A stretch of 64,000 nt of DNA from assembly GCA_947561715.1 (NCBI GenBank), contig OX387198.1:16430001-16494000 (forward strand). Reading direction: 5' to 3'. Positions 1 through 64,000 of the stretch are shown here, in pieces (position 1 is the first letter of the stretch; every line of letters starts with the position of its first letter). The notes below the pieces were generated by a model. It saw nothing but the letters and a program-made list of their open reading frames with translations, was not told the DNA's origin and did no database searches. Source of the stretch: Ascidia mentula (Eukaryota > Chordata > Ascidiacea > Phlebobranchia > Ascidiidae). The position numbers and the translations under genes were made by a program.

Positions 1-42
1 CATGGCTTGCATGAGTAGTGGATCTGATTGAAGGGACAAGCT
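1..42 (+). CDS. Tail of a possible terminal exon (copy of 32011-32204)
   Basis: The first 42 bases repeat the end of the open stretch at 32011-32204, including its final codons for MACMSSGSD and the TGA stop. Only the tail lies inside the window. Whether this is a real exon depends on the call at 32011, which is weak. Confidence 0.25.
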
Positions 43-185
43 GCGAAAAATAGTATCACGATTATTTGTGTGGTGGTTTCAGGAAACCCTTGTTATGGGC
101 ACGTTCTGTGTAGTTAGTGCCACTGTAAGTTAATATCACATATGTTTGCATGGGCTTACTCTTCCCGGCAAAGCAAGTGTACGAA

Positions 186-1358
186 CTAAATGATGTTATT
201 TTCGGTAAAGCAATATAATGTTATTTTAGCAGCACATAATGAAGCTAGTCTAAGCTCGCTAAAGCTCGTGCGACTAAAGTTTTTAATAGTCTGCTTTCTC
301 TGTGTCAAACCGCCCCCACAATCACGTGAACACGAACCCCATATACCCCAGTTGGTGAGTTGAACTAAAAATTGTAAAAGTTCTGACATAACCAACAAAA
401 AATTGTCAGAGAACTGATGAAATTTTGTTGGTGTTTTAAATGAGAAACAGAAACAATCAATCTCTGCACAGTTTTTAAGTTTTTGGTTCTAAGATTAACA
501 TCTAAAGTATCGACAAAAACTTGCAATGACTTAAGATAGGTACGGGCTAACCAGATGTGGTTTAGTGCACTATGTAGCAAATGAAATGAAACTTACAGCA
601 AGGCTGAATGTTACACCTCCTCATTTTTGAACGTTGAAAGTTGCACTTGGTCTGATCTTTAGATTCGACACAAGTGCGTGTTGTGTGTGGACTTCCACCT
701 CCGCAAACTCTATCACATTCTCCCCAATCTCTCCACTCCGAGGTAACTGCGGGATTCGAGACAAATTTTACTGCGTTTTAGCAGTGTCCATATGGCGGGA
801 AGTACTTGAAGAAAGGTGTGCCAACAAAATGAGTAAAAATGTAAAGGCGCCTCACTCATAAAAAGTGCCATGAAAAATGTTGGATCCTAACTTATTTTTT
901 GTATTCGAGACATTTAAAAAATTGTTTTGTGAAGCTCAATTCGTTTATTCGTTAGTAAATTGCTTGAAACCTTGATGATAACAATAATACTTTACTGTGG
1001 TGGTTTAGTTGGCGACAAATATTTATATCCTGTACCACTGTAGACGGACAAGGGACAAATGTGAACAAACAGAGATTGAAAAGACGCACAAATTTCCAAA
1101 GCAGACTTACCACAGGCGCCAGTGTTGCAGGGCTTCTGTTGTATCTCCACCTTGTAACCGGTACCCTTCCAATAGCGCCTTATCAGGTCTAATGGAGACC
1201 TTCGACCATTAGACGACGGTCCACACCTATATGTGGGCACTTCCTGGCCACCGTTGGCAAGGCAACGTCGCGTGCGTTCCATCATACCACCGCCACAAAC
1301 TTTATCGCACTCCGTGTAGTTGGACCATTCCGTATACGCGTACCGCACCGGACCGGAC
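186..1358 (-). CDS. TSP1-repeat secreted protein gene, copy A (partial)
   Basis: Three thrombospondin type-1 exons lie on the minus strand. Exon 1358-1111 encodes TEWSNYTECDKVCGGG, the RTRRC motif and CNTGACG, ending at a GTAAG donor. Exon 746-597 encodes SEWRDWGECDRVCGGG and CNIQPC, has a CAG acceptor and a GTAAGT donor, and is 150 nt, so phase-symmetric 1-1. Exon 364 downward encodes TNWGIWGSCSRDCGGG and then stays open to a stop at 186, so its donor is uncertain. TSP1 domains fold around WxxW and three disulfides in extracellular or secreted proteins. Copy A's first exon has a tandem 5-bp duplication (CCGGA) next to the acceptor. This makes it 248 nt instead of 243 and breaks the 1-1 phase seen in copy B. 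The 3' exons lie beyond the window start and no signal-peptide exon was found. Confidence 0.7.
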
Positions 1359-2099
1359 CTGAAAGTAAACACAGTAATTATTAAACAGTAACAGTAAGCC
1401 GAGAAGAATTAATAATTACAAGACAGTTGAAAAATTGTGGATGAAGCACCAAACGTATGTTGTAATCGCAACCATGTACGGCCAAGTTTAAGAAAGACTA
1501 ACAGTAATTTGATCTGGATTTGGCACAATAATCTACCAACAATATATGCAAAACGATAGTGTTGTTCATCATATTCGTATGTACAACTGTCAGCACTTTT
1601 TGCAAAGAGGACTTCAACATTAAGATACCCTTTATAATAAGTTACATACTCCCACTGAAAATGCCAATCCCAACTGATACTCACACAAAACCTTTTCATA
1701 ACACTCCGTGTCAAATTACTATTAGGTTCACATGGAAACGAAACGATCAAGTGCATTTCCGTAAGTAATTGAAAGGAGCTCACGTTCTTTCACAATTACC
1801 GCCAATGCACTTGTATTGCACACAATTATGCAACCACCAACAAAAACTTACAAGGATGCACAGCAACATCAAAAATACAAATCCAAAGGGTGTGTAAAAC
1901 ATTATTCGTTCTGTTGGCGCTTTGGACGTCTAGGTGAGGTTATTACATCAAAAATAACATGAACCTTACATGATGATGGTATAAGTATATATCCAAACGT
2001 GTCAAACATGAAGTCGCTCCTATAACAATTTGTATCTGAAATTGTTTCAGCTGAATATGTATATGTAGAATATCCGTGCATTTATTCGCTCGTCGTTTT

Positions 2100-2336
2100 C
2101 TACGCTTTCACGCCAACTTTGGCGATTAAATGGCAAAGTTTTGGCAAGTCAGTAATGCGATTTGACATTTTGTTAATGTAGTTCATAAAGGTGCTGAGCA
2201 CGACTTGGAAATCGTGAAAGAAATCGTGGGTCGTTGACGAGCAATCAACGATGATTGGGGGACTTCCTGAGAATTTAGGACTTTTCTTTTTCGCGCCGAG
2301 CTCAGTTTTATCAAAACGGAACGGACAAAATAACAA
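2100..2336 (-). CDS. Unrecognised ORF, conserved in both blocks (copy A)
   Basis: A 78-codon minus-strand frame is also open at 34260-34496 with a few substitutions, including one F/L and one T/S change. It begins with a basic stretch (KTELGAKKKSPK) and is otherwise mixed. I recognise no domain or signal peptide. It could be a 5' exon of the TSP1 gene or untranslated DNA kept open because the duplication is young. Confidence 0.15.
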   Translation of the reverse strand: MLFCPFRFDKTELGAKKKSPKFSGSPPIIVDCSSTTHDFFHDFQVVLSTFMNYINKMSNRITDLPKLCHLIAKVGVKA

Positions 2337-2947
2337 TGCAAGTTTCTTGTGCTTACTTTTTTTTGCTTAAAATATATTTAGCAGTAAGGAATGAACTGAC
2401 TGCTAAAAGTTTTTAACGCATTCGAGATTTCAAAACAATATTCATTTAAGTTTACAATGTCGAAGAAATAGAGTTCCTACCCTGCTATTAATCAACACAG
2501 AAACAATTCAGCCATGAAAGCCATTTTTTTAGATTTTCCTTGATCTAATTTGGACACGACTTGTAACAAACATAAGTTCGTCAACACCTATAAAAAGCTA
2601 CAACGAATGTCAAAGTAAACCAATGTACGTGCACTGCGGGCGATGAAATGGGATTTTCAGCTCATATTGCGCTGTCTGGCGCATTCGGCGGTAAGCGAAG
2701 TTTCGTTCAAAAAGTTTTACGACAAACAATTCTGTCTCCTGTGTAACCGAAGTTTGCTTGTGCGGTTGTTGCGTTCGACTCCCCCATTGCTCGCGGGGTG
2801 ATATGGCGTCGTTCGGGTCTTTTTACAACCCATCAACCTCACCAGTTCTGCAAATAATTTGCTTACGAAATTCCCCCTTTAATCGGAGTGAATTACCTCA
2901 GGTACCCCATATACCGTTAGCCACCTGTGAAACAAAATGTTCGCTGT

Positions 2948-2976
2948 TTCATATGCGGTTTGATGCCGCATATGAA
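2948..2976. repeat. 11-bp stem hairpin at pol-fossil edge
   Basis: TTCATATGCGG and CCGCATATGAA flank a 7-nt loop. The same hairpin occurs at 41131-41159 in the partner copy. It lies where recognisable pol homology ends. No function is evident. Confidence 0.6.
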
Positions 2977-4985
2977 GGCCACGCTCTGACATATTTTGTG
3001 AATAAATCCCAAGCGACTAGGATATACTGGTATCCTGTCCTGGTTAACGTAAGTGGACCAAGCACATCAATCTCAACGCGTTGCATCGGTCGCATTTCTT
3101 GTGATGGAACTAACGGTGCTCGGGTGGTAGTGGTTGGTTTCTTATTTCGTTGACAGTGTTCGCATTTACGGCAATAAGCCTCGGTCTCTTCTCTCCATTT
3201 TAGCCAGTAAAAACGCTGTGACAGTTTGCTCAGGGTTTTAGCCATTCCCAAGTGTCCCCCGCCGTGTACCTGGTCGTGGCACGCGGACAGCACTTCGCTG
3301 CGCATGGCAAAGGGTACCAACACTTTCTGAACATCGTTTAAACCTGGCACCGCACCAGGGTCAGTAATGAATAGCAGCCCACCGTGAGATGAGAGCCGCT
3401 CGAAAAGGCTCCATAAGTGTTTTGTCTCTGCCGACAGGCGTTTGACGTGGCGAAAAGACGGCCTTATACCCTGTTGCACCCATTTCACTACAGGACGCAA
3501 ACTTAAGTCCCCATACTGCGCTTCTGCTACATGGGTGGACTCATACCCGTACTCCGCCTTTAAATCAAGTGCAAGTACCTCTTCCAATGACTCATCCTCA
3601 CGAACTGTGTAAGGGAATCCGTCATCTTCCTGTTGCCTCAGGCTGAGCGCGTCTGCGTTTGTGTGCTTCTTTCCGGGCCGGTGTTGAAGATCAAAATCGT
3701 AACTAGCCAGGTGTTCAACCCACCGAGCACATTGTCCATAGAGTTCCCTGGATCTCCACAGCCAGCGAAGGGATGAATGGTCTGTGCGCAACAGAAATTT
3801 CGATCCGAGCAAATAACTGCGATACAACTTAGTCGCAAATATGACGGCCAGCAATTCCTTGCGAGTTGTGGAATAATGCTTTTCAGCTTTGCTCAATGAT
3901 CTACTGCCGTAAGCGATCACATGCTCCTTACCGTCAATTTCCTGACCGAGAACACAACCTACCGCTGTGTCCGAGGCATCGGTGTCCAACACGAAGGGTC
4001 GGCTGAAGTCGGGATACTGTAGGACTGGAGCTGTTGTCAGAAGCCTTTTCAGGCTGGCGAACGCCTGCTGGCAACTGTCCGTCCAGACAAAACGACGTCC
4101 CTTTTCAGTCAATTTGTGTAAGGGGGAGGCGATACGAGCGTAATCTTTAACAAACTTTCTGTAATACGATGTAAGACCCACAAATTGACGCAACTGTTTT
4201 GCAGATTTTGGTACTGGCCAATCTTTAACTGATCGTTCCTTATCGGGGTCGTATCGTATTCCATGTTTTGACACTACGTGGCCAAGGAATCGCACTTCAT
4301 CTTTGAACAGGTCGCACTTCGTGGGCTTTAGTGTAAGTCAAGCCGACTCTAGGCGTGAAAGAACATCAAGACGCTGCATGTGTTCGTTGAAATTTCTACC
4401 ATAAACAATCACATCGTCTAAGTATGCGAGTGTTCCTTGCTACTCTATACCCTGCAGCACAATACGCATTAGGTGTTGGAAGCTTGCCGCTGAGTTGCAT
4501 AATCCCATAGTCATCACGGTGAATTCAAACAAACCCATGTGACTGGCAAAGGCTGTCTTCTCCCTTGATTGTTCGTCCATGGGGATCTGCCAGTAGCCAG
4601 ATTTCAGATCAAGGGTGGAAAAGAAACGTGACCCAGACATTTCATCCAGGCTATCATCAACCCGGGAAATAGGGTAACTGTTTTTTTTGGTTTCTTCGTT
4701 TACTTGTCGATAGTCGACGCAAAATCGCAACTCACCAGACTTCTTTTTCACCAGAACAATTGAACTTGACCATGGCGAGGTTGAAGGTCTCACGAGTCCT
4801 TGGCTTCGCATTTCGTTGATGATCTTCTCGACCTCCGTTTTATGATGGATGGACATTCTTCGAGGATGTTGACGAATTGGTGCCGCATCCCCGGTGTCAA
4901 TCGAATGTCGAACAAGATCAGTCCGGCCTAGGTCAGAGTTACATGTCGAAAATGCTTTTTTGAAACATCTTGATATGCCGGCAAC
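2950..4985 (-). mobile_element. Ty3/gypsy-family pol fossil, copy A
   Basis: On the minus strand this encodes Ty3/gypsy-type pol parts in order: reverse transcriptase (LGRTDL...DTGDA entry, FCVDYRQVN, LKSGYWQIP), RNase H (DTDASDTAVG), the integrase HHCC zinc segment and the very start of the integrase core. No LTRs, gag or protease are visible, so it is a fragment. It is broken in a few places. The same fossil at the same host position recurs at 41.13-42.93 kb, so insertion came before the block duplication. Its 5' end abuts a surviving piece of a DRC7 exon. Confidence 0.88.
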
Positions 4986-5030
4986 TTGGACTCTGCCAAT
5001 TGTTATCACTCAGAAGCAATTTGAAACAAG

Positions 5031-5419
5031 GTAAAATTTTGATGCTTATGTTATGTACTAATTTTTTTAATGCAACTTTCATTTGTATGTACTGGTGTTC
5101 ATTTATGTTCTCCTAGTGAAGCCATATTGTGCATGCATTTAGGCAAAAAAAAATTAATTCTCTATTTTATGCACAAAAGGTATATGTAGGGTGTAGGTTA
5201 CTTCTTCATTGTGATTAGTTGGTTATTTGTAGGCCTTGGGCCCATAGTTCACATATCTTCCTCCTTTATTTCCTATATTTGGTTATAACAACAAAGAACA
5301 ATTCTGACTGCATTCACTGTAATTTCAAGAAGCGAATATTGTTTGTTCAAACGAATTAAACCACATTTTTAAGCGGCGCACAAAATGTTAACAGTTTGAA
5401 CAACTTTGTTGTTGTGCAG
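5031..5419 (+). other. DRC7 intron
   Basis: AT-rich intron between the truncated exon tail (donor GTAAAA at 5031) and the CPMGKKT exon (acceptor CAG at 5417-5419). No other feature seen. Confidence 0.6.
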
Positions 5420-5642
5420 ATGCCCGATGGGCAAGAAAACGATTTTGTACAAGAAAGCAAAGCTAGAGAAATATGCAAATTATCTTCTGAAGGATGGACT
5501 GGTGAAACGTCTTAGTGTCTATGACAACAACGAGTGTAAGTTACTGATTATATTTTAAAATGAAGGACTGCTTTGTATTTAATCCTGTGGCCACAGCTAT
5601 ACCAAGTAAACACTGATTTCAAAAATAACAAAAAGAAACGAT

Positions 5643-5948
5643 GAGAGCTGCAGACAGGTGTAGATACTGTTTCGACATGTAAGGTCTCATCAGTGCAGCT
5701 GGTGACCGTGACAATGTGCTAGCTGATATACTAGCAGGCGCACATACTTCCACTTTGCGAAAAAGAAACAATTATAAAAAAATCACGTTTCCAATGCTTT
5801 TAGTAAGATTTAGTGTCTTTGTAAATTTCTTGTCAGCTAAATCACAATAGTTTTGCTTGGCTATTCAGCTGACAAGGTCTTTGTAAGTCAATAAAATTGT
5901 ACTCATGAGACGTATCAGGTCGAAACAGTGGCCCTTTACTGCAGCTCA
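5643..5948. mobile_element. MITE-like foldback, AGCTGCAGACAG family, in DRC7-A intron
   Basis: Left end GAGCTGCAGACAGGTG...TTTCGACATGTAAGGTCTCATCAG is mirrored by the right end ATGAGACG...GGTCGAAACAGTGGCC...CTGCAGCTC. The ends are about 50 bp and imperfect, around a core with no coding capacity. Relatives lie at 10883, 43523, 46321, 58441 and 61691. It is a non-autonomous DNA-transposon-like or foldback family. No transposase is seen here. Confidence 0.6.
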
Positions 5949-8900
5949 CCCCAAAATACGTTTTTGTGTGATAAATTATTAGCAAATATTGACTGACAAA
6001 CAACATTATGTACAGTGGTCGTATGTTCACCGAATACTTAAATACTGTGAAATGATTAGGATTTGTATAATGTTTATGTTTTAGTGACGGAGCTTCGATG
6101 TGTGAGAGAATGGTTTGAGAACAGAGAAGACAAACTGAAAACTCGAATCCACGAGGGAGGAATTATTACCGAAGACTTTGTTGAGGAAGACCTCGCTCCT
6201 TAAAACAACATCTCTACAAAGCCAACTTTCCTGGACCAGAAGCTGATCGGACAATGCTCTTCTACGATAACGCAAGGTGACAGATTTACTGCAATCCAAT
6301 CACTTTACAAATTCTCTTTTTTGTTATTTTTTAAATAAGTTTAATTTTGACGTCAGAGTGGATGGGCTGAGCAAACGAGTTGAGACACCAACAGAAATGA
6401 CTGAACATTTCGTCAACCGCGACGACTTCCTCTACTTCCGTCACGTGATCTTTGGCAAACGTCAGAAGAAAGTTGCACCTGCTACATCAGAGGGGACTCC
6501 CCGACCCATACTGGTAAATTATTTCACCATTTTGTCTTAAACGTTTTTGAGAGCTTGGTTTTACTTAAAATACGTACGCTGAAGTCGTTTTGGGGGTGTT
6601 CAAGGCATTTATATCATATATTTTGCCACGCTTGTAAAACAAGTAGGGCAGCTCCTGAGAAATGTGGGGCCCGATTAAAAAACAAGCGCGGGCCTGAATT
6701 TTAACTAAAAAGATGCCACTGTTGGAATCTGAAGGCCACCTGCTTATAACAACTAACATTGCGCAAACAGGATTTCTTCATGTAAATTGCCTAACTTTTT
6801 TTTTTATTTTTTCAATTTTCCACAGAAAATAACAGAGAAATTTTATCGGAATCCGGAGAAAAAGGCGAACGAGGATGTTTCGGAACAACTGTTTGTTTTA
6901 TCTGAGGACAAGATCCAGATAACTTACCACAGGGAGGAGGGAAACGTCACCGCATCGACACGTGACTTCTTCAAACCCCCCAATGCAGAGGAAAAGGGGG
7001 GAAATCTGCAGTGGTCACCAGATATGTCGATCACCTTTCAGGTAGTTGGTTTACTTGCACGGAAATTTCTTCTTATAAATTTGCCGAAATACAACTATTT
7101 TTCGAAAGATTCAAAAGATGGAGCTTTCTAAAAAGAAATCAAAACGTTTCAACCACATATCATAACCGTCGTTCATTATTTACATTTGTGTTATTAGCAA
7201 TTTGCGATGTTCGTATATTTCTAACATAGAGTTTGTTGTTCAAAATAATGGCATGACTAAGTAACATTGATTGGATATTACGCATTTATTTGTTGGCAAG
7301 ATGAAAAGAGAACAATATTTTGCTTCACTGGGCTACGTAACGTCCATTGCTTTAACTTTTGTATTAAGAAGCACGTTGCTATGACATAATGAAGCTTGAC
7401 GATCACTACAAAAGTAGCGTACTTTGCTTTAACAGCATAATAATGAGCCCTTTTCACAATAAGTGACACTCGGTGTTAGCAAATTTGTCTTGTGTTTTTT
7501 AGTTTTAACAGCTTTTCAAACAACTAGGTATTTATTTTCTAGTATTTTTCGAAAATAATTTGACATTTACTAATTTCAGGTCAATCCACGAGGTGCCAAT
7601 ATTAAGAATCTCGCAGTTTATGAGAATCTGGTTGATTTGATTCAAATCGAACAAAAAAGTATCCAGGTAATAACGGAAGTTTTTGCGATTAGAATTTACT
7701 TTTAATCCATCTTCACAAGCTTCACTTTTTAACTAAACATTAAGAAAATCGTATCAAGCATTTATGTGCTGCCGTACATATAAGGATTATGTAAATTTTA
7801 TGCTTCGCACATTCCGATGCAGCTTTGTTAATTTGACCATTTTCATCGTTGAAATTAAAGAACCTTAGTTCAGACTTACGCATATGTAGATGTACTGGGC
7901 AGTTCAAATCCATTTTAAACCTTCATAAGTGTAGTGAGTGCACTGCATATAAACGCCAGCCAAACTTTTGTAAAACAAAGATTTTTGCATCAGCACAGAA
8001 ATATCACCATGTGAAATTACGTAAAAGAATCGTGGGTTCATTTTAATTCTCTGCACAACTTAACGATATTTTTCTCAGGTTGTGAGATCGTCTGAGGAGG
8101 AAATTCGTGAGATTCTGATGGATCGCCAGAAAGAGGAACTCGCATCCGAACTCTCAATATCAGTTTACGACACAGAGCGAAACGAAAAAGCCAAGAAACA
8201 CAGGAAGGAGCTGGTAAATAAAAAGTTCATATTTTTGTTATTCAAACTGTGCGGAAACCATGAGGTTGGTTTGATGCCGAAAGGGTTTCGACGACATGCC
8301 TCAATATAAAAACTTACCCTTACATATTTACAAATGGTTTCCAAATCAAATCACTTCTTTTTGCACTCAAAGTTATTGCGCACATGTACGATAAACGTGC
8401 ATAATATTGCATGGGCACCCATAAAACCATCAGGCTGATTGAGTCAGGTGCCTATGTCTTCGAAACCACTTTTATTTGAGACGTTTTCAAATTCTTTTTA
8501 TCAGGAGCGGCTTGCCCTCGAGGAAAAACTACGGAGACAGGAGATGGAGATGGATTATTTGGCTCCGTTCCTCGCCCAGATCGGGAATCCCGATAAAATC
8601 AACAAAACACAGGCGTTCAAACTGAAGGAAGATTGTTTGGCGGACTTGAAGCAGAGACTCATCGATAAAGCAAATCTCATACAGCGTAGATTTGAACAGG
8701 TAACATATTGGGAAACTAAAAGCGGAAAAAAACGACCGCATTCGTTGCGATATTTACATTACAAATGCATACAAACACATAAATTCTGCATGGAATCGGG
8801 TGTTTTGGAGATTTTTTCCCGACTTGGTCGAAAATCTTTGTTTCTTACTTCAATCCCTGAAATTTGTGACGTAATAGCTTAATTACAAAAACATGCCAGC

Positions 8901-9454
8901 CATAATGATCAGTTAGATATATTTGCTAACAAAATTTGTGATCGAGAACAATCTAAACAAGCAAAGCTAACACGCGATGCAGTCAGTGGAAAAAAATATC
9001 GTTTCAAACGTCGACTTCTTTCAGGAAACTTCTGAACTCCATAAGAAACAACAAGATTATCAACAGAAACAGGTGGCGATGACCAAAGAAGATGAAGAAC
9101 AATATTTTAACTACTGCTCCGAGGCTATGTTCCGAATCCATATTCTAGAACTTCGACTGAACAGGTGAGTCCAATATTATTACAGAAGACAGTGATAGAT
9201 AACGGCTAATCAAAAGCAGATCCGGTTGATCACAAGCAACAAAGTATATAACAGACGTTTTGTTGTTTAAATTACGTTTTGTAGCGGCCTAATTATTGAG
9301 GTTTTTTGGGGGAATTCGTGATAATCTTTCATGGTAGTTGATAAAGTTTGAGCTGTGTCGCCTTATTTGGAATTGTGAATTGAAAAAAACTATTTGTTGT
9401 ATTACGTTGTAGGGAAAATATTGTAAGCGTATAAAATGGTCAAAAATCGTAATT

Positions 9455-9527
9455 GGCCAGTACGGGGCTCGAACCCGCGACATTCGCGTTATTAGCACGA
9501 CGCTCTAACCAACTGAGCTAACCGGCC
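9455..9527 (-). tRNA. tRNA-Ile-AAT: tRNA-Ile (AAT anticodon), antisense in DRC7-A last intron
   Basis: A 73-nt cloverleaf. The acceptor GGCCGGT pairs with ACTGGCC through one G-U. The D arm is GCTC/GAGC, the anticodon stem TCGTG/CGCGA holds loop CTAATAA, and the T arm is GCGGG/CCCGT. The A box TAGCTCAGTTGG and B box GGTTCGAGCC are intact. The discriminator is A, and a T5 pol III terminator follows within about 12 nt. Confidence 0.93.
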
Positions 9528-10277
9528 GGACGCTTGTCATCACCAAATGCATAAGGTTGTTTGAGTTTATGTATGTAACGCCTTTCCTAATTCTTGATAA
9601 ATACTTCGTAATGTGTAATGTGAACAAATGTTTTTTTGCAGACATAAGCAGATGGCGCCGCACAAATACATGCAATTGGAACAAAAACTGAGACAAGATC
9701 CAAGGCTATCGCTTTATTTCTAATTCTTTTGTCGTTTTTTAAAGCGAAATGTTTTTGTAGACTGTTCACTGTTGTAATGAATAAATATTTTTATGATGGT
9801 CGTGCTAAAATGTTCAGAGATATTTTTGTGTTGCAATTTAAAAACAACTCGACTGCGATTGTTTTTTACTCATATAATTCACCACCGTGCGTGATCAAGT
9901 TCAAGATATTGCTACAAGACTGAACATTATTGTTCAAATATGTTTTTAATTTAAGCAACGACTGTTTATGACATACTTAACTCTCTTCTATGTAAACATA
10001 TCTATGTAAAAAATATATGACATGACCGGATATAACCGCACGTAAGCATAAAAATGTGTATATTGTGTTATGTTGGTCTTCAACACAAAACTAGGCAGTG
10101 GAACACCATAGTTGTCACATAAAACCGAATCGCCAATCAGGCACAAAAAATATCCCAACGTTATTGTGGCAGTGGTTTATGAACAACTACATATTAGTCT
10201 TTATCTCGTTGCAACGAAAAGCACACATATGGGAAAAAAGAGTAAAATTAATAAAATGTTCATACCTAATAAAAGCT

Positions 10278-10350
10278 GGCCAGTACGGGGCTCGAACCCG
10301 CGACATTAGCGTTATTAGCACGACGCTCTAACCAACTGACCAAACCGGCC
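10278..10350 (-). pseudogene. Degenerate tRNA-Ile copy downstream of DRC7-A
   Basis: Same family as the tRNA at 9455, but changes hit the D stem (GGTC against GAGC) and one pair of the anticodon stem (CGCTA). A short T run still follows. Probably not a functional tRNA. Confidence 0.7.
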
Positions 10351-10512
10351 GGACGCTCGTCATCAACAAATGCATGAGAACCTTGTTCGACTAACTGCAG
10401 GGCAGCACAGGACAATGTTTTACTTCTGTTTGAGGGCCTTTGTTGTCATATTTTCACATATATCTTTGTTGCCTTTTAACGAATAAAGAACAATTCTTAT
10501 TTCACGAGCAAT

Positions 10513-10556
10513 TAAGCCGGTAGCGGCGCACAACTGAAACAGAAACTAAAATAAAG
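10513..10556 (+). pseudogene. Relic of DRC7 final exon
   Basis: The bases GCGGCGCACAACTGAAACAG and flanks resemble the DRC7 last exon (GGCGCCGCACAAATACATGC, GGAACAAAAACTGAG). They lie about 170 bp past a tRNA-Ile copy, as the real last exon lies about 115 bp past its own. The better-preserved sister at 61311 shows the link clearly. Confidence 0.55.
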
Positions 10557-10882
10557 GCAGAAATTTGGAACCCCTTGTTATGAAAGTGCCATCGTATGAT
10601 GCTCGTCACAAGGTTAAATAATATGATAAAATAAATCAAATGAAACGCAGCAACACAGAGGGCAAAAACGTTTTATTTCTCTGTCGTCCTTATTTTCGGT
10701 TACACCTCGATGGCAACCCTGTTTATTGGGCAGTTTGTTAAATATTCGCTCATTTGCACGATTTGACATCAACATTTCGAAAACAAAAAAATTGTAACCA
10801 GGTTCAAAATGCCAGCAATTCGTGGAAAATAAGAACTCGTGGAAATAAGGTTGGTATGTATGTGCAGAAAAAGCCATAATAT

Positions 10883-11017
10883 TGGAGAGTTGCAGACAGA
10901 GTGTGCACACGCACTGTTTCGACCTGTAAGGTTTGACACACCACTGTCAACAGCTGCACTGATGAGACCTTACAGGTCGAAACAGTGCGTGTCCACACTC
11001 TGTCTGCAACTCGCCAA
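10883..11017. mobile_element. MITE-like foldback of the AGCTGCAGACAG family
   Basis: Nearly perfect 50-bp inverted arms (TTGGAGAGTTGCAGACAGAG ... its complement, then CGCCAA) surround a 31-bp core. A 12-bp direct repeat AAGGTTGGTATG flanks it at 10847-10858 and 11016-11027. The related site at about 48975 has this word once and no element, so the repeat looks like a target duplication. Confidence 0.7.
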
Positions 11018-11027
11018 GGTTGGTATG

Positions 11028-12065
11028 ATTTTTGGAACACAGAGGTTTTTTAGGGGTCAGATCGCGTGACAGAACACGACCAACTTCCACGAATTATTCT
11101 GCTCAGCTCCAGCTCAGCACAAAGACCTCAAGCGAAGATCGATAAAATGTCATGAAATCCCGTAATCTACAACTTTTCGATTGCACATAAGTTCTTTGTG
11201 ATGTTTAGATGATTTTGTTTAGTTTCTGAAATAAAGTTGTTGACCAATGATCAACACTAAAATTTTCATATTTAATTTTCATGATTTTGGGCAATTATTT
11301 CCAGTTCATGAAACGCACAGCAATATATCTTGTTCCAAAAAGTATAGTTTAATTGCAAATATATAAACTTTTAAATTAAAAATTCGTGCAGGTTCTTAAA
11401 TACTATCGTCATTGCCTGTTTGCTGCAAGGACAGCTGCAGGCTCTGGTTGATCATTAGCATCGATCGGTACTTTTCTGTTAAAACCGGTTCTTGACCTAA
11501 CCACATGAATTACTTTGTAATGAATAATAACATCGTGTGCAGACAACGTGAAGAATGGTCGTTAACAAAAATGACCAAAAGCGTTTCCAAATCAACCAAC
11601 TTCGGACAAAATACTTCGATCTTACAAGTCTCCAGACGAGTTGCACTTTTTGTTGCGGGTGTTGCGAAAAATATTGATGTAGAATGAATATGAAGATTTT
11701 TAGAATTTATAAAATTTTTGAAAATTGAATATTCTAAATATAATTGATAAAAAATAAGTAACCATACTTTTGTGATCGGATTGAAAGGTTGTGTTTTCTA
11801 TTTAAACGGGTAAACGTTACTTGCATAAAGCTCACCTTAAATATCGCTACAACAATGATATAGCAAATTGCTGTGTTTGTTTATTAAGCGGAGACTTTTT
11901 CACTGTATTTTCGCAACAAAATCGTTCTGACGTTGGGAGGTTGAACAAACACGGAAAAATCCCAAACGTAAAAATATAAAAATCTTTTTTACCAACGGAC
12001 GACAAAACTAGCGTACGGATTAATAAATAAAATGTTATTTTTCATTAGCGTCATTTAATTCAATC
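11028..12065. other. Intergenic region upstream of Reeler copy 1
   Basis: No gene seen. The stretch is AT-rich and matches 61827-62911, so it includes whatever promoter the Reeler genes share. No firm regulatory motif could be assigned. Confidence 0.5.
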
Positions 12066-12623
12066 ATGTTGCACTCTGCGTGGTTTATTGGGGCGTTGAC
12101 ACTTCTTGTAACAGTGGAGGGCAGAAGCAGGGGACCACCAAGATCATCTTGTGCTTCAATGAGGCCTTTGGGTCATCGTGGTGGAGGAAGGTATCCCGTC
12201 CTGCGTCACAAAATCGTTGCGGACTTGTTGTTCAGGCCGTCGATAATCTCCATAAAATTACGACTACGGACTAAATATACCAATGTACCGGATTTACTCC
12301 GCACAAATTAATTCAAACGAAATCATTGTTGTCCTGTTTTTCAGTCGAGGTTCATGGACCTGAAAAGTTCAAGGGTGTTTTCATTCAAGTACGCAAAGGA
12401 AATGCTGCAACATCTGTCGGAAAGTTTTCCAATCCTCCTCCCGGTTTTCAGCTCATGAGTTGTTTTTGTGGTCCACCCAACAGCGGATGTAATGACGCGT
12501 TCGGTCATAGCAACGGGGCATTTAAAGGAATGTCTGTGAAGGCGGAATGGACAGCTCCTGCCAACTGCAACGGCGACCATGTCATAATGTAAGAAATCTT
12601 ACGTTTAGTTTTAAAAATGACTT

Positions 12624-12755
12624 TGTGGCGATGTTTATTCAGGCGCCAACAAATCAGACTGACGGGCACTTCAACGAGCAACATAAAACGAGACACATGT
12701 AGAAAAAGGCAATCGACGCATGTCACGGTTCGATAAATACGCCGTAGTCGCTACA
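12624..12755 (-). repeat. LTR (3' LTR of the minus-strand element)
   Basis: 132 bp, TG...CA, identical by eye to 16486-16617. Very short for the family. Confidence 0.92.
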
Positions 12756-15700
12756 CCACCCCCTTTCAGAAACGTACAATGCGCAAAATAAGGAGACAAT
12801 TACACAACAAGATCATCGAAGCGCAGGAGGTCTAGGCGGTCTGCCTCTACGCGGTGGGCGCGCAACTGCGACCGGTTCCGTCAGGTCAACTTCTGCGGGT
12901 TTAAGCCGATCAACAGAAATTGTTGCATGGCGGCCGCCAAAATCCAAAACAAACGTTTTGTGAGAAGTCTCAACAACCTTGTAGGGACCCTCGTAAGGGG
13001 CTGTTAATGGGGGTCGATGAGTATCCTTCCGTACGAATACGTACTTCGCAGTTAACAGCTTCCTCGGAAGTGCGCTTCTTTTAGCACCGTGGCGAGACAT
13101 TAATATCGGAATCTGGCTTCTCACTGACTGTCGGAGTTGTGAAAGCAAATTTGCAACATTTGGTGTTGCAGCAATGTTGGGTGTGATGTCTCCCGGCACG
13201 GCGAGCGGTCCACCGTAAACCAGTTCGGCCGACGAAGTTTGTAAGTCTTCTTTGGGAGTTGTCCGGATGCCCAGAAGTACCCACGGTAAATGGTCAACCC
13301 AGTTAGCTGTTGACGTTGCGCGCGCCATAAGAGCGCTTTTCAAATGCCTGTGGAATCGTTCCACAAGGCCATTGGCCTGGGGATGAAAAGCAGTTGTTAG
13401 AGGCAGTTTAATACCGAGGAGCTTGTTAACAGCTGACCAGAGTTCGGAGGTAAACTGAGGTCCTCGATCCGACGTTAAATGTGTAGGAATGCCAAAGCGG
13501 GCAAGCCAAACGCTGATGAAAACTTTGGCGCAGGTCAAAGCTGTTGCATCCGGCATGATATGGCTTCTGGCCATCGTGTGACGCGGTCCATGACAGTGAA
13601 AAGATATGCGAAACCTTGGCACTGTGGCAGGGGACCCACTATGTCAACGTTTAAGTGAGTGAAACGTGCATGAACAAAAGGGTAGTCTTCAATCGGAGCG
13701 CGTACATGGCGTTGTACTTTGGAGCGTTGGCAAGAAAGACACTGCCGTGCCCAATTTCCTACATCTTTCTGCATTCCATGCCACACGTAACGTTGTGTAA
13801 TGAGCTTTTTAGTCCTCCTCACCGAGGGATGAGAAAGGTCATGCAGTGCATGGAAGACGTGTTTGCGCCATGCTGTCGGCACTACAGGTCGCGGTACACC
13901 AGTGGAGATGTCGCAAAGAATGTCGCAACCATTCTTTTCGAAATTAAGCACTTTAAAGTGGAGATTGGTTATCGACGATCGATAATCTGCCATTTCTTGC
14001 TCATTTGCTCGTTGTGCTGCAGAAAGAGATTTGGGATCAAACTGTGTTGCAGAAAGTTGGACCTCCGCTACTAAAGATCGGGAAAGCGCGTCAGCGACAT
14101 GATTCTGCTTGCCTGCGACATGCCGTACATCTGTGGTAAATTCTGATATGTAAGAAAGATGTCGTTGTTGACGACTCGACCAAGGATCGGAACATTTTGT
14201 GAAAGCAAATGTGAGCGGTTTGTGATCAGTGAAAACCGTAAACGTACGACCTTCAAGGAAATATCTGAAATGACGTACCGCCAAATACAAAGCCAGCAAC
14301 TCTCGATCGAATGCTCTGTACTTTGTTTCCGCTGGGCGAAGCTGTTTGCTGAAAAATGCCAAAGGTTTCCATTCGTCTTGAATAAATTGCTCAAGTACAG
14401 CCCCAACAGCTGTTTGCGACGCATCCACTGACAAAGCAGTGTCAGCCATTGCCTGAGGGTGGCTGAGAAGCGTGGCGGTTGCAAGCGCCTGTTTAGCTTG
14501 GAGAAACGCACGGTTGAGTTCATCAGTCCACATGACTTCTTTTTTCTTTGTCGCTATCGCTTTGTAAATGGGTGACATAATTCGTGCCGCAGATGGTATA
14601 AAGCGATGGTAAAAGTTTATCATCCCATTGAACTGGTGGAGGCCCGCTAGGGTCGTGGGTCGTAAAAATGCTTGAATGGCCTGTACTTTTGATTGCAAAG
14701 GCTTAGCTCCATTTTTGTCGACTCGGTGTCCGAGAAAGTCTATTTCCGTTAGACCGAAAGAGCACTTCGAAATGTTAATAATAAGTCCATGGTCGTTAAG
14801 CCTCTGAAATATTTGCCGAACATGCGTTACATGTAGGACTGCCGAGGAACTGGCGATTAAAATGTCATCCAAGTATACAAATGCAAATGGCAAATCCTGA
14901 CAGACAGAATCCATTAGACGTTGGAAAGTTTGCGCAGCGTTTTTTAAACCAAACGGCATGCGCAGAAACTCGAACAAACCAAACGGCGTTATCACTGCCG
15001 TTTTAGGAATGTCGGCGTCAGTTACAGGAACTTGATGGTACCCGCGAACTAAATCAATTTTAGAAAATACGCATGCACCTGATAGCTGAGCTGAGAAGTC
15101 CTGTATGTGTGGAATGGCGTACCGATCAGCTTGTGTCACCGCGTTTAAGCGCCTGTAGTCTCCACAGGGTCTCCAGCCACCGGACGCCTTAGGCACCATG
15201 TGCAAAGGTGAGGACCAGGGGCTTGATGAGCGACGGATTATTCCCATGGATAGCATTCGCTGGAATTCCTGTTTAGCAATCATCAACTTTTCCGGCGGCA
15301 GGCGTCGTGCTCGTGCATGCACTGGCGGGCCCGATGTGGAAATGTGGTGTTGTACTCCATGCTTTGGCCTCGTGGAAGAAAACTGTTCGTTGGTTAAACC
15401 AGAAAACTCATCAATGAGGTCGCGATACGTTGAATCAACTCCTGAAACGCAGGGTTTCAATGCACTATGTTCAGCCGTGCCAGTGCACAAACGGCGTCTT
15501 TTAAAATCCACACACATTCCCTTCGCTTTTAAAAAATCTGCTCCAAGCAGGGGTTTGGATACAGCGGCAACAGTGAAACTCCACGCAAATTTTCCACACG
15601 GCAGGTGCAGGAAAAGCTTTTTGGAACCGAACGTGCGTATGTTGGTTCCATTGGCTGCTTTGAGTGCCGAGGATTGGCTCTGGAAATGTCGTCTTTCATA

Positions 15701-16485
15701 GACCGTTGGCGGAATTACGCTGACTTCTGCACCGCTGTCTACTAAAAATCGGATTTTGAGTTTCGGTCAGAGACGAAAATGAGATTGCTTTGTCCGCCGG
15801 CCGTCGAAAATATTGAGGACGGCCGGCTTGGTCGTTTCCCTGATAGGCACATGGCTTGCGGCATGCTTTCGCCTTTGCACCAAAGCGTTGGTGGTAGTAG
15901 CAGAAATTGTCATTGGTTTGGCGTAGTGTTGGCCGTAATTTGGCAACTGCAAAGTTGCAGCTGTCTTCCCTGGCGTGCCATAACAAATCTGCCTTCTTTG
16001 CTAGAGACCGAAGATCTACAAAATCCTCTTTTGCCAGATTAATACGAATTTCTTCTGGCATTTGTTGGATAAACAAATATTCAAAAAGAAAGCAAGGTTT
16101 ATGTTGACCCAGCATTGCTAGCATTTCATCCATAATAACAGTAGGTTTACGATCCTCAGAACGGGGCATGTTTAGCAACTTAGACGCTCGTTCGTACCTT
16201 GACAGACCTAATGTATTAAGCAGTTCTTCCTTGAGCGATGCGTACTTGTCTTCTGCTGGTGGAGAATCAAGAAAATCAATGAAACGTTGGGCGGTATCCT
16301 GATCCAAAGCCGCCACCACGTAGAAGTACTCGGTTTGGTCATCTGAAATTCTTCGCAGTGCGAACTGTGCTTCAGCTTGCTTGAACCACACGCGGGGTTG
16401 TTTCACCCAAAATTGCGGTAACTTCAGAGCAACAGCGTGTTCTTCCATTTTATCAGCAGTCGTGCTTGATACTCGGGGTCACCAA

Positions 16486-16617
16486 TGTGGCGATGTTTAT
16501 TCAGGCGCCAACAAATCAGACTGACGGGCACTTCAACGAGCAACATAAAACGAGACACATGTAGAAAAAGGCAATCGACGCATGTCACGGTTCGATAAAT
16601 ACGCCGTAGTCGCTACA
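16486..16617 (-). repeat. LTR (5' LTR of the minus-strand element)
   Basis: 132 bp, followed on the minus strand by the tRNA-Trp-type primer site. The right flank ACTT repeats the left flank. Confidence 0.92.
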
Positions 16618-17323
16618 ACTTCAAATATTGAAAAATTGGGATCTTAACCATAGCCTGCAGATGCTGGCCTAGCGATCACTGTACCTTCCGTAATAAAAAT
16701 GCACACAAAGCACTTTTAATAACAGGATTAGGCCGGCTGTGCGAAAATATATTCCTGGCTGGTCCTAAAACCCAGTGCCTTGTGTGCGTTTCGGGGTTAA
16801 ATTATTTGTTGTCCAATTACGAGGTTTGATTAAAGGTTGGGCTTTAGTACGTTTAAATTGCAACTAAATGGTCATCTTACAGATATAAAGTACATTGCAA
16901 AAGGATTTAAATGTTACATACATTTTCTTTCCCACACAATTTTTCTCAAACATTTCATTGTTGAAACTTACATAAATTTGAAAAGCAATAAACGATGTAC
17001 GACCTAATGAGATATGAATTTTTCCGCTGGGAGCACATTTGTATCTGCATTTAGAATATGGTTTCTTGTCTGTACAGGGCGACAGTCGTCGTACGGAAGG
17101 CAAAATATCAGACTGATATTACGAAAAGCATCCGCTGTGTTCCAACCCCACCTCCACCTCCACCACCACCAGCACCAACAAGCACGCAAAACGTAACTAC
17201 GACACCTATGCCAACACCATCACAAGAACCAACTCCTGTTTCAACCACCGACATGTCTCACACCACTATGGCTTCTAATACAACTTCAAGCCAGGAAATG
17301 ATGACACACGTACCACCGAGTGG

Positions 17324-17465
17324 GTAAAGTTATAATACATTTTTTGCCTTTGTTCCGAAATTTCGTTACAAAACCGTTCCGAGAAACGAAATTTCGTTCC
17401 CAAATGAGAAAAACCGTTTCGGGAACAATATTTTTACGCAAAATTTCGTTACAGGAACATATTTT
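17324..17465. repeat. Inverted copy of the 40.5-40.66 kb minisatellite border
   Basis: Starting at the intron-3 donor (GGGTAAAGT), this stretch matches the reverse complement of about 40508-40664, including GTTCCGAAATTTCG and AAACCGTTCCGAGAAACG. The equivalent place near 29163 lacks it. It is either a small insertion of the GTAACGAAAATTCCG repeat family or the source of that family. Confidence 0.75.
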
Positions 17466-17866
17466 ATGCAGAAAACAATACATGGTGCGCGACCAAGAAA
17501 TATTATTTACATTCAAAGTTTTGCAGGACAACAAACGAATAAACATTAGCAGCCTTTTTTTAATACGCGAATTACTAAATATGTTGAAAATTATGTTTGT
17601 GAATTTATAATGTTTGCTGTAGGCTCTATTTATCCAATTCAATTTACCCATATCTCAAAATAATTTGAGACGATAATCTAAATTTAACATAGGCCATTAG
17701 TTTATACATATAGTCTCGTAATATGACGTAGGTCTTGGTCTGCTATAAACGACCAAAGTATCTCTCTCCATTTCCGCAACGCCTTCATGGGTGTGTGCAA
17801 TGAACGTAGGTCGTACGGCCTACGACAAACCAGGAGTTGCAATCAGAAACCATGTCCACGTAAGTA
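17466..17866. repeat. Duplicated Reeler intron 3/exon 4 segment (partner 29163-29566)
   Basis: About 400 bp with high identity to 29163-29566, ending just after the exon-4 donor CCAC|GTAAGT. At 17867 the sequence changes to palindrome-associated DNA, while at 29567 it continues to a TSP1 exon. Confidence 0.85.
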
Positions 17867-19032
17867 GTAAAGGGTGACAGAGTAGAGAACGGGGAGAACT
17901 TCCTTCCTGTCTCTCTGCTACTCTTTCCGGTTAGGGAGACAGGAAAGAGCACTCTTTCCGTTCTCTTTCGTATGCATTTCAAAGGGGGACATGTGTCAGG
18001 GAGATACTCACAGTTACTCATGAGCCTTCCGGTCTTGATTGGGAGTAAAATAAGATTCTCCTATTGTTTGTCTCTTTCCGGTGTCGCAATCGTGATTCTA
18101 TTTTTATCTTGAGCGTGTGAACTTTGTTTGAGATGTCCTCGCCAAGGAATTCGGGATCACACGCAGTTCACTGTGAGGTCGTGTGGCGTTTGTGAAACTA
18201 TTTGGTAAATTGTTTCCTGAATGCAACCTGTTCCCAATGCCTTCACGATGACATCAGGCGAGATACGACGTGATCAACAAACAATTGTTTTTTTGATCAG
18301 CTGTTAATTGTATCCGCTAGCGAAAATTCAGCGTGCCTCGTTTTCAGAGCTCTTGAAAAGCATAAACAAACATAGACTTGGTACATCGTGCGTTCGTATT
18401 GCCCCTCGCTTCACCCTTGCCAATAAGTTGGATTTGCAAAGATGGGAGTATTTAGGGTCAAGGTCTTCGGTGACTTGAATACCCCAACATTGACCTGATT
18501 GCGTGTGGATTGTTTTCGAGCATGGAGCACTGACATGTTCGGGTAGGTATAGTTGCTATCTTTATCACAAGACCGATGTGTCGGATTTTTTGTCGATCGG
18601 CATGTTTTGTCGGACCACTTGTTCGACCTCTGTTTGAATCGACCCAGCAAACGTTACCTTAAAGTTTCTGGACTTTGCAGTCACATTACAGTTGCAGTAA
18701 TTACAATGGCGAACACGTCTCTTTTTGCTACGAAAGCAAAACGCTTTTGGGATTGGGCAACAAACCCCAACGTCTTGGTTAGATTTGACGTTTAATCGTT
18801 CAAGACTGTTGGATAACAGATCCTTGTAATATAATGAGCGATGGGTTTCGAATTTGAATCAATCGTGACGAGTGACATATCATAAAATGTGCCAATCGCA
18901 AACCTCCTGTCTGTAAATTCGATTGGTGGGCCACAAGATCTTAGGTGGCTGAGGTCGTGCATGGATTGTTAACATATATGGTATTGCTGTGTTTGTGTAG
19001 GTAAACGATCCTGAATGCAACCGGTTCCCAAT
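17867..19032. repeat. Left shoulder of the giant palindrome, extra module copy
   Basis: No gene. From about 18225 to 18800 it carries a diverged direct copy of the module starting AATGCCTTCACGATGACATC, seen again at 19033 and 19740-20070. The first 350 bp is a pyrimidine-rich stretch with repeated CTCTTTCCG words. Confidence 0.65.
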
Positions 19033-22000
19033 GCCTTCACGATGACATCACGCGACATGCGACGAGATCAACAAGCAATTGTTTGTCGATCAGTTGTTAA
19101 TTGTATCCGCTAGCGGAAACTCAGCGTGCCTGGTTTTAAGAGTTCTTGAAACGCACAAACATACAAAGACACGCTTTTGAGCTTGGGCAACAAACCTCAA
19201 CGTCTTGGTTAGATTTGACGTTTAATCGTTATTGCCCCTCGCTTGACCCTTGCCCATGAGTTGGATTTGCAATGTTGGGAGTATTCAGGGTCAAGGTCTT
19301 CGGTGACCTTGAATACCCCAACATTGACCAGATTGCGTGTGGATTGTTTTCGGGCATGGAGCACTGACATGTTCGTGTAGGTAGTTGCTATCACTATCAC
19401 AAGATCGATGTGTCTATCGCGGAGGGCTGCCCTCAACATGGATTCATAATTTTTATGACATCACGCTAGACATATCCTGTTTACGTTGACTGGTCGGATT
19501 TTCTGTCGATCGGCTTGTTTTGTCGGTTCACTTGTTACGCTTTTTTGCCACCCGTCATGTGTAACATGTACTCGTTAAAGTGATGTCCAGCTTTGATTAT
19601 CTTGCCACTTCAGGTGAAAAGATCGCTTACTTCGTGGTGTTTTCTCGCAGTCCAATGTGTCCTAACCCTGATGCAGTATGATTGATGTCATCATATTAAT
19701 GACATCGCACTAGCTGTGGTACCACCTATTCCAGGGTGACTGGTCGAACAATGTTTCGGTCGCGTGAAGCGCATCGTGAAACGTTGCTTTTCGGAACATC
19801 ATGCCTATCCAATGTTCAGATGTCGTGCAAGTCGTTTTTGCTGTATATTTGGACGTGCATCTTTTCCAAAATCATTTACTTGATTTACCGCGACCTCTGT
19901 TTGAATCGACCCAGCAAACGACACGTTAAAGTTTTTGGACTTTACAGTCACATTACAGTATGCAGTGAATACAGTGGCGAACACGTCTCTCTTTGCTACG
20001 AAAGCAAAACGCTTTTAAGCTTGGGCAACAAACCTCAACGTCTTGGTTAGATTTGACGTTTAATCGTCCAAGACTCCTGTCCGTAAATTCGATTGGTGTG
20101 CCACTAGATCTTAGGTGGCTGAGGTCGCGCATGGATTGTTAACATATAGTATTGCTGTGTTTAAGTAGGTAAACGATCTGTGTATCACAGGTCGAATGGT
20201 GTATCGCGACGGACGCTGTCTAAATGGATTTTAATGACATTACGCTGGTCACTTAGTTATTTTTTTGTTCGTCGTCATGTTTTGTCGGTCACTTGTTTCC
20301 TTTTTGCAAAATTCGGGACAAAATACTCATGTAACTATATGTACCAGGGATAGTTAGCATGCCACAGCGAATACGATCGAGAAGAAAACGTTCGATTTGG
20401 GTCGAGTTTTCGCAAAGTAGTTTGCATATAGTTGTCTTGCGATATTTTCCAAAGACAAAACAAAATCAGACGCCATTGATCAGTTATAGTAAAACTACGT
20501 ATTGGCCACCCTAAGGTGTAACATACATTCGTATACTGATGATGTCCAGATCTAGGCGGAATAACCAAGCGGTTTGGCATTGCAAAGTACACGAATCATC
20601 GTTTACATTGCCTGCTATTGGTCCTAATTATGTATCTTGTAACCTTACCCATGACATCAGCAAAACGAGAGGATTGATGTAATGCGTGGAGTTTTATGTG
20701 TCATTATTGAAGCTGTGTCTGTGACAATTGATATTCCACCTATGTTGCGCTTCTTGGTCGTAATTGTTCAGGAATGTGCTTAAAGTGCAACTAACATGGT
20801 CATAAAAAACTAATGGTTTATCCTGGAAATATGTTTATTGCGTAAAACTAATGGTTTATCCGCAATAAACATATTTCGAAAGTATTTCGGTGCTACGACC
20901 AAAAATCGTAAACCTGCGGCGACCAAAAATTGTAAACCTTTTGCGTTGTAGCGAAATTGACGCCACGTAAGGCGCTCGTGTCAAAACAATGCATTGTTTA
21001 CATAGGAGAAGGCACCTTATATTGCAGATATCGAATAGTTTCAAACATAGGAGAATCCACAAATTATGTTACCTCAAAGGTCGGGACAAGGTTTTACATC
21101 ATACAAAAATATGTCCCTGTGACGTCACAAATTCATCCGGAATCAAGTTGAACAATTATACGAATAATCGCTTGTATTGCTTGCGATATGTCCTATAATT
21201 ATGTTTTTTGTAACCTTATCGATGACATCCGCAAAACGAGCGGATTAAAGTAATGCGTTAAGCTCAGGTGTTATTTTTAACCACTGTGACAATTCATATC
21301 CCAACTTCTGTTGTTGCGTTTCTTGGTCGCAAATGTTCAGAAATACCCTTAAAAGTTTCTTTTCAATTAAGTGTCTTGCATCTGTGGTCGTGGCGTGCCA
21401 TATGGCAGGACTCTTGTCGATTCAAAGTGTAATTTATCGCATGAAATAAAGAGCATGCCGTACATTTTGTAATCAGTGCTATTACATAGTTTTAATGTGT
21501 GCAAGTGCCTGGGATATTCAAAAATATTTCAGGCCCTAAACATAATGTTTATGCTCTGCTTACGACCTGGTTGACAGTAGAAACGAAGTTTTTACGACGT
21601 TTGTTGGTATTTCCACAGTTTTTCGCGGCAGCAAACAAGTCAATTTAGTGTCGTCGTGGTGTGGGATTAATGTGTTGCAGCTTGCTTTACATATTTTCAA
21701 GCTTTTATAGCTGACGCTAATCGCGCACGCGGTTCACCATTAATTTAACGTCATGGTCGTGTAGTGTCGCTGTGGGTCCATCTGGTGAATTGTTTCCTAA
21801 TGCCTTCACGGTGACAATCCGCGAGAGGCGACGAGATCAACAAACAACTGTGTGTCGATCAGTTGTTAATTGTATCCGCTGGCGAAAATTCGGCATGCCT
21901 CGTTTTGAGAGTTCCCTCGTTGGTTATAAGGCACATACACACATACATACAAAGACTTCGGTACATCGTGCGTTTTTATTTCCCTTCGCTTGACTTTTCA

Positions 22001-23455
22001 AAGATATGCAATGCACTCGTATGGTGCTTTTACCGTTGGAACAACAGTCGCAAAATATTTGCCTTGTGTATTATTCGCTTGTAATAGATTGTCACAACTT
22101 GCGTGTTTTTTCAATTGTTGTGCCATTTCTCATAAATGCTACATGTCACTAACATCATAATGCTACAGGTCACTAAAATCAAAATGCTACATGTCACTAA
22201 CACCAAAATGCTACACGCAAGTTGAAAAAAAACGCGATGTGATTAAACTATACTGGGTAATTCGCTTGTTTTGCAGATGTGATAAATGGGCAAGATACGA
22301 AGTTAGGACAAATCATGGGCAATACAAGCGATTAATCGTCGTACTTACTCATCTTGATTCATGACATAACCCATGTATTAATTACCCTTTACCACAAGTT
22401 TCATTTGCTACGAATAGAAACATGTCATTGAAATTGCATCATGTTCGAGGTTGTTTTTGCTTGCCGTAAAGGTCATGACGATGCTGAATTCTGACGTTGA
22501 TTCCTGTGAGAATGTAAATCTCTCAATGCCCATTTTGGAATGACCGCCTAAAGGGTTAAACCTCATTTTGACAAATCACGCGCTGTCGCGTTCAATTCTG
22601 TCCAACTGAAAATTGTCTTGTAAATTGAGAGTAATGCAACAGGCAACTACCAAATGTCTTAGCAACGCCAAACCGCCTGGTAAGTCGCCCTGGATCTGGA
22701 CATCATAACCAAAAGAATGTACGTTACAGATTACGGGTTGCCAATACGTCGATCACCATTGATCAGCCGATCGTTTAACTGGACGATCGCGTCTGATTTT
22801 GTTGTGATTTTCGCGAATATATTTCAGTATCGTGAGGCGACTATTCGCAAACAATTTTGCGAAACTCGACCCAAAACGAATGCTTTCTTGTCGATGGTAT
22901 TCGCTGCCATGTTGACCATCCCAGGTACATATCGTTGCATGAGTATTTGGCCCGGAAGCCGCAAAAAGGAAACAAGTGGTCGACAAAACATGGAGATTTA
23001 TCAGTCCAAACAACTTGAACAGGACACGACCAGTATGAATCCATTCAGACAGCATCCCGCCGCGATGTATGCTATCGGTCGTGTGATGCTGATAGCAAAT
23101 TAACCGACAGTTCTCTATATGCCCGAGAACAATCCACATGCAACCTGAGTCGCCGAAGACCTTGACCCTGAATACACTCAACATTGCAAATCCATCGTAC
23201 AAGCAAGGGTCAAGTGAGACCAGTAAGAACGTACGGCTAACTGAAACGCCGATTCTGGCAAGAGACGTAAGGATGTACAAAAGTCTTTATTTGTCTTTAA
23301 GCGCCACGCCCATTTTGCAGTAATTAAAAACATGCTGCTAATTATTATCATAACTCTATTTCTATAGACGCTAGACGAAACCCTACTGCGCGCTTAAACG
23401 TTCGCAAACTGAAACGCTCGCATTCAAGCCCCACCTGTGATTTACTACAACGATA
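19033..23455. repeat. Giant inverted repeat, left arm
   Basis: Reverse-complement match to 24068-28262 along nearly its whole length. Anchors pair at 19033/28262, 20890/26440 and 23455/24068. Several interior indels exist: the left arm has extra sequence around 21.15-21.7 kb. No open frame resembles a known protein. Modules inside (TGTTTGAATCGACCCAGCAAAC, AATGCCTTCACG) also repeat directly. Confidence 0.85.
22137..22215. repeat. 25-bp minisatellite, left-arm version
   Basis: About three units around ATGCTACATGTCACTAACAT. The right-arm counterpart at 25451-25607 has six to seven units, so copy number has diverged between arms. Confidence 0.7.
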
Positions 23456-24067
23456 TATTCGTCAGTTTGGTGCGATTCGCGAGATTGACGAATCCGATAG
23501 ATACCGGATTCGCTTGTTTCTCTAACATGCAGACCCTTCCAGATGCGTGACTCCCAAATGTCCTAATTTTTTTTTCTTTGTATAGGTCGGGTCTTTTACT
23601 CCCCGCTCAATTTAACCGTGGCACGCCAATGGCGTGCCCACGGTAAACTTGGCTAATTTTTTTTTTGGTAATTTGTTTTTTAATTTAGAAAAATTTAAAA
23701 AATTTTGAATTAAATTTAGAAAAAGTTTTATTTAAAAATTTTTGAATTAAATTTATTAAAATTAAATTAAATTTAATAAAAAATTTTAGGTTGGGGGGAA
23801 GCCGACACATTGTAGAACAGAGTATTTTATCGTCACAGAGTATTTTGCGCCTTGTCACGGGATTTTGCGCCGATGTTTGTTGTTTTGACGCCTTTTCCGC
23901 GTGGAATAAAAAAAAAAATACAGAGAGAAACTGCCCCTTGTCAGACACAAAACACCCACAAATAAATCATGTCCGTGTACTCACAAATCCGATACAAATC
24001 GCTCCGCAAATAAATCATTACCACGCAAATCATCCGAATACAAATTTACGATTTCAAACTGAGAAGT
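23456..24067. other. Spacer at the palindrome centre
   Basis: 612 bp between the arms. It holds a very AT-rich block (about 23655-23788, TTTAAAAATTT words) and a separate perfect-looking hairpin at 23615-23645. No gene seen. Confidence 0.7.
23615..23645. repeat. Hairpin in palindrome spacer
   Basis: AACCGTGGCACGCCA and GGCGTGCCCACGGTA are near-complements around an AT dinucleotide. It is GC-rich in an otherwise AT-rich spacer. Confidence 0.65.
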
Positions 24068-27000
24068 ATCGTTGTAGTAAATCACAGGTGGGGCTTGAAT
24101 GCGAGCGTTTCAGTTTGCGAACGTTTAAGCGCGCAGTAGGGTTTCGTCTAGCGTCTATAGAAATATAGTTATAGGCGGTTAAACTTGCTGACAACAATTA
24201 GCAGCATGTTTTTAATTACTGCAATATGGGCGCTTAAAGACCTAAAGAAAGGAACATACATACAAAGACTTTTGTACATCCTTACGTCTCTCGCCAGAAT
24301 CGGCGTTTCGGTTAGTCGTACGTTCTTACTGGCCTCGCTTGACCCTTGCTTGTACGATGGATTTGCAATGCTGAATGTATTCAGGGTCAAGGTCTTCGGC
24401 GACTCAGGTTGCGTGTGGATTGTTTTCGGGCATATAGAGAACTGTGGATTAATTTGCTATCAGTATCACACGACCGATAGGATATCGCGGCGGGATGCTG
24501 TCTGAATGGATTCATACTTTTAATGACATCACGCTGGTCATGTCCTGTTCAAGTTGTCTGGGCTGATTTCCCGTCTATCGCCATGTTTTATAGGCCACTT
24601 GTTTCCTTTTTTGCGACTTTCTGGCCATGTAACGATATGTACCAGGGATGGTCAACATGGCAGCGAATACGATCGTCAGGAAAACGTTCGATTTGTGTCG
24701 AGTTTCGCAAAGTAGTTTGCGGTTAGTCGCCTTACGATACTGAAATATATTCGAGAAAATCACAACAAAATCAGGCGCGATCTTCCAGTTAAACGATCGG
24801 TTGATCAATCTTGATCAACGTATTGTCAAACCGTGATATGTAACGTACATTCTTTTAATGATGAATCCAGATCCAGGGTGACTAACCAGGCGGTTTGGCG
24901 TTGCTAAGACATTTGGTAGATGCCTGTTGCATCACTCTCAATTTACAAGACAATTTTCAGTTCGACAGAATTGAACGCGACAGCGCGTGACTTGGCAAAA
25001 TAAGGTTTAACCCTTTAGGCGGACATGTAAAAATGCGCATGGGGAGGTTTACATTCTCACAGGAATCAACGTCAGAACTCAGCATCGTCATGACCTCTAC
25101 TGCAAGCAAAAATAACGACGAACATGATGCAATTTCAATGACATATTTCTATTCGTAGGAAATGAAACTTGTGGCAAAGTGTAAATAGGTTATGTCATGA
25201 ATCAAATACATAGGTTATGTCATGAATCAAGATGAAAAAGTACCACGATTAATCGCTTGTATTGCCCGCGATTTGTCCAAGCGAATTGCCTAGCATAGTT
25301 TAATCACATCGCGTTTCGTTGAACTTACGTGCCGCTTCGTAGACCACCAGGTTTCTGTTCGTTGTATTTTACCATTGTATGGAATATTGGTGTTCTGAAA
25401 CGGAAGCGGGCAAATACAAAACAGAAGGTGCGTTAAGCCGCACTTGCGCACTTTGATGTTCGTGACATGTAACATTTTGATTTTAGTGCCATACAGCATT
25501 TCGATGTGAGTGACATGTAGCATTTCGATGTTAGTGACATGTAGCATTTTGATGTTAGTGCCATGAAGTATTTTGATGTTAGTGACATGTAGCATTTTCT
25601 TGAAATGGCACAACAATTGAAAAAAACACACAAGTCGTGACAATCTATTACAAGCGAATAATACATAGAATAAATATTTTGCGGCTGTGCATCCAACAGC
25701 AAAAGCATCATACGAATGCATTGCATATCTTTGACAAGTCATGCTAGGGGAAATAAGAACGCACGATGTGCCCAAAGTCTTTGTATGTATGTGTGTATGT
25801 GCCTTTCAACCAACGAGTGAACTCTCAACACGAGGCATGCAAAATTTTCGCCGCGGATACAAATAACAACCGATCGAAACACAACTGTTGTTGATCTCGT
25901 CGCCTCTCCCGTGATGTCATCGTGAAGGCATTAGGAAACAATTCACCAGATGGACCAACAACGACACTACACGACCATGACGTTAAATTAATGGTGAACC
26001 GCGTGCGCGATTAGCCTCAGCTAGAGTATCCCAGGCACTTGCCCAACACAAAAATAAGGTTAAAGTTGTGACATCACACACAAAATTACGTCATGTAATG
26101 TCACTGAGCAAAGAAACGCATCATCTCCGTCTTATCGAAGTACAGATTAGTGTCGTTGCTGCTATTTCGTCTTCCCATAATTAGGGGCAGATAAGCAATG
26201 AATTTGTGACGTCACAGGGACATATTTTTGTATGATGTAAAATCTTGTCCCGACCTTTGACGTAACATAATTTATGGATTCTTCTATGTTTGAAACTATT
26301 CGATATCTGCAATATAAGGTGCCTTCTCCTATGTAAACAATGCATTGTTTTGACACGAGCGCCTTACGTGGCGTCAATTTCGCTACAACGCAAAAGGTTT
26401 GCAATTTTTGATCGCCGCAGGTTTACGATTTTTGGTCGTAGCACCGAAATACTTTCGAAATATGTTTATTGCGGATAAACCATTAGTTTTACGCAAAGTT
26501 GCCATGACCGTGTTACTTGCACTTTAAGCACATTCCTGAACATTTACGACCAAGAAACGCAACATAAGTTGAATATCAATTGTCACAGACACAGCTTTAA
26601 TAATGACACATAAAGCTCCACGCATTACTTCAATCCTCCCGTTTTGCTGATGTCATGGATAAGGTTACAAGATACATAATTAGGACCAATAGCAGGCAAT
26701 GTAAACGATAATTCGTGTACTTTGCAATGCCAAACCGCTTGGTTATTCCGCCTAGATCTAAACATCATCAGTTTACGCATGTATGTTACACCTTAGGGTG
26801 GCCAACACGTAGTTTTACTATAACTGATCAATGGCGTCTGATTTTGTTTTGTCTTTGGAAAATATATTTCAGTAACGCAAGACAATTACGCAAACTACTT
26901 TGCGAAAACTCGACCCGAATCGAACATTTTCTTGTCGATCGTATACCATCCCTGGATCGTTACATAAGTATTTGGTCCCGAAAGTTGCAAAAAGGAAACA

Positions 27001-28262
27001 TGTGACCGACAAAACATGGCAATCGACAGAAAATTAACTAAGTGACCAGCGTAATGTCATTAAAAACCATTCAGACAGCGTCCGTCGCGATACACCATTC
27101 GACCTGTGATACAGATCGTTTACCTACTCAAACACAGCAATACTATATGTTCACAATCCATGCGCGACCTCAGCCACCTATGATCTTGTGGCCCACCAAT
27201 CGAATTTACAGACAGGAGTCTTGCACGATTAAACGTCAAATCTAACCAAGACGTAGAGGTTTGTTGTCCAAGCTCAAAAACGTTTTGCTTTCGTAGCAAA
27301 GAGAGACGTGTTCGCCACTGTATTCACTGCATACTGTAATGTGACTGTAAAGTCCAAAAACTTTAACGTGTCGTTTGCTGGGTCGATTCAAACAGAGGTC
27401 GCGGTAAATCAAGTAAATGATTTTGGAAAAGATGCTCGTGCAAATATACAGCAAAAATGACTTGCACGACATCTGAACATTGGATAGGCATGGTGTTCCG
27501 AAAAGCAACGTTTCACGATGCGCTTCACGCGACCGAAACATTGTTCGATCAGTCACCCTGGAATAGGTGGTACCACAGCTAGTGCGATGTCATTAAAATG
27601 ATGACATCAATCATACTGCCTCAGGGTTAGGACACATTGGACTGCGAGAAAACACCACGTAGTAAGCGATCTTTGCACCTAAAGTGGCAAGATAATCAAA
27701 GCTGGACATCACTTTAACGAGTACATGTTACACATGACGGGTGGCAAAAAAGCGTAACAAGTGAACCGACAAAACATGCCGATCGACAGAAAATCCGACC
27801 AGTCAACTTAAACAGGATATGTCTAGCGTGATGTCATTAAAATTATGAATCCATGTTGAGGGCAGCCCGCCGCGATAGACACATCGGTCTTGTGATAGAG
27901 ATAGCAACTACCTACACGAACATGTCAGTGCTCCATGCCCGAAAACAATCCACACGCAATCTGGTCAATGTTGGGGTATTCAAGGTCACCGAAGACCTTG
28001 ACCCTGAATACTCTCAACATTGCAAATCCAACTCATGGGCAAGGGTCAAGCGAGGGGCAATAACGATTAAACGTCAAATCTAACCAAGACGTTGAGGTTT
28101 GTTGCCCAAGCTCAAAAGCGTATCTTTGTATGTTTGTGCGTTTCAAGAACTCTTAAAACCAGGCACGCTGAGTTTCCGCTAGCGGATACAATTAACAACT
28201 GATCGACAAACAATTGCTTGTTGATCTCGTCGCATGTCGCGTGATGTCATCGTGAAGGCATC
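24068..28262. repeat. Giant inverted repeat, right arm
   Basis: Reverse complement of 19033-23455. The outer end (CGTGATGTCATCGTGAAGGC) is the complement of the left start. About 230 bp shorter than the left arm. No gene recognised. Confidence 0.85.
25441..25607. repeat. 25-bp minisatellite, right-arm version
   Basis: Six to seven units built on TTAGTGACATGTAGCATTTT. This repeat creates an apparently open frame with a repeating peptide, which I do not treat as a gene. Confidence 0.8.
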
Positions 28263-28341
28263 AGGAATATGCTATAGGAGCTGAGGTCACAGCAGGAACC
28301 TGTTACGAGTTAGGTGTGTTCATAATCACATCGTACAAACC

Positions 28342-29818
28342 ATGCAAAAACTATCCCTGATGCTTGTTGTGTGCTATGTGATCTTAGCTTTTACTGCCAA
28401 GATGGCCAAATCATCAGGCAAGTTTAGATATAATCGCAATTTCTAATACAGTTGAAGAGTTTTAGTTTCACATCAAAAGTTATTCAATTTGCATTAGATG
28501 TATTTCTATGTCCGCTATTAAATGTATTCTGTTTCAAATTAGCCCGAGATGTTGCAGGTTGTGTCACAAACACAACAGTGTGCGTCAAAAGTTAGCAGTC
28601 GCGTGTAATAAATGTGATCAGAATCAAAATAAATATGTCTAAAATTGTTCTTTTTAATTGACAGATTTCTGGCAGTCTTATGAGCATGCTCCTCTCACTA
28701 AAAGTTCATATATTACTTGTAAAATATAAAACGATAATATTTTAAAACAAATTTTTCTTAACATAACCAGAACTGTCGGAATGGAGCAACTGGGGAGTGT
28801 GTACTGAAGCGTGTGATAGTGGAAGAAAGTACAGAAATCGCACTTGTCTTAATTCTGAAGATCAGAGCTCATGCACTGGACGATTAAGAGACTCGAACTC
28901 ATGCAACAATTTTGCTTGCTGTGAGTATATCGGTATTTTCATATATCAAACTTTAAACTGCATTTCATGTGGTGGAGGTGATTTGTAAGGAAAACGAAGA
29001 TAAAAGAATCTGTAATGCATTTTGTAGACAAAACTGGCAATTGGAATGAGTGGAGTTCCTGCTCTCGCACTTGCGGAACCGGAGAAAAGCGCCGATCCCG
29101 TCGGTGTATGGTCGCCCTTCCTTCGACTCATCCCCAATACAATAAACTTAAGTTCATTATGGGTATTGCAGAAAACAATACATGGTACGCGACCAAGAAA
29201 TATTATTTACATACAAAGTTTTGTAGGACAACAAACGATTAAACATTAGCAGCCTTTTTTTAATATGCGAATTACTAAATATGTTGAAAATTATGTTTGT
29301 GAATTTATAATGTTTGCTGTAGGCTCTATTTATCCAATTCAATTTACCCATATCTCAAAATAATTTGAGACGATAATCTAAATTTAACACAGGCCATTAG
29401 TTTATACATATAGTCTCGCAATATGACGTAGGTCTTGGTCTGCTATAAACGACCAAAGTATCTCTCTCCATTTCCGCAACGCCCTCATGGGTGTGTGCAA
29501 TGAACGTAGGTCGTACGGCCTACGACAAACCAGGAGTTGCAATCAGAAACCATGTCCACGTAAGTTTTTGTTAAGTTTAGGAGCAAAAAAAATTAAATTG
29601 TCACACATTGTTTTCAGCGAAACCCAACCACAGGTTCACGGAATGGTCCAATTACTCTGATTGTGATAAAGTGTGTGGTGGAGGATGGATGGAAAGAACC
29701 CGTCGTTGTTATAATGACAGAAATCGCTATGTCGCCATAAGTAATTGTAAGCCTGGCAGTCGTCGAACTGATGAAATGGTGGATGTGGAAAGGAAAGAAT
29801 GCAACACAATACGTTGTA
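28342..29818 (+). CDS. TSP1-repeat secreted protein gene, plus strand
   Basis: Exon 1 (28342-28417) encodes a signal peptide, MQKLSLMLVVCYVILAFTA. Its only phase-compatible donor is AG|GCAAGT, giving a GC-AG intron. Exon 2 (28771-28920, 150 nt, phase 1-1) encodes a TSP1 domain (LSEWSNWGVCTEACDSG ... CNNFAC). Exon 3 (29028 to about 29162) encodes NWNEWSSCSRTCGTGEKRRSRRC and then runs into DNA shared with the Reeler gene. A copy of Reeler exon 4 follows (about 29430-29559, QTRSCNQKPCP), then TSP1 exon 29618-29818 (201 nt, phase 1-1; TEWSNYSDCDKVCGGG, RTRRC). The exon 3 to exon-4-copy join does not keep phase with the donors seen, so the gene may be a chimera formed at 29162. The product would be extracellular. 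Confidence 0.65.
29163..29566. repeat. Copy of Reeler intron 3/exon 4 segment
   Basis: Matches 17466-17866 with few differences. Left of 29163 the sequence is TSP1 exon, so 29162/29163 is a breakpoint joining two gene parts. Confidence 0.85.
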
Positions 29819-31264
29819 GTGGGTTTTTATTTTTAATTTTATGTTATTATGAAAAATGTTGGATGTAAAAATATACAGCAAAAATCTTTCAGATTCTTCG
29901 GACCAATGAATAGCCGGGGTATGCCAAACTTAAGGCAACTACTGCACCACTACTTCAAAAACCAACTGATGTTGAAAACGTCTACGATATTGTTGTACAT
30001 ATTGCGTTAAAACGCACGTTTCATTAAATTTTGATGCATGAATTCGAGTTCCCTAAAACCGCTACAAATCAGGTCAGCTTAGCTCGTATGAAGCAAAAGG
30101 CATTCAAATAGATACACGAAATTGTGGAAGGCTATATGGTCGTTTCTATAATGCTAACTATGCCTGTGCGAAATTATACTCACTTGCTTTTAAACCTTTA
30201 AATCTTTGTAGAGTAACAACAAAATTCGTTGACAAAAAACACTGGAGGGTCTGATCTTAGAGTCAAATGTCAGTCTATGCACATAGGTTTATTGGGAACA
30301 TTCTCCAACAGAATATGTACATGGGAAATACACATTTGTAAAACGTCTGAAAGACTTTGAAGCAAAACAAAGACTTTTTGAGTTAATCTCGTCAGTAAAC
30401 AGGAAATCAGTTATTCTTCTGGTGAGGCTAAAAATAAATAAATTAATTTTAAATGACATTCAAATCGCAAGCGGAAATTAATTGTATTTTGGGTGCGAAA
30501 AAAGATCCTTTCCGTCAAGGAAATAAGGATAAATAGTTTGTCCAATTTGATTTCGATAATTACGTGGAATCATGAAAAATACCGCCAGATTTAAAAACAA
30601 GACTCTTCATGAAAAAAAAGGAAAAACTAACTGACCTAATTATTCAACCTTAAGTTGTATAAAGGAAAACCTAAGTTTATCGTCGTTATGTTGTTTCTGA
30701 TATATACATGCATATAAATATATATATTTCGCCTACAATCTGGCATCGTCAGTATCACTTTAGCGCTTAACACATAACATAAAAATAGAATGTTATGTTG
30801 AATATATCAGTTCCAAAAAACGTATTCCAGAAAATCAGATTACAACCTGTTTAAATGAATTTGAAAATGTGTTGTGAGAGCAATTAAGGGATTTTTACCA
30901 TCGTTCGACAAATTATAAATATTTTAATTAAGAACAACTGTTAGCTTTCTTCAACATACAAGCAATTTGTTTGTAAGACCAATACTATTGCAACAACGAT
31001 TAACTTCACACGAAGATCTGAGCTATCATCTTTAACAGTACTCCAAACACTATAAATGTCAACTAACCAGGAGTTTTTCTGCATATAAATGGACAAACAG
31101 CACCGCTGGTTTGACAGTTTATGAAGCCCAAAGTACCTTGGCAACCTAAAAATCACAGTATTGTTTGCAAAAAATATTGTTTGTTTATTGTATGTTAAAT
31201 ACGGCAAACCAGTCGTAATGTCCGTAATTGGCAAACGTTGATTTACAGTGAGAAAACAATTATT
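29819..31264. other. Non-coding stretch between convergent TSP1 genes
   Basis: AT-rich. No exon, RNA or element recognised. A TATATA-rich patch sits near 30.70-30.73 kb. Confidence 0.5.
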
Positions 31265-31577
31265 TCATGCCCAAAATCTATCACCGCCATAACGACACTT
31301 ACGACAGGGTACTTGGCCGGGAATGGTCACAATTAAAGAAGCAAAAGGGCAATCTTCGCGCATATCAGGTTCAGTAGCGCCTTCTGGTCGCAGTTCCCTT
31401 TTCTTCTGCCTCCTCCTGTTCCTCATTAAATCCATTGTGGTGGTTTCAATTGGTGGAGGTTTGGTTGTGGTGCTTGTTGGAGGAACGAAGGTGGAGTAAA
31501 AGTTTCGGCCGTACCCCGGGACGCCACTGTTGCCGACCGTGGCCCCAACATGGGACGGGGGGGAGAATAATGGCTTT
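31265..31577 (-). CDS. Probable C-terminal exon of the minus-strand TSP1 gene
   Basis: A minus-strand frame enters after a CAG acceptor at 31580-31578 and ends at a stop at 31265. It encodes a Gly-rich start, a Thr/Pro-rich stretch (PPTSTTTKPPPIETTT), a basic cluster NRRRQKKR that resembles a proprotein-convertase site, and a Cys-containing tail (CRKCRYGGDRFWA). Composition fits a secreted protein tail. Its link to the exons at 32359-33526 is inferred from strand and position. The joining donor was not identified. Confidence 0.45.
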
Positions 31578-32010
31578 CTGTTCGACAATAAGAGGTTACT
31601 TAATATTGTCAAAATGTGGAAAGATTATTAAGTTTTGAAACAAACCAGCATTTTATGACGACTATGATGTGCGTAAAACACGGAATGATATAAACAGCTT
31701 TGTACACACTTCAATGCTCTAACATATTATAACCCTAACATTTTATAATTCAAATAAAATTTAATCAATATGCGGAACTCAACTACAGCAAATGACATGA
31801 ATTCCCGTTTTAATATGCATTTTATCTGAATTTTCGTGGAGCTTTTTTGTGCAAAAACAACATTTTCATGACCTAACAGTGCTAAGAAAAAAGCAAAAAC
31901 TGTGTTTAAAAAAACGTTGTTCACGCAGAGAGTTTATATTCATGGCGCCCCTGCTTTCAAAAGAGCGCTTGTGTGACTTACGAGTAGCATTTTCCGTCGG
32001 AGCCGAGCAG

Positions 32011-32204
32011 TGGGCGCAACAAGGGACATTCGCAACCCGACTAACATATTCCGTTGCAACCAGTCACGTGACTGTAGAGGTGGTTGGTCTTCTGATACTG
32101 GCTTGCGAATGGGTGGAAGTTTATGGGGCTGTAATAGGGAAAGGCGACTTGAACCCTATTACAGTGATGCGGACATGGCTTGCATGAGTAGTGGATCTGA
32201 TTGA
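32011..32204 (+). CDS. Possible terminal exon of the plus-strand TSP1 gene
   Basis: Follows a CAG acceptor (32008-32010). The phase-1 frame fits the leftover base of exon 29618-29818 and stays open to TGA. It encodes CNQSRDC, like the end of a TSP1 repeat, then a Gly/Ser-rich segment with two more cysteines. It overlaps the minus-strand TSP1 gene in antisense. An ordinary chance frame remains possible. Confidence 0.33.
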
Positions 32205-32358
32205 AGGGACAAGCTGCGAAAAATAGTATCACGATTATTAGTGTGGTGGTTTCAGGAAACCCTTGTTATGGGCACGTTCTGTGTAGTTAGTGCCACTGTA
32301 AGTTAATATCACATATGTTTGCATGGGCTTACTCTTCCCGGCAAAGCAAGTGTACGAA

Positions 32359-33526
32359 CTAAATGATGTTATTTTCGGTAAAGCAATATAATGTTATTTT
32401 AGCAGCACATAATAAAGCTAGTCTAAGCTCGCTAAAGCTCGTGCGACTAAAGTTTTTAATAGTCTGCTTTCTCTGTGTCAAACCGCCCCCACAATCACGT
32501 GAACACGAACCCCATATACCCCAGTTGGTGAGTTGAACTAAAAATTGTAAAATTTCTGACATAACCAACAAAAAATTGTCAGAGAGCTGATGAAATTTTG
32601 TTGGTGTTTTAAATGAGAAACAGAAACAATCAATCTCTGCACAGTTTTTAAGTTTTTGGTTCTAAGATTAACATCTAAAGTATCGACAAAAACTTGCAAT
32701 GACTTAAGATAGGTACGTGCTAACCAGATGTGGTTTAGTGCACTATGTAGCAAATGAAATGAAACTTACAGCAAGGCTGAATGTTACATCTCCTCATTTT
32801 TGAACGTTGAAAGTTGCACTTGGTCTGATCTTTAGATTCGACACAAGTGCGTGTTGTATGTTGACTTCCACCTCCGCAAACTCTATCACATTCTCCCCAA
32901 TCTCTCCACTCCGAGGTAACTGCGGGATTCGAGACAAATTTTACTGCGTTTTAGCAGTGTCCATATGGCGGGAAGTACTTGAAGAAAGGTGTGCCAACAA
33001 AATGAGTAAAAATGTAAAGGCGCCTCACTCATAAAAAGTGCCATGAAAAATGTTGGATCCTAACTCATTTTTTGTATTCGAGACATTCAAAAAATTGTTT
33101 TGTGAAGCTCAATTCGTTTATTCGTTAGTAAATTGCTTGAAACCTTGATGATAACAATAATACTTTACTGTGGTGGTTTAGTTGGCGACAAATATTTATA
33201 TCCTGTACCACTGTAGACGAACAAGGGACAAATGCGAACAAACAGAGATTGAAAAGACGCACAAATTTCCAAAGCAGACTTACCACAGGCGCCAGTGTTG
33301 CAGGGCTTCTGGTGTATCTCCACCTTGTAACCGGTACCCTTCCAATAGCGCCTTATCAGGTCTAATTGAGACCTTCGACCATTAGACGACGGACCACACC
33401 TATATGTGGGCACTTCCTGGCCACCGTTGGCAAGGCAACGTCGCGTGCGTTCCATCATACCACCGCCACAAACTTTATCGCACTCCGTGTAGTTGGACCA
33501 TTCCGTATACGCGTACCGCACCGGAC
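32359..33526 (-). CDS. TSP1-repeat secreted protein gene, copy B
   Basis: Same three TSP1 exons as copy A. Exon 33526-33284 is 243 nt and phase 1-1, without the 5-bp duplication of copy A. Exon 32919-32770 is 150 nt, and the third exon starts at 32537. All expected W and C motifs are kept (TEWSNYTECDKVCGGG; EWRDWGECDRVCGGG; WGIWGSCSRDCGGG). Donors are GTAAG or GTAAGT and acceptors CAG or TAG. This copy looks functional over these exons. Its C-terminal exon is probably 31265-31577. No signal peptide exon was found upstream. Confidence 0.7.
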
Positions 33527-34259
33527 CTGAAAGTAAACACAGTAATTATTAAACAGTAACAGTAAGCCGAGAAGAATTAATAATTACAAGACAGTTGAAA
33601 AATTGTGGATGAAGCACCAAACGTATGTTGTAATCGCAACCATGTACGGCCAAGTTTAAGAAAGACTAACAGTAATTTGATCTGGATTTGGCACAATAAT
33701 CTACGAACAATATATGCAAAACGATAGTGTTGTTCATCATATTCGTATGTACAACTGTCAGCACTTTTTGCAAAGAGGACTTCAACATTAAGATACCCTT
33801 TATAATAAGTTACATACTCCCACTGAAAATGCCAATCCCAACTGATACTCACACAAAACCTTTTCATAACACTCCGTGTCAAATTACTATTAGGTTCACA
33901 CGGAAACGAAACGATCAAGGGCATTTCCGTAAGTAATTGAAAAGAGCTCACGTTCTTTCACAATTACCCCTTCTATTGCACACAATTATGCAACCACCAA
34001 GAAAAACTTACAAGGATGCACAGCAACATCAAAAATACCAATCCAAAGGGTGTGTAAAACATTATTCGTTCTGTTGGCGCTTTGGACGTCTAGGTGAGGT
34101 TATTACATCAAAAATAACATCAACCTTACATGATGATGGTATAAGTATATATCCAAACGTGTCAAACATGAAGTCGCTCCTATAACAATTTGTATCTGAA
34201 ATTGTTTCAGCTGAATATGTATATGTAGAATATCCGTGCATTTATTCGCTCGTCGTTTT

Positions 34260-34496
34260 CTACGCTTTCACGCCAACTTTGGCGATTAAATGGCAAAGTT
34301 TTGGCAAGTCAGTAATGCGATTTGACATTTTGTTAATGTAGTTCATAAAGGAGCTGAGCACGACTTGGAAATCGTGAAGGAAATCGTGGGTCGTTGACGA
34401 GCAATCAACGATGATTGGGGGACTTCCTGAGAATTTAGGACTTTTCTTTTTCGCGCCGAGCTCAGTTTTATCAAAACGGAACGGACAAAACAACAA
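34260..34496 (-). CDS. Unrecognised ORF, conserved in both blocks (copy B)
   Basis: Partner of 2100-2336, open over the same 78 codons. No recognised domain. Confidence 0.15.
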   Translation of the reverse strand: MLFCPFRFDKTELGAKKKSPKFSGSPPIIVDCSSTTHDFLHDFQVVLSSFMNYINKMSNRITDLPKLCHLIAKVGVKA

Positions 34497-34646
34497 TGCA
34501 AGTTTCTTGTGCTTACTTTTTTTGTGCTTAAAATATATTTATAAGCAGTAAGGAATGAACTGACTGCTAAAAGTTTTTAACGCATTCGAAATTTCAAAAC
34601 AATATTCATTTAAGTTTACAATGTCGAAGAAATAGAGTTCCTACCC

Positions 34647-35390
34647 ATGATATCGACAGTGATAAACAGCATCAAAATTCGGGACACACAAAAGTGCAAA
34701 AAGGCGTGTGGTCGTCTTATCCGAACTAACAACTCCTAAAGGAGCGGCGTCATCAGAGAACTTCAAAAAGCGAAGAGAGAAAAGTCCGTATCTCAATTCC
34801 CAAGATAGGCGCCTCCCACAACAAAATTTTACTGCTCACACACAAATCTGATGTCTTAAGATCGTTTAATTATTGCTCCCGAATTTTATTAGGAACATAG
34901 ATAAACTGCTCATACGGCAAGCATCAAACATAGCAATTAACAAGTGAAAACATGTTTAAAACGCGTCATTCGCCAAAACAATTAAAAAGAACGCCTTTAA
35001 ATATATTAAAAAAACGGATAGTCGAATACGGTTCAATGGGACCGTCTACAACATACCTAGAGCATTTAACAGCTATATTTATTTCGATTGGCCATATTAT
35101 TTCAAAACAAAGACAAGTAAATATCTGTCAAAGACAAGCTTAAACCGCGCTGTCGGTTCGCCAAAACAGTTTTAAGAACGCCTTTTCGTATGACAACAAA
35201 AAACTAAAGCATATAGTTAAATAAAGTTTAGAGGTATCTCCGTCTACATGGCTGTAGTATTTAACTGCCAAATTTTAATTCGCTTGGATGTAAAACAGAG
35301 ATTTGGCAGGCGAATACCTCTCAAAGACAAATTAAAACCGCGCCGCAAGGGCGAAATTAACTAAATTTGACAGTAGTCTGCATGTGTTTT
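34647..35390. repeat. Diverged tandem repeat of about 190 bp
   Basis: Words such as CGCCAAAACAATTAAAAAGA (34970) and CGCCAAAACAGTTTTAAGAA (35159), and GTCAAAGACAAGCTTAAACC and CTCAAAGACAAATTAAAACC, recur about 190 bp apart. It is a separate family from the satellite that follows. No gene. Confidence 0.65.
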
Positions 35391-38300
35391 GAACAATTTT
35401 AAATCAAGCGACTTGAAATTTTGCACACAAATATTAGATGTCAGTACAAAACGAGAAATGAAAACTAATTGGCGTCTGTCCTTTAAAATTTTATTGCTTG
35501 CCGAAAACGCATGTTTGAAAGTATGGTGGCTAAGGTTCGGCGGTTTTAACTAAATTTGACAGTTGTCCGCCTGTGATTTCAACATTTTTATATCAAGCGA
35601 CTTGAAATTTTGCACACAAATATTAGAAGCCACTACACAACGAGCAATGAAAACTAAATTGGCGTCTGTCCTTTAGAATTTTATTGCTTGCCGAAAACGC
35701 ATGTTTGAAACTATGGTGGCTAAGGTTCGGCGGTTTTAACTAAATTTGACAGTGGTCCGACTGTGATTTCAACATTTTTCTATCAAGCGACTTGAAGTTT
35801 TGCACACAAATATTAGATGCCACTACAAAACGAGTAATGAAAACCAAATTGGACAATGTCCTTTAGTTTCTTATTGCTGCGCGAAAACGCATGTTACAAA
35901 CAATGGTCGCTAAAGTCGTGCGGAAATAACTAAATTTGAGAATTCACGCCGGCAATATGCACAATTTTAAATCAAGAGACCTGAAATTTTGCACACAAAT
36001 ACTAGGTGCCACAACAAAACGAGAAATGAAAACTAAATTGGCGTATGTCCTTTAGTTTGTTATTGCTGCGCGAAAACGCATGTTTGAAACTATGGTGGCT
36101 AAGGTTCGGCGGTTTTGACTAAATTTGACAGTTGTCCGACTGTGATTTCAACATTTTTATATCAAGCGACTTGAAATTTTGCACACAAATATTAGATGCC
36201 ACTACAAAACGAGAAATGAAAACTAAATTGGCGTATGTCCTTTAGTTTCTTATTGCTGCGCGAAAACGCATGTTTCAAACAATGGTGGCTAAGGTCGTGC
36301 GTAATCAACTAATTTTGAGAATTCCCGCCGGCAATGTAAGCAATTTTAAATCAAGAGACCTGAAATTTTGCACACAAATACTAGGTGCCACAACAAAACG
36401 AGAAATGAAAACTAAATTGGCGTATGTCCTTTAGTTTGTTATTGCTGCGCGAAAACGCCTGTTTGAAACTATGGTGGCTAAGGTTCGGCGGTTTTAACTA
36501 AATTTGACAGTTGTCCGCCTGTGATTTCAACATTTTTATATCAAGCGACTTGAAATTTTGCACACAAATATTAGATGCCACTACAAAACGAGAAATGAAA
36601 ACTAAATTGGCGTATGTCCTTTAGAATTTTATTCCTTGCCGAAAACGCATGTTTGGAACTAAGGTGGCTAAGGTTCGGCGGTTTTAACAAAATTTGACAG
36701 TTGTCCGCCTGTGATTTCAACATTTTTCTATCAAGCGGCTTGAAGTTTTGCACACAAATATTAAATGCCACTACAAAACTAGCAATGAAAACCAAATTGG
36801 ACAATGTCCTTTAGTTTGTTATTGCTGCGCAAAAACGCATGTTGCAAACAATGGTCGCTAAGGTCGTGCGGAATTAACTAAATTTGAGATTTCCCGCCGG
36901 CAATATACACAATTTTAAATCAAGAGACCTGAAATTTTGCACACAAATACTAGGTGCCACAACAAAACGAGAAATGAAAACTAAATTGGCGTCTGTTCTT
37001 TAGAATTTTATTGCTTGCCGAAAACGCATGTTTGAAACTATGGTGGCTAAGGTTCGACGGTTTTGACTAAATTTGACAGTTGTCCGCCTGTGATTTCAAC
37101 ATTTTTATATCAAGCGACTTGAAATTTTGCACACAAATATTAGATGCCACTACAAAACGAGAAATGAAAACTAAATTGGCGTATGTCCTTTAGTTTCTTA
37201 TTGCTGCGCGAAAACGCATGTTTTAAACAATGGTGGCTAAGGTCGTGCGGAATCAACTAATTTTGAGAATTCCCGCCGGCAATATAAGCAATTTTAAATT
37301 AAGAGACCTGAAATTTTGCACACAAATACTAGGTGCCACAACAAAACGAGAAATGAAAACTAAATTGGCGTATGTCCTTTAGTTTGTTATTGCTGCGCGA
37401 AAACGCCTGTTTGAAACTATGGTGGCTAAGGTTCGGCGGTTTTAACTAAATTTGACAGTTGTCCGCCTGTGATTTCAACATTTTTATATCAAGCGACTTG
37501 AAATTTTGCACACAAATATTAGATGCCACTGCAAAACGAGCAATGAAAACCAAATTGACGTATGTCCTTTAGTTTCTTATTGCTGCGCGAAAATGCATGC
37601 TCGAAACTATGGTGGCCAAGGTTCGGCGGAATGAACTAAATTTACAGTTGTCCGACTGTGATTTCAACATTTTTATATCAATCGACTTGAAATTTTGCAC
37701 ACAAATATTCGATGCCACTACAAAACGAGCAATGAAAACTAAATTGGCGTATGTCCTTTAGAATTTTATTGCTTGCCGAAAACGCATGTTTCAATCTATG
37801 GTGGCTAAGGTTCGGCGGTTTTAACCAAATTTGACAGTTGTCCGCCTGTGAATTCAACATTTTTATATCAAGCGACTTGAAGTTTTGCACACAAATATTA
37901 GATGCCACTACAAAACGTGCAATGAAAACCAAATTGGACAATGTCCTTTAGTTTCTCATTGCTGCGAAAAAACGCATGTTACAAACAATGGTCGCTAAGG
38001 TCGTGCGGAATTAACTTAATTTGAGATTTCCCGCCGGCAATATACACAATTTTAAATCAAGAGACCTGAAATTTTGCACACAATTACTAGGTGCCACAAC
38101 AAAACGAGAAATGAAAACTAAATTGGGGTCTGTTCTTTGGAATTTTATTGCTTGCCGAAAACGCATGTTTGAAACTATGGTGGCTAAGGTTCGGCGGTTT
38201 TAACTAAATTTGACAGTTGTCCGCCTGTGATTTCAACATTTTTATATCAAGCGACTTGAAATTTTGCACACAAATATTAGATGCCACTACAAAACGAGCA

Positions 38301-38442
38301 ATGAAAACCAAATTGGACAAGGTCCTTTAGTTTCTTATTGCTGCGCAAAAACGCATGTTACAAACAATGGTCGCTAAGGTCGTGCGGAATTAACTAAATT
38401 TGAGATTTCCCGCCGGCAATATACACAATTTTAAATCAAGAG
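35391..38442. repeat. Satellite array, about 190-bp monomers, about 16 copies
   Basis: The landmark ACAAAACGAGAAATGAAAAC recurs every 189-190 bp. Two monomer classes are seen: one has CTAGGTGCCACAAC and CCCGCCGGCAATAT, the other TTAGATGCCACTAC and TTTGACAGTTGTCCG. The order is B B B A B A B B A B A B B B A B, with a five-monomer block (A B A B B, about 948 bp) repeated once. No reading frame of interest. Confidence 0.95.
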
Positions 38443-40320
38443 ATTCTGTTCCCCTAACGAAACTTATGTTCGAGTAACCAAATTTCTGTTCCAGTAACAA
38501 AAATTCTGTTCCTGTAACGAAAATTCTGTTCCAGGATCAAAAAGTCACTTTTTTGAACGACATTTTGGTCGCATATCAACAATTTTCTTGAAAGAACGAC
38601 AATTGTGTCCATGGTTCGAAAAAGTTCCTTCGACGGAAATGTAATTATCCCTCATAGTACGATAATTATGTTCCAAAAACGAAATTTCTATTCTAGTGAC
38701 AAAAATTCTGTTCCATTAACGAAAATTATGTTCCCGTAACAAAAATTCTGTTCCAGTAACAAAAATTATGTTCCAGTAACGAAAATTCTGTTACCGTAAC
38801 GAAAATTCCCTTCCCGTAACGAAAATTCCGTTCCAGTGACGAAAATTCCGTTCTCGTAACTAAAATTCTGTTCCAGTAACAAAAATTCTGTTACCGTAAC
38901 GAACATTCCGTTCCCGTAACGAAAATTCCGTTCCAGTGACGAAAATTCCGTTCTCGTAACTAAAATTCTGTTCCAGCAACAAAAATTCTGTTCCAGTAAC
39001 GAAAATTCTGTTCCCGTAACGAAAATTCTGTTCCCGTAACGAAAATTCCGTTCCAGTAACGAAAATTCCGTTCCCGTAACCAAATTCCGTTCCCGTAACG
39101 AAAATTCCGTTCCAGTGACGAAAATTCCGTTCTCGTAACTAAAATTCTGTTCCAGTAACAAAAATTCTGTTACCGTAACGAACATTCCGTTCCCGTAACG
39201 AAAATTCCGTTCCAGTGACGAAAATTCCGTTCTCGTAACTAAAATTCTGTTCCAGTAACAAAAATTCTGTTCCAGTAACGAAAATTCTGTTCCCGTAACG
39301 AAATTTCGTTCCCGAAACGAAAATTCCGTTCCCGAAACGAAAATTCCGTTCCCGTAACCAAATTCCGTTCCCGTAACCAAATTCCGTTCCCGTAACGAAA
39401 ATTCTGTTCCAGTAACGAAAATTCCGTTCCAGGATCAAAAAGTCACATTTTTGAACGACATTTAGGTCGCATATCAACAATTTTCTTCAAAGAACGACAT
39501 TGTGTCCTTGGATCGAAAAGGTACCTTCAACGGGAATGTAATTATTCCTCATGCATTGTACGATAATTCTGTTCCAGAAACGAAATTTCTGTTCCAGTAA
39601 CAAAAATTCCGTTCCCGTAACGAAACTTCGTTTCCAGTAACGAAAATTCCATTACCGTAACGAAAATTCCGTTACCGTAACGAAAATTCCATTTGTGTAA
39701 TGAAATTTCTGTTCCAGTAACGAAATTTCTGTTCCAGTAACGAAATTTCTGTTCCAGTCACGAAAATTCCGTTCCCGTAAGGAAAACTCCGTTCCCGTAA
39801 CGAAAATTCTATTCCAGTAACGAAAATTCCGTTCCCGTAACAAAAATTCTATTCCAGTGACGAAATTTCTGTTCCAGTAACAAAAATTCCGTTCCCGTAA
39901 CGATAATTCTGTTCCATAAACGAAAATTACGTTCCAGTAACGAAAATTACGTTCTCATAACCAAAATTCTGATCCAGGCGCGAAAAATCTGATCCAGAGA
40001 CAATAATTCCGTTCCCGTAACGAAAATGCTTTTCCAGGATCGAAAACTCAGTTTTTTGAACAGAATTTAGGTCGCTCAACAACAATTTTCTTGAATAACG
40101 ACAATTGTGTTCTTCAATCGAAAAGTAACTTCAATGGAAATGTAATTATTCTTCTGGTACGATAATTTTGTTCCAGTAACGAAAATTCTGTTCCCGTAAC
40201 GAAAATTCCGTTCCCGTAACGAAAATTCTGTTCCAGTAACAAAAATTCCGTTCCCAGAATAAAAATTCGGTTCCAGGAACGCAAATTCTGTTCCGGGAAC
40301 GAAAATTATGGTCCATGCAT
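38443..40320. repeat. 20-bp minisatellite array (TTCCCGTAACGAAAATTCCG)
   Basis: Roughly 75-90 units of a 20-bp motif with A/C, G/A and T/C variants. The array is interrupted three times (about 38.53, 39.43 and 40.03 kb) by the same 140-150 bp module containing TTGAACGACATTT and GGTCGCATATCAACAATTTTC. On the minus strand the unit has no stop in any frame, which gives long but meaningless ORFs. Confidence 0.95.
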
Positions 40321-40660
40321 ATTTTCATCTTCCCTTAAGTGTCTACGTTTGAAAACATATATTCGTAATAAAATCAACCTTATACTGGTGAGCAAAACCA
40401 AGTTATCTTCGTCTCTTTGTCGACATCTAGTGGTAATTTTTGGCTTGGTCGATTTTCGGAACACAATTTTTAGTGCGATATTACCCAAATTGTGATTTTG
40501 GAAACACGATTCAAAAACCAAAATATGTTCCTGTAACGAAATTTTGCGTAAAAATAATGTTCCCGAAACGGTTTTTCTTATTTGGGAACGAAATTTCGTT
40601 TCTCGGAACGGTTTTGTATCGAAATTTCGGAACAAAGGCAAAAAATGTATTATGACTTTA
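40321..40660. repeat. Border of the minisatellite array
   Basis: Unique sequence, then GTAACGAAATTTTGCG-type words. About 40508-40660 is the reverse complement of 17328-17465. It ends at CTTTACCC, next to the resumed block homology at 40661. Confidence 0.75.
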
Positions 40661-41129
40661 CCCTGCTATTAATCAACACAGAAACAATTCAGCCATGAAA
40701 GCCATTTTTTTAGATTTTCCTTGATCTAATTTGGACACGACTTGTAACAAACATAAGTTCGTCAACACCTATGTAAAAAGCTACAACGAATGTCAAAGTA
40801 AACCAATGTACGTGCACTGCGGGCGATGAAATGGGATTTTCAGCTCATATTGCGCTGTCTGGCGCATTCGGCGGTAAGCGAAGTTTCGTTCAAAAAGTTT
40901 TACGACAAACAATTCTGTCTCCTGTGTAACCGAAGTTAGCTTGTGCGGTTGTTGCGTTCGACTCCCCCATTGCTCGCGGGGTGATATGGCGTCGTTCGGG
41001 TCTTTTTACAACCCATCAACCTCACCAGTTCTGCAAATAATTTGCTTACGAAATTCCCCCTTTAATCGGAGTGAATTACCTCAGGTACCCCATATACCGT
41101 TAGCCACCTGTGAAACAAAATGTTCGCTG

Positions 41130-42930
41130 TTTCATATGCGGTTTGATGCCGCATATGAAGGCTGTGACAGTTTGCTCAGGGTTTTAGCCATTCCCAAGTA
41201 TCCCCCGCCGTGTACCTGGTCGTGGCACGCGGACAGCACTTCGCTGCGCATGGCAAAGGGTACCAACACTTTCTGAACATCGTTTAAACCTGGCACCGCA
41301 CCAGGGTCAGTAATGAATAGCAGCCCACCGTGAGATGAGAGCCGCTCGAAAAGGCTCCATAAGTGTTTTGTCTCTGCCGACAGGCGTTTGACGTGGCGAA
41401 AAGACGGCCTTATACCCTGTTGCACCCATTTCACTACAGGACGCAAACTTAAGTCCCCATACTGCGCTTCTGCTACATGGGTGGACTCATACCCGTACTC
41501 CGCCTTTAAATCAAGTGCAAGTACCTCTTCCAATGACTCATCCTCACGAACTGTGTAAGGGAATCCGTCATCTTCCTGTTGCCTCCGGCTGAGCGCGTCT
41601 GCGTTTGTGTGCTTCTTTCCGGGCCGGTGTTGAAGATCAAAATCGTAACTAGCCAGGTGTTCAACCCACCGAGCACATTGTCCATAGAGTTCCCTGGATC
41701 TCCACAGCCAGCGAAGGGATGAATGGTCTGTGCGCAACAGAAATTTCGATCCGAGCAAATAACTGCGATACAACTTAGTCGCAAATATGACGGCCAGCAA
41801 TTCCTTGCGAGTTGTGGAATAATGCTTTTCAGCTTTGCTCAATGATCTACTGCCGTAAGCGATCACATGCTCCTTACCGTCAATTTCCTGACCTACTGCT
41901 GTGTCCGAGGCATCGGTGTCCAACACGAAGGGTCGGCTGAAGTCGGGATACTGTAGGACTGGAGCTGTTGTCAGAAGCCTTTTCAGGCTGGCGAACGCCT
42001 GCTGGCAACTGTCCGTCCAGACAAAACGACGTCCCTTTTCAGTCAATTTGTGTAAGGGGGAGGCGATACGAGCGTAATCTTTAACAAACTTTCTGTAATA
42101 CGATGTAAGACCCACAAATTGACGCACCTGTTTTGCAGATTTTGGTACTGGCCAATCTTTAACTGATCGTTCCTTATCGGGGTCGTATCGTATTCCATGT
42201 TTTGACACTACGTGGCCAAGGAATCGCACTTCATCTTTGAACAGGTCGCACTTCGTGGGCTTTAGTGTAAGTCCAGCCGACTCTAGGCGTGAAAGAACAT
42301 CAAGACGCTGCATGTGTTCGTTGAAATTTCTACCATAAACAATCACATCGTCTAAGTATGCGAGTGTTCCTTGCTACTCTATACCCTGCAGCACAATACG
42401 CATTAGGTGTTGGAAGCTTGCCGCTGAGTTGCATAATCCCATAGTCATCACGGTGAATTCAAACAAACCCATGTGACTGGCAAAGGCTGTCTTCTCCCTT
42501 GATTGTTCGTCCATGGGGATCTGCCAGTAGCCAGATTTCAGATCAAGGGTGGAAAAGAAACGTGACCCAGACATTTCATCCAGGCTATCATCAACCCGGG
42601 AAATAGGGCAACTGTTTTTTTTGGTTTCTTCGTTTACTTGTCGATAGTCGACGCAAAATCGCAACTCACCAGACTTCTTTTTCACCAGAACAATTGAACT
42701 TGACCATGGCGAGGTTGAAGGTCTCACGAGTCCTTGGCTTCGCATTTCGTTGATGATCTTCTCAACTTCCGTTTTATGATGAATGGACATTCTTCGAGGA
42801 TGTTGACGAATTGGTGCCGCATCCCCGGTGTCGATCGAATGTCGAACAAGATCAGTCCGGCCTAGGTCAGAGTTACATGTCGAAAATGCTTTTTTGAAAC
42901 ATCTTGATATGCCGGCAACTTGGACTCTGC
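41130..42930 (-). mobile_element. Ty3/gypsy-family pol fossil, copy B
   Basis: Same fossil and host junction as 2950-4985, retaining RT and RNase H and less of integrase. No LTRs. Broken, with a few more losses than copy A. It duplicated with its host block rather than by retrotransposition, since flanks match on both sides. Confidence 0.88.
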
Positions 42931-45900
42931 CAATTGTTATCACTCAGAAGCAATTTGAAACAAGGTAAAATTTTGATGCATATGTTATGTACTAATTTTT
43001 TTAATGCAACTTTCATTTGTATGTACTGGTGTTCATTTATGTTCTCCTAGTGAAGCCATATTGTACATGCATTTAGGCAAAAAAAAATTAATTCTCTATT
43101 TTATGCACAAAAGGTATATGTAGGGTGTAGGTTACTTCTTCATTGTGATTAGTTGGTTATTTGTAGGCCTTGGGCCCATAGTTCACATATCTTCCTCCTT
43201 TATTTCCTATATTTGGTTATAACAACAAAGAACAATTCTGACTGCATTCACTGTAATTTCAAGAAGCGAATATTGTTTGTTCAAACGAATTAAACCACAT
43301 TTTTAAGCGGCGCACAAAATGTTAACAGTTTGAACAACTTTGTTGTTGTGCAGATGCCCGGTGGGCAAGAAAACGATTTTGTACAAGAAAGCAAAGCTAG
43401 AGAAATATGCAAATTATCTTCTGAAGGATGGACTGGTGAAACGTCTTAGTGTCTATGACAACAACGAGTGTAAGTTACTGATTATTTTTTTAAATGAAGG
43501 ACTGCTTTGTATTTAAAACAATGAGAGCTGCAGACAGGTGTAGATACTGTTTCGACATGTAAGGTCTCATCAGTGTAGCTGGTGACCGTGGCAATGTGCT
43601 AGCTGATATACTAGCAGGCACACATACTTCCACTTTGTAAAAAGTAAACAATTACAAAAAATCACTGATGCTTTTAGTATCCAATGATGCTTTTAGTAAG
43701 ATTTAGTGTCTTTGTAAATTTCTTGTCAGCTAAATCACAATAGTTTTGCTTGGCTATTCAGCTGACAAGGTCTTTGTAATTCAATAAAATTGTACTCATG
43801 AGACGTATCAGGTCGAAACAGTGGCCCTTTACTGCAGCTCACCCCAAAACACGTTTTCGTGTGATAAATTATTAGCAAATATTGACTGACAAATAATCAT
43901 GTACAGTGGTCTTATGTTCACCGAATACTTAAATACTGTTAAATGATTAGGATTTGTATAATGTTTATGTTTTAGTGACGGAGCTTCGATGTGTGAGAGA
44001 ATGGTTTGAGAACAGAGAAGACAAACTTAAAACTCGAATCCACGAGGGAGGAATAATTACCGAAGACTTTGTTGAGGGAAGACCTCGCTCCTTAAAGCAA
44101 CATCTCTACAAAGCCAACTTTCCTGGACCAGAAGCTGATCGGACAATGCTCTTCTACGATAACGCAAGGTGACAGATTTACTGCAATCCAATCACTTTAC
44201 AAATTCTATTTTTTTGTTATTTTTTAAATAAGTTTAATTTTGACGTCAGAGTGGATGGGCTGAGCAAACGAGTTGAGACACCAACAGAAATGACCGAACA
44301 TTTCGTCAATCGCGACGACTTTCTCTACTTCCGTCACGTGATCTTTGGCAAACGCCAAAAGAAAGTTGCACCTGCTACGTCAGAGGGGACTCCCCGACCC
44401 ATACTGGTAAATTATTTCACCATTTTGTCTTAAACGTTTTTGAGAGCTTGGTTTTACTTAAAATACGTACGCTGAAGTCATTTTGGGGATGTTCAAGGCA
44501 TTTATATCATATGTTTTGCCACGCTTGTAAAATAAGTAGGGCAGCTCCTGAGAAATGTGGGGCCCGATTAAAAAACAAGGCCTGAATTTAAACTAAAAAG
44601 ATCTCACTATTTTTATCGGAAGGCCACCTGCTTATAACAACTATTATTGCTCACACAGTATCTTTTCATGTAAATTGCGTAATTTTTTACATATTAATAT
44701 CTATGTATTAAATTAATATATTTTCAATTTTCCACAGAAAATAACTGAAAAGTTTTATCGCAATCTGGAGAAAAAGGCAAACGAGGATGTTTCCGAACAA
44801 CTGTTTGTTTTGTCTAAGGACAAGATACAGATAACTTACCACAGGGAGGAGGGTAACGTCACCGCATCGACACGTGACTTCTTCAAACCCCCCAACGCAG
44901 AGGAAAAGGGGGGCAATCTGCAGTGGTCACCAGATATGTCGATCACCTTTCAGGTAGTTGGTTTACTTGCACGGAAATTTCTTATTATAAATTTGCCGAA
45001 ATACAACTATTTTTTGAAAGATTCAAAAGATAGAGCTTTCTTAATAAAGGAATCAAAACGTTTCAACCACATATCATGACCGTCGTTCATTATTTACATT
45101 TGTGTTATTAGCAATTTGCGATGTTCGTATATTTCTAACATAGAGTTTGTTGTTCAAAATAATGGCATGACTAAGTAACATTGATTGTAATATACGCATT
45201 TGTTTGTTGGCAAGGTTCAGAGAACAATATTTTGCTTCACTGGGCTACGTAACGTTCTTTGCTTGGGGTTGTTCTTTAACTTTTGTATTAAGAAGCACTT
45301 TGCTATGACATAATCAAGCTTGACGATCACTACAAAAGCAGTGTACGTTGCTTTAACAGCATAATGACAAGCTTTTTCACAATAAGTGACACTCTAGGTC
45401 TTGGCAAATTTGTCTCGTGGTTTTAAAATATAGTATTTTAAGTTTTAATAGCTAGGTATTTATTTTCTAGTATTTTTCAAAAATAATTTGACATTTACTA
45501 ATTTCAGGTCAATCCACGAGATGCCAATATTAAGAATCTCGCAGTTTATGAGAATCTGGTTGATTTGATTCAAATCGAACAAAAAAGTATCCAGGTAATA
45601 ACGGAAGTTTTTTGCAATTAAAATTTACTTTCAAGCCATCTTTACCAGCTTCAGTTTTTAACTAAACATTAAGAAAATCTTATCAAGCATTTATGTGCTG
45701 CCGTACATATAAGGATTATGTAAATTTTATGCTTCGCACATTCCGATGCAGCTTTGTTAATTTGACCATTTTCATCGTTGAAATTAAAGAACCTTAGTTC
45801 AGACTTACGCATATGTAGATGTACTGGGCAGTTCAAATCCATTTTAAACCTTCATAAGTGTAGTGAGTGCACTGCATATAAACGCCAGCCAAACTTTTGC

Positions 45901-47833
45901 AAAACGAAGATTTTTGCATCAGCACAGAAATATCATCATGTGAAATTACGTGAAAGAATCGTGGGTTCATTTTAACTCTCTGCACAACTTAACGATATTT
46001 TTTCTTAGGTTGTAAGATCGTCTGAGGAGGAAATTCGTGAGATTTTGATGGATCGCCAGAAAGAGGAACTGGCATCCGAACTCTCAATATCAGTTTACGA
46101 CACAGAGCGAAACGAAAAAGCCAAGAAACACAGGAAGGAGCTTGTAAGAAAAAGTTTATATGTTTTTTATTCAAACCATGCGGAACCAATGATTGGTTTG
46201 ATCTATTCATCCCGAATGGTTTTGACGACATGCCTCAATATAAAAAACTCATTGAGATTTACTATTATTTGTTAAATAAAATCACTTATGATAAGCAATG
46301 TGGAGCCAATAATATGAATTGTGTATAAGCTGCAGACAGATGGCCACTGTTTCGACCTAAAAGGTCTCATCAGTGCAGCTTGGCCGTTTGGTCAGCAAAG
46401 TCGTCTGATAGTCAAACCAGCTGCACTGATGAGACCTTTTGGCCATCTGTCTGCAGCATATACACAAAATCACTTATAATTTGCACTCAAAGTTATAACT
46501 TACATGTACAATAAACTTGATGCATAATATGGCATTGGCACCCATAAAACCATAAAGGTGATCTGTTTGCGGAACCACTTTTATTTAGGACGTTTTTAAA
46601 CTCTTTTTTACCAGGAGCGGCTCGCCCTTGAGGAAAAACTACGGAGACAGGAAATGGAGATGGATTATTTGGCTCCGTTCCTCGCCCAGATCGGGAATCC
46701 CGACAAGATCAACAAAACACAGGCGTTTAAACTGAAGGAAGATTGCTTGGCGGATTTGAAGCAGAGACTCATCGATAAAGCAAATCTCATACAGCGTAGA
46801 TTTGAACAGGTAACATATTGGGAAACTAAAAGCATCTATAAACGGCCGCAATCGTTGCGATATATGCATTACAAATGCATACAAACACATAAATTGTGCA
46901 TGGAATCAGGTGTTTTTGGAGATTTTTGCCCGACTTGGTCGAAAATCTTCGTTTCTTACTTCAATCCCTGAAATTTGTGACGCAATAACTTAATTACAAA
47001 AACATGCCAGCCATAATGATCAGTTAGGTATATTTGCTAACATTCGTGATCGAGAACAATCAAAGCAAGCAAACCTATAACACGCGATGCCGTCAAGTGG
47101 AAAAAAATATCGTTTCAAACGACCACTTATTTTAGGAAACTTCTGAACTCCATAAGAAACAACAAGATTATCAACAGAAACAGGTGGCGATGACCAAAGA
47201 AGACGAAGAACAGTATTTTAACTACTGCTCCGAGGCTATGTTCCGAATCCATATTCTAGAACTTCGACTGAACAGGTGAGTACAATATTATTACAGAAGA
47301 CAGTGATTGATAACCGCTAACAAAAAGCAGATCCGGTTGATCACAAGCAACAAAGTATATAGCAGACGTTTTGTTGTTTAAGTTACGTTTTGTAACAGCA
47401 TAATTATTGAGGTTTATTTTAGGGAACTCTTGATGATGTTTCAGGGTAATGTATAAAGTTTGAGCTGTGTCGCCTTATTTGGAATTGTGAATTAAAAATA
47501 ACTATTTGTTGTATTACGTTGTAGTGAAAATATTGTAAGCGTACAAAGTGGTCAAAAATCGTAATTGGCCAGTACGGGGCTCGAACCCGCGACATTCGCG
47601 TTATTAGCACGACGCTCTAACCAACTGAGCTAACCGGCCGGACCCTCGTCATCACCAAATGCGTAACGTTGTTTGAGTTTATGTATGTAACCCCTTGCGT
47701 TTTGCTGATGAATGGTAAATACGTAATGTGAACAAATTTTTTTTTTTTCAGACATAAGCAGATGGCGCCGCACAAATACATGCAATTGGAACAAAAACTG
47801 AGACAAGATCCAAGGCTATCGCTTTATTTCTAA
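42930..47833 (+). CDS. DRC7: DRC7 3' half, copy B (open)
   Basis: Exon tail ending at 42964, then exons 43354-43469, 43976-44168, 44250-44406, 44738-44953, 45508-45594, 46009-46143, 46615-46809, 47136-47275 and 47752-47833. These total 1321 nt and give 439 residues to the TAA with all phases matching. The product is the C-terminal half of dynein regulatory complex subunit 7: FETRCPVGKKT, REWFENREDKL, PRPILKITEKFY, a Glu/Lys-rich helical region (RQEMEMDYLAPFL, HKKQQDYQQKQ) and the C-terminal DPRLSLYF. It acts in motile cilia and flagella. The exon at 43976 keeps the G that copy A lost. N-terminal exons, including the transglutaminase-like region, are missing, and the pol fossil abuts the first exon tail. 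The copy may therefore be an expressed remnant or a decayed gene. Confidence 0.8.
43523..43843. mobile_element. MITE-like foldback in DRC7-B intron (partner 5643-5948)
   Basis: Orthologous position to the element at 5643, so it predates the block duplication. Same AGCTGCAGACAGG ... CTGCAGCTC ends. Confidence 0.6.
46321..46465. mobile_element. MITE-like foldback, only in DRC7-B intron
   Basis: GTGTATAAGCTGCAGACAG and its near-complement CTGTCTGCAGCATATACAC bound 145 bp, with internal TTTCGACCT...AGGTCTCATCAGTGCAGCT arms. Copy A lacks it at 8.33-8.40 kb, so it inserted after the duplication. Confidence 0.75.
47567..47639 (-). tRNA. tRNA-Ile-AAT: tRNA-Ile (AAT), antisense in DRC7-B last intron
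   Basis: Identical 73-nt cloverleaf to 9455-9527, with A discriminator and a T5 terminator. Confidence 0.93.
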
Positions 47834-48378
47834 TTCCTTTATCGTTTTTTAAAGCGAAATGTTTTTTGTAGACTGTTCACTGTTGTAATGAATAAAACTT
47901 TTTATGATGGTTGTGCTAAAATGTTCAGAGATGTCTTTGTGTTGCAACTTAAAAACAACTCGACTGCGATTGTTTTTTAGTCATATAATTCACCGCCGTG
48001 CGTGATCAAGTTCAAGATATTGCTACAAGACTGAACATTATTGTTCAAATATGTTTTTAATTTAAGCACCGACTGTTTATGACGTACTTAACTCTCTTCT
48101 ATGTAAACATATCTTTGTAAACAATATATGACATGACCGGATATAACTGCACGAAAGCATAAAAATGTGTATATTGTGTTATGTTGGTCTTCAACACAAA
48201 ACTAGGCAGTGGAACACCGTAGTTGCCACATAAAACCGAATCGCCAATCAGGCACAAAAATATCCCAACGTTATTGTGGCAGTGTTTTATGAGCAACTGC
48301 ATTATCTCGTTGCAACGAATAGCACACATATGGGAAAAAAGAGTAAAAGTAATAAAATGTTCATTCCTAATAAAAGCT

Positions 48379-48451
48379 GGCCAGTACGGGGCTCGAACCC
48401 GCGACATTCGCGTTATTAGCACGACGCTCTAACCAACTGAGCTAACCGGCC
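48379..48451 (-). tRNA. tRNA-Ile-AAT: tRNA-Ile (AAT), downstream of DRC7-B
   Basis: Intact 73-nt copy with all stems paired, followed by TTTT. Unlike its positional partner at 10278, the D arm and anticodon stem are normal. Confidence 0.92.
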
Positions 48452-48626
48452 GGACGACCGTCATCACCAAACACGTGAAAACCTTGTACGAGTAACTGCA
48501 GGGCAGCACACGGCTTAATAACATTTTTTTACCTGTGTTTGTGTGCCTTTGTTTTCACCTTTGTGTTCAAGCATTTTTTTTTACATATATTGCCTTTCAA
48601 CAAAAGGAGAATTCTTACTCTACAAA

Positions 48627-48671
48627 CATATAAGCCGATAGCGGCGCACAACTGGAACGGACTAAAGTAAA
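48627..48671 (+). pseudogene. Relic of DRC7 final exon
   Basis: ACATATAAGCCGATAGCGGCGCAC... then ACTGGAACGGACTAAAG resembles the final exon start, with internal loss. It lies about 175 bp beyond a tRNA-Ile. Confidence 0.5.
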
Positions 48672-48990
48672 TGCAGAAATTTGGAATCCCATGTTATGAA
48701 TGTGCCATCGCATGCTGCTCGTCACAAGGTTAAATAATATGATAAAATATATTTAAAATATCATCATGTTTTTACAAAACGCAGCAACACAGAGGGTAAA
48801 ACGTCTTATTTCTCTGTCGTCCTTATTTTCGGTTACACCTCGATGGCAACCCTGTTTATTGGTCAGTTTGTTGAATATTCGCTCATTTGCACGATGTGGC
48901 AACAACGTTTCGAAAACCAAAAATTTTTAACCAGGTTCAAAATGCCAGCAATTCGTGGAAAATATGAATTCGTGGAAATAAGGTTGGTAT

Positions 48991-50042
48991 GGTTTTTGAA
49001 ACGTTTTTACGAAATTTTTGCCCGATTTGGTCAAAAAAACTTCGTTCCTTACTTCAACGCCTAAAAGTCGTGACGTAATAACCTACTTACAAATGCATGG
49101 CAGCTATGATGATCAGTTAGATATATTTGCTAACAAAATTTGTGATCGAGAACAATCAAAGCAAGCAAAACTAACACGCGATGCAGTCAGTGGAAAAAAA
49201 TTGCGTTTCAAACGTCGATTTCTTTCCGTTAACTTCTGAACTCCACAAGAAACAACAAGATTATCAACAGAAACAGGTGGCGATGACCAAAGAAGACGAA
49301 GAACAATATTTTAACTACTGCTCCGAGGCTATGTTCCGAATCCATATTCTAGAACTTCGACTGAACAGGTTGTGTCCAGTATTATTACAGAACACAGTGA
49401 TTGATAACCGCTAATAAAAAGCAGATCCGGATGATCACAAGCAACAAAGTATATAGCAGACGTTTTGTTGTCAAATTACGTTTTGTAGCAGCATAATTAT
49501 TGAGGTTTTTTTAGGGACCTCTTGATGATGATTCATGGTAGTGTATAAAGTTTGAGCTGTGTCGCCTTATTTGGAATTGTGAATTTAAATAAAAAAAAAC
49601 ATTTTTTCCATTACGTTGTTCGTAAAATATGGAAAGCGTTAAAAATGGTTAAAATCGTTACTGGCCAGTACGGGGCTCGAACCCGCGACATTCGCGTTAT
49701 TAGCACGACGCTCTAACCAACTGAGCTAACCGGCCGGACGCTCGTCGTCACCAAATGCGCAAGGTTGTTTGAGTTTACGTATGTAACGCCTTCCGCTTTG
49801 CTGATGAATGGTAAATACGTAATGTGTAATGTGAACAAATGTTTTTTTGCAGACATAAGCAGATGGCGCCGCACAAATACATGCAATTGGAACAAAAACT
49901 GAGACAAGATCCAAGGCTATCGCTTTATTTCTAATTCCTTTATCGTTTTTTGAAGCGAAATGTTTTTTGTAGACTGTTCACTGTTGTAATAAATAAATAT
50001 TTGTATGATGGTCGTACTGAAATGTTCAAAGATATTTTTGTG
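48991..50042 (+). pseudogene. DRC7 tail, copy C (last two exons only)
   Basis: Penultimate exon homologue about 49229-49368 and last exon 49853-49934, both still readable (KQQDYQQKQVAMTKEDEEQY; HKYMQLEQKLRQDPRL). The acceptor of the first is TTTCCG instead of CAG/TAG, and its donor is GTTGTG rather than GTGAGT. No upstream DRC7 exons precede it. It follows copy B in tandem, and homology stops at about 50042. Confidence 0.75.
49663..49735 (-). tRNA. tRNA-Ile-AAT: tRNA-Ile (AAT), in DRC7 tail copy C
   Basis: Intact 73-nt copy. The trailing sequence has T-rich words (ATTTTAACC) that could terminate pol III. Confidence 0.9.
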
Positions 50043-51293
50043 TCGTTAGTAGCTAAATGCACTTTCACATGAACCTTGGATATATTAGTGCCTAGTTTTC
50101 ATGTCTTCAACAATTCATACAAAAGAAGAGGTCGCATAAAAACAGGGATTATTACTAAAATATTTGTGCAATGCCGTGCAATGTTTATGTACCTGGCTTT
50201 TCAGTGGAATTGTACTAAAAAAGGTTATTTTATTCCCTGTAATGTTTGCTTTAAGTATTACAAGAATGTTTCTCACTGAGATCAACTTGATTCAGCGAAG
50301 ATCCAATAACCTAACCTGAAATCCAAAGTGACACGAATGGCGCTCGGGCTGGCTTAATCGACCGTTAAAGCGGATATTAGCTGGATATTATTGTTTAGTG
50401 AGGTCGCTTGTAGCAATAAACCTCATGTGAGTCTGTGACGTCGGTCAAGAACACCAATCGCGTCATTTATACTGATGATGACATAAGTTTTTGTCGAAAC
50501 GTCTTATTTTAAAATGATAGTGTTTATAACAATATGGGCCAGTCTCTTTATACTCAGAAGAACGAAAAAGTTTTTTAAAATGGCTATCCGCAGTGACGTA
50601 TCCACAACGTGATCAATTTCAAACGCAGAAGATGAAACAAAGCGTAGCGGCGGTTACGCCTGACAGTGTTTGTCTGTTACGCCCACCGCTTGTAATCGTC
50701 TTCCACACATTTTAGTTGAGCGCATGGGACTTGTCGTAGACTGCAGTGCATAGTAAGTAAGGCACGTATGGAATCTGAGGCCCATGCATGAAAGCTTGTA
50801 GAATAAAACTGGTTTAAATCGGCTAAAAGAAAGGACGAAATTTTTTTCAGACTGGTTTTAAAGCCAGCACTTTATAACAATACAATTAGCAAAATGCAAC
50901 TGTTAAAATTCGAACCGCAAAACAATAATTTTTAGTGAACGCTCAGTATATGCCTAGTTGATAATCAACGTCTGTTTCTCTTGGTTGTTAATGCTTTTAT
51001 GATTCGTGTGGGTGATGTAAAAGCAACACAGAGACAAGCTATAATTCTTTGCTACAATGCTAGTTGCGGAAGTACGTGACAAATTATTGTAACGTCACAC
51101 CCAACACAGTTGGCATATCACGAAGTTGCAACAAGTGCAGCTTACCGCGGAAACAGTGTTAAGAGCCTCAGTAACGTACAAATAGCCCCATGTTTCAGAT
51201 ACAACCACATTATTTTATTGTCACGATCTTTCAAAATTCAGCTTTTGTATGAATACTGAAATGGAAACCTCAATTTTTCTGTTGCAGATAAAC
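50043..51293. other. Non-coding region before the P450 gene
   Basis: No exon, tRNA or element clearly recognised. It includes the P450 upstream region. A possible 5'UTR intron acceptor (CTGTTGCAG) lies eight bases before the chosen ATG. Confidence 0.5.
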
Positions 51294-54119
51294 ATGATTG
51301 AATATCTGAGTTTCAATGGTGCTACTGCGTTTTTTGCTGTTGCATTGGGCCTTTTGTATTGGTATCGCAGACCTAAAAACATGCCACCTGGTCCCAGGGG
51401 AATACCTTTGTTAGGAGTTATCCCCTTTCGCGGTTCACATTTTGCAAATAAACTTGCGAAGTGGGGAAAGACATACGGTCCCATCATGTCGGTACGGTTT
51501 GGTCGACAGGATTGGATTGTTCTCAACAACTACGATGCCATAAACGAGGTAAAGTGCTCACAACTGTAGTGGTTCAAATCGGATGAAAACTTGTTTATTT
51601 TTCAGGCCTTGGTAAAGTGCCACGAATCCTTTTCTGGACGACCTAAAGTGCCGGTGATCGAAGTAATTTCACGTGGAAACGGAGTAATTCTCACCGATGG
51701 AAAGAAATGGAAAGCTCAACGAAAGTTTGGACTGATGACGCTTCGAGAGTAAGAATGTATTGTTGTAAAATAGGATATGCCTAAATGCATCAGTACGCTT
51801 TATGGTAAATCATGATAAAATATTTTCATGTATATGTTTTTATACCTTTATCATGAACACATAGGACAACTGTTATTCATGATAAAGGTATTAAAGGACA
51901 AATTATAGTGTATCAAAATTTCACCTCCAAGGAATTTATGTCATGGTTAAAACTAAAGTAAAAACACAGAATGTAAAAAAAACATTGATTTTGATTCGTT
52001 TTGAACACATTAAGTTGGTATTAAACGCAGCAAATTAATAACACTCACATAAACATTATACATAAAATGTTCAGTTTCGGAATGGGAAAACACAGCATGG
52101 AGGTTCGTGTTTTGGAAGAAGTCGAATATATGAACGAAGAAATAAGAAAACATCAAGGAAATCCATTTTTTATTAAAGTAAACAATTCTCAATGGTTTAT
52201 TCACGTATAAACTAAAGTTACGCCAACCAAAATAATTCGATCTTGGCAATAATTTAGAAACATAACTTTTACATTCCAGGAAATTTTGGAGAATACTGTT
52301 TCAAACGTGATATGCAAGGTTGTATTTGGAGTACGCTTCCACTATAACGACCCATGGTTTACAACTTTATTGCACATCATACAAAAATGGTGGGTAGCAT
52401 CGAGTAGAAGAAAATTTAATGTTCTTGATTTATTTGACCTCGAGTATTCGACTTTATTTTGAATTTCCAATATGCACAATTATTTACAGGTTGACAGACC
52501 CGAAAATGAGCGGTGTAATGGGTACCTTTGCATTTGCACCATGGTTGCAGTACATTCCACCTTTTTCCTGGTATATGAACAAACTTGTGGAGGACATCGC
52601 TTTTGAGACAAGTTAGTCGTATACTTTTGGGCCAAAAATGTTGGTTCCTGGGCATTCGAAATTCATGATAACAAGAGAGTTTTTTTCTGAGACTTCAGCG
52701 GTGGTTGTTTTAGTTGAATTTTGAAATAGTTGAAAAGACAAAAGCAAAACCAAAAATTACCACCATGTTACAAAACGTGGTTTTTTGGTATCATGCAATG
52801 TTGCAAAAAAATCCCTCTGGCAGAGGATGAAAAGGGCATGGTTAATTTTGATTTTACCGCAAATTTTACTATCATGGCGGCACAAAACTCTTTCGCAAGA
52901 ACGAATTTGTATTTAATTCAATGCAGGTGAATTTGAAAAGAAAGTGAAAGAGCACGAGGAAAATTTCCAGAAAGATGAGTTGCGTGATTTTATCGACGCT
53001 TTTCTTGTGGAGATGCGAGAGGGCAAGGATACTTTTACTGTGAGAATTTACACTTTGCTTTTGAAGTACTTGAATACGAGCCTCACTTAACAAATTGCTG
53101 CAAACTGGCTTTTTTGCAGCTTATGCAGCTGCTTCACTACATACGAGACTTGTTTGTGGCCGGCACTGAAACAACATCAAGTTCTCTTGCTTGGGCTGTT
53201 CTTTGTCTTGTTCATTATCCAGAAACACAGAAAAAGTTGTACAAAGAAATCATCAATGTTATTGGTACAGTTTACTCGTCAATTAATTATATGTTTACAT
53301 TTCTCAACGTATTTGAATTTACGCTGGCACGTCAATGCCATGTTTTCTTTAAATCACAAACAATTACAACTTTGTTCATATTTCCATGAATGCAAACGTT
53401 GCTATGTAACGTAAAATTACGTTACAGGTAGCATTTCATGTAAGTTATTTTGAATTTAGTGGTTTAAAGAAAACATGGCATTGACGTATTCCCTGCTGTG
53501 CAGAGGAGTGCAACAGATTGAAAATCTAATTGAACATTTCCAATTGTCCTAATAATTGTTGTGGCGCAGGAGAAAGTGTAAAACCTTCCATGTCATTGAA
53601 AGGCGACACGCCTTACGTATCTGCATTCATACAAGAACTTCAGAGATACCGTACGTTGCTTCCTTTAAGCGTACCTCATTCAACATCGAATAATACGAAC
53701 GTGGGAGAATTTCACATTCCGAAAGGCACTACAGTAAGATCGCATCCTAATAAACTTAAAAGCCATAATTCTATCCATGAAAACTACAGTCATCAATTCC
53801 ATTGCAGGTTATTCCGAATATCTGGGCTGTTCATAACGACCCAAACCTTTGGGACGAACCGGAAAAGTTCAAACCAGAGCGGCACTTGGACGCCGACGGT
53901 CGATTCGTCAAATCAAATTACGTCATACCGTTTTCAGTAGGACCACGACATTGCCTCGGAAAACTTTTGGCTCAAATTGAACTTTTTGCATTTTTGATTT
54001 CAATGGTTCAAAACTTCGAATTTTCATCGGCACCTGGAAATCTTCCTGATATTGATAAAGGCTCCAAAGGAACTGTGTTCTCACCGTATGCTTATGAAAT
54101 TGTAGCCAATGAAAGATAA
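51294..54119 (+). CDS. Cytochrome P450, CYP2-like
   Basis: Nine exons: 51294-51548, 51606-51748, 52075-52177, 52280-52389, 52490-52611, 52927-53039, 53120-53264, 53570-53733, 53808-54119. All have GT-AG introns and matching phases, and give 488 residues, a normal P450 length. An N-terminal membrane anchor ([12 protein letters not shown]) precedes the proline hinge [11 protein letters not shown]. The C helix (WKAQRKFG), I-helix AGTETTSS, ExxR (ELQR) and haem loop [10 protein letters not shown] with the axial Cys are all present. Exon 3 starts [12 protein letters not shown], as in vertebrate CYP2 exon 3. CYP2 enzymes are ER monooxygenases using NADPH-P450 reductase; the substrate cannot be told. 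I chose ATG 51294 because a likely acceptor precedes it; an in-frame ATG lies at 51249. AATAAA at 54428. It separates DRC7 tail copies C and D. It looks functional. Confidence 0.92.
51842..51891. repeat. Hairpin in P450 intron 2
   Basis: ATACCTTTATCATGAA and TTCATGATAAAGGTAT are exact complements around a 19-nt loop. Confidence 0.65.
53330..53486. mobile_element. Foldback element in P450 intron 7
   Basis: About 28-bp inverted ends (CGTCAATGCCATGTTTTC ... GAAAACATGGCATTGACG) bound 157 bp with a second palindrome inside (TGTAACGTAAAATTACGTTA, about 53405-53426). No coding. A small non-autonomous element is likely. Confidence 0.65.
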
Positions 54120-54665
54120 TTGTAAATATAAGTTTGGGAATTCCAAACATCTAATTGTGTAATACAAAGTTTCCGCTATGTGGCTTGAGTTATTTTATGA
54201 TTCAATTTGTTGTTTGCTGCATATTATTTCAATTTTTAGTGCATGGTGCAGAAATGAGCATTATTTAAAGAATTTCTTTATGCGGCAAACCTCATTAAAA
54301 ACTGTGGGTTTTTAAATTGTCGTTGTACAACGCTTCGGTCAATTCGTTTGTAAAGTAATTCTTAGTCAGTGATTTTGTTTCAATCTACGAAATATATTTG
54401 TTGTTTTCATTTTCCGCTTTGCAATCAAATAAAAGTTTTTAATGGCTTGTCTGATATCTACAACAAATTGAGCGCATTTCGCCAATATCAAGGGCGACGA
54501 TTTGGCAGATGAGGAACTTCATTCAAGAACGTTTTAACAATGCTATTAGCACAATGGGTTAAATCTGTTGGCCATTAAAGCTGCGAAACAACAAAAAGGT
54601 TTGCAAAGACCCGAAATGTCATCTTATTTTACTTATCGACAAATTTGTTAGTATTTTGTTTGCAG
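54120..54665. other. P450 3' flank
   Basis: 3'UTR with a polyadenylation signal at 54428-54433, then sequence with no recognised feature. Confidence 0.5.
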
Positions 54666-54750
54666 GTTGTCCCGAATACCAGGGCAGTTCACAACGACCG
54701 CAACTTATGGGACGAATAGCGAAGGAACAGCAAACGTAAACCAACCAAAA
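54666..54750 (+). pseudogene. P450 exon 9 fragment
   Basis: After a TTTGCAG acceptor-like sequence, the frame VVPNTRAVHNDRNLWDE aligns with [16 protein letters not shown] of the intact gene at 53808. It then meets a TAG. It is a partial tandem duplicate of the last exon. Nothing else of the gene is nearby. Confidence 0.75.
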
Positions 54751-54885
54751 CTGTTGTGCAAATGGGGATTACGAAGCAAAAACATATTTTTGGGATTTCC
54801 TCAAACAATTTCCGACAAAGAAATTAAAATTTTTATTTACCATAGTTTCAGAAGTCACATAAAAATTGCAAGATATTTCTTGCAG

Positions 54886-55395
54886 CGTGCCTCAGGGCTC
54901 AACTATTGGTCCGCTACTGTTTCCCATTTACATAAATGATAACGCAGTAATATTTCATGCAATGGCATGATTGCCCCACTGCGCAGGTCCTTGCTTGGCG
55001 ATCACAGCTATCGCGATCATTAGGTTTGCAGGCTTGGCAACCCAGGCATTGCAGCCAGCTGGATCAGCCACTTTTTTCCGACAAGTCGGAGCAAGATTTG
55101 AAAAATCAAGCTCCCGGTGAGGTTTGAACTCACGACCCTGGGCTAACCAGGCCCAACGCTCTACCAACTGAGCTAAGTGGTTTCACGGGGTATACTGTGG
55201 CCAAGGTACACTGGTGCGCAAACGCACAACTTGCCAGGCAACCTTCACATATACGTAGGGGATCTCTACCACCGTATCAGATAACGCAGTAATATTCCAT
55301 ACAATGGCATGATTGGCAGGATCGCCCCACTGCGCATAAATGATCTGCCAAATTAAAGCTCCTTCAACACAACATTTTTTGCAGATGATACACGT
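54886..55395 (+). mobile_element. Non-LTR retrotransposon (LINE) RT fragment, interrupted
   Basis: Two pieces, 54886-54940 and 55345-55395, encode SVPQGSTIGPLLFPIYIND and, after an in-frame stop three codons further on, FFADDT. These are hallmarks of jockey/CR1-type reverse transcriptases around the catalytic ADD. Another element sits between them, flanked by a duplicated CATAAATGAT. The fragment is joined directly to a truncated tRNA-Ile copy at 55402. Confidence 0.75.
54941..55334 (-). mobile_element. tRNA-derived SINE-like element with terminal direct repeats
   Basis: 394 bp inserted in the LINE with a perfect 10-bp target duplication CATAAATGAT (54931-54940, 55335-55344). On the minus strand about 55185-55112 is tRNA-like, with A box TAGCTCAGTTGG and B box AGTTCAAACC, but its acceptor ends do not pair. 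Both ends carry a related sequence of about 45-55 bp (CAGTGGGGC, CAATCATGCCATTG, AATATTACTGCG) in direct orientation, which is not usual for a SINE. Confidence 0.7.
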
Positions 55396-55401
55396 CTGTG
55401 A

Positions 55402-55467
55402 ACGGGGCTGGAACCCGCGACATTCGCGTTATTAGCACGACGCTCTAACCAACTGAGCTAACCGGCC
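55402..55467 (-). pseudogene. Truncated tRNA-Ile copy (DRC7 tail D)
   Basis: Matches the tRNA-Ile family but lacks the 3' acceptor strand and has a changed T loop (TTCCAGC). Its 3' end is replaced by LINE sequence. Confidence 0.75.
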
Positions 55468-55588
55468 GGACGGCCGTAAACACCGAACCCGTGAAATTGC
55501 TTGAGTTTATGTATGTAACCCCTTGATTTTTTCCTGTTTCTTGATAAATACTTAATAATGTGTAATGCGAACAAAGGTTTTTTTGCAG

Positions 55589-55686
55589 ACATAAGCAGAT
55601 GGCGCCGCACAAATACATGCAATTGGAACAGAAACTCCAATTTTTGAACAGAAAGACAAGATCCAAGGCTATCGCTTTATTTCTAA
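55589..55686 (+). pseudogene. DRC7 tail, copy D (last exon only)
   Basis: HKQMAPHKYMQLEQKL is kept after a TTTTGCAG acceptor. An insertion of about 16 bp then shifts the frame away from RQDPRL. No penultimate exon precedes it, because the LINE junction cuts it off. Confidence 0.7.
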
Positions 55687-56243
55687 TTCCTTCATCGTTT
55701 TTTGAAGCGAAATGTTTTTTGTAGACTGTTCACTGTTGTAATGAATAAATATTTTTGTAACGGTCGTGCTAAAATGTTCAGAGATATTTTTGTGTTGCAA
55801 TCTAAAAACAACTCGACTGTGATTGTTTTTTAGTCATATAATTCACCACCGAGCGTGATCAAGTTCAAGATATTGCTACAAGACTGAACATTATTGTTCA
55901 AATATGTTTTTTAATTTAAGCAGCGACTGTTTATGACGTACTTATCTCTCTTCTATGTAAACATATCTTTGTAAACAATATATGACATGACCGGATATAA
56001 CCGCACGAAAGCATAAAAATGTGTATATTGTATTATGTTTGGTCTTCAACACAAAACTAGGCAGTGGAACACCATAGTTGTCACATAAAACCGGATCGCC
56101 AATCAGGCACGAAAAATATCCCAACGTTATTGTGGCAGTGTTTTATAAGCAACTGCATATTGGTCTTTATCTCGTTGCAACGAAAAGCACACATATGGGA
56201 AAAAAGAGTAAAAGTAATAAAATGTTCATTCCCAATAAAAGCT

Positions 56244-56316
56244 GGCCAGTACGGGGCTCGAACCCGCGACATTCGCGTTATTAGCACGACGCTCTTACCA
56301 ACTGAGCTAACCGGCC
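56244..56316 (-). tRNA. tRNA-Ile-AAT: tRNA-Ile (AAT), downstream of DRC7 tail D
   Basis: 73-nt copy with one D-loop change (GGTAAGAGC for GGTTAGAGC). All stems are paired and TTTT follows. Confidence 0.85.
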
Positions 56317-56487
56317 GGACGACCGTCATCACCAAACACGTGAAAACCTTGTACGAGTAGCTGCAGGGCAGCACACGGCTTGATAAAAATTTTTACCTCT
56401 GTTTGTGTGCCTTTGTTTGCACCTTTGTGTTCAAGCATTTTTTTACATATATTGCCTTTCAACAAAAGGAGAATTCTTACTTTACAA

Positions 56488-56537
56488 ACATAAAGGCCGG
56501 TAGCGGCGCACAACTGGAACAGAAACTGAAGTAAAGG
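56488..56537 (+). pseudogene. Relic of DRC7 final exon
   Basis: ACATAAAGGCCGGTAGCGGC ... GGAACAGAAACTGAAG, beyond a tRNA-Ile, as at 10513, 48627 and 61311. Confidence 0.5.
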
Positions 56538-56837
56538 CAGAAATTTGGAATCGTCACAAGGCTAAATAATTTGATAAAATATATTTAAAAGATCATCTTG
56601 TTTTTACAAAACGTAGCAACACAGAGGGTAAAACGTTTTATTTCTCTGTCGTCCTTATCTTCGGTTACACCTCGATGGCAACCCTGTTTGTTGGTCAGTT
56701 TGTTAAATATTCGCTCATTTGCCCGATTTGACATCAACATTTCGAAAACAAAAAAATTTTAACCAGGTTCAAAATGCCAGCAATTCGTGGAAAATATGAA
56801 TTCGTGGAAATAAGGTTGGTATGGTTTTTCAAACGTT

Positions 56838-57880
56838 TTTAAGAGATTTTTGCCCGATTTGGTCAAAAAACTTCGTTTCTTACTTCAACGCCTAAAAGTC
56901 GTGACGTAATAACCTACTTACAAAAGCATGGCAGCCATAATGATCAGTTAGATATATTTGCAAACAAAATTTGTGGTCGAGAACAATCTAACCAAGCAAA
57001 ACTAACACGCGATGCAGTCAGTGGAAAAAATATCGTTTCAAACGTCGACTTCTTTCCGGAAACTTCTGAACTCCACAAGAAACAACAAGATTATCAACAG
57101 AAACAGGTGGCGATGACCAAAGAAGACGAAGAACAATATTTTAACTACTGCTCCGAGGCTATGTTCCGAATCCGTATTCTAGAACTTCGACTGAACAGGT
57201 GAGTCCAGTATTATTACAGAACACAGTGATTGATAACCGCTAATAAAAAGCAGATCCGGTTGATCACAAGCAAGAAAGTATATAGCAGACGTTTTGTTGT
57301 TAAGTTACGTTTTGTAGCAGCATTATTATTGAGGAATTTTTTAGGGAACTCTTGATGATGATTCATGGTAGTGTATAAAGTTTGAGCTGTGTCGCCTTAT
57401 TTGGAATTGTGAATTTAAATAAAAAAAAACATTTCTTCCATTACGTTGTTCGTAAAATATGGAAAGCGTTAAAAATGGTTAAAATCGTTACTGGCCAGTA
57501 CGGGGCTCGAACCGCGACATTCGCGTTATTAGCACGACGCTCTAACCAACTGAGCTAACCGGCCGGACGCTTGTCATCACCAAATGCGTAAGGTTGTTTG
57601 AGTTTACGTATGTAACGCCTTCCGCTTTGCTGATGAATGGCAAATACGTAATGCGTATTGCGAACAAATGTTTTTTTGCAGACACAAGCAGATGGCGCCG
57701 CACAAATACATGCAATTGGAACAAAAACTGAGACAAGATCCAAGGTTATCGCTTTATTTCTAATTCCTTTATTGTTTTTTAAAGCGAAAAGTTTTTTGTA
57801 GACTGTTCACTGTTGTAATGAATAAATATTTTTATGATGGTCGTGCTAAAATGTTCAAAGATGTAATTCACCGCCGTGCG
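56838..57880 (+). pseudogene. DRC7 tail, copy E (last two exons only)
   Basis: Penultimate exon homologue about 57059-57198 (donor GTGAGT kept) and last exon 57682-57763, both open. The acceptor before the first is TTTCCG, the same loss as in copy C, so C and E share a defective ancestor. It directly follows copy D. Confidence 0.75.
57493..57564 (-). pseudogene. tRNA-Ile copy with T-arm deletion (DRC7 tail E)
   Basis: 72 nt: one C is missing from the T stem, giving CGCGGTTCGAGCC. The rest is intact. Probably inactive. Confidence 0.7.
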
Positions 57881-58842
57881 CGATCAAGTTTAAGATATTG
57901 CTACAAGTCTGAAAATTATTGCTTAAATATGTTTTGCAATTTAATGGCATTTTTCAAACATATTTTGGAATACCGATAACACTAACTTATCCTACTTTGA
58001 GTGAAACCGGCAATCCATGTAATACTACATGGTAAGCAAAGCTCAGTTTTGCAGAGTGTGTGCTATAACATCGTGCGCAGACAACGTGCAAAATAATCGT
58101 TGACAAAAATTACAACAAACGTTAATCGACGCAAACAACATCGGTAAATATGGTTGCTGGCATGTTTACAAGTTGCGGTGACAAAAAAATTTTCGAGCAA
58201 TGGATGGCAAGATTTATGACTTAAACTTTTATGGAAGTGAAATGTTGTGTGTGAGGCATGTTGTCAGTTAAAAGTTATCTTTTATGCCATTTACACTTTA
58301 TAAAGTTTTAACGGCAGCGACAGTGCGGTATTTTATTATAAAGTATGTAGATATATCAATTTTCTCCGTGAGGTTTCACCTATTTTGGTTCCCAACGAAT
58401 GAAGCTGATTGTAAAGTCACCACAAAGTGGAAGTCTTTGCTTGGCCGTTTGGTCAGCAAAGTCGTCTGAAAGTCACACCAGCTGCACTGATGGGACCTTT
58501 TAGGTCGAAACAGTGGCCATCTGTCTGCAGCTTACACAATTATATCAATTTCGCCTAAACGGCTTCGTCAATTTCTGTACAGAATAGAATAAAAACACGA
58601 ATATGAAAAGGTCAATATTCATTTCTGGGTAAAATTTACGCAACTCCAAAACCAAGACGTTCGTTTTTGTTCATTGTTCTTTGTGTGCTGGGGGTGACAG
58701 TAACCCTTCTATGTTTAACCTTATCTTTTTCTTTTTTGGACCCTAACGATCCTCCTTTTTATCGAAGTATATTTGTCATGAGTAAGCAAGCTGTCTCGTT
58801 TTTGCCTACGGAAATAAACGTTTTCATACCGCCAATTTAATC
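57881..58842. other. Region between DRC7 tail E and the MAM gene
   Basis: No gene. It contains a half MITE at 58441-58537. The rest is AT-rich and includes the MAM gene's upstream region. No regulatory motif assigned. Confidence 0.5.
58441..58537. mobile_element. Half of an AGCTGCAGACAG-family MITE
   Basis: Matches the middle and right arm of the element at 46321 (GTTTGGTCAGCAAAGTCGTC ... GGCCATCTGTCTGCAGC). The left arm is missing. Confidence 0.7.
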
Positions 58843-60408
58843 ATGGTTTATTCGACCTGTTTTTATGTGGCCCTGACTCTACTGGCAAAAGTGGAGGGGA
58901 TGAACAATACGGAAATGTTCAACGCCACTGACGATTCCAATGCAACTTCCTGTGATGATATGATGACACACGTACCAGCAAGTGGGTATGTTAGGGTAAA
59001 GGAAGTGAAGAACAAATTGCTTTCTTCATTGTATGTTTGGGCCTCTTAATCCTATTAAAAAATTCTGAATGCAAAGCAAGTTTGAAAATATGCTATAGCC
59101 AAAACTTGCTAATTCGATACCATGCAAAATACCATGGTCAATTTTTTCTCCAAAACCAGCAGAAATTCTTATAAAAGGTTGATATATCTGGAGTGCAATC
59201 CATACGAAGATATGAAGAAGTAAATACTCATAAATATGCTTTATGTTTCGACAATCCAAAAGTTGAAAAACTCAACACAACATTACAAATTTATTCACCG
59301 GTGTAAATTGCTGTTTTTTTAGAATACAACACTAGCTTTGAAGTTCTGTGGAGCTTTGAAGGTCAGGGGAGTTGGATTAACACAGGCGACAAATACTGGA
59401 GTCGAATATATGACTCAACACCAACTTTTGGAACTGGGCCAATTGCAGCCGAACATGGTAACAACGACGCAAGGAAATTCAGATTCATGCACTATCCCAT
59501 GAGTGTTGTAAAAGAGTGCCTGGCATCAGCGTGTTATAATTTATTTGGTTCGGGTTGACACTCTTATATTTGGTTGAATATCAGTGAAAATGTGTTTACA
59601 AAAATGTACTAAATAACATATATCAATGCCCACATTACTTTGGATTCATATAATGCCGATCTATATGTACTTATTCTTTTTTCCATATAAAGCTTCAAAA
59701 CAAATATTTACCATTGAAATAGAACTTAGTTTAAATTTTAGGAACGTTTTATCTTTACACGGAGGCATCAAACGTTGACTCTGGTACTCAATTTGTTCTG
59801 GAAACTGTCGGAGAATTAGTCGGATGTTTTTGTTTTCACTTTCTGCAACAACACAACGTGGTTAATGACGGGATGCCACATCACATATTCCATGTGTTCG
59901 TTAATGAAGAGAAAAAGTTGGAAATTGTCAACGAAACTTCAGTGTGGAAACGTTATCACATTCAAGTGAAATCGGTCGAACCTGTGAAGGTACGCGAGTG
60001 TCTCTGCTTGTTCACTGTCTGTAATTGATGGCATTCATCGAGATTCGGAATAAATATTTATGTTTGGCGATAATTAAATGTGTAGACTTGCGATATAACA
60101 AAGAAAAAGGGAAAAAATAAACAACTTCTTTCGGAAATTTGTTAATTAATATACTTTATGGGACCTTTTTCGCCACATTGGTATTCGAGGACAAAATATC
60201 GTGGTCACAAATTCCGGTCGGATTTTCTTCTCATGCTGGGTCCTCTAATCCACCGTGCGACTAATACGGTTTACGGTGATCAATTTTTGTTAATGCCCGT
60301 TTTTTTTAGATCAAGCTTGTTGGTATCCGTGGAGTGAACATCATGGGTGATATGGCAGTTGATGACTTGTTTTTCACCCCAGGAAAATGCCCAGATTATG
60401 AGAATTAA
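58843..60408 (+). CDS. MAM-domain secreted protein
   Basis: Four exons (58843-58985, 59336-59457, 59742-59989, 60310-60408) give 203 residues. Residues 1-19 are a signal peptide (MVYSTCFYVALTLLAKVEG), then a short linker with NNT and NAT glycosylation sites ending DDMMTHVPASG. A MAM domain follows (WSFEGQGSW; TGPIAAEHG; YLYTEAS; CFCFHF; IRGVNIMGDMAVDDLFFTPGKC). MAM domains are extracellular adhesion modules. Exon 2 must start at CACTAG|C, because the earlier TTTTAG acceptor gives the wrong phase and an immediate stop. The signal peptide and HVPxSG linker match the Reeler genes next door, pointing to exon shuffling. It looks complete. Confidence 0.85.
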
Positions 60409-61076
60409 CGACTGATCCTGATGTAAAAAAATTATAAGACCTAACAGTTTATTATGTTTAAATATTACTACGTAATAATATAAGGATCTTTTTGAAGTTA
60501 TTATTTCTTATGTCCACGTCAGCTGAATTTCCAACTATATTAAAATTAAATTCCAGTCAATGTCAGGATATGTGAATTGTAGAATGTGTCATCAAATGGA
60601 AATATTTGTTGAGCTTCTTTAAGCAACGATTGTTTATTAAATACATTATGTACCGGTCACAAACTCTTCTATGTAAACATATCTATGTAAACAATATATC
60701 GTATGACCGGATATAACCGCACCAAATATTCTCATCGAAGAAGCAATAGCGAAATCATAAAAATGTGTATATTGTGTTATGTTTGGTCTACAACACAGAA
60801 TTAAGCAGTGGAACACCACAGTTGTCACATAAAACCCAATCGCCAATCAGGCATGGAAAAACTCTTCTGAACGACGCCCTTACAGCTTTTCTGTAATACA
60901 GACATGGAGCAAAATTGAACGGAATTGTCAAATGTCAATCACTGCTGGTCTAAATAAAAGTTATTGTGGCAGTGTTTTATGAGCAACTACAAATTGGTCT
61001 TTATCTCGTTGCAACAAAAAGCACACATATGGGAAAAAGATTAAAAGTAACAAAATATTCGTTGCTAATAAAAGCT
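60409..61076. other. MAM gene 3' flank joining DRC7-type flank
   Basis: From about 60610 it resembles the DRC7 3' flank (9950-10277), with a private insertion of about 100 bp at 60857-60960. No gene. Confidence 0.6.
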
Positions 61077-61149
61077 GGCCAGTACGGGGCTCGAACCCGC
61101 GACATTCGCGTTATTAGCACGACGCTCTAACCAACTGAGCTAACCGGCC
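61077..61149 (-). tRNA. tRNA-Ile-AAT: tRNA-Ile (AAT), upstream of Reeler copy 2
   Basis: Intact 73-nt copy, identical in its stems to 9455-9527, with TTTT following. Confidence 0.92.
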
Positions 61150-61310
61150 GGACGCTCGTCATCACCAAATGCATGAGAAGCTTGTTCGACTAACTGCAGG
61201 GCAGCATAGGACAATGTTTTACTTCTGTTTGAGGGCCTTTGTTGTCATATTTTCACATATATCTTTGTTGCCTTTTAACGAATAAAGAACAATTCTTATT
61301 TCACAAGCAA

Positions 61311-61363
61311 TTAAGCCGGTAGCGGCGCACAAATACATGCAACTGGAACAGAAACTGAAGTAA
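61311..61363 (+). pseudogene. Best-preserved relic of DRC7 final exon
   Basis: GCGGCGCACAAATACATGCA, then ACTGGAACAGAAACTGAAG, aligns with the true last exon (CGCCGCACAAATACATGCAA). It lies about 160 bp past a tRNA-Ile and explains the shorter relics at 10513, 48627 and 56488. Confidence 0.7.
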
Positions 61364-61690
61364 AGGCAGAAATTTGGAACCCCTTGTTATGAAAGTGCCA
61401 CTGTATGATGCTCGTCACAAGGTTAAATAATATGATAAAATAAATCAAATAAAAGGCAGCAACACAGAGGGCAAAAACGTTTTATTTCTCTTTCGTCCTT
61501 ATTTTCGGTTTCACCTCGATGGCAACCCTGTTTATTGCGCAGTTTTTGAAACATTCGCTCATTTGCACGATTTGACACCAACATTTCGAAAACAAAAAAA
61601 ATGTAACCAGGTTCAAAATGCCAGCAATTCGTGGAAAATAAGAACTCGTGGAAATAAGGTTGGTATGTAAGTGCAGAAAAAGCCATAATA

Positions 61691-61826
61691 TTGGAGAGCT
61701 GCAGACAGATTGTGTACACGCACTGTTTCGACCTGTAAGGTCTGACACACCACTGTCAACGGCTGCACTGATGAGACCTTACAGGTCGAAACAGTGCGTG
61801 TACATACTCTGTCTGCAACTCTCCAA
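61691..61826. mobile_element. MITE-like foldback (partner 10883-11017)
   Basis: Same position and structure as 10883. Arms TTGGAGAGCTGCAGACAG ... CTGTCTGCAACTCTCCAA. Confidence 0.7.
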
Positions 61827-62911
61827 GGTTGTTATGGTTTTTGGAACACAGAGGTTTTTTAGGGGTCAGATCGCGTGACAGAACACGACCAACTTCCACG
61901 AATTATGAGGCTCAGCTCCAGCTCAGTCCAAAGACCTCAAGCGAAGATTGATAAAATGTCAGGAAATCCCGTAATCTCCAACTTTTCGATTACAAATAAG
62001 TTTTTGTGATGTTTCGTTGATTTTGTTTAGTTTCTGAAATAAAGTTGTTGACCAATGACCAACACTTTTTTTTTATATGTATTTTTTCTTTATATTTATC
62101 CTACATGATTTTGCAGGGGCATTTATTTCCAGTTCATAAAACGCACAGCAATATATCTTGTTCAAAAAGTATACTTTAATTGCAAATATTCAAACTTTTA
62201 CTTAAAATTTGTGCAGTTTCCTAATCACTATCGTCATTGCCTGTTTGCTGCAAGGACAGCAGCAATAGGCTGTGGTTGATCATTAGCATCGACCGGTACT
62301 TTCCTGTTAAAACCGGTTCTTGGCTCATTCACATCAATTACTTTGTAATGAATATTAACAGAGTGTGATATAACATCGTGTGCAGACAACGTGCAGAATG
62401 GTCGTTAACAAAAATGACACAAAAGCGTTTCCGAATCAACCAACTTCGGACAAAATACTTCGGTCTTACAAGTCTCCAGACTATAGTTGCAAGTTTTCTT
62501 GCGGGTGTTACGAAAAATAGTGATGTAGATTATGAGGTTTTTGAGAGTTTATACAATTATTGAAAATTGAATAATCTGAAAATAATTGAAAAACAAGTAA
62601 CCACACTTTTGTTATCGGATTGAAAGGTTGTGTTTTCTATTTAAGCGGGTAAACGTTACTTGCATAAAGCCTACTGGTACCTTAAATATCATTATAACAA
62701 TCGATATAGTGAATTGCTGTGTTTGTTTTTAAAGCGGAGACTTTTCACTGTATTTTCGCAACAAAATCGTTCTGACGTTGTGAGGTTGAACAAACACGGT
62801 AAAATCCCAAACGTAAAAATATAAAAAATCTGTTTTTCCAACGGACGACAAAACTAGCGTACGGATTAATAAATGTAATGGTGTTTTTCATTAGCGTCAT
62901 TAATTTCAATC
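61827..62911. other. Intergenic region upstream of Reeler copy 2
   Basis: Matches 11018-12065. No gene recognised. Confidence 0.5.
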
Positions 62912-63699
62912 ATGTTGCACTCTGCGTGGTTAATTGGAGCGTTAACACTGCTTGTAACAGTGGAGGGCAGAAGCAGGGGACCACCAAGATCATCTTGTGC
63001 TTCAATGAGACCTTTGGGTCATCGTGGTGGAGGAAGGTCAAGTTCACCACTCGGTTTCGCAATCAAAGCACCAAACACAATTGCTCCAGGGGGAAAAATA
63101 TCAAGTACGTATATGAATAGATTTATGTGATCCAATTATAACTGAGTTATTTTGTGTTGAAAGGATTTAGGCACCAAAAAATATTTACTTTGACACCTAT
63201 TTTGTCTTTACGTAAGCAATTTGTACGAAAACGTAAGATTTAGGCAGAGTCGCAAACTATTAAACTCGCCGAACAAAATCATATCCCGTCCTGAGTCACA
63301 AAACCGTTGCGGACTTGTTGTTCAGGCCGTCGATAATCTCCATAAAATTATGACTTCGGACTAAATATACGAATGTACCGAAAATACAGAGTTTGAACCG
63401 ACATTTGCTCCGCACAAATTAATTCAAACGAAATTATTGTTTTCTTGTTTTTCAGTCGAGGTTCATGGACCAGAACAGTTCAAGGGTGTTTTCATTCAAG
63501 TACGCAAAGGAAATGCTGCAATATCTGTCGGAAAGTTTTCCAATCCTCCTCCCGGTTATCAGCTCATGAGTTGTTTTTGTGGTCCACCCAACAGCGGATG
63601 TAATGACGCGTTCGGACATAGCAACGGGGCATTTAAAGGAATGTCTGTGAAGGCCGAGTGGACAGCTCCTGCCAACTGCAAAGGCGACCATGTCATAAT
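62912..63699 (+). CDS. Reeler-domain secreted protein gene, copy 2 (5' part)
   Basis: Exon 1 (62912-63104) encodes a signal peptide (MLHSAWLIGALTLLVTVEG) and the Reeler start (SSCASMRPLGHRGGG, then IAPGGKIS). Exon 2 (63456-63699) encodes VHGPEQFKGVFIQVRKG, FCGPPNSGCNDAFGHSNGAF and WTAPANC. Phases match across the GTACGT donor and CAG acceptor. Exon 3 (domain end and Pro/Thr linker in copy 1) should lie just past the window. Reeler domains are extracellular. No damage is visible, unlike copy 1. A second in-frame ATG lies upstream in another frame at 62878, but the signal peptide favours 62912. Confidence 0.8.
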
Positions 63700-64000
63700 G
63701 TATGAAAACTTACGTTTAGTTTTAAACATGACTTCTAATATTGAAAAATTGGGATCTTAACCATAGACCGCATATGCTGGTCTAGCGATCACTGTACCTT
63801 CCGTAATCACAATACGCACACAAAGCACTTTTAATAACAGGATCAGCCCGGCTGTGCGATAATATATTCCTGCCTGGTCCTGTTTTTAAAACCCAGTGAT
63901 TTGTGGGCGTTTAGTGTTGAATTATTTGTTTTCCAATTACACGGTTTGATTAAAGAATGGGTTTAGTACGTTTAAATTGCAACTAAATGGTCATCTTACA
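63700..64000 (+). other. Reeler copy 2 intron 2
   Basis: Matches 12589-12620 joined to 16618-16880, with the uninterrupted LTR target ACTT at 63731-63734. No other feature. Confidence 0.7.

Follow-up and report, generated by a model that had tools for sequence, protein, structure and literature searches.

The tRNA-Ile(AAU) genes that lie beside DRC7 exons in the 64-kb window (the whole stretch of DNA analyzed here; eight-digit positions refer to C2) are best explained as an antisense intronic tRNA gene that hitchhiked in segmental duplications and was kept uniform by selection and/or conversion, a reading to which we assign a probability of roughly 0.8. The cause of the copy number is local segmental and tandem duplication: the tRNA and the last exon were copied together because their stretch of chromosome was duplicated repeatedly. 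Judged from its sequence, the tRNA-Ile(AAU) gene in the last intron of DRC7 is very probably functional.

tRNA-Ile genes and DRC7 exons in the window

ARAGORN detected eight tRNA-Ile(aat) genes in the window, all on the minus strand (starting at 9454, 10277, 47566, 48378, 49662, 56243, 57492 and 61076), and cmscan returned the same eight plus a partial copy at 55402, all nine exceeding the Rfam cut-off. A canonical cloverleaf with an AAU anticodon was predicted by ARAGORN for eight of the nine. The nine minus-strand sites of the original prediction are thus real, with eight of the nine predicted starts off by one base, and its division into five tRNAs in or at the DRC7 last intron (hereafter, site A) and four adjoining a decayed last exon (site B) holds. 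Site A comprises 9454..9527, which has the common sequence, 47566..47639 and, in a partial cassette, 49662..49735, both identical to it, as well as 57492..57564 (1-nt deletion; 52 bits in cmscan) and a 66-nt relic at 55402..55467 without the last 8 nt of the 3' end, the latter from cmscan. Site B comprises the identical genes at 48378..48451 and 61076..61149, a gene with one substitution at 56243..56316, and a lower-scoring gene with three substitutions at 10277..10350 (43.7 bits in cmscan). The six copies previously called intact were a fair count: five are identical over 74 nt (9454, 47566, 48378, 49662 and 61076) by ARAGORN, cmscan and copy comparison, and 56243, found by the same three, has one mismatch; 57492 (ARAGORN and cmscan), 10277 and 55402 are changed more. 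A further tRNA-like match at 55117-55175 is part of a different, dispersed repeat (55041-55289).

The identity of DRC7, a flagellar gene, is firm, based on matches to PF24671 and PF24667 and to PDB chains 9fqr and 8j07 (Dynein regulatory complex subunit 7). Copy 1, on the plus strand like all DRC7 features below, has a DRC7_C profile match (profile positions 2-38) at 8595..8705, the penultimate exon at 9025..9164 and the last coding exon with its stop at 9642..9723; the tRNA lies antisense between 9164 and 9642, in an intron with GT/AG borders. In copy 2, the profile search placed the two exons at 47091..47285 and 47750..47824. Two partial cassettes have a penultimate exon match with a changed splice acceptor (49232..49372 and 57056..57208), each followed by a last exon match (49848..49925 and 57677..57754). 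A last-exon region at 55497..55703 is 83% identical to copy 1 without a profile match, and a last-exon relic (79%) adjoins site B at 61287..61358. A PF24656 match on C52, considered as the missing N-terminal part of DRC7, gave no PDB match in the two reading frames searched.

Across the cluster described below, a last-exon relic was found at the collinear place in 10 of the 11 B-type copies (7.7-38.2 bits), and none was found in one. In control searches, 7 of 440 shuffled flanks reached at least 5 bits (best 8.9), as did 1 of 76 unrelated chunks (best 5.8). The window relics at 61076 (38.2 bits) and 56243 (13.6 bits) are above these controls; those at 48378 (8.9 bits) and 10277 (8.7 bits) are within the control range and rest on their collinear position.

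The reading frame was checked in the last two exons and, for copies 1 and 2, in one MORN exon as well. In the last two exons of the four near-full DRC7 copies, pN was 0.0/1072 and pS 10.0/242 (summed over six pairs), with an intron divergence of 0.114. Counting against the hitchhiking reading, divergence is still small in the exons of the partial cassettes (pN 0.0085, pS 0.066, intron 0.087). Their use as alternative last exons is not favoured, because the acceptor of the penultimate exon is changed in three of the four (two sharing one lesion) and one of these also has a stop; the fourth (16190757) looks intact.

Duplicated blocks and the C2 cluster

Self-comparison of the window revealed collinear blocks of 0.4-2.6 kb that run across the tRNAs with 76-92% identity, beyond chance: 8348-10858 pairs with 46467-48991, 47574-50033 with 55402-57862, and 10157-12623 with 60957-63734. 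The blocks contain a ~2.06-kb unit carrying both A and B (reference, 8800..10858), with a second large copy at 46913..48991 to which an A half-unit is joined in tandem (49003..50043). The segment at 55402..57862 matches 47574-50033 at an offset of about 7828 and comprises a truncated A, a B and an A, and a B half-unit with downstream sequence at 60618..63734 matches 9950-12623 in three pieces; all are in plus orientation. The unit is nested in a ~38-kb repeat within a cluster at C2:16.05-16.49 Mb, and its junction (10833 or 10858 joined to 8799-8802) recurs six times. Collinear direct blocks with common junctions identify tandem segmental duplication. A cassette of 0.8-2 kb had been proposed; at ~2.06 kb the unit agrees with the top of that range, but it holds two tRNAs and lies inside larger duplications.

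Genome-wide, all 25 DRC7_C matches of the profile search fell inside the C2 cluster, and all 11 last exons found by the genome family search had a tRNA-Ile 105-120 nt upstream. The predicted co-duplication of tRNA and last exon is borne out by these pairs and by the tRNA, intron and last exon lying together in collinear blocks. The cluster was read in pieces that gave 23 tRNA copies, with two further listed copies left out; since the cluster copies are direct repeats, all 23 are on the minus strand. A comparison of 8 A with 10 B copies found no similarity to the left of the tRNA, so the point where the old A/B duplication begins on that side can be placed no more finely than to about 320 bp from the tRNA.

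These blocks suggest a likely course of events. The starting point would have been a tRNA-Ile(AAU) gene at site A, antisense within the last DRC7 intron, and an old local duplication of the tRNA and last exon would have given rise to site B about 0.8 kb downstream. Unequal exchange may then have duplicated A+B (~2.06 kb) and larger blocks (~38 kb) repeatedly within C2:16.05-16.49 Mb, with the tRNAs as passengers. Purifying selection, gene conversion or both would have left most of the copied and presumably expressed tRNAs with little or no difference in sequence, and surplus DRC7 exons would tend to decay or lose splice sites.

The same tRNA-Ile does occur without DRC7, as 48 genes in the 60 kb read of an array on C67 and as three single genes. 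The array copies are 2 nt from the C2 sequence where scored best (97%), and the single copies on C69, C67 and C2:8.79M are homologous to the window over only 76-92 nt. This presence on other contigs, together with a dispersed repeat in the genome that has a tRNA-like part (55041-55289), could suggest repeated insertion of a SINE-like or otherwise mobile tRNA element next to DRC7. However, the homology of the C2 copies extends far past the tRNA, the three single copies share no non-tRNA body, the dispersed repeat is a different sequence, and each insertion would need an identical intron position and strand. We therefore rejected the SINE reading as very improbable; dispersal without DRC7, which would have counted against co-duplication, is real but takes the form of single genes and an array.

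Uniformity of the tRNAs and exchange among copies

Across all 12 A copies, 3 of 74 tRNA sites vary versus 40 of 105 in the 112 nt alongside (Fisher 3e-8). The full set of 11 B copies has 4 of 74 variable tRNA sites versus 61 of 103 in the flank (1e-14), and both contrasts indicate constraint on the tRNA relative to its flanks. Of the 23 cluster copies, 15 are identical throughout the 74 nt, 8 of the 11 at site B among them, although the last exon there is a relic in 10 and was not found in one. A TTTT run starts at +2 to +8 past the tRNA 3' end in 22 of the 23 copies, the sole copy without it being the truncated 55402; a Pol III T-run terminator just downstream is a feature of functional eukaryotic tRNA genes. 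The smaller alignments have to be read with their composition. The A alignment behind the exon divergences, the flank correlations and the sliding congruence contained 8 of the 12 A copies. It lacked the chimera 16063533, 16163691 with its short left flank, 16188651 with an insertion of nine bases and the truncated 16485402, and the absence of variable tRNA sites in this set is flattering because all four of these copies have tRNA changes. The alignment of 9 of the 11 B copies, without 16411607 and 16412148, which also served for the flank correlations, had 5 of 74 variable sites in the tRNA versus 149 of 566 in the flanks. The tRNAs do not always outlast the exons, since two A copies with a readable last exon have a damaged tRNA (16188651, with the 9-nt insertion, and 57492, with a deletion).

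Uniform tRNAs beside damaged or relic cassette exons might also indicate that selection for tRNA-Ile dosage fixed the duplications, with the DRC7 exons as passengers. We regard this as unlikely, though it may act alongside hitchhiking: near-full DRC7 genes were duplicated as well, and the same isoacceptor is present in the large C67 array, so that 20-odd extra copies seem a minor gain, even though the array copies differ by 2 nt.

A comparison of separate trees for tRNA and flanks had been proposed as a check. The tRNA is too invariant for a tree, and left- and right-flank distances were weakly correlated in four comparisons across the tRNA (Mantel r 0.15-0.24, p 0.098-0.21); the blocks are nonetheless collinear. 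Because of this collinearity, we read the weak correlation as probable later exchange among copies. Poor congruence between the trees of the two flanks, which counts against the hitchhiking reading, makes the history reticulate.

The original prediction further suggested that the tRNA genes might drive the amplification by promoting recombination or replication stalling. On such a view, their perfect identity over 74 nt, or a conflict of Pol III with replication, would turn them into exchange points between copies. This is not supported and appears quite unlikely, as about 480-650 bp separate the recurrent unit junction from a tRNA, with tRNA B at about 480-510 bp and tRNA A at 654 bp. Some breaks are closer. 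Two occur at distances of 40 and 56 bp to tRNA B, copy 55402 starts inside the tRNA and adjoins unrelated sequence, and C2:16063533 combines the left flank of site B with the right flank of site A, which puts the switch inside the tRNA or within the adjoining ~23 nt that A and B have in common. By eye, several 5' flanks look mosaic within ~28 nt, A copies 16188651, 16485402 and, in part, 16408719 resembling B, and B copies 16440277 and 16491076 resembling A, and one substitution is common to A copy 16163691 and B copy 16486243. However, the 28-nt flanks of neighbouring A and B copies are no closer than those of distant ones (mean divergence 0.230 vs 0.226), with no signal of exchange between neighbours (permutation p 0.20, based on 10 of the 11 B copies), and sequence from beyond the window was taken around tRNAs, so that junctions are more readily seen there. 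Left/right correlation does dip at the tRNA (0.10 at 9454, to -0.02 at 9514), but congruence is low throughout the A region (r -0.16 to 0.49), with its minimum (9654-9674) outside the tRNA, and ~90%-identical flanks of hundreds of bases could support exchange too. Flank discordance is widespread, with only one chimera and one truncation at a tRNA. The tRNA was thus rejected as a breakpoint hotspot, as neither the mapped junctions nor the sliding congruence showed a specific excess there, despite the dip. It is similarly improbable that the selected 74-bp tRNA served as a lasting short exchange tract between A and B, permitting conversion and occasional crossover and re-shuffling the host last exons, a possibility to which the chimera, the truncation at 55402 and the mosaic 5' flanks may point.

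Relation to known tRNA gene families

In C. elegans, 44-47% of tRNAs are intronic, a share equal to chance expectation; 56% of these are in host orientation, Pol III occupancy is higher for opposite-strand than same-strand intronic tRNAs, and a host promoter influences one of them (PMC4999229). The C2 cluster resembles Caenorhabditis (PMC4999229) in having tRNA genes in introns of Pol II genes, which there occur on either strand, but here a single tRNA-host pair has given rise to more than 20 copies within one cluster. As in tRNA families under concerted or birth-death evolution (PMC4981973), local copies are nearly identical and some have become pseudogenes; unlike those, the copies ride on a duplicated protein-coding locus, which gives each a flank of its own by which it can be traced. 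The direct tandem repeats with tRNA genes recall the Entamoeba arrays (PMC2652664), to which the C67 array is a closer match, whereas the DRC7 cluster is irregular, interrupted and not homogeneous. Local DNA duplication is the prime suspect for the origin of tDNA clusters, which are dynamic and unstable (PMC2888827), yet no excess of breakpoints at the tRNA could be demonstrated in the DRC7 cluster. No published case of DRC7 copies paired with tRNA genes was apparent in our literature search.

The cluster is essentially a tidy but ordinary example of known processes, and the discovery is modest in that tRNA genes in introns, segmental duplication and uniformity among tRNA copies have all been described before. 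It nevertheless offers a natural test bed, with more than 20 copies of one tRNA gene whose flanks are individually traceable, so that selection, gene conversion and decay could be separated for a tRNA family, and any influence that an antisense intronic tRNA may have on the host gene could be compared copy by copy.

The tRNA-Ile genes and their DRC7 host

Nine tRNA-Ile copies had been predicted on the minus strand of the window (contig C2:16430001-16494000; 196-Mb genome, 79 contigs). ARAGORN called eight tRNA-Ile(aat) genes on that strand, at predicted positions, and the Rfam scan recovered the same eight and a ninth, truncated copy at 55402. At site A, the tRNA-Ile (9454-9527) lies antisense to DRC7 between its penultimate exon (9025-9164, to the left) and its last exon (9642-9723, stop included, to the right); at site B, a second tRNA-Ile (10277-10350) lies about 0.8 kb beyond. 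Domains of DRC7, P450, Reeler and thrombospondin were detected in the window, and they point to an animal. Matches to PF24671 and PF24667 among the exon pieces, and to PDB chains 9fqr and 8j07 (both named Dynein regulatory complex subunit 7) in the frame at 8439-8879, identify the host gene as DRC7. A call of tRNA-Pro at 39295 by ARAGORN, absent from the Rfam scan, falls inside a 20-bp repeat (38441-39704) that adjoins a satellite (35363-38506) whose alternating copies measure about 190 bp.

All 25 genome matches to PF24671 fall inside C2:16.05-16.49 Mb (hereafter, the cluster), as do four sets of MORN_DRC7 exons; DRC7 genes with MORN and C-terminal parts are termed near-full. A search of the cluster for the N-terminal peptidase-like domain of DRC7 gave no match, and the sole genome matches to PF24656 (CEPT76_peptidase) are at C52:15004710-15005870 and C1:1800997-1801383, so the N-terminal part is missing, diverged or elsewhere. 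The tRNA and the last exon travel together as predicted, with a tRNA-Ile 105-120 nt upstream of every last-exon match (11/11). In the cluster, 23 tRNA-Ile copies were read, two more (16066878 and 16194335) being additional to these. The same tRNA was also found without DRC7, as three single genes outside the cluster, identical over 74 nt, and in an array on C67 (48 Ile(aat) genes called in the 60 kb read, no array end seen); genome tRNA counts are to be read as "at least", 40 of 147 candidates having been scored.

The C67 array (C67:10190001-10250000) is a tandem one; each unit measures about 1088 bp and carries Glu(TTC), Gly(GCC), Phe(GAA) and Ile(AAT) genes. At C70:14198953-14222728, high-scoring tRNA matches are densely packed on one strand, many about 303 bp apart. 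A dispersed repeat at 55041-55289 of the window has a tRNA-like part (55117-55175). Its listed matches (40 of 2398 candidates scored) are spread over several contigs and frequently follow one another in tandem at a spacing of 366 bp.

Duplicated units and the origin of site B

In the window self-comparison, 8348-10858 pairs with 46467-48991 (89%), 47574-50033 with 55402-57862 (92%), and 10157-12623 with 60957-63734 (about 90%). A larger duplication encloses these pairs; its two copies are offset by about 38 kb (32 kb over the first 2.5 kb), and it extends to the window edge. The unit 8800-10858 (~2.06 kb) holds both tRNAs, and in the stretches examined such units stand head to tail at six places, with one recurrent junction and 10-20 nt between them. 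The tRNAs are all on one strand because the duplicated units stand in direct order.

Retrotransposon frames, Gypsy-like by eye, lie at 2949-5009, 41132-42943 and 12813-16478. The first two match across the 38-kb duplication; the third has no counterpart where one would be expected, near 63731, which means either arrival later than the duplication or loss at that place. Cytochrome P450 exons (51186-54119) lie amid the DRC7 cassettes, and a nested inverted repeat (18289-28267; arms as long as 1157 nt, 97% identical) holds two similar-looking 115-aa frames on opposite strands.

When the B-type copies were searched with a profile of the site A last exon, 10 of the 11 proved to have a collinear relic on their right side (7.7-38.2 bits). 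At a threshold of 5 bits, the same profile matched seven times in 440 shuffled flanks (best 8.9) and once in 76 unrelated chunks. The best shuffle equals or exceeds four of the 10 relics in score, and the support for these four is their position. In view of these collinear relics, the most likely reading of site B is that tRNA plus last exon were duplicated long ago and that the copy then decayed, its tRNA staying mostly intact. The left flanks of site A, compared with those of site B, showed no similarity.

Constraint on tRNAs and exons

When all 12 A copies are compared, variable positions number 3 of 74 in the tRNA and 40 of 105 in the neighbouring 112-nt flank; for all 11 B copies, the figures are 4 of 74 and 61 of 103. 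Fifteen of the 23 copies share the same 74 nt (A 7/12, B 8/11), and in 22 of 23 a T-run begins no more than 8 nt from the tRNA 3' end. Conversion and selection as sources of this uniformity cannot be separated in these data.

The DRC7 coding exons are conserved too, not the tRNAs alone. The four near-full genes have no replacement differences (1072 sites summed over pairs), with pS 0.041 and intron divergence 0.114; four partial cassettes (penultimate plus last exon) have pN 0.0085, pS 0.066 and intron divergence 0.087. In copy 1 of the DRC7 gene, the second MORN exon is frameshifted when compared with that of copy 2. The penultimate-exon acceptor is altered in three of the four partial cassettes, namely 16479662 and 16487492, which have one lesion in common, and 16413431, which has a stop in addition. 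The tRNA has clearly survived longer than the exon at site B. The picture at site A is mixed: 16413431 and 16479662 combine a perfect tRNA with a damaged exon, and 16188651 and 16487492 a damaged tRNA with a last exon that is still readable.

Likely exchange among copies and a possible role of the tRNA

The original prediction offered recombination promoted by tRNA genes as a possible cause of the amplification, and this was not supported. Two junctions fall at a tRNA: C2:16063533, whose left flank is B-type and whose right flank is A-type, and 55402, which starts within the tRNA and whose neighbouring stretch is, by eye, a LINE reverse-transcriptase fragment. Other junctions lie elsewhere, including the unit junction, a deletion (9260|9790), breaks at 9341, 9370-9376 and 9831, and further breaks at 10390|8027, 8401|10221, 10804|11376 and 10808|11016; the distance to tRNA B is 40 bp for 10390 and 56 bp for 10221. 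Loci outside the window had been cut around tRNAs, so these numbers give no fair count of any junction excess at the tRNAs.

Left- and right-flank distance matrices across the tRNA correlate weakly (r 0.15-0.24, p 0.098-0.21). The correlation dips at the tRNA (0.10 at 9454, -0.02 at 9514), but its minimum is at 9654-9674. It is low throughout the region (-0.16 to 0.49), and exchange among copies is thus likely as well as general, not confined to the tRNA, with a special role of the tRNA in it being possible. Amplification caused by the tRNA genes, and selection for tRNA-Ile dosage having fixed the duplications, may each operate alongside the best explanation, in which the tRNA genes are passengers of segmental duplications, so confidences in the three can add up to something other than one.

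Many intronic tRNAs, on both strands, are reported in C. elegans, at least one of them influenced by its host promoter (PMC4999229); concerted evolution with local copying is described for tRNA families (PMC4981973), and local duplication is named as prime suspect for tDNA clusters (PMC2888827). The DRC7 cluster is a good example of intronic tRNAs, concerted tRNA evolution and local duplication, with one tRNA-host pair present in many copies.
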